From: Marchantia polymorpha subsp. ruderalis
Lineage: Eukaryota; Streptophyta; Marchantiopsida; Marchantiales; Marchantiaceae
Assembly: GCA_037833965.1 (NCBI GenBank)
Contig: AP031352.1
Coordinates: 21,990,501-22,054,500, forward strand
Reading direction: 5' to 3'
Length of the DNA: 64,000 nucleotides
Below the pieces are notes generated by a model. The model saw only the letters and a program-made list of their open reading frames with translations, had not been told where the DNA came from and ran no database searches. Position numbers and translations under genes: made by a program. Shown in pieces: positions 1 to 64,000 of the stretch (within the stretch, counting starts at the first letter, position 1; the number at the start of each line of letters is the position of its first letter).

Positions 1-1004
1 CCCACGCATCGGGGCGCTTTCGGAGAGCGTTCAGGACATTCCGTACCAATTCCTAATGGTGCGGACTGAGCCAGGATGAGAGTTTCGAAACGCTAGTCCA
101 GACAACATCGGGCCAGAAGCAGAAACACAAGCCTAGACATTTGGCAGCCACTCCTGGTAAGATTGCCATAGCAATCTATCTGTTTCATCAACAGCCTGAC
201 AGACAAACCAACAGTTCGTTAACCTCTGTGAAATATCTAACCTCTGTGAATTGATACAATAAGACAATCTAGACAATCTATGTAGTAAGTGAATGGATCC
301 ACAAATTCATAAATATGAAAATTAATCATAGTCTCACGGAGGTCACCTGATCAATCAGCCGATGATAACATGAAGCATTGATCTCTACCGTTTCTAGATC
401 TGAACTCTATCTAAAGGTTTTGAAGAATGAAACGACGCCCAAACCTTGACACTGTTACATCATTTCATGCAGTGGTGAGGATGGTTTAGAAGTGCTTTCG
501 TTACCTTTCATATCGAGTTCCATCGATCAGACAGGCACTTTCCAGAGTCCAGAGTCACGCTCAAAGACTCTCACTCTGTTCCAGTCGAGGAGTATTGTTA
601 TAGGAACAAAAAGACATGCCCACGAGCTGAAATTTAGGGGCGGTTCCCAATTAAAATCCGGTCTTGACCGGAGTTTTAATGATCTGTCATGACGTCATCT
701 ACAAGCATAACCTATGATTTTCTAGCAACTACTTCCACTTTTTCTTGCTGTAGTCCCTCTCTCTCTCTCTCCTTTCCGACCGAGTTCTTTGCAGTCGAGC
801 TGCCTTTTCCTCATTCCTTCTCAATGTAAGAAATAATTTGTATATGCCATTCTAACCCGAATGCCAACACAGGGACCGGCTCACTTGTCTACGAACAGCA
901 CGAGCCGGCTACATCCACACAGAGCAGGGAATCTCGGAATAACTTTTATGCCCTTGACTCCCTTCCGAAATACGATCAATTTTCTTTGTGGTCTGTCAAC
1001 GAGG
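1..1004. repeat. Local repeat block R1 (first copy)
   Basis: About 1 kb that recurs nearly unchanged at 1475-2510 with a 1504-1506 bp offset. It begins upstream of the window and corresponds to 25738-26771 in the next unit. Differences from R2 include a 2-bp insertion near 690/2194 and scattered substitutions. Its left end holds a 68-nt VIT1-like exon on the minus strand. It contains a hairpin at 650-680 (arms of about 14, one extra base) and a short CT run near 755-772. The small frame at 492-692 has no ATG support and no recognisable domain, so I do not call it a gene. Confidence 0.85.
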
Positions 1005-1025
1005 ATAGTATAACATAGTATATAT

Positions 1026-1474
1026 AGTATAGTCACTAATACTTGCAGTTTTCAGGTGAGCATAAAATTTTTCCGTAAAGATGTTTATGAGTATTTTCAT
1101 TTCACGATAAGTGTGATGGAACTCCCAATCAGCATTGCATCCATGTAGACCCGTGATAATTCAGATCCAAAATTGACTCACTGGCGTAGAGACTCGAATG
1201 CCTGCGGCTGCCTCAGGCGGTTCACCAGCGCGCTGAATGCGTGCGACAGGTCGAACCACTTGAGGATGGGGCAGTAGCCTACGCAGTCGGCAAAAGTGAA
1301 TCGGAAGGTGTTCCGTGGAGGCGTCATCGTCGTCGACACTGAGGTCTGCCTGGTGAACTTCAGCCAGCATCTGGTGAAGATGTTTCCTTGCTGTTGATTC
1401 CTTTCCGCCACAGAGGACTGTACCCATACATGCGCAGCTTTCTCCAGCACTCGAGTCTTGGGAGTGCGGTTAGG
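1026..1474. repeat. Local repeat block V' (VIT-side flank, deleted form)
   Basis: Matches block V at 24791-25242 closely. Relative to V, a 2-bp deletion near 1284 shifts a minus-strand frame that is open for 83 codons in V. Immediately after V' the sequence jumps to block R2, skipping the 495 bp (25243-25737) that separate V from R in the fuller copy. The skipped segment contains a VIT1-like exon and most of an intron, so V'-R2 is a deleted derivative of V-R. Confidence 0.8.
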
Positions 1475-2510
1475 TGTCTCGTACGTACCTCATCATGAAG
1501 TCGACCCACGCATCGGGGCGCTTTCGGAGAGCGTTCAGGACATTCCGTACCAATTCCTAATGGTGCGGACTGAGCCAGGATGAGAGTTTCGAAACGCTAG
1601 TCCAGACAACATCGGGCCAGAAGCAGAAACACAAGCCTAGACATTTGGCAGCCACTCCTGGTAAGATTGCCATAGCAATCTATCTGTTTCATCAACAGCC
1701 TGACAGACAAACCAACAGTTCGTTAACCTCTGTGAAATATCTAACCTCTGTGAATTGATACAATAAGACAATCTAGACAATCTATGTAGTAAGTGAATGG
1801 ATCCACAAATTCATAAATATGAAAATTAATCATAGTCTCACGGAGGTCACCTGATCAATCAGCCGATGATAACATGAAGCATTGATCTCTACCGTTTCTA
1901 GATCTGAACTCTATCTAAAGGTTTTGAAGAATGAAACGACGCCCAAACCTTGACACTGTTACATCATTTCATGCAGTGGTGAGGATGGTTTAGAAGTGCT
2001 TTCGTTACCTTTCATATCGAGTTCCATCGATCAGACAGGCACTTTCCAGAGTCCAGAGTCAAACTCATGGACTCTCACTCTGTTCCAGTCGAGGAGTATT
2101 GTTATAGGAACAAAAAGACATGCCCACGAGCTGAAATTTAGGGGCGGTTCCCAATTAAAATCCGGTCTTGACCGGAGTTTTAATGATCTGTGTCATGACG
2201 TCATCTACAAGCATAACCTATGATTTTCAAGCAACTACTTCCACTTTTTCTTGCTGTAGTCCCTCTCTCTCTCTCTCCTTTCCGACCTAGTTCTTTGCAG
2301 TCGAGCTGCCTTTTCCTCATTCCTTCTGAATATAAGAAATAATTGGTATATGCCATTCTAACCGGAATGCCAACACAGGACCCAGCTCACTTGTCTACGA
2401 ACAGCACGAGCCGGCTACATCCACACAGAGCAGGGAACCTCGGAATAACTTTGATGCCCTTGACTCCCTTCCGAAATACGATCAATTTTCTTTGTGGTCT
2501 GTCGACGAGC
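1475..2510. repeat. Local repeat block R2 (second copy)
   Basis: Second copy of R within the unit. Homology with R1 stops around 2510 (R1 around 1004), after which the two flanks differ. A third, diverged piece of the same sequence lies at 3179-3277. Confidence 0.85.
1489..1556 (-). pseudogene. VIT1: VIT1-like exon fragment, orphaned
   Basis: On the minus strand this 68-nt exon reads NALRKRPDAWVDFMMR, the cytosolic segment that precedes the FELGLEKP motif in plant vacuolar iron transporters. It is bounded by AG on the acceptor side and by GTACGT on the donor side. In this copy the partner exon has been deleted (V' directly follows), so it cannot form a transporter. The left part of another copy is at 1-52. 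Further copies are at 25752-25819, 27256-27323, 51519-51586 and 53023-53090. Confidence 0.7.
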
Positions 2511-3178
2511 ATTAAAGTTCCCCTCTCAAGCTCACTTCACATATACTGGAACCGATCCTGGATGTATAATATAACATTTTTTTCTATTCTAGGTGCCCAA
2601 CATAACTTCAATTGACGGTTTCCGCCCAAAATAGATGATAGTGTGATTGTACAGCCATTGGAGAAAAGTTTCATCTAAAAATTTCGTAGTTATCTAGAAG
2701 ATGAAAACTTATAGATAAATACGAAACTATTAGATGTAAGTTTTCTATGAATTTTCATCTTCTGATCTTCACATTATTTCACTCACCTCATGTCCAAAAA
2801 GGTCCGTCAAATCTCACACTCCAACTTCAGGACTCTGCTCTCGAGAGAACGAGTTGGAAAGACTCGACCTATGTCTGTATGAATCATATGTCACAAGACA
2901 GTCCTATGACGAACGACTGACACATGTAACTCATAGAACAGGCTCTCCGGTTAGTACTTGGCTCCCCTGTAGAAGCTGGATGCTCATTTACCTGAGACCA
3001 AGAGCTGGAATATCTTCTAAAAGGTACTCATGTTACATGCAAAAGTACGGCAGTACCCAGGAATAAGAAGAGAATGATTGTTTGTCATCCCCAGGAGAAG
3101 TCATAGAACTCGTATGTGGTAATAACACAGAGGTAGATTTCATTCACGAAACAATAACCAAGTAGTGCTGCAGTTGGT

Positions 3179-3277
3179 GGTGAGGATGGTTCATAAGTGC
3201 TTTCCTTGCCTTCCTGATCGAGTTCCATTGATTTGGAGTCACGCTCATGGACTCTCACACTGTTCCAGTCGAGGGGT
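3179..3277. repeat. Diverged partial copy of block R
   Basis: Aligns with 474-585 and 1978-2091 at roughly 80 percent by eye, with a gap of about 25 bases in the middle. Shared stretches include TGGTGAGGATGGTT and CTGTTCCAGTCGAGG. It shows that block R was already a dispersed repeat before the recent local duplication. Copies recur at 28946-29044 and 54713-54811. Confidence 0.7.
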
Positions 3278-4324
3278 CTTCGAAACACCATGAAGTGTGT
3301 ATACCTCACCATGGGAACTCCAAACTACGGAAGGATCGAGGTCGATCGAGGTCAACCCACATGGAGACGAATTACGTCATATCATGGTTCAAGACACTGA
3401 AGCTAGAACAACTCGGCCATTCACGTTAATATATCTTGTGGCAGAAGACAAGAACTGTTCAGCACTTCACGTCAGTGACAGTTGAGAAACTTACATATCC
3501 GTCGATTAGGTTCTAATAACCAGTGATAAATAAAAACAAGATCCCAGGCAGCACTTGAAGCTGCAGCACAAAATAATAACGTACAATGCTCTTGCATTCA
3601 GCTACTGGCCGTGAAATTAGAAGATATTGTGGCAGAAAAAAAAAAGGAGTACTCAGCTTTTTTTTTACTGCAAGAGTTAGTGATGACAAGTTAGGTCAAA
3701 CATCCCAGTTCCTTTGCGTTGAAAGGTCCATGGCAGGCAGACGGTTATCCAATGTCACCAAGCCCTGGTTCTTGACATTAAATCTCCGACAGAGTATTCA
3801 TCCTCAGCCAGCAAGAGTTGTTTCAGGATCGACCGAGTAAATTTTGAACAGGTGCATTACAATATGTATCAACCGACATTAACAAGCATCTGCGAAAGTT
3901 GCAGTGGGATAAAACCTTGAATAACCTTAAAACATCGCAATTCTACCGAGACCCACATTCACTCCAAAGCACATAGGTCGTAGATTAGTGCAAAAGAATC
4001 CATGAGATGAAATTCACTGTCATCCACGACTAACAGTTAGTAATCATTTTCAAAATTAAAGAAAGCCGTTCAATTCTGTACATGTCAAGTACTACGAAGC
4101 TTGCCCATATACATTTCGTTTCGCGAATCAATGCACGAATGAGAGCCTGCACAGGGAGGTTCAGAGGTGCAGAGTGAAGTTCTTCTACCGCGACCCCCAC
4201 ATACTGCATACTAAGGCAAGAGCCTACCTGAACCGGAGGTCACCGGTGCCACAACGTGTCGCCCAAATTTGAAATTCGTCACATTCGAAAACTCGGAAAG
4301 TGCAGCCAGGGTTTCAAGTTTCAA

Positions 4325-4398
4325 TGCTCGAGCACCTAAGTCAAACAAATTGTGCTCGAGAAACATCGAGTAGGACTTGTTTGACTCAAGTGCTCGAT
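4325..4398. repeat. Imperfect inverted repeat, module shared with 7310-7350
   Basis: The left arm at about 4325-4348 (tgctcgagcacctaagtc) pairs imperfectly with about 4376-4398. The left arm and the sequence before it (from about 4249, including ggtgccacaacg) resemble a second place at 7126-7350, so this looks like part of a dispersed repeat. Family unknown. Confidence 0.5.
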
Positions 4399-5100
4399 CC
4401 TCGACTGCGCACCCTACCTCTCCAGCTCCATGTGAGAAGATCACACAGATAGCTAAGAAAACCTGCAGGGATTTTCGGGAACGACCTCAAGTTTCTTGCG
4501 AAGAAGGCAAACCTATGTCGGATTGTGGTGGCAATCTGAAGCTCTTCGATTGTGATCGCATTCTGAACCTGTCGGAATTATTCATCGAGACATGATGAAA
4601 CAGACCAGTCTCTGGCGAGGATCAGGTTAGTGTTGCCCAATCTTCGTTGCCCCGGCTGCAATCCCTCGCTCAACAGATGTGTGGAGCCTTCCTGTGAAGT
4701 CTCTATATTTTGTCCCATTTTGTCAGAAATTTGCTTCTGCAGATGCGCAGACCAACAACTAGTCTCACCTGCGTCCGAGGTCAACCCAATTTAAGTCATG
4801 TGAAGGAAACAGCAGGCGATTCTAATTTTCTAGACCCCTCGAGATATGGATCAGCCCGGCGGGAAACTTCCATATTAAGTATCGACCTAATCTACTTATT
4901 GTCTCACACACAATTCATAATTCAGTGGTGGCACGCCATGCCCCTGACACGAGAGAGAGCAGTGTGGGTGACCGAATTCCATAACAGAATCTGCAACTCT
5001 CTGTCCAATTCAAACGAGCAGAGTACTATAAACCCAGTCTTCATTGTAGCCCCCAAAGTTGTATTGCAAAATTCCCAAGTACGGTTCTGACGTGACTGAT

Positions 5101-5123
5101 CTCACGCCTTTCTTAGGCGTGAG
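5101..5123. repeat. Perfect hairpin, 9-bp arms
   Basis: Arms ctcacgcct and aggcgtgag enclose a 5-base loop. Recurs at 30868-30890 and 56635-56657. In a plant nuclear context this is not a transcription terminator. Confidence 0.7.
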
Positions 5124-5272
5124 GTCTATTATAAACAACAGGGAGGGAGGGGATCTGCCGGCGATGATTAATAGTTCTGGTGATTCGCTTGGTCCGGTTC
5201 ATTAAAGAAGTCCAGATTTGGTATTCGCTAGATTAATTAATGTTTTGTTCTAGGTTTTGCAACCGTCGTCCT

Positions 5273-5302
5273 TGACGTGTCCTCTGCATGGAGGACACGT
5301 CA
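5273..5302. repeat. Perfect inverted repeat, 12-bp arms across an ATG
   Basis: tgacgtgtcctc at 5273-5284 is mirrored by gaggacacgtca at 5291-5302 with a 6-base loop. The loop contains the ATG (5288) that opens the unrecognised frame that follows. A second perfect inverted repeat with 13-bp arms lies at 5429-5461. Confidence 0.8.
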
Positions 5303-5953
5303 GATGACCTTCACATTCACATTACTGCGTATAAAGGTCGTTTGTTACTCGCCATGGATTGGAGTAATATTGAGCTGGATGGTAGGAGCTATGAAGGCAA
5401 CTTTCTCCGTCATCCAATGGTCCAGAGAATGGATGAATCTCTGATGAGGAGATTCATCCATATGGGACTTCGAGGATGGCTAACTTTTCAAAGTTTTCGG
5501 TGCAGGAGGCAGTGATTTGTTCTTCGTCTTCGACACGGGGGTTCATATCGAGATAGGAGGTGAATACGAATACCTTGAGGTGGCGAGATACTGGCCGAAA
5601 CTAGACTTGATGGTATTTTTACCGGAACTTCCTAATCAAGATCTATTGGAAAATAAATACTGGATTTTCGAGCCGGAATTCTTCTATGACCCGTGGTATG
5701 CAATTATTACCTCGCCCGGAGTAAATGCAGAGCAGGGATGGATAACACAGCAGCAGAGACATCTGTAGTAGGAGGTGGGGGATTCTCTCATAGAAGAGAG
5801 CGTAGTGGAAGTCCGAAGAGAGGTTATCGGAGTTTCAGCACAGATGAGTTCACCGAGATATATATATGTCTTTTGGACTACACCCATTTTAACAACTGGG
5901 ATGCTAAATTGGGTTCATGTCGGTCTGGATTGGGCTGGTTGTTTTTGAAATAA
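5288..5953 (+). pseudogene. Unrecognised coding remnant in three overlapping frames
   Basis: Three frames follow each other: 5288-5515 (75 codons from an ATG), about 5484-5768 (acidic and aromatic, containing FVFDTG and DPWYAI), and 5693-5953 (ending in GLGWLFLK). Their amino-acid make-up looks more protein-like than the surrounding random frames, and an AATAAA polyadenylation-type signal follows at about 5950. I do not recognise the family. It could be a frameshifted gene, exons of a spliced gene (an AG lies just before the second frame), or chance. The opening ATG sits in the loop of a perfect inverted repeat, which argues that the 5' end has been rearranged. Copies at 31055-31720 and 56822-57487. 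Confidence 0.3.
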
Positions 5954-6235
5954 AACAAAGTTTTTTTATTCTTTGTTGGCACTCTCATCTTCACTCCCTA
6001 TAAATGTTGATGCGTTATAAATAAGAATGTTCATCATAATGAGTGTTAAATAAAGTGAAACTCGATATGCAAACATCTTTCCCTTTCATTGACATTTCTA
6101 GCAAATTTGTACTCAACGGGTAGTACTTGTGATGATGGTTAGCCACAGGAATTTTTGTGTCTCAATTATTCCACAACAACGGAGATTTTTCATTTGTATC
6201 AAAGTGGAATTATGTGAAGGTTCGTGAAAGAATCT

Positions 6236-6910
6236 AACCTGGAAATGCACATGAAGGGGAATAAGGCATGAACTTGGATCTTTGTTGTACCTCACGGACT
6301 TTGTTGTGCCTCGACCATGTGCCGGTCGTGGAGTCGTAAATCAAAGATCTGCGCTCATCTGGAAGTAGAATTCATCCCAAAACCAGCTTGAAGCGCTTTG
6401 TAGATCGGTCCACGACGAAACCAACCACCACACAGTTCATCGTTCCAATCGATGCAATGACCGTAGGTATTGCATCGATTTCATGAGGTATGTTCAGGGT
6501 CAGGAATTTATCCGCAACTGCGCTATACAGAACATATTTCATCGACAAACGTTTATTGGAACACAAAGCCTCCATCGGCAGCGACTAGCAACTTGGATTC
6601 AAATGTAATGCATTCCTTGTGATCCATTGATCACTGCAGCAAAAGAAGGCCGCGCCGCCAGTAAAATAATAATAGGCAATAACATGTTTATTTCAGATAT
6701 TGTTCCGTAAATCAGGACCATCAACGATTTCCATCCACTTTTTTACAGACTGAACTACATGCTGCAAGTGTGGAAACTGGCAGACCATGATCTCTGAGAA
6801 CTTCGATCAGATATTCGCTAGGTAAAGTTTCCCAAGGATCTCCAGGTCGACTCTCTTTCGTTTCGACTACCGTTGCAGCAATCAATTCAGAGGATGATGT
6901 ATATGACGGT
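6236..6910 (-). pseudogene. F-box protein pseudogene (F-box plus F-box-associated domain)
   Basis: Read from right to left, the frame from 6910 contains DPWETLPSEYLIEVL (about 6840-6800) followed by the SVCKKW signature of an F-box. That signature needs a shift at a run of six T (6739-6744; A on the coding strand), so one base appears to have been gained there. Further down, 6575-6375 encodes an F-box-associated segment with VVDRSTKRFKLVLG. A stop follows at once, after which the same frame resumes with IYDSTTGTWSRHNKV and runs to about 6236. F-box proteins of this type bind SKP1 through the F-box and substrates through the C-terminal beta-propeller-like region. With at least two disruptions the gene is probably dead. 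A perfect 12-bp inverted repeat (6447-6480) lies within it. Confidence 0.75.
6447..6480. repeat. Perfect inverted repeat, 12-bp arms
   Basis: aatcgatgcaat at 6447-6458 and attgcatcgatt at 6469-6480, loop of 10 bases, inside the F-box-associated region of the pseudogene. Recurs at 32214-32247 and 57981-58014. Confidence 0.8.
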
Positions 6911-7125
6911 CATCTCTGCATCGGCGATCTGCAACAGCTCACAAGGGAGCAGAATAGTTACTTGCGAGTTGAGCTGGACGAAAAGTCTCACGCAGGTTGA
7001 CTCAGAAAGGCTCAAATGAGAAGAATTGCGTGCATAGACACTTGTGACTCACCTTTCAACCTAGAGAATGCTGGCTGGCTACACAAGTCTGCACGAGAGA
7101 AGAATGGAAACGATGGTCATTTAGT

Positions 7126-7350
7126 TGTCACAGGTGCCACAACGCGTCGCGCACATTTCAAATTCGTGAAATTTCAAATTTCAAATCTCACGAATTTCAA
7201 ATTTTTGTGACGCCATCAATATATTTTCTTGATTCATGGCGGCAGTGGACGCGGATAGGTGGGTGGAGTGAAATTTGAAAGGGCAGCGTCGAAATTCAAA
7301 AGGTTTCAAATTTCAATGCTCGAGCACCTGAGTGAAGCAAATTCTCGAGC
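7126..7350. repeat. AATTTCAAA-rich module related to 4249-4350
   Basis: Contains ggtgccacaacg and, about 175 bp later, tttcaatgctcgagcacct, both also found in the same order at about 4256 and 4318. Between them lies a stretch rich in TTTCAAATT with an inverted repeat (7155-7169 against 7188-7202, one mismatch). It looks like a longer copy of the same dispersed element. I cannot assign a family and see no coding capacity. Copies at 32893-33117 and 58660-58884. Confidence 0.45.
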
Positions 7351-8500
7351 ATCTTGGCACTACAGGGTGTTTGGATGACTGTTAAATAGGCTCCACTGAA
7401 CTGACCACTACTCCACTGCACTCAGATCAGTTTTCCAAGCACTCAGTTCGGGGCCAGAGTCCCGGACTTAATGCTTCACGTACTGATCTAACGCAGGAAC
7501 AAATTACAGAAAGAGCGTAGGGACTTTAGGAAAAGGCCTCACAGTACCTACGTGCTCTGCAGACATTGTACATGCTTGCAAGCCCATCTCAAATATGTGA
7601 TAGAATTCAACAGTATTACACGAACTATGTGACTTATAGACAACTACCAAGAATGTTGAACATATCTGGAATTCCGTTGCCAGATCTCCAAGCCCCCCTG
7701 TGGGTATTGTGCTCTCACAAAGTTTGCTTCAAGGCTTACTTAAACTTGGTCCGAAGCTTGCCGATCCTCGTGTACCATTTACTATTGCACGTCATTTACT
7801 ATTGTATACGTCGTTCTGCCCGATCGTAAGGATGATGTTGTCTTCGTAAAGAGCAAACAAGAGTGTTCAACGAATTGATGCACGCTGCCGGTTTCTCTGC
7901 AATCACAGACAGTTCTCGTTAAATGATTGTGTGCATCATTTGCAAACCAGATATAATAAAAATGCAGGGACGGGTTGATGCTGTGCGGAATAATAATGGA
8001 TCAGCACTAAGCAGAGATCACGACTCACAACTGACAGCTCTGTCACGCTGAATTCAGTGTAAACGGCTTTCAGGAGTCAAGCAGAGTACTATCAACGATG
8101 ACAGCCCAGGCTGAAATTAACATCAAGATGTTTAAGGCTTGGAAGTACTTCCTGACCAAGTCGCGCAGGGCCAATAACGTACCAGAAGGTAACCAATATT
8201 CTCCAATAGATTCGACAGAAGAGAAATATGCCGAAATCTGCAATCCAGCGACTTGACGGGAATCGACTTCTGTATTCACGCCAAGGTACTTGATAGAGTG
8301 AGAGGAAGTTGACGTCAAGCGCTGAATTGCAGATTCAGTTCTACGAGCAGCTTCGGGCTCCGGAGAGAGTGGGCAGAGTGGTGGGCATTATATACTCCTC
8401 CCGGGACTTCACGAGAACAAATCGACGCTGGAGTCAAAGGATTGCGAAGGCACTAGACACACTCCGAGTCCATCTTCCTCCTCAATCTACATAGAGGACC
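7351..8500. other. No recognisable gene
   Basis: Only short frames without recognisable domains (for example 7566-7829 plus and 8070-8318 minus). I see no RNA gene. Corresponding regions are 33118-34267 and 58885-60034. Confidence 0.55.
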
Positions 8501-8550
8501 TTTAGGACTGTTTGAAGTTACATCCCCTGAGTAATTTATTTTCCCCTCAT

Positions 8551-8607
8551 TAACTTATTGAACGAGTGGTTTAGTGTCCAACACGAAAGTACTCGTTGAA
8601 TAAGTTA
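8551..8607. repeat. Inverted repeat, 17-bp arms, one mismatch
   Basis: taacttattgaacgagt at 8551-8567 and its near reverse complement at 8591-8607, loop of 23 bases, at the edge of the AT-rich island. Copies at 34318-34374 and 60085-60141. Confidence 0.75.
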
Positions 8608-8742
8608 GTGAAAACTAAACAAATCTAAAACTAAAATCTTTTGTGTGTCTTTGTACTTGAATAGATCAAACAGTGTACTTCACTTGATAATGATATGGAA
8701 ATGCGGAAAATTGATTCATCATCATCGTCACCTGTGGATCCT

Positions 8743-8774
8743 AGGGTTTAGGGTTTAGTGAGGGTTTAGGGTTA
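8743..8774 (+). repeat. Short interstitial telomere-like repeat (TTTAGGG type)
   Basis: AGGGTTTAGGGTTTAG, a short interruption (tg), then AGGGTTTAGGGTT. This is the Arabidopsis-type plant telomere unit, about four repeats long. At this length it may be an ancient chromosome-end scar, a telomerase-filled break, or a telo-box. It is far too short to be a telomere. Copies at 34510-34541 and 60277-60308. Confidence 0.85.
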
Positions 8775-9492
8775 TGTGAGGCAAAATTTACTCAAGGTTC
8801 TCAAATAGCAAAGATAACTTAATAATTAAGTTTGTGATCAAATTAAATTTTTATATCCACTTTAAATATTTTTTCAACAACACTCATGACCTCATGCCCA
8901 AGATATCAATGGATTTACAGAGTCTTTCATTAAGCAATTAGATTTATCAGTAATACTGTTATTAAGGAGTTATAACTTTCCTCGTCGTCTTCGCAGTGTC
9001 ACCCTTGCTAGCTTTAAGAACTCATTACTATATTTTATTGCACCAAAAAAAATGGTTATCTAGCACACTTACTGCCATGAGCTACCTAAACATACAATAA
9101 TCATGGTTTCTAATACTCTACCATAAAAGATAAAGTAAATTATGTAAATTTGAAAATAAAATAAATTTGGATGTGATTGAGTATATATCATCAGGTAATA
9201 TGATCAAGTAGCTTAAATTCATTATTATATTTTTGTTTCAAACCAATAATTTCAATGAAAGTGTAAAATATTCTTATCAAGCTCCCTTGTCACTTAACGT
9301 GTGTGCAGTCACACATGAGTTACTTTTTTTTAAACAAAAAGTAAAAGTCAAGTTATAAATAAAGAAACAAAATTGATTTAAAATATGAATAAAAAAGACA
9401 ATAAATGTCAATGTAAAAAAATGAAAATTTTGAAAAAGTGAGTCAATGAATTATTGAGTATGAAAATTTACTTAAAAATTCCAATTGGAAGT

Positions 9493-9594
9493 TACATTTA
9501 TTGCTCTTTATCTAAAATAAGCGTGGAAAGCACATTACTAAAGAGGTGGAGGGTTAACCTATTCCTTGACAGGTTGATATTTGAATTTGAATGG
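9493..9594. repeat. 102-bp direct repeat, left copy
   Basis: Matches 10094-10195 with two mismatches. The pair brackets an F-box-associated gene fragment. Too long for a transposon target-site duplication, and it lacks LTR features (no TG...CA ends, primer site or polypurine tract seen). Confidence 0.85.
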
Positions 9595-9620
9595 AGACCA
9601 TGAAAGAACTATCAAATACC

Positions 9621-10081
9621 AGAAAGAACTATCAAATGAACTGATGGAAGTAGTATAGCTGATCCATTCCCTTCAATCGACTGGATGTTTGCAAGCTTTA
9701 TTATCTTAAATGGAAACCGACCATCTAATGTTCATTCATGCCCCTTGCAATCGAATTGCACATGAGCCCCATTCCAGTTGTGAGCAAAATCACCTTTTTT
9801 CCCCGGTTGACGAATCTAGCCAATAGAGTGAATACTTTCTGGAAACTCATGAGAGAAGTTTGAACGTAGTGATTACAGCATAACATTTATTTTTCAAAAG
9901 GTTGCCGTCGGAACTGGGATGAACCGCTTTACTTCCGACGTCGTGGGACCTTCTGAAGTAAAAACTGTCACCGTCCACTTCCCAGTAGTCATGTTGTACA
10001 CCAAAGCCCGATGCGACCAGAACAAGCTTGAAAGGAAAATGATATGATCCCCTTGCCCGTTCCAACTTCCTACGTACCTTC
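9621..10081 (-). pseudogene. F-box-associated domain fragment, copy A
   Basis: On the minus strand the end of one frame reads FPFKLVLVASG, and a shifted frame continues with SHRALVYNMTTGKWTV. Together these match the FKLV...LVYDSTTGTW core seen in the pseudogene at 6236-6910, so this is the C-terminal part of an F-box protein with a frame disruption in between. No F-box is attached. The 461-bp segment is duplicated at 16051-16511 (offset 6430 bp, five substitutions noted). It lies between two 102-bp direct repeats. A 16-bp start sequence is itself repeated just upstream (from 9602). Copies at 35388-35848 and 61155-61615. Confidence 0.6.
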
Positions 10082-10093
10082 CTTCTTACTTCC

Positions 10094-10195
10094 TACATTT
10101 ATTGCTCTTTATCTAAAATAAGCGTGGAAAGCACATTACTAAAGAGGTGGAGGGTTAACCTATTTCTTGACCGGTTGATATTTGAATTTGAATGG
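10094..10195. repeat. 102-bp direct repeat, right copy
   Basis: Second copy of 9493-9594. Its last bases form the left arm of the perfect hairpin at 10185-10227, whereas the left copy continues into different sequence. The hairpin therefore arose at or after the duplication. Confidence 0.85.
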
Positions 10196-10227
10196 TTTCG
10201 CGCGTTCCGCGCGAAACCATTCAAATT
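10185..10227. repeat. Perfect hairpin, 20-bp arms, 3-base loop
   Basis: Arms 10185-10204 and 10208-10227 are exact reverse complements with the loop ttc. The core is gtttcgcgcg facing cgcgcgaaac. The left arm overlaps the end of the 102-bp repeat, so the right arm looks like a fold-back copy. Copies at 35952-35994 and 61719-61761. Confidence 0.95.
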
Positions 10228-10464
10228 TTTGAAAAATGTGTGTTACAAGGGACTGCCCGGGCGAACACAATATAAGAGCCTTGAGGATTATGTTTCGAGC
10301 CTGTATCTGATCGTTGGATCGCATAGCGACCCTTTACCTCATAACGATCGGGATGGGGGGCATCAAAGCTTGTGTATCAGCATTCGGAGTAGATCAATTC
10401 GATTCCGAGGACCCCGGGGAGTCGAAAAGTCTGCCTCATTACTTCAGTGTGTTCTTCGGCTCCG

Positions 10465-10536
10465 TTGAATCCATATCGTGAGAGTCGAGGCGAACAGTGA
10501 CCTATTCGCCTAGACTCTCTCGTGATATGGATTCAA
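10465..10536. repeat. Inverted repeat of about 30 bp at the NPF fragment junction
   Basis: Left arm 10465-10494 and right arm 10505-10536 pair with about three mismatched or unpaired positions around a 10-base loop. The right arm includes the first coding bases of the transporter fragment (gtgatatggattcaa). The left arm is then an inverted copy of captured coding sequence, placed exactly at the edge of that fragment. Copies at 36232-36303 and 61999-62070. Confidence 0.85.
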
Positions 10537-10671
10537 GAGTACAAAGGCTGGAAATGGGGCTATTCCATATTGGCCATAGTCATGGGTGCAGCTCTTGTCC
10601 TGCTCGTAAGTGCACGGAGTTTCTTCAGGTACAGAGTTCCCATAGGCAGTCCATTCACTTCCGTGGCCAGA
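10522..10671 (+). pseudogene. NRT1/PTR (NPF) transporter fragment
   Basis: Fifty codons encode YKGWKWGYSILAIVMGAAL, a hydrophobic helix, then FFRYRVPIGSPFTSVAR. In plant NPF proton-coupled nitrate and peptide transporters, a GWGWGF helix followed by an (F/Y)YRY..P.GSP(L/F)T motif marks the end of the sixth transmembrane helix and the start of the central loop. Similarity stops at about 10671, where a dozen unrelated codons lead to a stop. Full NPF proteins are near 550-600 residues, so under a tenth is present. The left edge is a fold-back hairpin and the right edge runs into the P58IPK-like fragment about 30 bp later. Copies at 36289-36438 and 62056-62205. Confidence 0.7.
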
Positions 10672-10703
10672 GAAACCGCAAGCTCCCCACTCAAACGGAC
10701 CAG

Positions 10704-13700
10704 CGTTTATTGATCGTTACCTCTCTCTTTCTTCGAGCTCTGAATGTGTACGCTTCTACTGCTGGTAAGTCAAACCGCATGATCTTGGGATTCCCATTCT
10801 CCTCTTTTATCTCCAACGTTCTCCTTGAACTACGCGTGGCTCAATCGTGAAGAGGAATTGAGCGTTGATTTTGGAATTTTCGTGGGGGCGAGTGGGTTCG
10901 CCTGATGAGGAGGAATAGGAATTTAATTTCTTTAGTTTGTAAGTTTTATTTCCCCGGACGTCCTTTCGGGTGTCGCAACTTATTCACATTGTTCAAATTT
11001 CCGATTATGGGAGCTGAGCGATATCTGTCGACATGATGTTTTGGTCAATATAGTCACGATTCCTCATTCGTGAGGACAATTGTATCGGTAGCTGTCAGTA
11101 TTTGGTATTTAGATCAGTGATCATAATGATCGCGAAGCCTAAAGACTGCTGGAGCACAGTTTTCGTGTTCATGTGTTGCCAGAATTTTCTCACCTCTCAT
11201 ACACAGCTCGTTGTACCACTTCAAGTTCCGGGCTTTACAGCAAGATTAGTTCGATGCCGAGAACTTAAGTTGCAGCTTGGCTCAGAGCTTTTTCTCAACG
11301 CTTGTGTCCAAAGGTGTACTCCAGAATGCTTCACTTGAAGATGATAATCATCTTGGAGAGAAAGAGGTCAACCACAGAGTTCATTGAATGCCAACCGTGC
11401 CGACCTTTTACCTCTTTCCCTATGCAAGGGTTGTGAGCAAAGTAAAGGATGCACTTTGCAATATTTCAATATGATTAGGTCTTGGACTCATGTATATTCC
11501 CACCCCGGATTTCGTCACGTGGCTGTGTCAGAGGTCTGCTCAGCTTACTGTCTCTCAAGATATTATACGCTGAACACTTACGTGATCAGAGTGCCGGAAT
11601 CAGTGAGGGTGGCAATCCAGTAAACTTGATCAACCCATCGAAGGAATGCGGCCCCTCAAAGCGAGATTTCTAGCGGTTCTGCTGAGTTTGGCCGAAGATA
11701 TGCTTCTCTGATTTCAAGTTATAGATTGTGCAAGTTTGTTAAAAGAGCCCTCCTATCGTCGTTCTTCGTTGTATCCTAGATATAACCATCTCATTTAGAG
11801 AAATGGATACTTATTTATCTACCGGGTAATGTTTTTGGTGTCTCGGAACCAATTTGGACTAATTGATTCATCATTCAATCACGGCCTTCACCTTGTCGAC
11901 TCATATCTGCCAGCCCCTTGATGATAAGTAGGCGCCGACTGTGAGGGGTAACCTGATCAGAGAGCTGAAGCATTTTGTCCTTGGTGACAATGTATCTGGT
12001 GCAGTAAGCTTGCAACAACTACGGAAATGAGCTTGATTCTAACCATAACATTGCTAACCTTAGTATTGCTTGCCAGCTAAGTTTTTACCTGTTCCTCTGA
12101 AGGAAGTTCAAGTAGGGCTTTTCCTTATAGAACCAACTTTGCAACATGAATTTCTGTCCCGAGTGTGGTGAAGGGTTCAAATTCGAATAGCATGGTGGGC
12201 GGAGCTATCACGTAGCAAATTAAGTCTTCTTTAGTTCGCTACTGCAGATCGCTAAGTGTGTAGAGATGAGTAGTGGGATGAGACTTATACTGCTTGGGAA
12301 GAGTAAACTCGTTATCCGCTCGTGGAAAGAGCTGCATTGAGGTCTTCAAGTTTAGTCGATTTTGCGTTAGGGCAATTCATTACAGGTTTCTATGTGAGGT
12401 ACTTTTAATACTGGAAGGGGTTTGACGTAGGAAACACTTTACCTTGCATGTGGTTGACATGGAAGAGCAGGACATCCTTTGTGTCCTTTTCGGATTCGAA
12501 TTCTGGATTCTTCAGTGAATCATTTCATGTTATTTATAGGTGCAATTCCTAATGAAGCCAGATTAGCGAATCAATTTCGGTTAGTTCGACTTTCTTCGCT
12601 GTTGAGTTTGTTTTCGCACTTTGACGGGCTTGCTGCTCGTTCTCTTTACAGGCCGTCCCACGGCCTTAATCGTTTCGCGTGGACTTCAGACATTCCTTTT
12701 TTCTTTCCCTTTCTGGAGATACGCAACTTATTTTAGCGCTTTAGTCGGGCGTGATCCAATAACAAGGGTTTTGAAGAAGGACCACAAACATCAGCATCTG
12801 AAACTTGTTGTGCACATACAGTTCCCTTGCAAGTGATTTGGGTTGAATGTTATTAATTACTAGATATTTCATCATCAATACGTGATGTGCTCATCTTCAC
12901 GCTGTTTTTTACCATTCCCTATACGCTAATTTCCAAAGCGTCACATATGTGTGATGGACTCGTCTTCATATCCGCAAGAGTTGTGTTGAGCAGGTTGGGC
13001 AAATAGCTCGATTTCTCCCAGTTTATTTCGTTTGCCTAAGAATACTTCAATTATCTTAAGGCTCTTACATTTTTTTCCCGGAGACAAACTCTTGATTGCC
13101 ATCTACTTTCATAAACAACGGCACAGCATATAATCCATCCTCAGTTTGGAAGATAAAAAACTTTGATTTCGGTCGTGTTTATTTGAAGAGCTCTAGAAGC
13201 CTCCAGAGTTTTATTGCTGTTATCTAGAACGGTTGGCTTAATGAATATGCATTCTTATGTCTGTTTGCAGCCTCGTTCCTGCAAGAAGGTGATGCTGCGG
13301 TTGCCAATGGTGACTACACTACCGCGGTCCGTCATTATAGCAGTTTTATTGGTATGAATATCCTCCCTATATATATGTTTGTACGCATTTTTAATATACT
13401 TAGTATCAGTACGCATTGTTATGGGCAACATACTCTGTTGTCCAAATTCCAGTGCTTAATGTATTGTGTCCTCAATTTTGACTCTTGTTAAAGTCAGCCT
13501 TGTTTTAAGACACTTGATTAATACTTGGCAGTGTTTCCTTCTTACTAAATCTTCAAACAATTGTTATTTCTCGGCAGATTTGAATCCTGCTGCAGCAATA
13601 GGCTACTCCAAGCGGTCGGCGGTTTATGTACAGCAAAAAACATACAAGGAAGCCATCTATGACTTGGATAAAGCTGTCGAAGTTGATCCAGTATTTGTTC

Positions 13701-14135
13701 AAGGTTATTTGAATAGGGGCCGCCTTTTTCGACAGAGCTGCAGGTAAAATTCTCCACCTTTACATAAGTTATTCAAGGAAATATATTCAGGGCTGGTTGT
13801 AGAGTTGCTACTCTACTGATTGACGCCCATTTCTTCTGAAAATATTAATACAGAAGTGTGGATTGGAAGAAGATATTGTTTTCAGACAGAATGTTGAAGC
13901 GGCAAGTGGTTCAATTGATATATTTATCTCCTAGTTTTTTGAAAGAAAAACGATGTTGAGTTTACGAAAGCGGAATCAAGACAAAACCTTTCCCGTCATT
14001 TTCTGGTTTTTGTAACTTACAGTAGGGAGTTGATCTTGAAGATTTTGAATAACAGTTGGTGCTTGCTTTTACGGACACAGGTTTGAAGAGGCGGAAAAAG
14101 ATTTCAATAAAGTTATTGAGATCAACCCGGATTTT
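10704..14135 (+). pseudogene. P58IPK: P58IPK/DNAJC3-like TPR co-chaperone, N-terminal fragment with introns
   Basis: Four exons can be read: about 10704-10764, 13271-13351, 13578-13743 and 14081-14135. The introns have GT-AG ends and the phases agree across all three junctions. The first exon piece encodes a signal-peptide-like LLIVTSLFLRALNVYASTA. The next exons encode SFLQEGDAAVANGDYTTAV, then IGYSKRSAVYVQQ, VQGYLNRGRLF and FEEAEKDFNKVIEINPDF, which are tetratricopeptide repeats with the spacing of the first TPRs of P58IPK. That ER-lumen protein uses TPRs to bind unfolded clients and a C-terminal J domain to recruit BiP. Sequence after 14135 is a GC-rich palindrome cluster giving a stop three codons later, so the remaining TPRs and the J domain are missing. 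The 5' end is fused to an NPF fragment; no start codon is visible. Another ER or TPR protein is possible. Confidence 0.6.
10765..13270 (+). other. Long first intron of the P58IPK-like fragment
   Basis: Begins GTAAGT at 10765 and ends TTTGCAG at 13270. The T-rich texture and lack of long frames fit an intron. I see no gene or RNA inside it. The fact that a 2.5-kb intron is retained shows the fragment was copied as genomic DNA, not through mRNA. In copy 3 the window ends within this intron. Confidence 0.6.
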
Positions 14136-14321
14136 GGGCCTTAGGAGCCCAAAAGCCACGTGGGCCTCCTAAGGCCCACGTGGCTGGGATGCGCGGGCGT
14201 TCGAACGCCCGCGCATCCCCTCCACCCTTAGCCCCACGCGTGGTGGGGCTTGGGGGACGGCCCCTCCCCCGAAACGTCTCTAAGCCCCCATTTCCGGAGG
14301 GGGCCTAGAGACGTTTTGGGG
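14136..14321. repeat. GC-rich palindrome cluster
   Basis: Five nested or adjacent inverted repeats lie within 186 bp. They are 14136-14147 with 14166-14177 (12 bp, perfect); 14154-14166 with 14173-14185 (13 bp, perfect, 6-base loop); 14186-14219 (34-bp perfect palindrome, no loop, centre TTCGAA); 14230-14237 with 14243-14250 (8 bp); and 14267-14289 with 14299-14321 (23 bp, two mismatches). The first two share bases and so are alternative folds. The block cuts the TPR exon on its left and meets the first 272-bp repeat unit on its right. No coding capacity. Copy at 39903-40088. Confidence 0.95.
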
Positions 14322-15136
14322 CAAGTGTCGGAACTTCTACTGCAGCATGACTGTGATTCGAACCTGAAATGTGAAAAGATGTTGCCTCCGAAGCGAAGCC
14401 AGTAGATCGCCCCTTCGCACGGCTTGATATCACAGAACGGAAGTTCTGTGTTATCACACCTCTCCAACCGCAGCTCGTAGACCAGCACTTGCACTCACGA
14501 GCTCTCTGCAGATTTCAATTACAGCTCTCGGGAGACTACGAAACTGTTGAGCCATGATTGATTCGACTCCAGCAGATACCAACTCTTCACAGGCAAGTGT
14601 CGGAACTTCTACTGCAGCATGAGTGTGATTCGAACCTGAAATGTGAAAAGATGTTGCCTCCGAAGCGAAGCCGGTAGATCTCCCCTTCGCACGGCTTGAT
14701 ATCACAGAACGGAAGCTCTGTGTTATCACACCTCTCCAACCGCAGCTCGTAGACCAGCACTTGCACTCACGAGCTCTCTGCAGATTTCAATTACAGTTCT
14801 CGGGAGACTACGAAACTGTTGAGCCATGATTGATTCGACTCCAGCAGATACCAACTTTTCACAGGCAAGTGTCGGAACTTCTACTGCAGCATGAGTGTGA
14901 TTCGAACCTGAAATGTGAAAAGATGTTGCCTCCGAAGCGAAGCCGGTAGATCTCCCCTTCGCACGGCTTGATATCACAGAACGGAAGTTCTGTGTTATCA
15001 CACCTCTCCAACTGCAGCTCGTAGACCAGCACTTGCACTCACGAGCTCTCTGCAGATTTCAATTACAGCTCTCGGGAGACTACGAAACTGTTGAGCCATG
15101 ATTGATTCGACTCCAGCAGATACCAACTTTTCACAG
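14321..15136. repeat. Tandem repeat, three units of 272 bp
   Basis: Units start at 14321, 14593 and 14865, each with gcaagtgtcggaacttctac. Units 2 and 3 are closest; unit 1 has a few private bases. Each unit has a small hairpin (cacagaac facing gttctgtg, broken by one base in unit 2). On the minus strand each holds an open stretch containing VSAGVESIMAQQFRSLP and AVIEICREL followed directly by GTGAGT, which resembles an exon with a splice donor. Because 272 is not a multiple of three, no frame runs through the array. Copy at 40088-40903. Confidence 0.92.
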
Positions 15137-15202
15137 GAAAATCAGCTGTCACAATGATGCGCACTTCACTTATTCTCCCAATTTCAGGCGATTTCGGGAG
15201 AG

Positions 15203-15238
15203 GGTGATATTTCGAGGCGACTGCCTCAAAATATCACC
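15203..15238. repeat. Hairpin, 16-bp arms, one mismatch
   Basis: ggtgatatttcgaggc at 15203-15218 faces 15223-15238 with a 4-base loop. The one mismatch would be a G-U pair in RNA. Copy at 40970-41005. Confidence 0.85.
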
Positions 15239-15351
15239 GTCTCACACAATCCTCTCCTGAATGCTTGTGCGTTTGAAACTCTGTACATCATAATAGCAAA
15301 ACAAAAGGGGTAGCAGTTAGTCAATTACGAGCTGACATCTGTAATATCTGT

Positions 15352-15447
15352 GGACGCTGGCTGCAGAAATCTGGACGACGGAAGAATGGATCTGAGAACT
15401 TTGATCAGAAAGTCGGGAGGTAAGGTTCCCCATGGATCTCCAGGTCG
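15352..15447 (-). pseudogene. F-box domain fragment, second lineage
   Basis: On the minus strand 15447 onward reads RPGDPWGTLPPDFLIKVL, clearly the same motif as RPGDPWETLPSEYLIEVL of the F-box pseudogene near 6850, but diverged. The rest of the F-box (the VCKKW part) is not recognisable. Flanking DNA is also related to that upstream of the first pseudogene, and a segment around 15320-15380 resembles 15505-15560, suggesting further duplication. Copy at 41119-41214. Confidence 0.6.
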
Positions 15448-15713
15448 ACTCTATTCCGTTTCGAGTACAATTGCAATATGCATCAGCTGAGAAGGGAAGT
15501 AGAAGTCAGTAGGCACTTACGAGTCTACATTTGTGAACGCTGGCTGCAGAAGAAGTCTGGACGAGAAAGGAATAGAAACACTATCGACTTCTCTTTCCTT
15601 GCTTACAGTCCCGGACAGTCACACCGACCGGGTGTCGGAGTGGGAACGAATGATGAAGCTGTGGTTCGTGGAGAGTTCATTTTATACTGGCAATTTGGAT
15701 TTGGTGTAATTGG

Positions 15714-15750
15714 AAAACGGGGGAATAGTTTCAAACTATTCCCCCGTTTT
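15714..15750. repeat. Perfect hairpin, 18-bp arms, 1-base loop
   Basis: aaaacgggggaatagttt at 15714-15731, loop C, exact reverse complement at 15733-15750. Such a tight, uneroded fold-back is expected from a recent replication template switch. Copy at 41481-41517. Confidence 0.95.
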
Positions 15751-16050
15751 ACAAGTACCGGAATTCGCGCAGTTTTGAACCAATTTGAATCCATCGTCTC
15801 TTAAACTCAAAGCGAAGGCGGGAAGAGAAATCTCTGATGACCACTGCTGACGTGCGGTGACACACGCAGCACGAACTGACAACATCCAGTCTGGTGACGT
15901 CGCTAATTCTAATCAGGGTTAAAAGTGCACGAAGCTCGTAAACAGCCGCTGAAGCTATTTTGTTCATGGGGCATCAACTCATGGGTGTAGTAAGACTACT
16001 CGTTCCCGTAGTTCGATCATAACTGCTGGGGACAGAAGAATGTGGAAGTC

Positions 16051-16511
16051 AGAAAGAACTATCAAATGAACTGATGGAAGTAGTATAGCTGATCCATTCC
16101 CTTCAATCGACTGGATGTTTGCAAGCTTTATTATCTTAAATGGAAACCGACCATCTAATGTTCATTCATGCCCCTTGCATTCGAATTGCACATGAGCCCC
16201 ATTCCAGTTGTGAGCAAAATCACCTTTTTTCCCCGGTTGACGAATCTAGCCAATAGAGTGAATACTCTCTGGAAACTCATAAGAGAAGTTTGAACGTAGT
16301 GATTACAGCATAACATTTATTTTTCAAAAGGTTGCCGTCGGAACTGGGATGAACCGCTTTACTTCCGACGTTGTGGGACCTTCTGAAGTAAAAACTGTCA
16401 CCGTCCACTTCCCAGTAGTCATGTTGTACACCAAAGCCCGATGCGACCAGAACAAGCTTGAAAGGAAAATGATATGATCCCCTTGCCCGTTCCAACTTCC
16501 TGCGTACCTTC
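16051..16511 (-). pseudogene. F-box-associated domain fragment, copy B
   Basis: Near-identical to 9621-10081, including the displaced frames carrying FPFKLVLVASG and ALVYNMTTGKWTV. Unlike copy A it is not bracketed by the 102-bp repeats, and the sequence on its coding-upstream side (16512-16620) differs. Whichever copy is older, one was transposed about 6.4 kb as a 461-bp block without visible terminal repeats. Copy at 41818-42278. Confidence 0.6.
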
Positions 16512-16619
16512 TTCTGTGAAGTGTACACCTGCGTTGACATATCTGTTGAAGGTCCCACTCAATCTGAAACCAATAATGAGTAACAAAATTAATGATTCTG
16601 GAGTCACCCAGCATCATAC

Positions 16620-17500
16620 ATTTTTTCTAGAAATGGTCCGAGGGCCCAATGAATTCTAGCGTAGCAAGCAAAATGAGCAGCCAGTAGTGAGAATGTTGCC
16701 TGATAAATAACGATCGTGACGTAAGTTGTAAGCTAAAACCAGCAGGAGGTGCAGCTCTCGAATAAAGTTGACGAGAGCTCAGAATCTGACGCTGTCCTGC
16801 GGTCTGAATGATGTTAAAGTTCACTGGCGGTGACATCAGACATTCAAGAAGATAAGAAAAGTTATTTACGCATAAAGAGTTGACTGCTAATGTGCGAGCC
16901 GACCTTTTCTGCATTCTGCATGACCGAGTCACATTGTGCAATCATTGTCTTCGAGAGAAGAGAGTTGAAAACAAGTTGTCAACCAAAATCTGCCTCAAGG
17001 TTCTCAGCTTGATATAAGCCGCCAGCAGCAGCAAGCGAGCAGCCGAGGAAATGTGAAGGGCATGCCGAGGATGCAGAGTGTCAGCAGCAACTCCTCCAGA
17101 AATGTCAGCTTCGTTGCACCTTCGCATCGAGCTAACCAGCAGGTCGTTGGATCACAGACTTCTCGCTTTCTCCAGCACACCGGAGGTCGCAAAATTGCGT
17201 TTCTTCTCATCACCACGGCTGGAGAAACTTGTCAATTGGCAATCGCTGCTCCGCCTTCTGATGGAAAAGCTGGACTTCACAGTCCCATGGCGCCGCCCGT
17301 GATGCAGGCAGGCAGGAAGGAAGGCAGACATCGATATGCTATCCCAGCACCGACGACAAAGACGAAGGCAATGAGGCTGATTGATCACATTGATGATCTG
17401 CACCTCCAGTCCGTCTCGTCGTCCATGGGCATTCAAGCAGCAGAAATCAAGCTGAAGCGGATGAGCTGATTGAAGAAGCCCCAAGTGAGATTGAAATCGA
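16620..17500. other. Region downstream of the membrane protein gene, no gene recognised
   Basis: Several overlapping frames on both strands (for example 17053-17469 plus, 17152-17484 minus) have skewed composition but no recognisable domain. On the minus strand this would be the 3' side of the gene ending at 17512. Copy at 42387-43267. Confidence 0.45.
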
Positions 17501-17511
17501 TTGTTCCTGTT

Positions 17512-18574
17512 CTATCCCGGAACGTGCTTACACATTTTCCAGAAGAAGATCAGCACCGGGAAAAGCAGCAGCGGGAAAATCAAGCAACAAATACTGGCAA
17601 TTCCGAGCAGGAACACAGATCTGCTGGTGGTCAAGGAGGTGAAAGCGATCACGGGACCCACGCCGAAAGCGAACAGAAACCCCAGCAGGCAGAGCCATTT
17701 GCTTTGAACGCGTAGGCCCAGAGTGAACCTCGTGAAAATGTAGTGCAGAACGATGTAGATCTTGGCCAGAAACAGAGTATCCCAAACGATCAGCGCAATC
17801 ATGAACACGACATCTGGACTGCCCTTCTTACTGCCAGAGATTGGAGCATGTGGCACGAATGGAGGACTGTAAACAGGTGGGCTCATTGACGCTCGCGGAA
17901 CGAGTGTCGAGAATTCAGGACGATCGTACTCAGTGATGGTGAGGGTCGTCCGAGGCCAGGAGGAGCACGAAGTCCGAGGTGGTGGAGGTGCAATCCGAGG
18001 CAAACGAGAATTGAGAATTCGATCGATGAGCTGGGGCCGACCGGAGCTCTAGGAAATTGGAATGGAAGCTCGGAATGAATGCTTGAGTCCCGGGGATCCG
18101 TTTCTCCACAGCCTCCTCGACCTTCCCTCCTCGATCCCTCGAGCTCGAGACGACGAAGCTGAGAATAGTGCAGTTCCGAATAGGAAACAGGTCAACTTGA
18201 CAGGGAGAGGGCTGGCCAACTGGTCGCATGGGCGACGGGCGGGCAGTGGTGCACGATGGGCTAGAATTTCGGGGCAAGATGTTCTTGTCCGGAGTTGCAT
18301 CAACCGAAGGACACTCTCCTCCCACTGGCTCGGTGCATGATGTGACGAAATTAGTGCTGCCTCCGGAGAAGGGGAGAAATCCACGAGTCCATGAGTTTGC
18401 GCAACAGCAACCGCAACCGCATGCTTCTGAGAGGCCAGCAGCCATGCCGAGAACTCTTCGGTCTATGGCATGGATCTTCGCAGTTCGACACCTCCCGGTG
18501 GCATTAGTATGGGCACACCCACACCCTGTAGACACCGCTGTTGGTGCCTCGGAATTGTCAGTCTTCAGACACAT
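17512..18574 (-). CDS. Unrecognised Cys-rich, four-helix membrane protein (proposed two exons)
   Basis: The frame ending at 17512 is open back to a TTTCCTAG acceptor at 18049. It encodes a Pro-rich stretch (PRIAPPPPRTSC, then SPPVYSPPFVPHAPIS) followed by about four hydrophobic segments, beginning VVFMIALIVWDTLFLAKIYI and ending LLLFPVLIFFW, and a short basic tail. A second frame upstream, from an ATG at 18574, has a Cys-rich section (GCGCAHT, ACGCGCCC). It can be joined in phase by a 73-nt GT-AG intron (18121-18049), though the donor GTCGAG is weak. The result would be about 330 residues with a Cys-rich N-terminus facing one side of a membrane. I do not recognise the family. The last exon is the better supported half; the first may be chance. 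Copy at 43279-44341. Confidence 0.4.
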
Positions 18575-20183
18575 CTTCGTGCCACCGACCGACTGTCGCT
18601 GGATCTCAGGAGAGGGCACTAGATTCTCCCGAGCCTCAGCCTCCCGATTCCCTCAAGCAAAACTGGCATGACGAACGGACTCTCTCCAATTGCAGATGCA
18701 CAAGAGAAATCCATGACGTCACGATTCTCCGACTGAATGAATGTATACCGGTCGATTCTCACGATTGATTCCCGCTTCATCAGACAGTCTGAAAAGGGCG
18801 AGCTCTGAGGACGACGATCCTGTAAAGCACAGGATTCTGTCGCTTTCTCCGTTCCGCCTCGCGTGCCAGGTAGCATGCGCTCGCATCGCAAAGCAATTCG
18901 CCAGTGCTCGTAGTACTCTATGATTTTGTGGGCCGGGCTATGGCGGGGCAGGGCAGCAGAGGGGACGGCGGATAAGCTGCTGACTTTTTCTGAGTAGAGA
19001 CGGGCTTGTATCTTGCCGCCGGCAAAATCTGAGCCTCACGTGCTGGTGACGGGAGTGGGAGCGAGTGTGGGATCTGCAGCGATTCATGAGTCAACGACAG
19101 CGCCCCTGGCCCCCAGGCTTCTTCTCTAGCATGGCTATGGTGGTGCCAGAAGTAGCCCTCGGACTCCGCATCCTGTTCCAAACGCGGCTACTTCCAACTT
19201 CACGCGAAGGAAATTCCCTGCGCATGGATCTCGAGTTATTGGAGCAGAAAGTCTTCTGCTCGAGAGTCAGCGGGTGCCATAAGCCACACCTCGATCGCCA
19301 TCTCCGACTGGCGTCACTTGCACTCCGGACTCTGGACTCTGGCCGTGCCATGCGTGGACGCGTATCAAAACGCTGTGCGAGGGTGTGGATTATCCGAGTT
19401 GACTCTCGACACGGGACGCAAATCCATCATCTTCCGAAAAGCTCTGTGGTCAAGCATATCTCTCCGACGTGACCTGAACCCATCTCTCGTCTCACGTCCA
19501 ATCCCAAACGGTAGACTTCGCTTCACTCGTCGACCCGCTCGCTTGTCTCCATGTGCGTTCAGTGACGGTTTCAGTTTCAGCCATATCGGCCAAATTTGTC
19601 GATATTACATCACTCGGAGTTCTGGTGTAAAGATAAATCTCGCCGCATGCTATGGTCTTCAGCAGAGCAGCATTGACGATACTGAGATGAACATCTGATT
19701 TAAACGATCCGTCATGAGTTGACTTAAAATTGCTGTCCATCGCGTACACAAGGTTGATCCATTTTTATTAAGGTAACCTTCTTTTTGAACTGACTTTAAA
19801 CAATCGATCCTCTTGGCTCATAATTGACGTGCAAATCGTCGACTGCAAGTGCGAGTGATCGACACAGGAGAGAAATCCTCTTTAACGAAGAAATCCTCAA
19901 GACGAGGGAGTAAAAAGTATCCACACTGAATCCAGTTGCAACCACGGTGATGCGTTCGTTGAAAATGTAGGGGTGAAATTCATTTCACTTTTCAATATAA
20001 GCACTGATTCATCCCGAGGATCAAATCAAGAATTTACAGCAACCGAATCTCGATCCAGCCAGATCGTTCTATTTATGATTATTATCGGTAATTTTAGGAC
20101 CTCAAAACCTCCAGTGCTAAAAGTTGAAGCTGCGGATTCATACACCGCGAACTACTTAAAGCATCCGAATTTGTACAGAACCT
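18575..20183. other. Intergenic region, no gene recognised
   Basis: Lies between the 5' side of the membrane protein gene and the 3' end of the LRR gene, both on the minus strand. The short frames here lack recognisable domains. TTTATT, a minus-strand AATAAA, occurs at about 19763 and could serve the LRR transcript. Copy at 44342-45950. Confidence 0.5.
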
Positions 20184-23100
20184 CTAATGCGTCGTAAGAA
20201 AATACCGGTTCCATTGCCGATCTTTAGACCTGCCGAGATCCTGATCGGTTTCAGGCAGCACAACAATCGGAGGGGATGATGTTTCGAAGACGTAGGAGCG
20301 AAATCCAGGGTGCAGAACAATGGCAGCGAGCAGTCCCCAGAAACCAATCAGAGCTCCGACAAGGAATGATATGTACCCATCCAGGGACAACATATCTCTC
20401 CAGATGCTATAGCGCTCTGCAGAATCTCGAGGGAACATCGATGTTGCATCGCCTGCACACACGGTGGTCAGAGGAGGCCCACAGAGGTCTGCATTTCCCA
20501 CGAACGACGAGTTGGGAAACTTGGTCATCGACTCGGGGATCGCTCCTGACAGATTATTGTACGATAGGTTCAGAATTCCCAGAAACCCCGCCGATGTGAA
20601 CGAGCTGGGAATGTCGCCACTGAGTTGGTTATGTGAGTAGTCCAGTTGATCGAGAAAGCGCAGACCTCCGATGTCAGACGCAATGGGCCCGCTGAAGGAG
20701 TTGTACGACAGATTCAGGAATCGTAATCCTTCCAGCTCGTAAAGCCGGTCGGGAATCGGGCCATGGAGGTTGTTGTTCGAGAAGTCCAAGTTGGTGTACG
20801 AGGCGATGACGGAGCTGTAGGTGGAGAAGCCATTCTTGAAATAGAAGTTCCACTCGTAGTGAGTGAACAAGCGGCCGTCATAGCCATCGGAAGGGCCGAA
20901 CTTGTTGAGAGTGCGATTGTTGTCGTTGTGTGCGGTTTTCATGCCCTCCAGATCGCCGATCGCTCGAGGCAGCGAGCCCGTGAACCGATTCCCGGACAGG
21001 TCCAGCAGCTGCAATTTGTCGAGGCGCCACACCCACGATGGAATCTCTCCGCTCAAGTCGTTCCCTCGGATGAGCAGCACTCTCAAGGGCGTCGGCGCCA
21101 TGCCCGGCACGTCGGGCAGAACTCCAGTGAACCCGTTGTTGCTCAGATCCAGCAGCTGCAGCGACACATTCTGCAGCGATTTGGGAAAGGGCCCTGTGAA
21201 ATTATTCTTGTTCAGAAGGATGAAGGTGTTGGGTGTCGAGGAGAAGTTGCTGAAGTCCACGGTGATCTCGCCGCTCAGATCGTTCCCGGCCAAATTGAAG
21301 AACTGGATGCGCCACAGGTTGCTCAGAGAGTCAGGGATTGGGCCACTCAGCTCGTTGTCGTTGAGAGCCAGGTACTCCAAGGTCGTCAGATTGCCAATCT
21401 CGGGAGGTATGGGGCCCTGCAGCGAGTTGAAGGCCAGGCTCAAAGACTCCAAGAATCTGAGCGAGCCGATCCAGGACGGGATCGTTCCTGTCACAGAGTT
21501 GTTCGACATCCACAAGCCCTGCAGATTGGACAAGTTTCTCAGGAACTCCGGCACGCCGCCGGTGAAATTATTCTGCGAGGTGTCGAAGCTCGTCAAGCTT
21601 GCGAGCTGGCCCATGCTCGCAGGAATGGACCCTGTGAAAGAGTTGTTCCGCAGGTACAGCGTGGTCAGGTTCACCAGAGATCCCATGGTCGACGGAATGC
21701 TGCCATTGAGCTTGTTGTTGTGCAGCCAAAGCTGCTGCAGACTCGATGCTTGGCCCACCGAGTCAGGAATCGGGCCGACCAGCAGGTTCGTGTCGAAGTG
21801 GACCTCTACCAGCGACATGCCCGGATGGAACAAGCTCGACGGGATGGTTCCCGAGAGGAAGTTGCTTCCGAAATTCAACCATATCATGTTCGTGAATGTG
21901 CCCAGGAACTCGGGGATAGGACCGCTGAGAGTGTTCAGGGCGAAGCTCAGATGAACCATGCTCTTCAATCGAGAGAACTCGTCGGGGACGGATCCCGACA
22001 ACTTGTTCACGTCGAAATTGAGGTAGGTCAGGTTTTGCAGAGAGCCCAATTCGCGCGGCAGCGGACCTGAGACTTTGTTGCCCCATCCTTCGAGCCTCTC
22101 GAGCGACGAGCAGTTGCCAAAGCTCGAGGGCAGCGGCCCTGAGATGCTGTTATTCGAGAAGCGGATGTCCAAGAGCTTGGAGCATCTTCCGATGGACGAT
22201 GGAATTTTCCCGCTCAGTCTGTTCCACTCGGGCCAAAACACTCTGATGTTCGGAAACATCGAGCAGAATGATTCAGGAATGGAGCCATTCAAGAAGTTGA
22301 AGTCCAACTTGAGCACCTGCACGCTGGAAAAATCTCCAGACTTGACCCTCTGAGGAAACGTGCCAATGAACGAGTTCAGGGATAACAAGATCGTTTCCAG
22401 CTGACGAAGCTGGCTCAAGATGTCCCAAGGGATTTCTCCCGACAGCTTATTATTACTGAGATTTATTGTCTTCAAAGCCGATAGATTGGTCAAGCTGGCT
22501 GGTATGTTCCCAGTAAGAGAGTTATCGTTCAGTGAGAAGCTCGTCAGCGACACCAGCCGGCCCACATCTTGAGGAATTGGGCCGGACAGGAGGTTGCTGC
22601 TGAGGTTGAGAACCTGAAGCAAGGGCAGATCACAAAGCTCTGGAGGAATCGGGCCAGTAAGCAAATTCTTCTTGACGTCGAGGAATTTCAGCTGTTTTAG
22701 GCTGCCGATGTCACTGGGAATGGCTCCGCTCAAGTTGTTGTTCGAGAGGTTCAGCAGATTCAAGTTGGTGAGGTTGCCGAAGATTCCTGGTGGGAAATTG
22801 CCTCCCAGAGTGGGGTTGGAGAAGAGCTGCAAGGTTTCGAGCTTGCGGCACTCGCCTAGAGTGGAAGGAATACTTCCTGAAATGTTGCTCCCACCGATTT
22901 GTAAGTCACGGAGCTCCGAGCAAGAGCCGATACTGGCTGGAATGGACCCATTGAGGCCCGGGTTGCCTACAATGTGAAGAGTGGTGAGCTGCTTCAACTG
23001 ATCAATCTCTGAAGGTATAACTCCGAAGAAAGAGTTGTTGCTCAGGTCCAAGATAGAGAGCAGCTGCAGACTTCCTATCGAAGATGAAATGTTCCCTACC

Positions 23101-23228
23101 AAGCCGAATCCGGACATGTTGAGAGAAACCACTCGCTGGAGGCTGGCATCGCAGCTGACGCCCGACCAAGAGCAAAATTGAGAAATTTCTTTATTATTCC
23201 AGTCCTCGATCGCTGCCAGGGGATCCAT
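20184..23228 (-). CDS. LRR receptor-like protein without kinase (RLP)
   Basis: An uninterrupted 1014-codon frame. Residues 1-40 are the LRR N-terminal cap with WSGVSC. About thirty plant-type 24-residue LRRs (pattern LxxLxLSxNxLSGxIPxxIGxL) follow to about residue 900, broken near 765-805 by an island rich in charged and aromatic residues (HYEWNFYFKNG). Then come a cap with LCGPPLTTVC, a transmembrane helix (GYISFLVGALIGFWGLLAAI, about 950-972) and a short tail with no kinase. Such RLPs sit in the plasma membrane and signal through partner kinases such as SOBIR1/BAK1, in defence or development. The ATG at 23228 is probably not the true start. The frame is open to 23306 and contains CGDCRQILLDIKQEIE, the usual beginning of the cap, after a possible acceptor at 23299-23300. 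A signal peptide must come from an upstream exon that I could not find. It is the best preserved gene of the unit. Confidence 0.9.
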   Translation of the reverse strand: MDPLAAIEDWNNKEISQFCSWSGVSCDASLQRVVSLNMSGFGLVGNISSSIGSLQLLSILDLSNNSFFGVIPSEIDQLKQLTTLHIVGNPGLNGSIPASIGSCSELRDLQIGGSNISGSIPSTLGECRKLETLQLFSNPTLGGNFPPGIFGNLTNLNLLNLSNNNLSGAIPSDIGSLKQLKFLDVKKNLLTGPIPPELCDLPLLQVLNLSSNLLSGPIPQDVGRLVSLTSFSLNDNSLTGNIPASLTNLSALKTINLSNNKLSGEIPWDILSQLRQLETILLSLNSFIGTFPQRVKSGDFSSVQVLKLDFNFLNGSIPESFCSMFPNIRVFWPEWNRLSGKIPSSIGRCSKLLDIRFSNNSISGPLPSSFGNCSSLERLEGWGNKVSGPLPRELGSLQNLTYLNFDVNKLSGSVPDEFSRLKSMVHLSFALNTLSGPIPEFLGTFTNMIWLNFGSNFLSGTIPSSLFHPGMSLVEVHFDTNLLVGPIPDSVGQASSLQQLWLHNNKLNGSIPSTMGSLVNLTTLYLRNNSFTGSIPASMGQLASLTSFDTSQNNFTGGVPEFLRNLSNLQGLWMSNNSVTGTIPSWIGSLRFLESLSLAFNSLQGPIPPEIGNLTTLEYLALNDNELSGPIPDSLSNLWRIQFFNLAGNDLSGEITVDFSNFSSTPNTFILLNKNNFTGPFPKSLQNVSLQLLDLSNNGFTGVLPDVPGMAPTPLRVLLIRGNDLSGEIPSWVWRLDKLQLLDLSGNRFTGSLPRAIGDLEGMKTAHNDNNRTLNKFGPSDGYDGRLFTHYEWNFYFKNGFSTYSSVIASYTNLDFSNNNLHGPIPDRLYELEGLRFLNLSYNSFSGPIASDIGGLRFLDQLDYSHNQLSGDIPSSFTSAGFLGILNLSYNNLSGAIPESMTKFPNSSFVGNADLCGPPLTTVCAGDATSMFPRDSAERYSIWRDMLSLDGYISFLVGALIGFWGLLAAIVLHPGFRSYVFETSSPPIVVLPETDQDLGRSKDRQWNRYFLTTH

Positions 23229-23298
23229 CTCGATTTCCTGCTTGATGTCCAGCAGGATTTGTCTGCAGTCCCCACAATTTTCATAACAAACGTCAATA

Positions 23299-24790
23299 CT
23301 GGCACATTAATCAAAAGAAATTCACGCGCTGCTACTCTTTCAGTACCAACATGCTGGTCCCAAACTTGTTTCACGCAAGACAAATTCGAAAATTACAACT
23401 TGTGTCAGAAAAAGACTTGCTCCCCTCACGTAGGAAAAAGCTCGTTTCAGGTAGACATGTTTGCCTCTCAGAATCGTCACTCGTCATCGCATTCAGATAC
23501 ACGTTCAGACATCTACAACCTACACTCGAAAGTTTTAATATGAAAATTTGTCTGGACAGAGACAAGTCTCCGAGATCGTAGTATTATACATGCGGAATTG
23601 AGCTAGAGTATCATAAGAGCTTGTAAAGGTTTTGGGTGTCTCACCCATCATTAACCGTGTTGTTCTGCAGCTGCTGAGCAGAACTGACCTCAAGAAGCAC
23701 AGAGACCCCTAGTATACATATTATGTGCGAAATCCCGAGGAAGGGAAGGAGTTTTAGCGCTCCGACGCCACCCATTGTCGCACTCGTGGCCTTCCTGCAA
23801 TTCGCATTCTTCGATCATGCCTTAAATTCTAATCGACCAACCGACATACATCCGAGTTCGAAAGTATGATCAGAACTGAATTGCCTCTTAGAAAGCTGCT
23901 CGGTGACAGGTACTCGATGGAAACACAACGGTGAAGCTGGAACAGTCTGGACAGGTAACACTGCATCATGTGTTTGAATGTACACTGTGAGGATGTGCAA
24001 ATCGTCGGGAGAGATTCTGAATCTGTTTAAACTGAGGCAGTCCCGTTCGAAAACGAAGCAACAGTGACTAAATTTTCTAATCTTAACCTGAAAGAAGTCC
24101 TCTCAGCCGCCCCTTTGTTTACCTGTGGTCTTTCCTTGTCCACATGTGCTGGTTTCATTTTTTATATTTGAAGAATATTCGGACACATTATATTGCTATA
24201 TATTCTTCATATTTGAAGAATAAGCTCAATCAGGAGGATCGTATGCATGTCTCGACAGAAGACATAGCGTACTTTAGTATGCGCTACTATCAGAAAGATT
24301 TATTTATACGTGGAAAGTCACCGTGGAAGGATAACATAAACAAGACAAATCTCACAGCGATTGTAAACGCATGTGAGGAGTTATTCCTCTGTACTGTCCA
24401 TGTTATTCGTAGAGATAGTTTCTGATGGTATTTCGAGTGAAGTGTCTGATGGGACGTCTGCAAACTCATCTGTCGGGGACTGTAAGACCCGTGTCCTCCA
24501 AGGGTGGAAAGCCTGGCAGTGCAAGTTCGTTGCCACGCTTTGGACGAGAAAGTGAAGGAGAAATCGAATTAAATTTCTACCATCTACCTCTCTTTCGTTG
24601 GGAACAGTACTCAATCATAGTCCAATGTTGACGTCTCCCATTACTTTCCTTTTGACGATGGAAGTGGCGACCCTAATATCATATCCAAGAGCAGACGTTC
24701 TGGCTTTGAGTTTTTCAGGCCATGTTTCTCATATTTAGATAGACATCTACTCATGAGTTCTAACTTACATGTTCTAATTCAAATATATCT
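23299..24790. other. Upstream region of the LRR gene, no gene recognised
   Basis: Should contain the 5' exon and promoter of the LRR gene, but I found no convincing signal-peptide exon on the minus strand. Plus-strand 24144-24425 is open for 93 codons without a known domain. A small palindrome (tattcttca facing tgaagaata) lies near 24200, with one arm also repeated near 24162. Copy at 49066-50557. Confidence 0.5.
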
Positions 24791-25242
24791 AGTATAGTCA
24801 CTAATACTTGAAGTTTTTAGGTGAGCATAAAATATTTTCCGTAAAGATGTTTATGAGTATTTTCATTTCACGATAAGTGTGATGGAACTCCCAATCAGCA
24901 TTGTATCCATGTAGACCCGTGATAATTCAGATCCAAAATTGACTCACTGGCGTAGAGACTCGAATGCCTGCGGCTGCCTCAGGCGGTTCACCAGCGCGCT
25001 GAATGCGTGCGACAGGTCGAACCACTTGAGGATGGGGCAGTAGCCTACACGCAGTCGGCAAAAGTGAATCGGAAGGTGTTCCGTGGAGGCGTCATCGTCG
25101 TCGACACTGAGGTCTGCCTGGTGAACTTCAGCCAGCATCTGGTGAAGATGTTTCCTTGCTGTTGATTCCTTTCCGCCACAGAGGACTGTACCCATACAAG
25201 CGCAGCTTTCTCCAGCAATCGAGTCTTGGGAGTGCGGTTAGG
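24791..25242. repeat. Local repeat block V
   Basis: Fuller partner of V' at 1026-1474 and 26793-27241. On the minus strand an 83-codon frame (25195-24944; ATG start, contains AEVHQADLSVDDDDAS and FDLSHAFSALVNRL) is intact here but shifted in V' by a 2-bp deletion. I do not recognise this frame. Copy at 50558-51009. Confidence 0.75.
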
Positions 25243-25287
25243 GTTTTCGTCCAGCCAGAATGCTGGTTCCTCTATTTCTAAAAAGTT

Positions 25288-25819
25288 CATATAGCGGTGG
25301 ATGACTATGTACGGGAACAGGGGGATGATGCCCCCCACGATGTAAGCCCCCGCGATCGTCAGCGCGCTCTGCAACGCCCTTCCGGGGTCCGGTTTCTCCA
25401 GCCCCAGCTCGAATCTGCCATCACCCACATCCCACTCACTCCCTCAGCTCCGGCTCCAGATTCAGGGCTCGACGCAAAATCTGACACGTTCTAATCGACC
25501 TCGCACTCGAGATAGCCGACGATTCATCTCAGACCCAATCCATCGACAAATCCCGAACTTCCCAAAACCAGCAAACAAATTCTCCTCCATCTAAACGAAT
25601 CTCAATCTAGCAAATTTGATCAGCAGAGAACGAAGCAGCCTCGCATTTCAATGCAGAGAAGAGTCTATGGCCCGAAGGAAGGAAATTGAACATGCTTTGG
25701 GGTTTCACGGAGAGCTCGTCAGAGATTCGCGCTCAGATGTCTCGTACGTACCTCATCATGAAGTCGACCCACGCATCGGGGCGCTTTCGGAGAGCGTTCA
25801 GGACATTCCGTACCAATTC
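25288..25819 (-). pseudogene. VIT1: VIT1-like vacuolar iron transporter fragment, two exons
   Basis: The upstream exon at 25819-25752 encodes NALRKRPDAWVDFMMR and ends at a GTACGT donor. The downstream exon starts at 25414 after GGCAG and encodes FELGLEKPDPGRALQSALTI, then AGAYIVGGIIPLFPYIVIH. Joined, the phase is exact and gives the DFMMRFELGLEKP...LPY segment typical of plant VIT1/CCC1-family transporters, which load Fe2+ into the vacuole against protons. This segment spans the end of the cytosolic metal-binding region and the next membrane helix. No N-terminal helices or last helix are present: similarity fades after about 25288, where unrelated sequence follows in the same frame. Full VIT proteins are about 250 residues; here about 65. 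Considered a remnant. Copy at 51055-51586. Confidence 0.75.
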
Positions 25820-26771
25820 CTAATGGTGCGGACTGAGCCAGGATGAGAGTTTCGAAACGCTAGTCCAGACAACATCGGGCCAGAAGCAGAAACACAAGCC
25901 TAGACATTTGGCAGCCACTCCTGGTAAGATTGCCATAGCAATCTATCTGTTTCATCAACAGCCTGACAGACAAACCAACAGTTCGTTAACCTCTGTGAAA
26001 TATCTAACCTCTGTGAATTGATACAATAAGACAATCTAGACAATCTATGTAGTAAGTGAATGGATCCACAAATTCATAAATATGAAAATTAATCATAGTC
26101 TCACGGAGGTCACCTGATCAATCAGCCGATGATAACATGAAGCATTGATCTCTACCGTTTCTAGATCTGAACTCTATCTAAAGGTTTTGAAGAATGAAAC
26201 GACGCCCAAACCTTGACACTGTTACATCATTTCATGCAGTGGTGAGGATGGTTTAGAAGTGCTTTCGTTACCTTTCATATCGAGTTCCATCGATCAGACA
26301 GGCACTTTCCAGAGTCCAGAGTCACGCTCAAAGACTCTCACTCTGTTCCAGTCGAGGAGTATTGTTATAGGAACAAAAAGACATGCCCACGAGCTGAAAT
26401 TTAGGGGCGGTTCCCAATTAAAATCCGGTCTTGACCGGAGTTTTAATGATCTGTCATGACGTCATCTACAAGCATAACCTATGATTTTCTAGCAACTACT
26501 TCCACTTTTTCTTGCTGTAGTCCCTCTCTCTCTCTCTCCTTTCCGACCGAGTTCTTTGCAGTCGAGCTGCCTTTTCCTCATTCCTTCTCAATGTAAGAAA
26601 TAATTTGTATATGCCATTCTAACCCGAATGCCAACACAGGGACCGGCTCACTTGTCTACGAACAGCACGAGCCGGCTACATCCACACAGAGCAGGGAATC
26701 TCGGAATAACTTTTATGCCCTTGACTCCCTTCCGAAATACGATCAATTTTCTTTGTGGTCTGTCAACGAGG
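25738..26771. repeat. Local repeat block R1, unit copy 2
   Basis: Complete version of the block whose first bases are missing at the window start. It contains the VIT1-like 68-nt exon at its left end. Same block again at 51505-52538. Confidence 0.85.
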
Positions 26772-26792
26772 ATAGTATAACATAGTATATAT

Positions 26793-27241
26793 AGTATAGT
26801 CACTAATACTTGCAGTTTTCAGGTGAGCATAAAATTTTTCCGTAAAGATGTTTATGAGTATTTTCATTTCACGATAAGTGTGATGGAACTCCCAATCAGC
26901 ATTGCATCCATGTAGACCCGTGATAATTCAGATCCAAAATTGACTCACTGGCGTAGAGACTCGAATGCCTGCGGCTGCCTCAGGCGGTTCACCAGCGCGC
27001 TGAATGCGTGCGACAGGTCGAACCACTTGAGGATGGGGCAGTAGCCTACGCAGTCGGCAAAAGTGAATCGGAAGGTGTTCCGTGGAGGCGTCATCGTCGT
27101 CGACACTGAGGTCTGCCTGGTGAACTTCAGCCAGCATCTGGTGAAGATGTTTCCTTGCTGTTGATTCCTTTCCGCCACAGAGGACTGTACCCATACATGC
27201 GCAGCTTTCTCCAGCACTCGAGTCTTGGGAGTGCGGTTAGG
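26793..27241. repeat. Local repeat block V', unit copy 2
   Basis: Copy of 1026-1474. Third occurrence at 52560-53008. Confidence 0.8.
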
Positions 27242-28277
27242 TGTCTCGTACGTACCTCATCATGAAGTCGACCCACGCATCGGGGCGCTTTCGGAGAGCG
27301 TTCAGGACATTCCGTACCAATTCCTAATGGTGCGGACTGAGCCAGGATGAGAGTTTCGAAACGCTAGTCCAGACAACATCGGGCCAGAAGCAGAAACACA
27401 AGCCTAGACATTTGGCAGCCACTCCTGGTAAGATTGCCATAGCAATCTATCTGTTTCATCAACAGCCTGACAGACAAACCAACAGTTCGTTAACCTCTGT
27501 GAAATATCTAACCTCTGTGAATTGATACAATAAGACAATCTAGACAATCTATGTAGTAAGTGAATGGATCCACAAATTCATAAATATGAAAATTAATCAT
27601 AGTCTCACGGAGGTCACCTGATCAATCAGCCGATGATAACATGAAGCATTGATCTCTACCGTTTCTAGATCTGAACTCTATCTAAAGGTTTTGAAGAATG
27701 AAACGACGCCCAAACCTTGACACTGTTACATCATTTCATGCAGTGGTGAGGATGGTTTAGAAGTGCTTTCGTTACCTTTCATATCGAGTTCCATCGATCA
27801 GACAGGCACTTTCCAGAGTCCAGAGTCAAACTCATGGACTCTCACTCTGTTCCAGTCGAGGAGTATTGTTATAGGAACAAAAAGACATGCCCACGAGCTG
27901 AAATTTAGGGGCGGTTCCCAATTAAAATCCGGTCTTGACCGGAGTTTTAATGATCTGTGTCATGACGTCATCTACAAGCATAACCTATGATTTTCAAGCA
28001 ACTACTTCCACTTTTTCTTGCTGTAGTCCCTCTCTCTCTCTCTCCTTTCCGACCTAGTTCTTTGCAGTCGAGCTGCCTTTTCCTCATTCCTTCTGAATAT
28101 AAGAAATAATTGGTATATGCCATTCTAACCGGAATGCCAACACAGGACCCAGCTCACTTGTCTACGAACAGCACGAGCCGGCTACATCCACACAGAGCAG
28201 GGAACCTCGGAATAACTTTGATGCCCTTGACTCCCTTCCGAAATACGATCAATTTTCTTTGTGGTCTGTCGACGAGC
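27242..28277. repeat. Local repeat block R2, unit copy 2
   Basis: Copy of 1475-2510, with an orphan VIT1-like exon at 27256-27323. Third occurrence at 53009-54044. Confidence 0.85.
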
Positions 28278-31054
28278 ATTAAAGTTCCCCTCTCAAGCTC
28301 ACTTCACATATACTGGAACCGATCCTGGATGTATAATATAACATTTTTTTCTATTCTAGGTGCCCAACATAACTTCAATTGACGGTTTCCGCCCAAAATA
28401 GATGATAGTGTGATTGTACAGCCATTGGAGAAAAGTTTCATCTAAAAATTTCGTAGTTATCTAGAAGATGAAAACTTATAAATAAATACGAAACTATTAG
28501 ATGTAAGTTTTCTATGAATTTTCATCTTCTGATCTTCACATTATTTCACTCACCTCATGTCCAAAAAGGTCCGTCAAATCTCACACTCCAACTTCAGGAC
28601 TCTGCTCTCGAGAGAACGAGTTGGAAAGACTCGACCTATGTCTGTATGAATCATATGTCACAAGACAGTCCTATGACGAACGACTGACACATGTAACTCA
28701 TAGAACAGGCTCTCCGGTTAGTACTTGGCTCCCCTGTAGAAGCTGGATGCTCATTTACCTGAGACCAAGAGCTGGAATATCTTCTAAAAGGTACTCATGT
28801 TACATGCAAAAGTACGGCAGTACCCAGGAATAAGAAGAGAATGATTGTTTGTCATCCCCAGGAGAAGTCATAGAACTCGTATGTGGTAATAACACAGAGG
28901 TAGATTTCATTCACGAAACAATAACCAAGTAGTGCTGCAGTTGGTGGTGAGGATGGTTCATAAGTGCTTTCCTTGCCTTCCTGATCGAGTTCCATTGATT
29001 TGGAGTCACGCTCATGGACTCTCACACTGTTCCAGTCGAGGGGTCTTCGAAACACCATGAAGTGTGTATACCTCACCATGGGAACTCCAAACTACGGAAG
29101 GATCGAGGTCGATCGAGGTCAACCCACATGGAGACGAATTACGTCATATCATGGTTCAAGACACTGAAGCTAGAACAACTCGGCCATTCACGTTAATATA
29201 TCTTGTGGCAGAAGACAAGAACTGTTCAGCACTTCACGTCAGTGACAGTTGAGAAACTTACATATCCGTCGATTAGGTTCTAATAACCAGTGATAAATAA
29301 AAACAAGATCCCAGGCAGCACTTGAAGCTGCAGCACAAAATAATAACGTACAATGCTCTTGCATTCAGCTACTGGCCGTGAAATTAGAAGATATTGTGGC
29401 AGAAAAAAAAAAGGAGTACTCAGCTTTTTTTTTACTGCAAGAGTTAGTGATGACAAGTTAGGTCAAACATCCCAGTTCCTTTGCGTTGAAAGGTCCATGG
29501 CAGGCAGACGGTTATCCAATGTCACCAAGCCCTGGTTCTTGACATTAAATCTCCGACAGAGTATTCATCCTCAGCCAGCAAGAGTTGTTTCAGGATCGAC
29601 CGAGTAAATTTTGAACAGGTGCATTACAATATGTATCAACCGACATTAACAAGCATCTGCGAAAGTTGCAGTGGGATAAAACCTTGAATAACCTTAAAAC
29701 ATCGCAATTCTACCGAGACCCACATTCACTCCAAAGCACATAGGTCGTAGATTAGTGCAAAAGAATCCATGAGATGAAATTCACTGTCATCCACGACTAA
29801 CAGTTAGTAATCATTTTCAAAATTAAAGAAAGCCGTTCAATTCTGTACATGTCAAGTACTACGAAGCTTGCCCATATACATTTCGTTTCGCGAATCAATG
29901 CACGAATGAGAGCCTGCACAGGGAGGTTCAGAGGTGCAGAGTGAAGTTCTTCTACCGCGACCCCCACATACTGCATACTAAGGCAAGAGCCTACCTGAAC
30001 CGGAGGTCACCGGTGCCACAACGTGTCGCCCAAATTTGAAATTCGTCACATTCGAAAACTCGGAAAGTGCAGCCAGGGTTTCAAGTTTCAATGCTCGAGC
30101 ACCTAAGTCAAACAAATTGTGCTCGAGAAACATCGAGTAGGACTTGTTTGACTCAAGTGCTCGATCCTCGACTGCGCACCCTACCTCTCCAGCTCCATGT
30201 GAGAAGATCACACAGATAGCTAAGAAAACCTGCAGGGATTTTCGGGAACGACCTCAAGTTTCTTGCGAAGAAGGCAAACCTATGTCGGATTGTGGTGGCA
30301 ATCTGAAGCTCTTCGATTGTGATCGCATTCTGAACCTGTCGGAATTATTCATCGAGACATGATGAAACAGACCAGTCTCTGGCGAGGATCAGGTTAGTGT
30401 TGCCCAATCTTCGTTGCCCCGGCTGCAATCCCTCGCTCAACAGATGTGTGGAGCCTTCCTGTGAAGTCTCTATATTTTGTCCCATTTTGTCAGAAATTTG
30501 CTTCTGCAGATGCGCAGACCAACAACTAGTCTCACCTGCGTCCGAGGTCAACCCAATTTAAGTCATGTGAAGGAAACAGCAGGCGATTCTAATTTTCTAG
30601 ACCCCTCGAGATATGGATCAGCCCGGCGGGAAACTTCCATATTAAGTATCGACCTAATCTACTTATTGTCTCACACACAATTCATAATTCAGTGGTGGCA
30701 CGCCATGCCCCTGACACGAGAGAGAGCAGTGTGGGTGACCGAATTCCATAACAGAATCTGCAACTCTCTGTCCAATTCAAACGAGCAGAGTACTATAAAC
30801 CCAGTCTTCATTGTAGCCCCCAAAGTTGTATTGCAAAATTCCCAAGTACGGTTCTGACGTGACTGATCTCACGCCTTTCTTAGGCGTGAGGTCTATTATA
30901 AACAACAGGGAGGGAGGGGATCTGCCGGCGATGATTAATAGTTCTGGTGATTCGCTTGGTCCGGTTCATTAAAGAAGTCCAGATTTGGTATTCGCTAGAT
31001 TAATTAATGTTTTGTTCTAGGTTTTGCAACCGTCGTCCTTGACGTGTCCTCTGC

Positions 31055-31720
31055 ATGGAGGACACGTCAGATGACCTTCACATTCACATTACTGCGTATA
31101 AAGGTCGTTTGTTACTCGCCATGGATTGGAGTAATATTGAGCTGGATGGTAGGAGCTATGAAGGCAACTTTCTCCGTCATCCAATGGTCCAGAGAATGGA
31201 TGAATCTCTGATGAGGAGATTCATCCATATGGGACTTCGAGGATGGCTAACTTTTCAAAGTTTTCGGTGCAGGAGGCAGTGATTTGTTCTTCGTCTTCGA
31301 CACGGGGGTTCATATCGAGATAGGAGGTGAATACGAATACCTTGAGGTGGCGAGATACTGGCCGAAACTAGACTTGATGGTATTTTTACCGGAACTTCCT
31401 AATCAAGATCTATTGGAAAATAAATACTGGATTTTCGAGCCGGAATTCTTCTATGACCCGTGGTATGCAATTATTACCTCGCCCGGAGTAAATGCAGAGC
31501 AGGGATGGATAACACAGCAGCAGAGACATCTGTAGTAGGAGGTGGGGGATTCTCTCATAGAAGAGAGCGTAGTGGAAGTCCGAAGAGAGGTTATCGGAGT
31601 TTCAGCACAGATGAGTTCACCGAGATATATATATGTCTTTTGGACTACACCCATTTTAACAACTGGGATGCTAAATTGGGTTCATGTCGGTCTGGATTGG
31701 GCTGGTTGTTTTTGAAATAA
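31055..31720 (+). pseudogene. Unrecognised coding remnant, unit copy 2
   Basis: Copy of 5288-5953 with the same three frames; see that entry. Confidence 0.3.
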
Positions 31721-32002
31721 AACAAAGTTTTTTTATTCTTTGTTGGCACTCTCATCTTCACTCCCTATAAATGTTGATGCGTTATAAATAAGAATGTTCA
31801 TCATAATGAGTGTTAAATAAAGTGAAACTCGATATGCAAACATCTTTCCCTTTCATTGACATTTCTAGCAAATTTGTACTCAACGGGTAGTACTTGTGAT
31901 GATGGTTAGCCACAGGAATTTTTGTGTCTCAATTATTCCACAACAACGGAGATTTTTCATTTGTATCAAAGTGGAATTATGTGAAGGTTCGTGAAAGAAT
32001 CT

Positions 32003-32677
32003 AACCTGGAAATGCACATGAAGGGGAATAAGGCATGAACTTGGATCTTTGTTGTACCTCACGGACTTTGTTGTGCCTCGACCATGTGCCGGTCGTGGAG
32101 TCGTAAATCAAAGATCTGCGCTCATCTGGAAGTAGAATTCATCCCAAAACCAGCTTGAAGCGCTTTGTAGATCGGTCCACGACGAAACCAACCACCACAC
32201 AGTTCATCGTTCCAATCGATGCAATGACCGTAGGTATTGCATCGATTTCATGAGGTATGTTCAGGGTCAGGAATTTATCCGCAACTGCGCTATACAGAAC
32301 ATATTTCATCGACAAACGTTTATTGGAACACAAAGCCTCCATCGGCAGCGACTAGCAACTTGGATTCAAATGTAATGCATTCCTTGTGATCCATTGATCA
32401 CTGCAGCAAAAGAAGGCCGCGCCGCCAGTAAAATAATAATAGGCAATAACATGTTTATTTCAGATATTGTTCCGTAAATCAGGACCATCAACGATTTCCA
32501 TCCACTTTTTTACAGACTGAACTACATGCTGCAAGTGTGGAAACTGGCAGACCATGATCTCTGAGAACTTCGATCAGATATTCGCTAGGTAAAGTTTCCC
32601 AAGGATCTCCAGGTCGACTCTCTTTCGTTTCGACTACCGTTGCAGCAATCAATTCAGAGGATGATGTATATGACGGT
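32003..32677 (-). pseudogene. F-box pseudogene, unit copy 2
   Basis: Copy of 6236-6910 with the same A-run shift and the same stop after FKLVLG. The disruptions therefore predate the amplification. Confidence 0.75.
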
Positions 32678-34267
32678 CATCTCTGCATCGGCGATCTGCA
32701 ACAGCTCACAAGGGAGCAGAATAGTTACTTGCGAGTTGAGCTGGACGAAAAGTCTCACGCAGGTTGACTCAGAAAGGCTCAAATGAGAAGAATTGCGTGC
32801 ATAGACACTTGTGACTCACCTTTCAACCTAGAGAATGCTGGCTGGCTACACAAGTCTGCACGAGAGAAGAATGGAAACGATGGTCATTTAGTTGTCACAG
32901 GTGCCACAACGCGTCGCGCACATTTCAAATTCGTGAAATTTCAAATTTCAAATCTCACGAATTTCAAATTTTTGTGACGCCATCAATATATTTTCTTGAT
33001 TCATGGCGGCAGTGGACGCGGATAGGTGGGTGGAGTGAAATTTGAAAGGGCAGCGTCGAAATTCAAAAGGTTTCAAATTTCAATGCTCGAGCACCTGAGT
33101 GAAGCAAATTCTCGAGCATCTTGGCACTACAGGGTGTTTGGATGACTGTTAAATAGGCTCCACTGAACTGACCACTACTCCACTGCACTCAGATCAGTTT
33201 TCCAAGCACTCAGTTCGGGGCCAGAGTCCCGGACTTAATGCTTCACGTACTGATCTAACGCAGGAACAAATTACAGAAAGAGCGTAGGGACTTTAGGAAA
33301 AGGCCTCACAGTACCTACGTGCTCTGCAGACATTGTACATGCTTGCAAGCCCATCTCAAATATGTGATAGAATTCAACAGTATTACACGAACTATGTGAC
33401 TTATAGACAACTACCAAGAATGTTGAACATATCTGGAATTCCGTTGCCAGATCTCCAAGCCCCCCTGTGGGTATTGTGCTCTCACAAAGTTTGCTTCAAG
33501 GCTTACTTAAACTTGGTCCGAAGCTTGCCGATCCTCGTGTACCATTTACTATTGCACGTCATTTACTATTGTATACGTCGTTCTGCCCGATCGTAAGGAT
33601 GATGTTGTCTTCGTAAAGAGCAAACAAGAGTGTTCAACGAATTGATGCACGCTGCCGGTTTCTCTGCAATCACAGACAGTTCTCGTTAAATGATTGTGTG
33701 CATCATTTGCAAACCAGATATAATAAAAATGCAGGGACGGGTTGATGCTGTGCGGAATAATAATGGATCAGCACTAAGCAGAGATCACGACTCACAACTG
33801 ACAGCTCTGTCACGCTGAATTCAGTGTAAACGGCTTTCAGGAGTCAAGCAGAGTACTATCAACGATGACAGCCCAGGCTGAAATTAACATCAAGATGTTT
33901 AAGGCTTGGAAGTACTTCCTGACCAAGTCGCGCAGGGCCAATAACGTACCAGAAGGTAACCAATATTCTCCAATAGATTCGACAGAAGAGAAATATGCCG
34001 AAATCTGCAATCCAGCGACTTGACGGGAATCGACTTCTGTATTCACGCCAAGGTACTTGATAGAGTGAGAGGAAGTTGACGTCAAGCGCTGAATTGCAGA
34101 TTCAGTTCTACGAGCAGCTTCGGGCTCCGGAGAGAGTGGGCAGAGTGGTGGGCATTATATACTCCTCCCGGGACTTCACGAGAACAAATCGACGCTGGAG
34201 TCAAAGGATTGCGAAGGCACTAGACACACTCCGAGTCCATCTTCCTCCTCAATCTACATAGAGGACC

Positions 34268-35257
34268 TTTAGGACTGTTTGAAGTTACATCCCCTGAGTA
34301 ATTTATTTTCCCCTCATTAACTTATTGAACGAGTGGTTTAGTGTCCAACACGAAAGTACTCGTTGAATAAGTTAGTGAAAACTAAACAAATCTAAAACTA
34401 AAATCTTTTGTGTGTCTTTGTACTTGAATAGATCAAACAGTGTACTTCACTTGATAATGATATGGAAATGCGGAAAATTGATTCATCATCATCGTCACCT
34501 GTGGATCCTAGGGTTTAGGGTTTAGTGAGGGTTTAGGGTTATGTGAGGCAAAATTTACTCAAGGTTCTCAAATAGCAAAGATAACTTAATAATTAAGTTT
34601 GTGATCAAATTAAATTTTTATATCCACTTTAAATATTTTTTCAACAACACTCATGACCTCATGCCCAAGATATCAATGGATTTACAGAGTCTTTCATTAA
34701 GCAATTAGATTTATCAGTAATACTGTTATTAAGGAGTTATAACTTTCCTCGTCGTCTTCGCAGTGTCACCCTTGCTAGCTTTAAGAACTCATTACTATAT
34801 TTTATTGCACCAAAAAAAATGGTTATCTAGCACACTTACTGCCATGAGCTACCTAAACATACAATAATCATGGTTTCTAATACTCTACCATAAAAGATAA
34901 AGTAAATTATGTAAATTTGAAAATAAAATAAATTTGGATGTGATTGAGTATATATCATCAGGTAATATGATCAAGTAGCTTAAATTCATTATTATATTTT
35001 TGTTTCAAACCAATAATTTCAATGAAAGTGTAAAATATTCTTATCAAGCTCCCTTGTCACTTAACGTGTGTGCAGTCACACATGAGTTACTTTTTTTTAA
35101 ACAAAAAGTAAAAGTCAAGTTATAAATAAAGAAACAAAATTGATTTAAAATATGAATAAAAAAGACAATAAATGTCAATGTAAAAAAATGAAAATTTTGA
35201 AAAAGTGAGTCAATGAATTATTGAGTATGAAAATTTACTTAAAAATTCCAATTGGAA
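34268..35257. other. AT-rich island, unit copy 2
   Basis: Copy of 8501-9490, with the telomere-like motif at 34510-34541. Confidence 0.6.
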
Positions 35258-35387
35258 GTTACATTTATTGCTCTTTATCTAAAATAAGCGTGGAAAGCAC
35301 ATTACTAAAGAGGTGGAGGGTTAACCTATTCCTTGACAGGTTGATATTTGAATTTGAATGGAGACCATGAAAGAACTATCAAATACC

Positions 35388-35848
35388 AGAAAGAACTATC
35401 AAATGAACTGATGGAAGTAGTATAGCTGATCCATTCCCTTCAATCGACTGGATGTTTGCAAGCTTTATTATCTTAAATGGAAACCGACCATCTAATGTTC
35501 ATTCATGCCCCTTGCAATCGAATTGCACATGAGCCCCATTCCAGTTGTGAGCAAAATCACCTTTTTTCCCCGGTTGACGAATCTAGCCAATAGAGTGAAT
35601 ACTTTCTGGAAACTCATGAGAGAAGTTTGAACGTAGTGATTACAGCATAACATTTATTTTTCAAAAGGTTGCCGTCGGAACTGGGATGAACCGCTTTACT
35701 TCCGACGTCGTGGGACCTTCTGAAGTAAAAACTGTCACCGTCCACTTCCCAGTAGTCATGTTGTACACCAAAGCCCGATGCGACCAGAACAAGCTTGAAA
35801 GGAAAATGATATGATCCCCTTGCCCGTTCCAACTTCCTACGTACCTTC
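35388..35848 (-). pseudogene. F-box-associated fragment A, unit copy 2
   Basis: Copy of 9621-10081, between direct repeats at 35260-35361 and 35861-35962. Confidence 0.6.
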
Positions 35849-36288
35849 CTTCTTACTTCCTACATTTATTGCTCTTTATCTAAAATAAGCGTGGAAAGCA
35901 CATTACTAAAGAGGTGGAGGGTTAACCTATTTCTTGACCGGTTGATATTTGAATTTGAATGGTTTCGCGCGTTCCGCGCGAAACCATTCAAATTTTTGAA
36001 AAATGTGTGTTACAAGGGACTGCCCGGGCGAACACAATATAAGAGCCTTGAGGATTATGTTTCGAGCCTGTATCTGATCGTTGGATCGCATAGCGACCCT
36101 TTACCTCATAACGATCGGGATGGGGGGCATCAAAGCTTGTGTATCAGCATTCGGAGTAGATCAATTCGATTCCGAGGACCCCGGGGAGTCGAAAAGTCTG
36201 CCTCATTACTTCAGTGTGTTCTTCGGCTCCGTTGAATCCATATCGTGAGAGTCGAGGCGAACAGTGACCTATTCGCCTAGACTCTCTC

Positions 36289-36438
36289 GTGATATGGATT
36301 CAAGAGTACAAAGGCTGGAAATGGGGCTATTCCATATTGGCCATAGTCATGGGTGCAGCTCTTGTCCTGCTCGTAAGTGCACGGAGTTTCTTCAGGTACA
36401 GAGTTCCCATAGGCAGTCCATTCACTTCCGTGGCCAGA
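36289..36438 (+). pseudogene. NPF transporter fragment, unit copy 2
   Basis: Copy of 10522-10671, with the junction hairpin at 36232-36303. Confidence 0.7.
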
Positions 36439-36470
36439 GAAACCGCAAGCTCCCCACTCAAACGGACCAG

Positions 36471-39400
36471 CGTTTATTGATCGTTACCTCTCTCTTTCTT
36501 CGAGCTCTGAATGTGTACGCTTCTACTGCTGGTAAGTCAAACCGCATGATCTTGGGATTCCCATTCTCCTCTTTTATCTCCAACGTTCTCCTTGAACTAC
36601 GCGTGGCTCAATCGTGAAGAGGAATTGAGCGTTGATTTTGGAATTTTCGTGGGGGCGAGTGGGTTCGCCTGATGAGGAGGAATAGGAATTTAATTTCTTT
36701 AGTTTGTAAGTTTTATTTCCCCGGACGTCCTTTCGGGTGTCGCAACTTATTCACATTGTTCAAATTTCCGATTATGGGAGCTGAGCGATATCTGTCGACA
36801 TGATGTTTTGGTCAATATAGTCACGATTCCTCATTCGTGAGGACAATTGTATCGGTAGCTGTCAGTATTTGGTATTTAGATCAGTGATCATAATGATCGC
36901 GAAGCCTAAAGACTGCTGGAGCACAGTTTTCGTGTTCATGTGTTGCCAGAATTTTCTCACCTCTCATACACAGCTCGTTGTACCACTTCAAGTTCCGGGC
37001 TTTACAGCAAGATTAGTTCGATGCCGAGAACTTAAGTTGCAGCTTGGCTCAGAGCTTTTTCTCAACGCTTGTGTCCAAAGGTGTACTCCAGAATGCTTCA
37101 CTTGAAGATGATAATCATCTTGGAGAGAAAGAGGTCAACCACAGAGTTCATTGAATGCCAACCGTGCCGACCTTTTACCTCTTTCCCTATGCAAGGGTTG
37201 TGAGCAAAGTAAAGGATGCACTTTGCAATATTTCAATATGATTAGGTCTTGGACTCATGTATATTCCCACCCCGGATTTCGTCACGTGGCTGTGTCAGAG
37301 GTCTGCTCAGCTTACTGTCTCTCAAGATATTATACGCTGAACACTTACGTGATCAGAGTGCCGGAATCAGTGAGGGTGGCAATCCAGTAAACTTGATCAA
37401 CCCATCGAAGGAATGCGGCCCCTCAAAGCGAGATTTCTAGCGGTTCTGCTGAGTTTGGCCGAAGATATGCTTCTCTGATTTCAAGTTATAGATTGTGCAA
37501 GTTTGTTAAAAGAGCCCTCCTATCGTCGTTCTTCGTTGTATCCTAGATATAACCATCTCATTTAGAGAAATGGATACTTATTTATCTACCGGGTAATGTT
37601 TTTGGTGTCTCGGAACCAATTTGGACTAATTGATTCATCATTCAATCACGGCCTTCACCTTGTCGACTCATATCTGCCAGCCCCTTGATGATAAGTAGGC
37701 GCCGACTGTGAGGGGTAACCTGATCAGAGAGCTGAAGCATTTTGTCCTTGGTGACAATGTATCTGGTGCAGTAAGCTTGCAACAACTACGGAAATGAGCT
37801 TGATTCTAACCATAACATTGCTAACCTTAGTATTGCTTGCCAGCTAAGTTTTTACCTGTTCCTCTGAAGGAAGTTCAAGTAGGGCTTTTCCTTATAGAAC
37901 CAACTTTGCAACATGAATTTCTGTCCCGAGTGTGGTGAAGGGTTCAAATTCGAATAGCATGGTGGGCGGAGCTATCACGTAGCAAATTAAGTCTTCTTTA
38001 GTTCGCTACTGCAGATCGCTAAGTGTGTAGAGATGAGTAGTGGGATGAGACTTATACTGCTTGGGAAGAGTAAACTCGTTATCCGCTCGTGGAAAGAGCT
38101 GCATTGAGGTCTTCAAGTTTAGTCGATTTTGCGTTAGGGCAATTCATTACAGGTTTCTATGTGAGGTACTTTTAATACTGGAAGGGGTTTGACGTAGGAA
38201 ACACTTTACCTTGCATGTGGTTGACATGGAAGAGCAGGACATCCTTTGTGTCCTTTTCGGATTCGAATTCTGGATTCTTCAGTGAATCATTTCATGTTAT
38301 TTATAGGTGCAATTCCTAATGAAGCCAGATTAGCGAATCAATTTCGGTTAGTTCGACTTTCTTCGCTGTTGAGTTTGTTTTCGCACTTTGACGGGCTTGC
38401 TGCTCGTTCTCTTTACAGGCCGTCCCACGGCCTTAATCGTTTCGCGTGGACTTCAGACATTCCTTTTTTCTTTCCCTTTCTGGAGATACGCAACTTATTT
38501 TAGCGCTTTAGTCGGGCGTGATCCAATAACAAGGGTTTTGAAGAAGGACCACAAACATCAGCATCTGAAACTTGTTGTGCACATACAGTTCCCTTGCAAG
38601 TGATTTGGGTTGAATGTTATTAATTACTAGATATTTCATCATCAATACGTGATGTGCTCATCTTCACGCTGTTTTTTACCATTCCCTATACGCTAATTTC
38701 CAAAGCGTCACATATGTGTGATGGACTCGTCTTCATATCCGCAAGAGTTGTGTTGAGCAGGTTGGGCAAATAGCTCGATTTCTCCCAGTTTATTTCGTTT
38801 GCCTAAGAATACTTCAATTATCTTAAGGCTCTTACATTTTTTTCCCGGAGACAAACTCTTGATTGCCATCTACTTTCATAAACAACGGCACAGCATATAA
38901 TCCATCCTCAGTTTGGAAGATAAAAAACTTTGATTTCGGTCGTGTTTATTTGAAGAGCTCTAGAAGCCTCCAGAGTTTTATTGCTGTTATCTAGAACGGT
39001 TGGCTTAATGAATATGCATTCTTATGTCTGTTTGCAGCCTCGTTCCTGCAAGAAGGTGATGCTGCGGTTGCCAATGGTGACTACACTACCGCGGTCCGTC
39101 ATTATAGCAGTTTTATTGGTATGAATATCCTCCCTATATATATGTTTGTACGCATTTTTAATATACTTAGTATCAGTACGCATTGTTATGGGCAACATAC
39201 TCTGTTGTCCAAATTCCAGTGCTTAATGTATTGTGTCCTCAATTTTGACTCTTGTTAAAGTCAGCCTTGTTTTAAGACACTTGATTAATACTTGGCAGTG
39301 TTTCCTTCTTACTAAATCTTCAAACAATTGTTATTTCTCGGCAGATTTGAATCCTGCTGCAGCAATAGGCTACTCCAAGCGGTCGGCGGTTTATGTACAG

Positions 39401-39902
39401 CAAAAAACATACAAGGAAGCCATCTATGACTTGGATAAAGCTGTCGAAGTTGATCCAGTATTTGTTCAAGGTTATTTGAATAGGGGCCGCCTTTTTCGAC
39501 AGAGCTGCAGGTAAAATTCTCCACCTTTACATAAGTTATTCAAGGAAATATATTCAGGGCTGGTTGTAGAGTTGCTACTCTACTGATTGACGCCCATTTC
39601 TTCTGAAAATATTAATACAGAAGTGTGGATTGGAAGAAGATATTGTTTTCAGACAGAATGTTGAAGCGGCAAGTGGTTCAATTGATATATTTATCTCCTA
39701 GTTTTTTGAAAGAAAAACGATGTTGAGTTTACGAAAGCGGAATCAAGACAAAACCTTTCCCGTCATTTTCTGGTTTTTGTAACTTACAGTAGGGAGTTGA
39801 TCTTGAAGATTTTGAATAACAGTTGGTGCTTGCTTTTACGGACACAGGTTTGAAGAGGCGGAAAAAGATTTCAATAAAGTTATTGAGATCAACCCGGATT
39901 TT
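36471..39902 (+). pseudogene. P58IPK: P58IPK-like TPR fragment, unit copy 2
   Basis: Copy of 10704-14135. Exons at about 36471-36531, 39038-39118, 39345-39510 and 39848-39902, truncated by the palindrome cluster in the same place. Confidence 0.6.
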
Positions 39903-40088
39903 GGGCCTTAGGAGCCCAAAAGCCACGTGGGCCTCCTAAGGCCCACGTGGCTGGGATGCGCGGGCGTTCGAACGCCCGCGCATCCCCTCCACCCTTAGCC
40001 CCACGCGTGGTGGGGCTTGGGGGACGGCCCCTCCCCCGAAACGTCTCTAAGCCCCCATTTCCGGAGGGGGCCTAGAGACGTTTTGGGG
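39903..40088. repeat. GC-rich palindrome cluster, unit copy 2
   Basis: Copy of 14136-14321, with the 34-bp perfect palindrome at 39953-39986. Confidence 0.95.
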
Positions 40089-40903
40089 CAAGTGTCGGAA
40101 CTTCTACTGCAGCATGACTGTGATTCGAACCTGAAATGTGAAAAGATGTTGCCTCCGAAGCGAAGCCAGTAGATCGCCCCTTCGCACGGCTTGATATCAC
40201 AGAACGGAAGTTCTGTGTTATCACACCTCTCCAACCGCAGCTCGTAGACCAGCACTTGCACTCACGAGCTCTCTGCAGATTTCAATTACAGCTCTCGGGA
40301 GACTACGAAACTGTTGAGCCATGATTGATTCGACTCCAGCAGATACCAACTCTTCACAGGCAAGTGTCGGAACTTCTACTGCAGCATGAGTGTGATTCGA
40401 ACCTGAAATGTGAAAAGATGTTGCCTCCGAAGCGAAGCCGGTAGATCTCCCCTTCGCACGGCTTGATATCACAGAACGGAAGCTCTGTGTTATCACACCT
40501 CTCCAACCGCAGCTCGTAGACCAGCACTTGCACTCACGAGCTCTCTGCAGATTTCAATTACAGTTCTCGGGAGACTACGAAACTGTTGAGCCATGATTGA
40601 TTCGACTCCAGCAGATACCAACTTTTCACAGGCAAGTGTCGGAACTTCTACTGCAGCATGAGTGTGATTCGAACCTGAAATGTGAAAAGATGTTGCCTCC
40701 GAAGCGAAGCCGGTAGATCTCCCCTTCGCACGGCTTGATATCACAGAACGGAAGTTCTGTGTTATCACACCTCTCCAACTGCAGCTCGTAGACCAGCACT
40801 TGCACTCACGAGCTCTCTGCAGATTTCAATTACAGCTCTCGGGAGACTACGAAACTGTTGAGCCATGATTGATTCGACTCCAGCAGATACCAACTTTTCA
40901 CAG
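40088..40903. repeat. 272-bp tandem repeat, three units, unit copy 2
   Basis: Units start at 40088, 40360 and 40632. The same private base differences between units as in copy 1 show that the 272-bp array existed before the large amplification. Confidence 0.92.
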
Positions 40904-41118
40904 GAAAATCAGCTGTCACAATGATGCGCACTTCACTTATTCTCCCAATTTCAGGCGATTTCGGGAGAGGGTGATATTTCGAGGCGACTGCCTCAAAATA
41001 TCACCGTCTCACACAATCCTCTCCTGAATGCTTGTGCGTTTGAAACTCTGTACATCATAATAGCAAAACAAAAGGGGTAGCAGTTAGTCAATTACGAGCT
41101 GACATCTGTAATATCTGT

Positions 41119-41214
41119 GGACGCTGGCTGCAGAAATCTGGACGACGGAAGAATGGATCTGAGAACTTTGATCAGAAAGTCGGGAGGTAAGGTTCCCCAT
41201 GGATCTCCAGGTCG
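41119..41214 (-). pseudogene. F-box domain fragment, unit copy 2
   Basis: Copy of 15352-15447. Confidence 0.6.
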
Positions 41215-41817
41215 ACTCTATTCCGTTTCGAGTACAATTGCAATATGCATCAGCTGAGAAGGGAAGTAGAAGTCAGTAGGCACTTACGAGTCTACATTTG
41301 TGAACGCTGGCTGCAGAAGAAGTCTGGACGAGAAAGGAATAGAAACACTATCGACTTCTCTTTCCTTGCTTACAGTCCCGGACAGTCACACCGACCGGGT
41401 GTCGGAGTGGGAACGAATGATGAAGCTGTGGTTCGTGGAGAGTTCATTTTATACTGGCAATTTGGATTTGGTGTAATTGGAAAACGGGGGAATAGTTTCA
41501 AACTATTCCCCCGTTTTACAAGTACCGGAATTCGCGCAGTTTTGAACCAATTTGAATCCATCGTCTCTTAAACTCAAAGCGAAGGCGGGAAGAGAAATCT
41601 CTGATGACCACTGCTGACGTGCGGTGACACACGCAGCACGAACTGACAACATCCAGTCTGGTGACGTCGCTAATTCTAATCAGGGTTAAAAGTGCACGAA
41701 GCTCGTAAACAGCCGCTGAAGCTATTTTGTTCATGGGGCATCAACTCATGGGTGTAGTAAGACTACTCGTTCCCGTAGTTCGATCATAACTGCTGGGGAC
41801 AGAAGAATGTGGAAGTC

Positions 41818-42278
41818 AGAAAGAACTATCAAATGAACTGATGGAAGTAGTATAGCTGATCCATTCCCTTCAATCGACTGGATGTTTGCAAGCTTTATTA
41901 TCTTAAATGGAAACCGACCATCTAATGTTCATTCATGCCCCTTGCATTCGAATTGCACATGAGCCCCATTCCAGTTGTGAGCAAAATCACCTTTTTTCCC
42001 CGGTTGACGAATCTAGCCAATAGAGTGAATACTCTCTGGAAACTCATAAGAGAAGTTTGAACGTAGTGATTACAGCATAACATTTATTTTTCAAAAGGTT
42101 GCCGTCGGAACTGGGATGAACCGCTTTACTTCCGACGTTGTGGGACCTTCTGAAGTAAAAACTGTCACCGTCCACTTCCCAGTAGTCATGTTGTACACCA
42201 AAGCCCGATGCGACCAGAACAAGCTTGAAAGGAAAATGATATGATCCCCTTGCCCGTTCCAACTTCCTGCGTACCTTC
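41818..42278 (-). pseudogene. F-box-associated fragment B, unit copy 2
   Basis: Copy of 16051-16511. Confidence 0.6.
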
Positions 42279-43278
42279 TTCTGTGAAGTGTACACCTGCG
42301 TTGACATATCTGTTGAAGGTCCCACTCAATCTGAAACCAATAATGAGTAACAAAATTAATGATTCTGGAGTCACCCAGCATCATACATTTTTTCTAGAAA
42401 TGGTCCGAGGGCCCAATGAATTCTAGCGTAGCAAGCAAAATGAGCAGCCAGTAGTGAGAATGTTGCCTGATAAATAACGATCGTGACGTAAGTTGTAAGC
42501 TAAAACCAGCAGGAGGTGCAGCTCTCGAATAAAGTTGACGAGAGCTCAGAATCTGACGCTGTCCTGCGGTCTGAATGATGTTAAAGTTCACTGGCGGTGA
42601 CATCAGACATTCAAGAAGATAAGAAAAGTTATTTACGCATAAAGAGTTGACTGCTAATGTGCGAGCCGACCTTTTCTGCATTCTGCATGACCGAGTCACA
42701 TTGTGCAATCATTGTCTTCGAGAGAAGAGAGTTGAAAACAAGTTGTCAACCAAAATCTGCCTCAAGGTTCTCAGCTTGATATAAGCCGCCAGCAGCAGCA
42801 AGCGAGCAGCCGAGGAAATGTGAAGGGCATGCCGAGGATGCAGAGTGTCAGCAGCAACTCCTCCAGAAATGTCAGCTTCGTTGCACCTTCGCATCGAGCT
42901 AACCAGCAGGTCGTTGGATCACAGACTTCTCGCTTTCTCCAGCACACCGGAGGTCGCAAAATTGCGTTTCTTCTCATCACCACGGCTGGAGAAACTTGTC
43001 AATTGGCAATCGCTGCTCCGCCTTCTGATGGAAAAGCTGGACTTCACAGTCCCATGGCGCCGCCCGTGATGCAGGCAGGCAGGAAGGAAGGCAGACATCG
43101 ATATGCTATCCCAGCACCGACGACAAAGACGAAGGCAATGAGGCTGATTGATCACATTGATGATCTGCACCTCCAGTCCGTCTCGTCGTCCATGGGCATT
43201 CAAGCAGCAGAAATCAAGCTGAAGCGGATGAGCTGATTGAAGAAGCCCCAAGTGAGATTGAAATCGATTGTTCCTGTT

Positions 43279-44341
43279 CTATCCCGGAACGTGCTTACAC
43301 ATTTTCCAGAAGAAGATCAGCACCGGGAAAAGCAGCAGCGGGAAAATCAAGCAACAAATACTGGCAATTCCGAGCAGGAACACAGATCTGCTGGTGGTCA
43401 AGGAGGTGAAAGCGATCACGGGACCCACGCCGAAAGCGAACAGAAACCCCAGCAGGCAGAGCCATTTGCTTTGAACGCGTAGGCCCAGAGTGAACCTCGT
43501 GAAAATGTAGTGCAGAACGATGTAGATCTTGGCCAGAAACAGAGTATCCCAAACGATCAGCGCAATCATGAACACGACATCTGGACTGCCCTTCTTACTG
43601 CCAGAGATTGGAGCATGTGGCACGAATGGAGGACTGTAAACAGGTGGGCTCATTGACGCTCGCGGAACGAGTGTCGAGAATTCAGGACGATCGTACTCAG
43701 TGATGGTGAGGGTCGTCCGAGGCCAGGAGGAGCACGAAGTCCGAGGTGGTGGAGGTGCAATCCGAGGCAAACGAGAATTGAGAATTCGATCGATGAGCTG
43801 GGGCCGACCGGAGCTCTAGGAAATTGGAATGGAAGCTCGGAATGAATGCTTGAGTCCCGGGGATCCGTTTCTCCACAGCCTCCTCGACCTTCCCTCCTCG
43901 ATCCCTCGAGCTCGAGACGACGAAGCTGAGAATAGTGCAGTTCCGAATAGGAAACAGGTCAACTTGACAGGGAGAGGGCTGGCCAACTGGTCGCATGGGC
44001 GACGGGCGGGCAGTGGTGCACGATGGGCTAGAATTTCGGGGCAAGATGTTCTTGTCCGGAGTTGCATCAACCGAAGGACACTCTCCTCCCACTGGCTCGG
44101 TGCATGATGTGACGAAATTAGTGCTGCCTCCGGAGAAGGGGAGAAATCCACGAGTCCATGAGTTTGCGCAACAGCAACCGCAACCGCATGCTTCTGAGAG
44201 GCCAGCAGCCATGCCGAGAACTCTTCGGTCTATGGCATGGATCTTCGCAGTTCGACACCTCCCGGTGGCATTAGTATGGGCACACCCACACCCTGTAGAC
44301 ACCGCTGTTGGTGCCTCGGAATTGTCAGTCTTCAGACACAT
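43279..44341 (-). CDS. Unrecognised Cys-rich four-helix membrane protein, unit copy 2
   Basis: Copy of 17512-18574 with identical frames. The proposed intron would be 43888-43816. Confidence 0.4.
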
Positions 44342-45950
44342 CTTCGTGCCACCGACCGACTGTCGCTGGATCTCAGGAGAGGGCACTAGATTCTCCCGAG
44401 CCTCAGCCTCCCGATTCCCTCAAGCAAAACTGGCATGACGAACGGACTCTCTCCAATTGCAGATGCACAAGAGAAATCCATGACGTCACGATTCTCCGAC
44501 TGAATGAATGTATACCGGTCGATTCTCACGATTGATTCCCGCTTCATCAGACAGTCTGAAAAGGGCGAGCTCTGAGGACGACGATCCTGTAAAGCACAGG
44601 ATTCTGTCGCTTTCTCCGTTCCGCCTCGCGTGCCAGGTAGCATGCGCTCGCATCGCAAAGCAATTCGCCAGTGCTCGTAGTACTCTATGATTTTGTGGGC
44701 CGGGCTATGGCGGGGCAGGGCAGCAGAGGGGACGGCGGATAAGCTGCTGACTTTTTCTGAGTAGAGACGGGCTTGTATCTTGCCGCCGGCAAAATCTGAG
44801 CCTCACGTGCTGGTGACGGGAGTGGGAGCGAGTGTGGGATCTGCAGCGATTCATGAGTCAACGACAGCGCCCCTGGCCCCCAGGCTTCTTCTCTAGCATG
44901 GCTATGGTGGTGCCAGAAGTAGCCCTCGGACTCCGCATCCTGTTCCAAACGCGGCTACTTCCAACTTCACGCGAAGGAAATTCCCTGCGCATGGATCTCG
45001 AGTTATTGGAGCAGAAAGTCTTCTGCTCGAGAGTCAGCGGGTGCCATAAGCCACACCTCGATCGCCATCTCCGACTGGCGTCACTTGCACTCCGGACTCT
45101 GGACTCTGGCCGTGCCATGCGTGGACGCGTATCAAAACGCTGTGCGAGGGTGTGGATTATCCGAGTTGACTCTCGACACGGGACGCAAATCCATCATCTT
45201 CCGAAAAGCTCTGTGGTCAAGCATATCTCTCCGACGTGACCTGAACCCATCTCTCGTCTCACGTCCAATCCCAAACGGTAGACTTCGCTTCACTCGTCGA
45301 CCCGCTCGCTTGTCTCCATGTGCGTTCAGTGACGGTTTCAGTTTCAGCCATATCGGCCAAATTTGTCGATATTACATCACTCGGAGTTCTGGTGTAAAGA
45401 TAAATCTCGCCGCATGCTATGGTCTTCAGCAGAGCAGCATTGACGATACTGAGATGAACATCTGATTTAAACGATCCGTCATGAGTTGACTTAAAATTGC
45501 TGTCCATCGCGTACACAAGGTTGATCCATTTTTATTAAGGTAACCTTCTTTTTGAACTGACTTTAAACAATCGATCCTCTTGGCTCATAATTGACGTGCA
45601 AATCGTCGACTGCAAGTGCGAGTGATCGACACAGGAGAGAAATCCTCTTTAACGAAGAAATCCTCAAGACGAGGGAGTAAAAAGTATCCACACTGAATCC
45701 AGTTGCAACCACGGTGATGCGTTCGTTGAAAATGTAGGGGTGAAATTCATTTCACTTTTCAATATAAGCACTGATTCATCCCGAGGATCAAATCAAGAAT
45801 TTACAGCAACCGAATCTCGATCCAGCCAGATCGTTCTATTTATGATTATTATCGGTAATTTTAGGACCTCAAAACCTCCAGTGCTAAAAGTTGAAGCTGC
45901 GGATTCATACACCGCGAACTACTTAAAGCATCCGAATTTGTACAGAACCT

Positions 45951-48900
45951 CTAATGCGTCGTAAGAAAATACCGGTTCCATTGCCGATCTTTAGACCTGC
46001 CGAGATCCTGATCGGTTTCAGGCAGCACAACAATCGGAGGGGATGATGTTTCGAAGACGTAGGAGCGAAATCCAGGGTGCAGAACAATGGCAGCGAGCAG
46101 TCCCCAGAAACCAATCAGAGCTCCGACAAGGAATGATATGTACCCATCCAGGGACAACATATCTCTCCAGATGCTATAGCGCTCTGCAGAATCTCGAGGG
46201 AACATCGATGTTGCATCGCCTGCACACACGGTGGTCAGAGGAGGCCCACAGAGGTCTGCATTTCCCACGAACGACGAGTTGGGAAACTTGGTCATCGACT
46301 CGGGGATCGCTCCTGACAGATTATTGTACGATAGGTTCAGAATTCCCAGAAACCCCGCCGATGTGAACGAGCTGGGAATGTCGCCACTGAGTTGGTTATG
46401 TGAGTAGTCCAGTTGATCGAGAAAGCGCAGACCTCCGATGTCAGACGCAATGGGCCCGCTGAAGGAGTTGTACGACAGATTCAGGAATCGTAATCCTTCC
46501 AGCTCGTAAAGCCGGTCGGGAATCGGGCCATGGAGGTTGTTGTTCGAGAAGTCCAAGTTGGTGTACGAGGCGATGACGGAGCTGTAGGTGGAGAAGCCAT
46601 TCTTGAAATAGAAGTTCCACTCGTAGTGAGTGAACAAGCGGCCGTCATAGCCATCGGAAGGGCCGAACTTGTTGAGAGTGCGATTGTTGTCGTTGTGTGC
46701 GGTTTTCATGCCCTCCAGATCGCCGATCGCTCGAGGCAGCGAGCCCGTGAACCGATTCCCGGACAGGTCCAGCAGCTGCAATTTGTCGAGGCGCCACACC
46801 CACGATGGAATCTCTCCGCTCAAGTCGTTCCCTCGGATGAGCAGCACTCTCAAGGGCGTCGGCGCCATGCCCGGCACGTCGGGCAGAACTCCAGTGAACC
46901 CGTTGTTGCTCAGATCCAGCAGCTGCAGCGACACATTCTGCAGCGATTTGGGAAAGGGCCCTGTGAAATTATTCTTGTTCAGAAGGATGAAGGTGTTGGG
47001 TGTCGAGGAGAAGTTGCTGAAGTCCACGGTGATCTCGCCGCTCAGATCGTTCCCGGCCAAATTGAAGAACTGGATGCGCCACAGGTTGCTCAGAGAGTCA
47101 GGGATTGGGCCACTCAGCTCGTTGTCGTTGAGAGCCAGGTACTCCAAGGTCGTCAGATTGCCAATCTCGGGAGGTATGGGGCCCTGCAGCGAGTTGAAGG
47201 CCAGGCTCAAAGACTCCAAGAATCTGAGCGAGCCGATCCAGGACGGGATCGTTCCTGTCACAGAGTTGTTCGACATCCACAAGCCCTGCAGATTGGACAA
47301 GTTTCTCAGGAACTCCGGCACGCCGCCGGTGAAATTATTCTGCGAGGTGTCGAAGCTCGTCAAGCTTGCGAGCTGGCCCATGCTCGCAGGAATGGACCCT
47401 GTGAAAGAGTTGTTCCGCAGGTACAGCGTGGTCAGGTTCACCAGAGATCCCATGGTCGACGGAATGCTGCCATTGAGCTTGTTGTTGTGCAGCCAAAGCT
47501 GCTGCAGACTCGATGCTTGGCCCACCGAGTCAGGAATCGGGCCGACCAGCAGGTTCGTGTCGAAGTGGACCTCTACCAGCGACATGCCCGGATGGAACAA
47601 GCTCGACGGGATGGTTCCCGAGAGGAAGTTGCTTCCGAAATTCAACCATATCATGTTCGTGAATGTGCCCAGGAACTCGGGGATAGGACCGCTGAGAGTG
47701 TTCAGGGCGAAGCTCAGATGAACCATGCTCTTCAATCGAGAGAACTCGTCGGGGACGGATCCCGACAACTTGTTCACGTCGAAATTGAGGTAGGTCAGGT
47801 TTTGCAGAGAGCCCAATTCGCGCGGCAGCGGACCTGAGACTTTGTTGCCCCATCCTTCGAGCCTCTCGAGCGACGAGCAGTTGCCAAAGCTCGAGGGCAG
47901 CGGCCCTGAGATGCTGTTATTCGAGAAGCGGATGTCCAAGAGCTTGGAGCATCTTCCGATGGACGATGGAATTTTCCCGCTCAGTCTGTTCCACTCGGGC
48001 CAAAACACTCTGATGTTCGGAAACATCGAGCAGAATGATTCAGGAATGGAGCCATTCAAGAAGTTGAAGTCCAACTTGAGCACCTGCACGCTGGAAAAAT
48101 CTCCAGACTTGACCCTCTGAGGAAACGTGCCAATGAACGAGTTCAGGGATAACAAGATCGTTTCCAGCTGACGAAGCTGGCTCAAGATGTCCCAAGGGAT
48201 TTCTCCCGACAGCTTATTATTACTGAGATTTATTGTCTTCAAAGCCGATAGATTGGTCAAGCTGGCTGGTATGTTCCCAGTAAGAGAGTTATCGTTCAGT
48301 GAGAAGCTCGTCAGCGACACCAGCCGGCCCACATCTTGAGGAATTGGGCCGGACAGGAGGTTGCTGCTGAGGTTGAGAACCTGAAGCAAGGGCAGATCAC
48401 AAAGCTCTGGAGGAATCGGGCCAGTAAGCAAATTCTTCTTGACGTCGAGGAATTTCAGCTGTTTTAGGCTGCCGATGTCACTGGGAATGGCTCCGCTCAA
48501 GTTGTTGTTCGAGAGGTTCAGCAGATTCAAGTTGGTGAGGTTGCCGAAGATTCCTGGTGGGAAATTGCCTCCCAGAGTGGGGTTGGAGAAGAGCTGCAAG
48601 GTTTCGAGCTTGCGGCACTCGCCTAGAGTGGAAGGAATACTTCCTGAAATGTTGCTCCCACCGATTTGTAAGTCACGGAGCTCCGAGCAAGAGCCGATAC
48701 TGGCTGGAATGGACCCATTGAGGCCCGGGTTGCCTACAATGTGAAGAGTGGTGAGCTGCTTCAACTGATCAATCTCTGAAGGTATAACTCCGAAGAAAGA
48801 GTTGTTGCTCAGGTCCAAGATAGAGAGCAGCTGCAGACTTCCTATCGAAGATGAAATGTTCCCTACCAAGCCGAATCCGGACATGTTGAGAGAAACCACT

Positions 48901-48995
48901 CGCTGGAGGCTGGCATCGCAGCTGACGCCCGACCAAGAGCAAAATTGAGAAATTTCTTTATTATTCCAGTCCTCGATCGCTGCCAGGGGATCCAT
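45951..48995 (-). CDS. LRR receptor-like protein, unit copy 2
   Basis: Identical 1014-codon frame to 20184-23228, again open upstream to 49073. Two complete genes in this window encode the same protein; a third would lie to the right of the window if the array continues. Identity at every codon means either a very young duplication or ongoing homogenisation. Confidence 0.9.
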   Translation of the reverse strand: MDPLAAIEDWNNKEISQFCSWSGVSCDASLQRVVSLNMSGFGLVGNISSSIGSLQLLSILDLSNNSFFGVIPSEIDQLKQLTTLHIVGNPGLNGSIPASIGSCSELRDLQIGGSNISGSIPSTLGECRKLETLQLFSNPTLGGNFPPGIFGNLTNLNLLNLSNNNLSGAIPSDIGSLKQLKFLDVKKNLLTGPIPPELCDLPLLQVLNLSSNLLSGPIPQDVGRLVSLTSFSLNDNSLTGNIPASLTNLSALKTINLSNNKLSGEIPWDILSQLRQLETILLSLNSFIGTFPQRVKSGDFSSVQVLKLDFNFLNGSIPESFCSMFPNIRVFWPEWNRLSGKIPSSIGRCSKLLDIRFSNNSISGPLPSSFGNCSSLERLEGWGNKVSGPLPRELGSLQNLTYLNFDVNKLSGSVPDEFSRLKSMVHLSFALNTLSGPIPEFLGTFTNMIWLNFGSNFLSGTIPSSLFHPGMSLVEVHFDTNLLVGPIPDSVGQASSLQQLWLHNNKLNGSIPSTMGSLVNLTTLYLRNNSFTGSIPASMGQLASLTSFDTSQNNFTGGVPEFLRNLSNLQGLWMSNNSVTGTIPSWIGSLRFLESLSLAFNSLQGPIPPEIGNLTTLEYLALNDNELSGPIPDSLSNLWRIQFFNLAGNDLSGEITVDFSNFSSTPNTFILLNKNNFTGPFPKSLQNVSLQLLDLSNNGFTGVLPDVPGMAPTPLRVLLIRGNDLSGEIPSWVWRLDKLQLLDLSGNRFTGSLPRAIGDLEGMKTAHNDNNRTLNKFGPSDGYDGRLFTHYEWNFYFKNGFSTYSSVIASYTNLDFSNNNLHGPIPDRLYELEGLRFLNLSYNSFSGPIASDIGGLRFLDQLDYSHNQLSGDIPSSFTSAGFLGILNLSYNNLSGAIPESMTKFPNSSFVGNADLCGPPLTTVCAGDATSMFPRDSAERYSIWRDMLSLDGYISFLVGALIGFWGLLAAIVLHPGFRSYVFETSSPPIVVLPETDQDLGRSKDRQWNRYFLTTH

Positions 48996-50557
48996 CTCGA
49001 TTTCCTGCTTGATGTCCAGCAGGATTTGTCTGCAGTCCCCACAATTTTCATAACAAACGTCAATACTGGCACATTAATCAAAAGAAATTCACGCGCTGCT
49101 ACTCTTTCAGTACCAACATGCTGGTCCCAAACTTGTTTCACGCAAGACAAATTCGAAAATTACAACTTGTGTCAGAAAAAGACTTGCTCCCCTCACGTAG
49201 GAAAAAGCTCGTTTCAGGTAGACATGTTTGCCTCTCAGAATCGTCACTCGTCATCGCATTCAGATACACGTTCAGACATCTACAACCTACACTCGAAAGT
49301 TTTAATATGAAAATTTGTCTGGACAGAGACAAGTCTCCGAGATCGTAGTATTATACATGCGGAATTGAGCTAGAGTATCATAAGAGCTTGTAAAGGTTTT
49401 GGGTGTCTCACCCATCATTAACCGTGTTGTTCTGCAGCTGCTGAGCAGAACTGACCTCAAGAAGCACAGAGACCCCTAGTATACATATTATGTGCGAAAT
49501 CCCGAGGAAGGGAAGGAGTTTTAGCGCTCCGACGCCACCCATTGTCGCACTCGTGGCCTTCCTGCAATTCGCATTCTTCGATCATGCCTTAAATTCTAAT
49601 CGACCAACCGACATACATCCGAGTTCGAAAGTATGATCAGAACTGAATTGCCTCTTAGAAAGCTGCTCGGTGACAGGTACTCGATGGAAACACAACGGTG
49701 AAGCTGGAACAGTCTGGACAGGTAACACTGCATCATGTGTTTGAATGTACACTGTGAGGATGTGCAAATCGTCGGGAGAGATTCTGAATCTGTTTAAACT
49801 GAGGCAGTCCCGTTCGAAAACGAAGCAACAGTGACTAAATTTTCTAATCTTAACCTGAAAGAAGTCCTCTCAGCCGCCCCTTTGTTTACCTGTGGTCTTT
49901 CCTTGTCCACATGTGCTGGTTTCATTTTTTATATTTGAAGAATATTCGGACACATTATATTGCTATATATTCTTCATATTTGAAGAATAAGCTCAATCAG
50001 GAGGATCGTATGCATGTCTCGACAGAAGACATAGCGTACTTTAGTATGCGCTACTATCAGAAAGATTTATTTATACGTGGAAAGTCACCGTGGAAGGATA
50101 ACATAAACAAGACAAATCTCACAGCGATTGTAAACGCATGTGAGGAGTTATTCCTCTGTACTGTCCATGTTATTCGTAGAGATAGTTTCTGATGGTATTT
50201 CGAGTGAAGTGTCTGATGGGACGTCTGCAAACTCATCTGTCGGGGACTGTAAGACCCGTGTCCTCCAAGGGTGGAAAGCCTGGCAGTGCAAGTTCGTTGC
50301 CACGCTTTGGACGAGAAAGTGAAGGAGAAATCGAATTAAATTTCTACCATCTACCTCTCTTTCGTTGGGAACAGTACTCAATCATAGTCCAATGTTGACG
50401 TCTCCCATTACTTTCCTTTTGACGATGGAAGTGGCGACCCTAATATCATATCCAAGAGCAGACGTTCTGGCTTTGAGTTTTTCAGGCCATGTTTCTCATA
50501 TTTAGATAGACATCTACTCATGAGTTCTAACTTACATGTTCTAATTCAAATATATCT

Positions 50558-51009
50558 AGTATAGTCACTAATACTTGAAGTTTTTAGGTGAGCATAAAAT
50601 ATTTTCCGTAAAGATGTTTATGAGTATTTTCATTTCACGATAAGTGTGATGGAACTCCCAATCAGCATTGTATCCATGTAGACCCGTGATAATTCAGATC
50701 CAAAATTGACTCACTGGCGTAGAGACTCGAATGCCTGCGGCTGCCTCAGGCGGTTCACCAGCGCGCTGAATGCGTGCGACAGGTCGAACCACTTGAGGAT
50801 GGGGCAGTAGCCTACACGCAGTCGGCAAAAGTGAATCGGAAGGTGTTCCGTGGAGGCGTCATCGTCGTCGACACTGAGGTCTGCCTGGTGAACTTCAGCC
50901 AGCATCTGGTGAAGATGTTTCCTTGCTGTTGATTCCTTTCCGCCACAGAGGACTGTACCCATACAAGCGCAGCTTTCTCCAGCAATCGAGTCTTGGGAGT
51001 GCGGTTAGG
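50558..51009. repeat. Local repeat block V, unit copy 2
   Basis: Copy of 24791-25242, with the 83-codon frame intact at 50962-50711. Confidence 0.75.
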
Positions 51010-51054
51010 GTTTTCGTCCAGCCAGAATGCTGGTTCCTCTATTTCTAAAAAGTT

Positions 51055-51586
51055 CATATAGCGGTGGATGACTATGTACGGGAACAGGGGGATGATGCCC
51101 CCCACGATGTAAGCCCCCGCGATCGTCAGCGCGCTCTGCAACGCCCTTCCGGGGTCCGGTTTCTCCAGCCCCAGCTCGAATCTGCCATCACCCACATCCC
51201 ACTCACTCCCTCAGCTCCGGCTCCAGATTCAGGGCTCGACGCAAAATCTGACACGTTCTAATCGACCTCGCACTCGAGATAGCCGACGATTCATCTCAGA
51301 CCCAATCCATCGACAAATCCCGAACTTCCCAAAACCAGCAAACAAATTCTCCTCCATCTAAACGAATCTCAATCTAGCAAATTTGATCAGCAGAGAACGA
51401 AGCAGCCTCGCATTTCAATGCAGAGAAGAGTCTATGGCCCGAAGGAAGGAAATTGAACATGCTTTGGGGTTTCACGGAGAGCTCGTCAGAGATTCGCGCT
51501 CAGATGTCTCGTACGTACCTCATCATGAAGTCGACCCACGCATCGGGGCGCTTTCGGAGAGCGTTCAGGACATTCCGTACCAATTC
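51055..51586 (-). pseudogene. VIT1: VIT1-like two-exon fragment, spanning units 2 and 3
   Basis: Copy of 25288-25819. It straddles the nominal unit boundary, which only shows that the boundary chosen here is arbitrary. Exons at 51586-51519 and 51181-51055. Confidence 0.75.
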
Positions 51587-54044
51587 CTAATGGTGCGGAC
51601 TGAGCCAGGATGAGAGTTTCGAAACGCTAGTCCAGACAACATCGGGCCAGAAGCAGAAACACAAGCCTAGACATTTGGCAGCCACTCCTGGTAAGATTGC
51701 CATAGCAATCTATCTGTTTCATCAACAGCCTGACAGACAAACCAACAGTTCGTTAACCTCTGTGAAATATCTAACCTCTGTGAATTGATACAATAAGACA
51801 ATCTAGACAATCTATGTAGTAAGTGAATGGATCCACAAATTCATAAATATGAAAATTAATCATAGTCTCACGGAGGTCACCTGATCAATCAGCCGATGAT
51901 AACATGAAGCATTGATCTCTACCGTTTCTAGATCTGAACTCTATCTAAAGGTTTTGAAGAATGAAACGACGCCCAAACCTTGACACTGTTACATCATTTC
52001 ATGCAGTGGTGAGGATGGTTTAGAAGTGCTTTCGTTACCTTTCATATCGAGTTCCATCGATCAGACAGGCACTTTCCAGAGTCCAGAGTCACGCTCAAAG
52101 ACTCTCACTCTGTTCCAGTCGAGGAGTATTGTTATAGGAACAAAAAGACATGCCCACGAGCTGAAATTTAGGGGCGGTTCCCAATTAAAATCCGGTCTTG
52201 ACCGGAGTTTTAATGATCTGTCATGACGTCATCTACAAGCATAACCTATGATTTTCTAGCAACTACTTCCACTTTTTCTTGCTGTAGTCCCTCTCTCTCT
52301 CTCTCCTTTCCGACCGAGTTCTTTGCAGTCGAGCTGCCTTTTCCTCATTCCTTCTCAATGTAAGAAATAATTTGTATATGCCATTCTAACCCGAATGCCA
52401 ACACAGGGACCGGCTCACTTGTCTACGAACAGCACGAGCCGGCTACATCCACACAGAGCAGGGAATCTCGGAATAACTTTTATGCCCTTGACTCCCTTCC
52501 GAAATACGATCAATTTTCTTTGTGGTCTGTCAACGAGGATAGTATAACATAGTATATATAGTATAGTCACTAATACTTGCAGTTTTCAGGTGAGCATAAA
52601 ATTTTTCCGTAAAGATGTTTATGAGTATTTTCATTTCACGATAAGTGTGATGGAACTCCCAATCAGCATTGCATCCATGTAGACCCGTGATAATTCAGAT
52701 CCAAAATTGACTCACTGGCGTAGAGACTCGAATGCCTGCGGCTGCCTCAGGCGGTTCACCAGCGCGCTGAATGCGTGCGACAGGTCGAACCACTTGAGGA
52801 TGGGGCAGTAGCCTACGCAGTCGGCAAAAGTGAATCGGAAGGTGTTCCGTGGAGGCGTCATCGTCGTCGACACTGAGGTCTGCCTGGTGAACTTCAGCCA
52901 GCATCTGGTGAAGATGTTTCCTTGCTGTTGATTCCTTTCCGCCACAGAGGACTGTACCCATACATGCGCAGCTTTCTCCAGCACTCGAGTCTTGGGAGTG
53001 CGGTTAGGTGTCTCGTACGTACCTCATCATGAAGTCGACCCACGCATCGGGGCGCTTTCGGAGAGCGTTCAGGACATTCCGTACCAATTCCTAATGGTGC
53101 GGACTGAGCCAGGATGAGAGTTTCGAAACGCTAGTCCAGACAACATCGGGCCAGAAGCAGAAACACAAGCCTAGACATTTGGCAGCCACTCCTGGTAAGA
53201 TTGCCATAGCAATCTATCTGTTTCATCAACAGCCTGACAGACAAACCAACAGTTCGTTAACCTCTGTGAAATATCTAACCTCTGTGAATTGATACAATAA
53301 GACAATCTAGACAATCTATGTAGTAAGTGAATGGATCCACAAATTCATAAATATGAAAATTAATCATAGTCTCACGGAGGTCACCTGATCAATCAGCCGA
53401 TGATAACATGAAGCATTGATCTCTACCGTTTCTAGATCTGAACTCTATCTAAAGGTTTTGAAGAATGAAACGACGCCCAAACCTTGACACTGTTACATCA
53501 TTTCATGCAGTGGTGAGGATGGTTTAGAAGTGCTTTCGTTACCTTTCATATCGAGTTCCATCGATCAGACAGGCACTTTCCAGAGTCCAGAGTCAAACTC
53601 ATGGACTCTCACTCTGTTCCAGTCGAGGAGTATTGTTATAGGAACAAAAAGACATGCCCACGAGCTGAAATTTAGGGGCGGTTCCCAATTAAAATCCGGT
53701 CTTGACCGGAGTTTTAATGATCTGTGTCATGACGTCATCTACAAGCATAACCTATGATTTTCAAGCAACTACTTCCACTTTTTCTTGCTGTAGTCCCTCT
53801 CTCTCTCTCTCCTTTCCGACCTAGTTCTTTGCAGTCGAGCTGCCTTTTCCTCATTCCTTCTGAATATAAGAAATAATTGGTATATGCCATTCTAACCGGA
53901 ATGCCAACACAGGACCCAGCTCACTTGTCTACGAACAGCACGAGCCGGCTACATCCACACAGAGCAGGGAACCTCGGAATAACTTTGATGCCCTTGACTC
54001 CCTTCCGAAATACGATCAATTTTCTTTGTGGTCTGTCGACGAGC
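51505..54044. repeat. R1-V'-R2 repeat region, unit copy 3
   Basis: Blocks at 51505-52538, 52560-53008 and 53009-54044, as in copies 1 and 2. Confidence 0.85.
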
Positions 54045-56821
54045 ATTAAAGTTCCCCTCTCAAGCTCACTTCACATATACTGGAACCGATCCTGGATGTA
54101 TAATATAACATTTTTTTCTATTCTAGGTGCCCAACATAACTTCAATTGACGGTTTCCGCCCAAAATAGATGATAGTGTGATTGTACAGCCATTGGAGAAA
54201 AGTTTCATCTAAAAATTTCGTAGTTATCTAGAAGATGAAAACTTATAAATAAATACGAAACTATTAGATGTAAGTTTTCTATGAATTTTCATCTTCTGAT
54301 CTTCACATTATTTCACTCACCTCATGTCCAAAAAGGTCCGTCAAATCTCACACTCCAACTTCAGGACTCTGCTCTCGAGAGAACGAGTTGGAAAGACTCG
54401 ACCTATGTCTGTATGAATCATATGTCACAAGACAGTCCTATGACGAACGACTGACACATGTAACTCATAGAACAGGCTCTCCGGTTAGTACTTGGCTCCC
54501 CTGTAGAAGCTGGATGCTCATTTACCTGAGACCAAGAGCTGGAATATCTTCTAAAAGGTACTCATGTTACATGCAAAAGTACGGCAGTACCCAGGAATAA
54601 GAAGAGAATGATTGTTTGTCATCCCCAGGAGAAGTCATAGAACTCGTATGTGGTAATAACACAGAGGTAGATTTCATTCACGAAACAATAACCAAGTAGT
54701 GCTGCAGTTGGTGGTGAGGATGGTTCATAAGTGCTTTCCTTGCCTTCCTGATCGAGTTCCATTGATTTGGAGTCACGCTCATGGACTCTCACACTGTTCC
54801 AGTCGAGGGGTCTTCGAAACACCATGAAGTGTGTATACCTCACCATGGGAACTCCAAACTACGGAAGGATCGAGGTCGATCGAGGTCAACCCACATGGAG
54901 ACGAATTACGTCATATCATGGTTCAAGACACTGAAGCTAGAACAACTCGGCCATTCACGTTAATATATCTTGTGGCAGAAGACAAGAACTGTTCAGCACT
55001 TCACGTCAGTGACAGTTGAGAAACTTACATATCCGTCGATTAGGTTCTAATAACCAGTGATAAATAAAAACAAGATCCCAGGCAGCACTTGAAGCTGCAG
55101 CACAAAATAATAACGTACAATGCTCTTGCATTCAGCTACTGGCCGTGAAATTAGAAGATATTGTGGCAGAAAAAAAAAAGGAGTACTCAGCTTTTTTTTT
55201 ACTGCAAGAGTTAGTGATGACAAGTTAGGTCAAACATCCCAGTTCCTTTGCGTTGAAAGGTCCATGGCAGGCAGACGGTTATCCAATGTCACCAAGCCCT
55301 GGTTCTTGACATTAAATCTCCGACAGAGTATTCATCCTCAGCCAGCAAGAGTTGTTTCAGGATCGACCGAGTAAATTTTGAACAGGTGCATTACAATATG
55401 TATCAACCGACATTAACAAGCATCTGCGAAAGTTGCAGTGGGATAAAACCTTGAATAACCTTAAAACATCGCAATTCTACCGAGACCCACATTCACTCCA
55501 AAGCACATAGGTCGTAGATTAGTGCAAAAGAATCCATGAGATGAAATTCACTGTCATCCACGACTAACAGTTAGTAATCATTTTCAAAATTAAAGAAAGC
55601 CGTTCAATTCTGTACATGTCAAGTACTACGAAGCTTGCCCATATACATTTCGTTTCGCGAATCAATGCACGAATGAGAGCCTGCACAGGGAGGTTCAGAG
55701 GTGCAGAGTGAAGTTCTTCTACCGCGACCCCCACATACTGCATACTAAGGCAAGAGCCTACCTGAACCGGAGGTCACCGGTGCCACAACGTGTCGCCCAA
55801 ATTTGAAATTCGTCACATTCGAAAACTCGGAAAGTGCAGCCAGGGTTTCAAGTTTCAATGCTCGAGCACCTAAGTCAAACAAATTGTGCTCGAGAAACAT
55901 CGAGTAGGACTTGTTTGACTCAAGTGCTCGATCCTCGACTGCGCACCCTACCTCTCCAGCTCCATGTGAGAAGATCACACAGATAGCTAAGAAAACCTGC
56001 AGGGATTTTCGGGAACGACCTCAAGTTTCTTGCGAAGAAGGCAAACCTATGTCGGATTGTGGTGGCAATCTGAAGCTCTTCGATTGTGATCGCATTCTGA
56101 ACCTGTCGGAATTATTCATCGAGACATGATGAAACAGACCAGTCTCTGGCGAGGATCAGGTTAGTGTTGCCCAATCTTCGTTGCCCCGGCTGCAATCCCT
56201 CGCTCAACAGATGTGTGGAGCCTTCCTGTGAAGTCTCTATATTTTGTCCCATTTTGTCAGAAATTTGCTTCTGCAGATGCGCAGACCAACAACTAGTCTC
56301 ACCTGCGTCCGAGGTCAACCCAATTTAAGTCATGTGAAGGAAACAGCAGGCGATTCTAATTTTCTAGACCCCTCGAGATATGGATCAGCCCGGCGGGAAA
56401 CTTCCATATTAAGTATCGACCTAATCTACTTATTGTCTCACACACAATTCATAATTCAGTGGTGGCACGCCATGCCCCTGACACGAGAGAGAGCAGTGTG
56501 GGTGACCGAATTCCATAACAGAATCTGCAACTCTCTGTCCAATTCAAACGAGCAGAGTACTATAAACCCAGTCTTCATTGTAGCCCCCAAAGTTGTATTG
56601 CAAAATTCCCAAGTACGGTTCTGACGTGACTGATCTCACGCCTTTCTTAGGCGTGAGGTCTATTATAAACAACAGGGAGGGAGGGGATCTGCCGGCGATG
56701 ATTAATAGTTCTGGTGATTCGCTTGGTCCGGTTCATTAAAGAAGTCCAGATTTGGTATTCGCTAGATTAATTAATGTTTTGTTCTAGGTTTTGCAACCGT
56801 CGTCCTTGACGTGTCCTCTGC

Positions 56822-57487
56822 ATGGAGGACACGTCAGATGACCTTCACATTCACATTACTGCGTATAAAGGTCGTTTGTTACTCGCCATGGATTGGAGTA
56901 ATATTGAGCTGGATGGTAGGAGCTATGAAGGCAACTTTCTCCGTCATCCAATGGTCCAGAGAATGGATGAATCTCTGATGAGGAGATTCATCCATATGGG
57001 ACTTCGAGGATGGCTAACTTTTCAAAGTTTTCGGTGCAGGAGGCAGTGATTTGTTCTTCGTCTTCGACACGGGGGTTCATATCGAGATAGGAGGTGAATA
57101 CGAATACCTTGAGGTGGCGAGATACTGGCCGAAACTAGACTTGATGGTATTTTTACCGGAACTTCCTAATCAAGATCTATTGGAAAATAAATACTGGATT
57201 TTCGAGCCGGAATTCTTCTATGACCCGTGGTATGCAATTATTACCTCGCCCGGAGTAAATGCAGAGCAGGGATGGATAACACAGCAGCAGAGACATCTGT
57301 AGTAGGAGGTGGGGGATTCTCTCATAGAAGAGAGCGTAGTGGAAGTCCGAAGAGAGGTTATCGGAGTTTCAGCACAGATGAGTTCACCGAGATATATATA
57401 TGTCTTTTGGACTACACCCATTTTAACAACTGGGATGCTAAATTGGGTTCATGTCGGTCTGGATTGGGCTGGTTGTTTTTGAAATAA
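56822..57487 (+). pseudogene. Unrecognised coding remnant, unit copy 3
   Basis: Copy of 5288-5953. Confidence 0.3.
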
Positions 57488-57769
57488 AACAAAGTTTTTT
57501 TATTCTTTGTTGGCACTCTCATCTTCACTCCCTATAAATGTTGATGCGTTATAAATAAGAATGTTCATCATAATGAGTGTTAAATAAAGTGAAACTCGAT
57601 ATGCAAACATCTTTCCCTTTCATTGACATTTCTAGCAAATTTGTACTCAACGGGTAGTACTTGTGATGATGGTTAGCCACAGGAATTTTTGTGTCTCAAT
57701 TATTCCACAACAACGGAGATTTTTCATTTGTATCAAAGTGGAATTATGTGAAGGTTCGTGAAAGAATCT

Positions 57770-58444
57770 AACCTGGAAATGCACATGAAGGGGAATAAGG
57801 CATGAACTTGGATCTTTGTTGTACCTCACGGACTTTGTTGTGCCTCGACCATGTGCCGGTCGTGGAGTCGTAAATCAAAGATCTGCGCTCATCTGGAAGT
57901 AGAATTCATCCCAAAACCAGCTTGAAGCGCTTTGTAGATCGGTCCACGACGAAACCAACCACCACACAGTTCATCGTTCCAATCGATGCAATGACCGTAG
58001 GTATTGCATCGATTTCATGAGGTATGTTCAGGGTCAGGAATTTATCCGCAACTGCGCTATACAGAACATATTTCATCGACAAACGTTTATTGGAACACAA
58101 AGCCTCCATCGGCAGCGACTAGCAACTTGGATTCAAATGTAATGCATTCCTTGTGATCCATTGATCACTGCAGCAAAAGAAGGCCGCGCCGCCAGTAAAA
58201 TAATAATAGGCAATAACATGTTTATTTCAGATATTGTTCCGTAAATCAGGACCATCAACGATTTCCATCCACTTTTTTACAGACTGAACTACATGCTGCA
58301 AGTGTGGAAACTGGCAGACCATGATCTCTGAGAACTTCGATCAGATATTCGCTAGGTAAAGTTTCCCAAGGATCTCCAGGTCGACTCTCTTTCGTTTCGA
58401 CTACCGTTGCAGCAATCAATTCAGAGGATGATGTATATGACGGT
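57770..58444 (-). pseudogene. F-box pseudogene, unit copy 3
   Basis: Copy of 6236-6910 with the same disruptions. Confidence 0.75.
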
Positions 58445-60034
58445 CATCTCTGCATCGGCGATCTGCAACAGCTCACAAGGGAGCAGAATAGTTACTTGCG
58501 AGTTGAGCTGGACGAAAAGTCTCACGCAGGTTGACTCAGAAAGGCTCAAATGAGAAGAATTGCGTGCATAGACACTTGTGACTCACCTTTCAACCTAGAG
58601 AATGCTGGCTGGCTACACAAGTCTGCACGAGAGAAGAATGGAAACGATGGTCATTTAGTTGTCACAGGTGCCACAACGCGTCGCGCACATTTCAAATTCG
58701 TGAAATTTCAAATTTCAAATCTCACGAATTTCAAATTTTTGTGACGCCATCAATATATTTTCTTGATTCATGGCGGCAGTGGACGCGGATAGGTGGGTGG
58801 AGTGAAATTTGAAAGGGCAGCGTCGAAATTCAAAAGGTTTCAAATTTCAATGCTCGAGCACCTGAGTGAAGCAAATTCTCGAGCATCTTGGCACTACAGG
58901 GTGTTTGGATGACTGTTAAATAGGCTCCACTGAACTGACCACTACTCCACTGCACTCAGATCAGTTTTCCAAGCACTCAGTTCGGGGCCAGAGTCCCGGA
59001 CTTAATGCTTCACGTACTGATCTAACGCAGGAACAAATTACAGAAAGAGCGTAGGGACTTTAGGAAAAGGCCTCACAGTACCTACGTGCTCTGCAGACAT
59101 TGTACATGCTTGCAAGCCCATCTCAAATATGTGATAGAATTCAACAGTATTACACGAACTATGTGACTTATAGACAACTACCAAGAATGTTGAACATATC
59201 TGGAATTCCGTTGCCAGATCTCCAAGCCCCCCTGTGGGTATTGTGCTCTCACAAAGTTTGCTTCAAGGCTTACTTAAACTTGGTCCGAAGCTTGCCGATC
59301 CTCGTGTACCATTTACTATTGCACGTCATTTACTATTGTATACGTCGTTCTGCCCGATCGTAAGGATGATGTTGTCTTCGTAAAGAGCAAACAAGAGTGT
59401 TCAACGAATTGATGCACGCTGCCGGTTTCTCTGCAATCACAGACAGTTCTCGTTAAATGATTGTGTGCATCATTTGCAAACCAGATATAATAAAAATGCA
59501 GGGACGGGTTGATGCTGTGCGGAATAATAATGGATCAGCACTAAGCAGAGATCACGACTCACAACTGACAGCTCTGTCACGCTGAATTCAGTGTAAACGG
59601 CTTTCAGGAGTCAAGCAGAGTACTATCAACGATGACAGCCCAGGCTGAAATTAACATCAAGATGTTTAAGGCTTGGAAGTACTTCCTGACCAAGTCGCGC
59701 AGGGCCAATAACGTACCAGAAGGTAACCAATATTCTCCAATAGATTCGACAGAAGAGAAATATGCCGAAATCTGCAATCCAGCGACTTGACGGGAATCGA
59801 CTTCTGTATTCACGCCAAGGTACTTGATAGAGTGAGAGGAAGTTGACGTCAAGCGCTGAATTGCAGATTCAGTTCTACGAGCAGCTTCGGGCTCCGGAGA
59901 GAGTGGGCAGAGTGGTGGGCATTATATACTCCTCCCGGGACTTCACGAGAACAAATCGACGCTGGAGTCAAAGGATTGCGAAGGCACTAGACACACTCCG
60001 AGTCCATCTTCCTCCTCAATCTACATAGAGGACC

Positions 60035-61024
60035 TTTAGGACTGTTTGAAGTTACATCCCCTGAGTAATTTATTTTCCCCTCATTAACTTATTGAACGAG
60101 TGGTTTAGTGTCCAACACGAAAGTACTCGTTGAATAAGTTAGTGAAAACTAAACAAATCTAAAACTAAAATCTTTTGTGTGTCTTTGTACTTGAATAGAT
60201 CAAACAGTGTACTTCACTTGATAATGATATGGAAATGCGGAAAATTGATTCATCATCATCGTCACCTGTGGATCCTAGGGTTTAGGGTTTAGTGAGGGTT
60301 TAGGGTTATGTGAGGCAAAATTTACTCAAGGTTCTCAAATAGCAAAGATAACTTAATAATTAAGTTTGTGATCAAATTAAATTTTTATATCCACTTTAAA
60401 TATTTTTTCAACAACACTCATGACCTCATGCCCAAGATATCAATGGATTTACAGAGTCTTTCATTAAGCAATTAGATTTATCAGTAATACTGTTATTAAG
60501 GAGTTATAACTTTCCTCGTCGTCTTCGCAGTGTCACCCTTGCTAGCTTTAAGAACTCATTACTATATTTTATTGCACCAAAAAAAATGGTTATCTAGCAC
60601 ACTTACTGCCATGAGCTACCTAAACATACAATAATCATGGTTTCTAATACTCTACCATAAAAGATAAAGTAAATTATGTAAATTTGAAAATAAAATAAAT
60701 TTGGATGTGATTGAGTATATATCATCAGGTAATATGATCAAGTAGCTTAAATTCATTATTATATTTTTGTTTCAAACCAATAATTTCAATGAAAGTGTAA
60801 AATATTCTTATCAAGCTCCCTTGTCACTTAACGTGTGTGCAGTCACACATGAGTTACTTTTTTTTAAACAAAAAGTAAAAGTCAAGTTATAAATAAAGAA
60901 ACAAAATTGATTTAAAATATGAATAAAAAAGACAATAAATGTCAATGTAAAAAAATGAAAATTTTGAAAAAGTGAGTCAATGAATTATTGAGTATGAAAA
61001 TTTACTTAAAAATTCCAATTGGAA
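60035..61024. other. AT-rich island, unit copy 3
   Basis: Copy of 8501-9490, with the telomere-like motif at 60277-60308. Confidence 0.6.
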
Positions 61025-61154
61025 GTTACATTTATTGCTCTTTATCTAAAATAAGCGTGGAAAGCACATTACTAAAGAGGTGGAGGGTTAACCTATTCCT
61101 TGACAGGTTGATATTTGAATTTGAATGGAGACCATGAAAGAACTATCAAATACC

Positions 61155-61615
61155 AGAAAGAACTATCAAATGAACTGATGGAAGTAGTATAGCTGATCCA
61201 TTCCCTTCAATCGACTGGATGTTTGCAAGCTTTATTATCTTAAATGGAAACCGACCATCTAATGTTCATTCATGCCCCTTGCAATCGAATTGCACATGAG
61301 CCCCATTCCAGTTGTGAGCAAAATCACCTTTTTTCCCCGGTTGACGAATCTAGCCAATAGAGTGAATACTTTCTGGAAACTCATGAGAGAAGTTTGAACG
61401 TAGTGATTACAGCATAACATTTATTTTTCAAAAGGTTGCCGTCGGAACTGGGATGAACCGCTTTACTTCCGACGTCGTGGGACCTTCTGAAGTAAAAACT
61501 GTCACCGTCCACTTCCCAGTAGTCATGTTGTACACCAAAGCCCGATGCGACCAGAACAAGCTTGAAAGGAAAATGATATGATCCCCTTGCCCGTTCCAAC
61601 TTCCTACGTACCTTC
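61155..61615 (-). pseudogene. F-box-associated fragment A, unit copy 3
   Basis: Copy of 9621-10081, between direct repeats at 61027-61128 and 61628-61729. Confidence 0.6.
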
Positions 61616-62055
61616 CTTCTTACTTCCTACATTTATTGCTCTTTATCTAAAATAAGCGTGGAAAGCACATTACTAAAGAGGTGGAGGGTTAACCTATTTC
61701 TTGACCGGTTGATATTTGAATTTGAATGGTTTCGCGCGTTCCGCGCGAAACCATTCAAATTTTTGAAAAATGTGTGTTACAAGGGACTGCCCGGGCGAAC
61801 ACAATATAAGAGCCTTGAGGATTATGTTTCGAGCCTGTATCTGATCGTTGGATCGCATAGCGACCCTTTACCTCATAACGATCGGGATGGGGGGCATCAA
61901 AGCTTGTGTATCAGCATTCGGAGTAGATCAATTCGATTCCGAGGACCCCGGGGAGTCGAAAAGTCTGCCTCATTACTTCAGTGTGTTCTTCGGCTCCGTT
62001 GAATCCATATCGTGAGAGTCGAGGCGAACAGTGACCTATTCGCCTAGACTCTCTC

Positions 62056-62205
62056 GTGATATGGATTCAAGAGTACAAAGGCTGGAAATGGGGCTATTCC
62101 ATATTGGCCATAGTCATGGGTGCAGCTCTTGTCCTGCTCGTAAGTGCACGGAGTTTCTTCAGGTACAGAGTTCCCATAGGCAGTCCATTCACTTCCGTGG
62201 CCAGA
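62056..62205 (+). pseudogene. NPF transporter fragment, unit copy 3
   Basis: Copy of 10522-10671, with the junction hairpin at 61999-62070. Confidence 0.7.
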
Positions 62206-62237
62206 GAAACCGCAAGCTCCCCACTCAAACGGACCAG

Positions 62238-64000
62238 CGTTTATTGATCGTTACCTCTCTCTTTCTTCGAGCTCTGAATGTGTACGCTTCTACTGCTGGT
62301 AAGTCAAACCGCATGATCTTGGGATTCCCATTCTCCTCTTTTATCTCCAACGTTCTCCTTGAACTACGCGTGGCTCAATCGTGAAGAGGAATTGAGCGTT
62401 GATTTTGGAATTTTCGTGGGGGCGAGTGGGTTCGCCTGATGAGGAGGAATAGGAATTTAATTTCTTTAGTTTGTAAGTTTTATTTCCCCGGACGTCCTTT
62501 CGGGTGTCGCAACTTATTCACATTGTTCAAATTTCCGATTATGGGAGCTGAGCGATATCTGTCGACATGATGTTTTGGTCAATATAGTCACGATTCCTCA
62601 TTCGTGAGGACAATTGTATCGGTAGCTGTCAGTATTTGGTATTTAGATCAGTGATCATAATGATCGCGAAGCCTAAAGACTGCTGGAGCACAGTTTTCGT
62701 GTTCATGTGTTGCCAGAATTTTCTCACCTCTCATACACAGCTCGTTGTACCACTTCAAGTTCCGGGCTTTACAGCAAGATTAGTTCGATGCCGAGAACTT
62801 AAGTTGCAGCTTGGCTCAGAGCTTTTTCTCAACGCTTGTGTCCAAAGGTGTACTCCAGAATGCTTCACTTGAAGATGATAATCATCTTGGAGAGAAAGAG
62901 GTCAACCACAGAGTTCATTGAATGCCAACCGTGCCGACCTTTTACCTCTTTCCCTATGCAAGGGTTGTGAGCAAAGTAAAGGATGCACTTTGCAATATTT
63001 CAATATGATTAGGTCTTGGACTCATGTATATTCCCACCCCGGATTTCGTCACGTGGCTGTGTCAGAGGTCTGCTCAGCTTACTGTCTCTCAAGATATTAT
63101 ACGCTGAACACTTACGTGATCAGAGTGCCGGAATCAGTGAGGGTGGCAATCCAGTAAACTTGATCAACCCATCGAAGGAATGCGGCCCCTCAAAGCGAGA
63201 TTTCTAGCGGTTCTGCTGAGTTTGGCCGAAGATATGCTTCTCTGATTTCAAGTTATAGATTGTGCAAGTTTGTTAAAAGAGCCCTCCTATCGTCGTTCTT
63301 CGTTGTATCCTAGATATAACCATCTCATTTAGAGAAATGGATACTTATTTATCTACCGGGTAATGTTTTTGGTGTCTCGGAACCAATTTGGACTAATTGA
63401 TTCATCATTCAATCACGGCCTTCACCTTGTCGACTCATATCTGCCAGCCCCTTGATGATAAGTAGGCGCCGACTGTGAGGGGTAACCTGATCAGAGAGCT
63501 GAAGCATTTTGTCCTTGGTGACAATGTATCTGGTGCAGTAAGCTTGCAACAACTACGGAAATGAGCTTGATTCTAACCATAACATTGCTAACCTTAGTAT
63601 TGCTTGCCAGCTAAGTTTTTACCTGTTCCTCTGAAGGAAGTTCAAGTAGGGCTTTTCCTTATAGAACCAACTTTGCAACATGAATTTCTGTCCCGAGTGT
63701 GGTGAAGGGTTCAAATTCGAATAGCATGGTGGGCGGAGCTATCACGTAGCAAATTAAGTCTTCTTTAGTTCGCTACTGCAGATCGCTAAGTGTGTAGAGA
63801 TGAGTAGTGGGATGAGACTTATACTGCTTGGGAAGAGTAAACTCGTTATCCGCTCGTGGAAAGAGCTGCATTGAGGTCTTCAAGTTTAGTCGATTTTGCG
63901 TTAGGGCAATTCATTACAGGTTTCTATGTGAGGTACTTTTAATACTGGAAGGGGTTTGACGTAGGAAACACTTTACCTTGCATGTGGTTGACATGGAAGA
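62238..64000 (+). pseudogene. P58IPK: P58IPK-like fragment, first exon and part of intron, unit copy 3
   Basis: The signal-peptide-like exon piece at 62238-62298 and the first part of the long intron; the window ends before the TPR exons. Confidence 0.55.

Follow-up and report, generated by a model that had tools for sequence, protein, structure and literature searches.

The DNA analysed here, referred to as the window, is a 64,000-bp stretch (C3:21990501-22054500) of a Marchantia polymorpha genome of 241,466,482 bp in 9 contigs. When the window was compared with itself at a shift of 25,767 bp, we found a single mismatch, between positions 2714 and 28481, and no indel in 38,233 compared positions, which bears out the 25,767-bp head-to-tail periodicity noted in the preliminary description. 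Chance cannot account for a match of such length. Positions within the 25,767-bp unit are referred to as phases, and copy c1 corresponds to phase 1 to 25767. The window contains c1 (1 to 25767; C3:21990501-22016267), c2 (25768 to 51534), which is identical to c1 except at phase 2714, and the first 48% of c3 (51535 to 64000), all on the forward strand. The remainder of c3 lies past the window and carries a diverged patch in its right part.

Both array ends had been placed beyond the window, as is indeed the case, and could now be located at C3:21981258 and C3:22194523. The whole array (C3:21,981,258-22,194,523) spans 213,266 bp, or 8.28 units. Its left end corresponds to phase 16525, with clean homology from 16532, and its right end to phase 25145. 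The layout is one receptor-like protein (RLP) block followed by 8 repeats of a filler and an RLP block, giving 9 RLP blocks and 8 fillers of 17.2 kb, with an RLP-block end at both outer borders. A gene-bearing block is accordingly repeated head-to-tail at one locus, and a comparison at an E-value of 1e-5 found the flanks to be unlike the unit, one another and the unit of an array on contig C5. There were 0 N letters across 230 kb of the array region.

The 8.6-kb RLP block (16532 to 25145, forward strand), which was delimited by the 2 array ends and is present in 9 copies, contains the only intact gene that we found in the unit. This is a frame of 1040 amino acids on the reverse strand (20184 to 23306) for a leucine-rich repeat (LRR) receptor-like protein with an LRRNT_2 domain, many extracellular LRRs, a single C-terminal membrane segment and a short tail without a kinase. 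The frame matched PF08263 and PF00560 and no kinase family, while the membrane segment and the tail were judged by eye. A likely first exon with a signal-peptide-like sequence (23644 to 23775, reverse strand) is followed by a GTGAG donor, and presumably an intron connects it to the main exon. The frame is open in all 9 array copies. Among the 11 genome matches to it, 2 were located outside this array, at 64% to 65%, and the genome search gave only weak matches and no other close copy for phase 16520 to 23306. The VIT-relic piece at 24784 to 25145, inside the block, has relatives elsewhere in the genome. Receptor copy number probably varies at this locus; the number of receptor genes is often the raw material on which plant immunity draws.

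The C5-related part of the filler starts at 25107 and continues through the unit boundary to 16095, on the forward strand. Its first section (25107 to 25767), of which 25107 to 25145 also form the end of the RLP block, belongs to a homology with C5 that begins at C5:22351484 and is 99.9% identical over 717 bp. In the continued part (1 to 16095), the compared pieces are collinear with C5:22352106-22366367. These pieces were 1 to 56, 1466 to 3000, 7944 to 14052, 14156 to 15529 and 16020 to 16095, and 3001 to 7943 was not compared directly. The identity to the C5 locus was 98% to 99% in the main pieces and 86% to 97% in a component here called element X.

Within the filler, a relic of the VIT1 family (25297 to 25416, reverse strand) matched only positions 119 to 159 of the profile and is surrounded by broken frames, on which grounds a VIT gene was rejected as the amplified gene of this array. 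The segment at 7944 to 9581 (forward strand) is shared with the arrays at C5:18.07-18.12 Mb (93% to 94%) and on contig C9 (83% to 91%) and with C5:22358391 (98%), and may correspond to sequence upstream of a VIT gene. At 10311 to 10710 on the forward strand lie 2 POT/NPF transporter fragments (PF00854, E-values of 9.9e-13 and 2.1e-8), and TPR-containing exons at 13228 to 14143 on the same strand have a 96% identical relative at C5:9391476-9395170, outside the arrays. Element X (14180 to 16034, forward strand) consists of GC-rich palindromes and three 272-bp repeats. It is followed by a second copy of 9620 to 10086 (16050 to 16515, forward strand; 98.7%), the first 46 bp of which (16050 to 16095) also fall in a 76-bp stretch that matches the end of the C5 locus at 96%. 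The filler furthermore contains an internal direct repeat (1 to 2512, forward strand), the 2 parts of which, 1 to 1006 and 1505 to 2512, are 98% identical at a spacing of 1504 bp.

Beyond this array, element X occurs on C5 in the arrays at 18 and 27.5-28.2 Mb and close to C5:22.3645 Mb, and a truncated form lies at C3:8.548 Mb. A scan with a 66-nt core of X gave 40 matches, of which 39 were inside 2 arrays and 1 was solo with 3 mismatches, but missed the pieces at C5:22.3645 Mb because indels were disallowed. These pieces were also not among the 40 of 87 first-look candidates scored in an earlier search. Once the C5:22.3645 Mb stretch was read, X-like pieces were seen there, and the idea that X is confined to arrays, which both searches had suggested, was rejected.

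A segment of other chromosomal origin thus separates the gene blocks, as indicated by the pieces collinear with C5:22351484-22366367, and by parsimony the copying would have been from C5 to C3. Nothing in the C5 stretch read corresponds to phase 14053 to 14155, and an extra X piece is found there instead, so the C5 locus is a sister of the source of the filler rather than the unchanged source. The 717-bp piece with 99.9% identity suggests that the transfer may be young, or that C5 may still be exchanging sequence with the array.

The block-to-filler junction is an exact overlap of 39 bp (25107 to 25145), with the C5 similarity beginning 38 bp ahead of the right array end. At the other filler junction, the homology to C5 extends to 16095 and the second copy starts at 16050, leaving about 46 bp in common. 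This junction was placed by the BLAST boundary of the 76-bp match and not by C5 letters beyond 22365801. The second copy stops at 16515, 17 bp short of the left array end as defined by clean homology (16532). The junction positions 25107 and 16515 therefore support the block limits independently of the array ends.

Copies beyond the window were less uniform than the window implies. Over the whole array we identified 31 single-column variants (excluding the c3 patch and the c0 edge), a diverged patch of about 200 bp in c3 (phase 19754 to 19954) and a shortening of c5 by about 1.5 kb, where one copy of the internal 1504-bp repeat is gone. No donor of the c3 patch was found in the genome, and all 9 matches were the array copies themselves. 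Pairwise differences ranged from 1 to 17 per about 24,000 columns for c1 to c8, and from 2 to 10 per about 9,000 columns between c0 and the other copies. With the patch and the lost repeat set aside, the copies are at least 99.89% identical. Reading frames had been described as identical between copies, which holds within the window; across all 9 copies, however, the intact gene has 2 amino-acid variants. Of the 31 variant positions, 2 were located in the receptor gene, and this density gave no signal of purifying selection (p = 0.42). Copy-specific variants of the RLP are at phase 20452 and 23002. Variants were no rarer in the gene than in the rest of the unit, and the open frames are the only sign of constraint.

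The most similar neighbours were c1 and c2 (1 difference) and c7 and c8 (3 differences), with the clearest mosaics, c3 and c4, in between: c3 is of the left type and then the right type, and c4 of the right type and then the left type. Among 34 biallelic columns, 16 were informative, and all 4 combinations were observed in 32 of the 120 informative site pairs, with the single site 8864 taking part in 12 of the 32. The mosaic copies and four-gamete pairs indicate exchange between copies by unequal crossover or conversion, and lend support to both processes, which the preliminary description had listed among its explanations. Since the copies differ by 1 to 17 per about 24,000 columns, as compared to the 0.1% to 2% by which the main filler pieces depart from the C5 locus, the homogenisation of the copies looks younger than the transfer of the filler.

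Taken as a whole, the explanation that we favour with moderate confidence is that a plant gene was genuinely amplified in tandem, probably on an autosome, by a duplication with templated insertion and then by unequal crossover and conversion. A replication- or repair-based event would have duplicated a single RLP locus on C3, and during it about 15 kb from the locus at C5:22.35-22.37 Mb, or a close relative, would have been copied into the breakpoint. The template switches may have occurred in short common stretches, 39 bp in the VIT relic on one side and about 46 bp, plus the 467-bp second copy of the filler's own piece, on the other. This founding event is deduced from its end product in a single assembly. 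The 2 tandem 8.6-kb blocks then probably expanded by unequal crossover and gene conversion, which the mosaic copies support, to the 8 or 9 copies in the assembly, and the same exchange probably keeps the copies at their present identity outside the patch and the lost repeat. The receptor gene would be the component that is maintained, being the sole intact gene found in the unit. At base resolution, the junctions hint at the way in which an array incorporating DNA of another chromosome arose from a lone receptor locus.

The flank-RLP-(filler-RLP)n-flank structure would equally be expected if an extrachromosomal circle of the RLP block and the filler had reintegrated, once or repeatedly, by homologous recombination at the native RLP locus; rolling-circle reinsertion had been listed in the preliminary description. 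We consider this doubtful, as nothing specific to a circle was found, a circle combining DNA of 2 chromosomes requires the same 2 junctions, and the likeness of c1 to c2 and of c7 to c8, with mosaics between them, fits chromosomal crossover without a circle. The presence of filler pieces in 4 tandem arrays on 3 contigs could point to the unit being a mobile element, or else an integrated plasmid or viral genome, that inserts as head-to-tail concatemers. However, a Pfam scan of 20 longer open stretches (15 from the C3 unit and 5 from the C5 unit) gave no family of replication proteins, integrases, transposases or capsids, the content is ordinary plant genes and fragments (LRR, POT/NPF, TPR, VIT, peroxidase), the receptor frame has no close copy beyond the C3 locus and the C3 and C5 units have only parts in common, which makes such an element highly improbable. 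An rDNA, snRNA or tRNA array was rejected, as there was no Rfam match at the gathering score and no tRNA by ARAGORN. A sex-chromosome amplicon, another earlier suggestion, seems unlikely from contig size, C3 being 32,565,000 bp long, as compared with 5.6 Mb for chrU (PMC13078153).

The array is genuine in kind, but its number of copies is uncertain. Exact repeats of 41,557, 16,280 and 15,790 bp are present inside the array, and c1 and c2 are one base apart, as might be expected if an assembler or polisher had multiplied one or two real units. Furthermore, a HiFi assembly of the species left unresolved tandem regions (PMC13078153), so that copy numbers can err; one such region had a more than five-fold excess in read depth, that is, an under-count (PMC13078153). 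On the other hand, the variants in c3 to c8 are distinct and structured, these copies also show an indel, the loss of a repeat and a patch, the N-free sequence continues into flanks unlike the unit, and four-gamete mosaics are not expected from copy-paste errors. The purely artefactual duplication raised in the preliminary description is accordingly unsupported, and we regard it as improbable. The copy number is insecure because the 41,557-bp repeat is longer than ordinary HiFi reads, and since it spans c1 to c3, how many left-type copies there are, and in what order, is not fixed. More generally, copy numbers in such assemblies may be wrong even where the array is real.

The array joins an already known class, tandem gene amplification. 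In the same species, an array of peroxidases and ion transporters at about 27.7 Mb on chr4 of Tak-2 is absent from Tak-1, and a glutamine-synthetase array is located on chr3 of Tak-1 (PMC13078153). Like the C3 array, these are long, gene-bearing tandem arrays that are hard to assemble. They are polymorphic between accessions (PMC13078153). The C3 array differs in having an LRR receptor-like protein. The available text of that report makes no mention of a chr2 array or of a sequence link between arrays. The EPSPS gene block of Kochia scoparia is likewise repeated in tandem, each repeat being associated with a 16-kb segment that originated in trans, and unequal crossover was proposed for its amplification, with a 7-bp identity at one junction (PMC6808082). 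However, the Kochia element, which was called mobile, is present at both outer borders (PMC6808082), where the C3 array has receptor blocks and no filler; the C3 filler looks like a copy of genomic DNA, and the C3 array has no known selective agent. The soybean Rhg1 segment of 31.2 kb (PMC11631408), which is repeated 9 to 10 times in tandem in rhg1-b (PMC10152651), is similar in the size and number of its units and in having genes of a defence type, but comprises 4 genes whose role in resistance has been tested, whereas any function of the C3 array is putative; the available parts of these reports do not mention a segment from another chromosome. The human macrosatellites D4Z4 and RNU2 share the head-to-tail, kilobase-scale form but not the sequence, and no membership is claimed.

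Filler pieces were also identified in 3 more arrays of 3, 31 and 14 units, located at C5:18.07-18.12 Mb, at C5:27.48-28.19 Mb and on C9. The array at C5:27.48-28.19 Mb contains peroxidase and VIT genes, and its 31 units fit, by place and content, the published accession-specific array on Tak-2 chr4. The C5 and C3 units were rejected as homologues over their whole length, as the alignment between them is limited to X, the VIT relic and 2 stretches of 97 bp and 85 bp, the latter of the X type. Rather speculatively, the segment family of VIT relic, upstream region, POT-TPR and X could act as an amplification seed, copies of which would give rise to arrays with units of about 20 to 26 kb on landing beside another gene. 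If so, this would be a plant genome in which a "core duplicon" repeatedly builds gene arrays that are polymorphic between accessions, and the filler family in the 3 further arrays offers a testable idea of why some genome stretches amplify and others do not. The partners of the family in the arrays are the receptor on C3 and peroxidase and lectin-like genes on C5, and the C9 array also belongs to this set.

The 64,000-bp window was placed at C3:21990501-22054500 in a genome of 241,466,482 bp and 9 contigs. The preliminary description had reported a tandem repeat across this window with ends on either side of it, and both observations held: the 25,767-bp unit recurs with 1 mismatch in 38,233 comparable positions, and the ends were located at C3:21981258 and C3:22194523. 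A total of 230 kb of C3 was read, without N, and the entire array covers 213,266 bp (C3:21981258-22194523), starting at phase 16525 (with the homology clean from 16532 on), where phase is the position within the unit, and ending at phase 25145. Among the copies, named c0 to c8 from left to right, c0 is partial, c1 to c7 each run through the full unit and c8 lacks 622 bp; c5 is about 1.5 kb shorter than the unit. Within the assembled array there is an exact repeat 41,557 bp long, and shorter reads cannot fix the number of left-type copies, left-type and right-type being the allele classes among the copies. The array is real in kind, and 8.28 units is the figure of the assembly. We conclude that the gene amplification at the C3 locus is real, has defined limits, recombines and belongs to a known kind, and that its origin is unusually legible. 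It was also noted that C3 is exactly 32,565,000 bp long, a strangely round figure for an assembled chromosome, and that the left flank at C3:21970001-21972000 contains open frames that, judged by eye, resemble a Ty1-copia reverse transcriptase.

The sole intact gene found in the unit encodes an LRR receptor-like protein (RLP), with a main frame of 1040 amino acids at 20184-23306 on the minus strand and a likely signal-peptide exon at 23644-23775, presumably separated from it by an intron. Among solved structures it best matched GSO1, FLS2 and similar LRR receptors of plants, and the receptor-like protein 7drb ranked lower. The frame is open in all 9 copies, with the replacement G952D in c3 and c5 and also D102G in c5 (frame numbering, c0 as reference). 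The other gene fragments are a VIT1 relic at 25297-25416, 2 POT/NPF pieces and TPR exons. The unit also contains direct repeats at spacings of 1504 bp and 6430 bp, and a palindrome-rich element with three 272-bp repeats at 14180-16034, here called X. GC-rich palindromes were seen immediately past the TPR-frame stop codon (window 14144-14330), and 51 bp of them (14180-14230) were 94% conserved in a C5 array. The Pfam scan covered 20 open stretches, 15 from the C3 unit and 5 from the C5 unit, with shorter frames excluded; no Rfam family reached the gathering score and no tRNA was identified by ARAGORN.

The unit is composite. The 8.6-kb block between the array-end phases, which contains the RLP gene, is present 9 times, and successive blocks are separated by 17.2 kb of other DNA, here called the filler (n=8). 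No other close copy of phase 16520-23306 was found in the genome: 2 of the 11 matches to the RLP frame were relatives at 64% to 65% identity, and 1 of the 10 matches to phase 16520-20183 showed 71% over 133 bp. Phase 24784-25145 is a VIT-relic piece, with relatives elsewhere. The filler pieces are collinear with one locus, C5:22351484-22366367, to which they are 99.9% (25107-25823, 717 bp), 98% (1466-3000 and 7944-9581), 99% (9582-14052), 86% to 97% (X pieces) and 96% (16020-16095) identical. Over window 3001-7943, the comparison was by spacing, which agrees with the C5 locus (4,747 bp versus 4,944 bp). In one filler search, in which the best 10 of 264 candidates were scored, this locus was not among the matches listed.

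The similarity to C5 starts 38 bp before the right end of the array, and the last filler piece stops 17 bp before its left end; this coincidence of filler limits and array ends is independent of how the blocks are named. The right end of the array and the C5 locus share 39 identical bp (25107-25145) at the block-to-filler junction. At the other junction, the C5 homology extends to 16095 and stretch 9620-10086 recurs from 16050 onward, so that the two overlap by about 46 bp according to the BLAST limits. Template switches in short homologies of this kind would be expected from a replication-based duplication with templated insertion.

The array copies recombine with one another. Leaving aside the 1504-bp repeat and a divergent patch in c3, there were 34 biallelic columns (31 plus 3 at the edge of c0), of which 16 were informative, and all 4 combinations occurred in 32 of the 120 informative column pairs, 12 of them via the single site 8864. 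Copy c3 carries left-type alleles at 2714 and 7069 but right-type alleles at 19056, 23361 and 23435; in c4, site 7069 is right-type, and sites 23361 and 23435 are left-type. The c3 patch (phase 19754-19954; C3:22061740-22061985) is lengthened by 17 bp and carries numerous substitutions, and its identity to the other 8 copies is only 87%. This version had no second place in the genome, all 9 matches being array copies, and it therefore probably came from another haplotype. Pairwise differences numbered 1 to 17 in about 24,000 columns among c1 to c8, and 2 to 10 in about 9,000 columns between c0 and the others. Because this divergence is below the 1% to 2% seen between most filler pieces and the C5 locus, exchange or amplification appears to postdate the transfer, although the 717-bp piece at 99.9% fits imperfectly with an older transfer.

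Filler pieces were identified in at least 3 further tandem arrays, 2 on C5 and one on C9, in searches that scored the best 40 of 67, 40 of 87, 10 of 264, 40 of 75 and 40 of 52 candidates; the survey began from an array and has no base rate for an array-promoting effect. The array at C5:18.07-18.12 Mb has 3 units of about 23.5 kb with filler identities of 90% to 97%, over 4 kb being shared with the C3 filler at 93% to 97%; a TGA lies in frame within its VIT exon. The array at C9:12.65-12.96 Mb has 14 units of about 23.7 kb, with a VIT exon and filler identities of 83% to 91%; a 99-bp minisatellite that differs in number between units (the stretch read includes C9:12722001-12726000) probably explains part of their length variation. 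The array at C5:27.48-28.19 Mb has 31 units, with 31 X cores (85% to 86% identity) and 31 VIT exon matches, mostly spaced by 16 to 22 kb, and no X core at about 27.81-27.89 Mb. The one unit read here contained a peroxidase frame (PF00141) and an ETX_MTX2 frame (PF03318) adjoining a weak ricin-B-lectin-like frame. Outside arrays, filler pieces occur at least at C5:22.35, 16.95, 17.09 and 23.90 Mb and C3:8.548 Mb. A restriction of X to arrays was considered and failed, X pieces being present at the C5:22.35-Mb locus.

We take EF1-alpha to lie on chromosome 3, by which C4 is presumably chr3, C5 chr4, C3 chr2 and C9 chr8. A 20-nt M. polymorpha EF1 primer from PMC9701658 (Table 1) had one exact match, at C4:27497869, and the genome is taken to be that of M. 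polymorpha, Tak-2 or similar. PMC13078153 gives nine pseudomolecules and about 240 Mb for M. polymorpha ver. 7.1 and 241,484,302 bp for Tak-2, a total 17,820 bp above that of the genome examined here, and describes a highly repetitive region at about 27.7 Mb on Tak-2 chr4, absent from Tak-1, with tandem peroxidases and ion transporters; the array at C5:27.48-28.19 Mb fits it in position, peroxidase and VIT. No description of a chr2 receptor array in Marchantia was found in the literature covered, which is no proof that the array is unpublished. Rhg1 resembles the C3 array in size and copy number. The EPSPS arrays of Kochia, for which an unequal-crossover model is given in PMC6808082, likewise have a segment of trans origin accompanying every gene block, but there the segment is present at both outer borders, whereas the C3 array has no filler at its borders.
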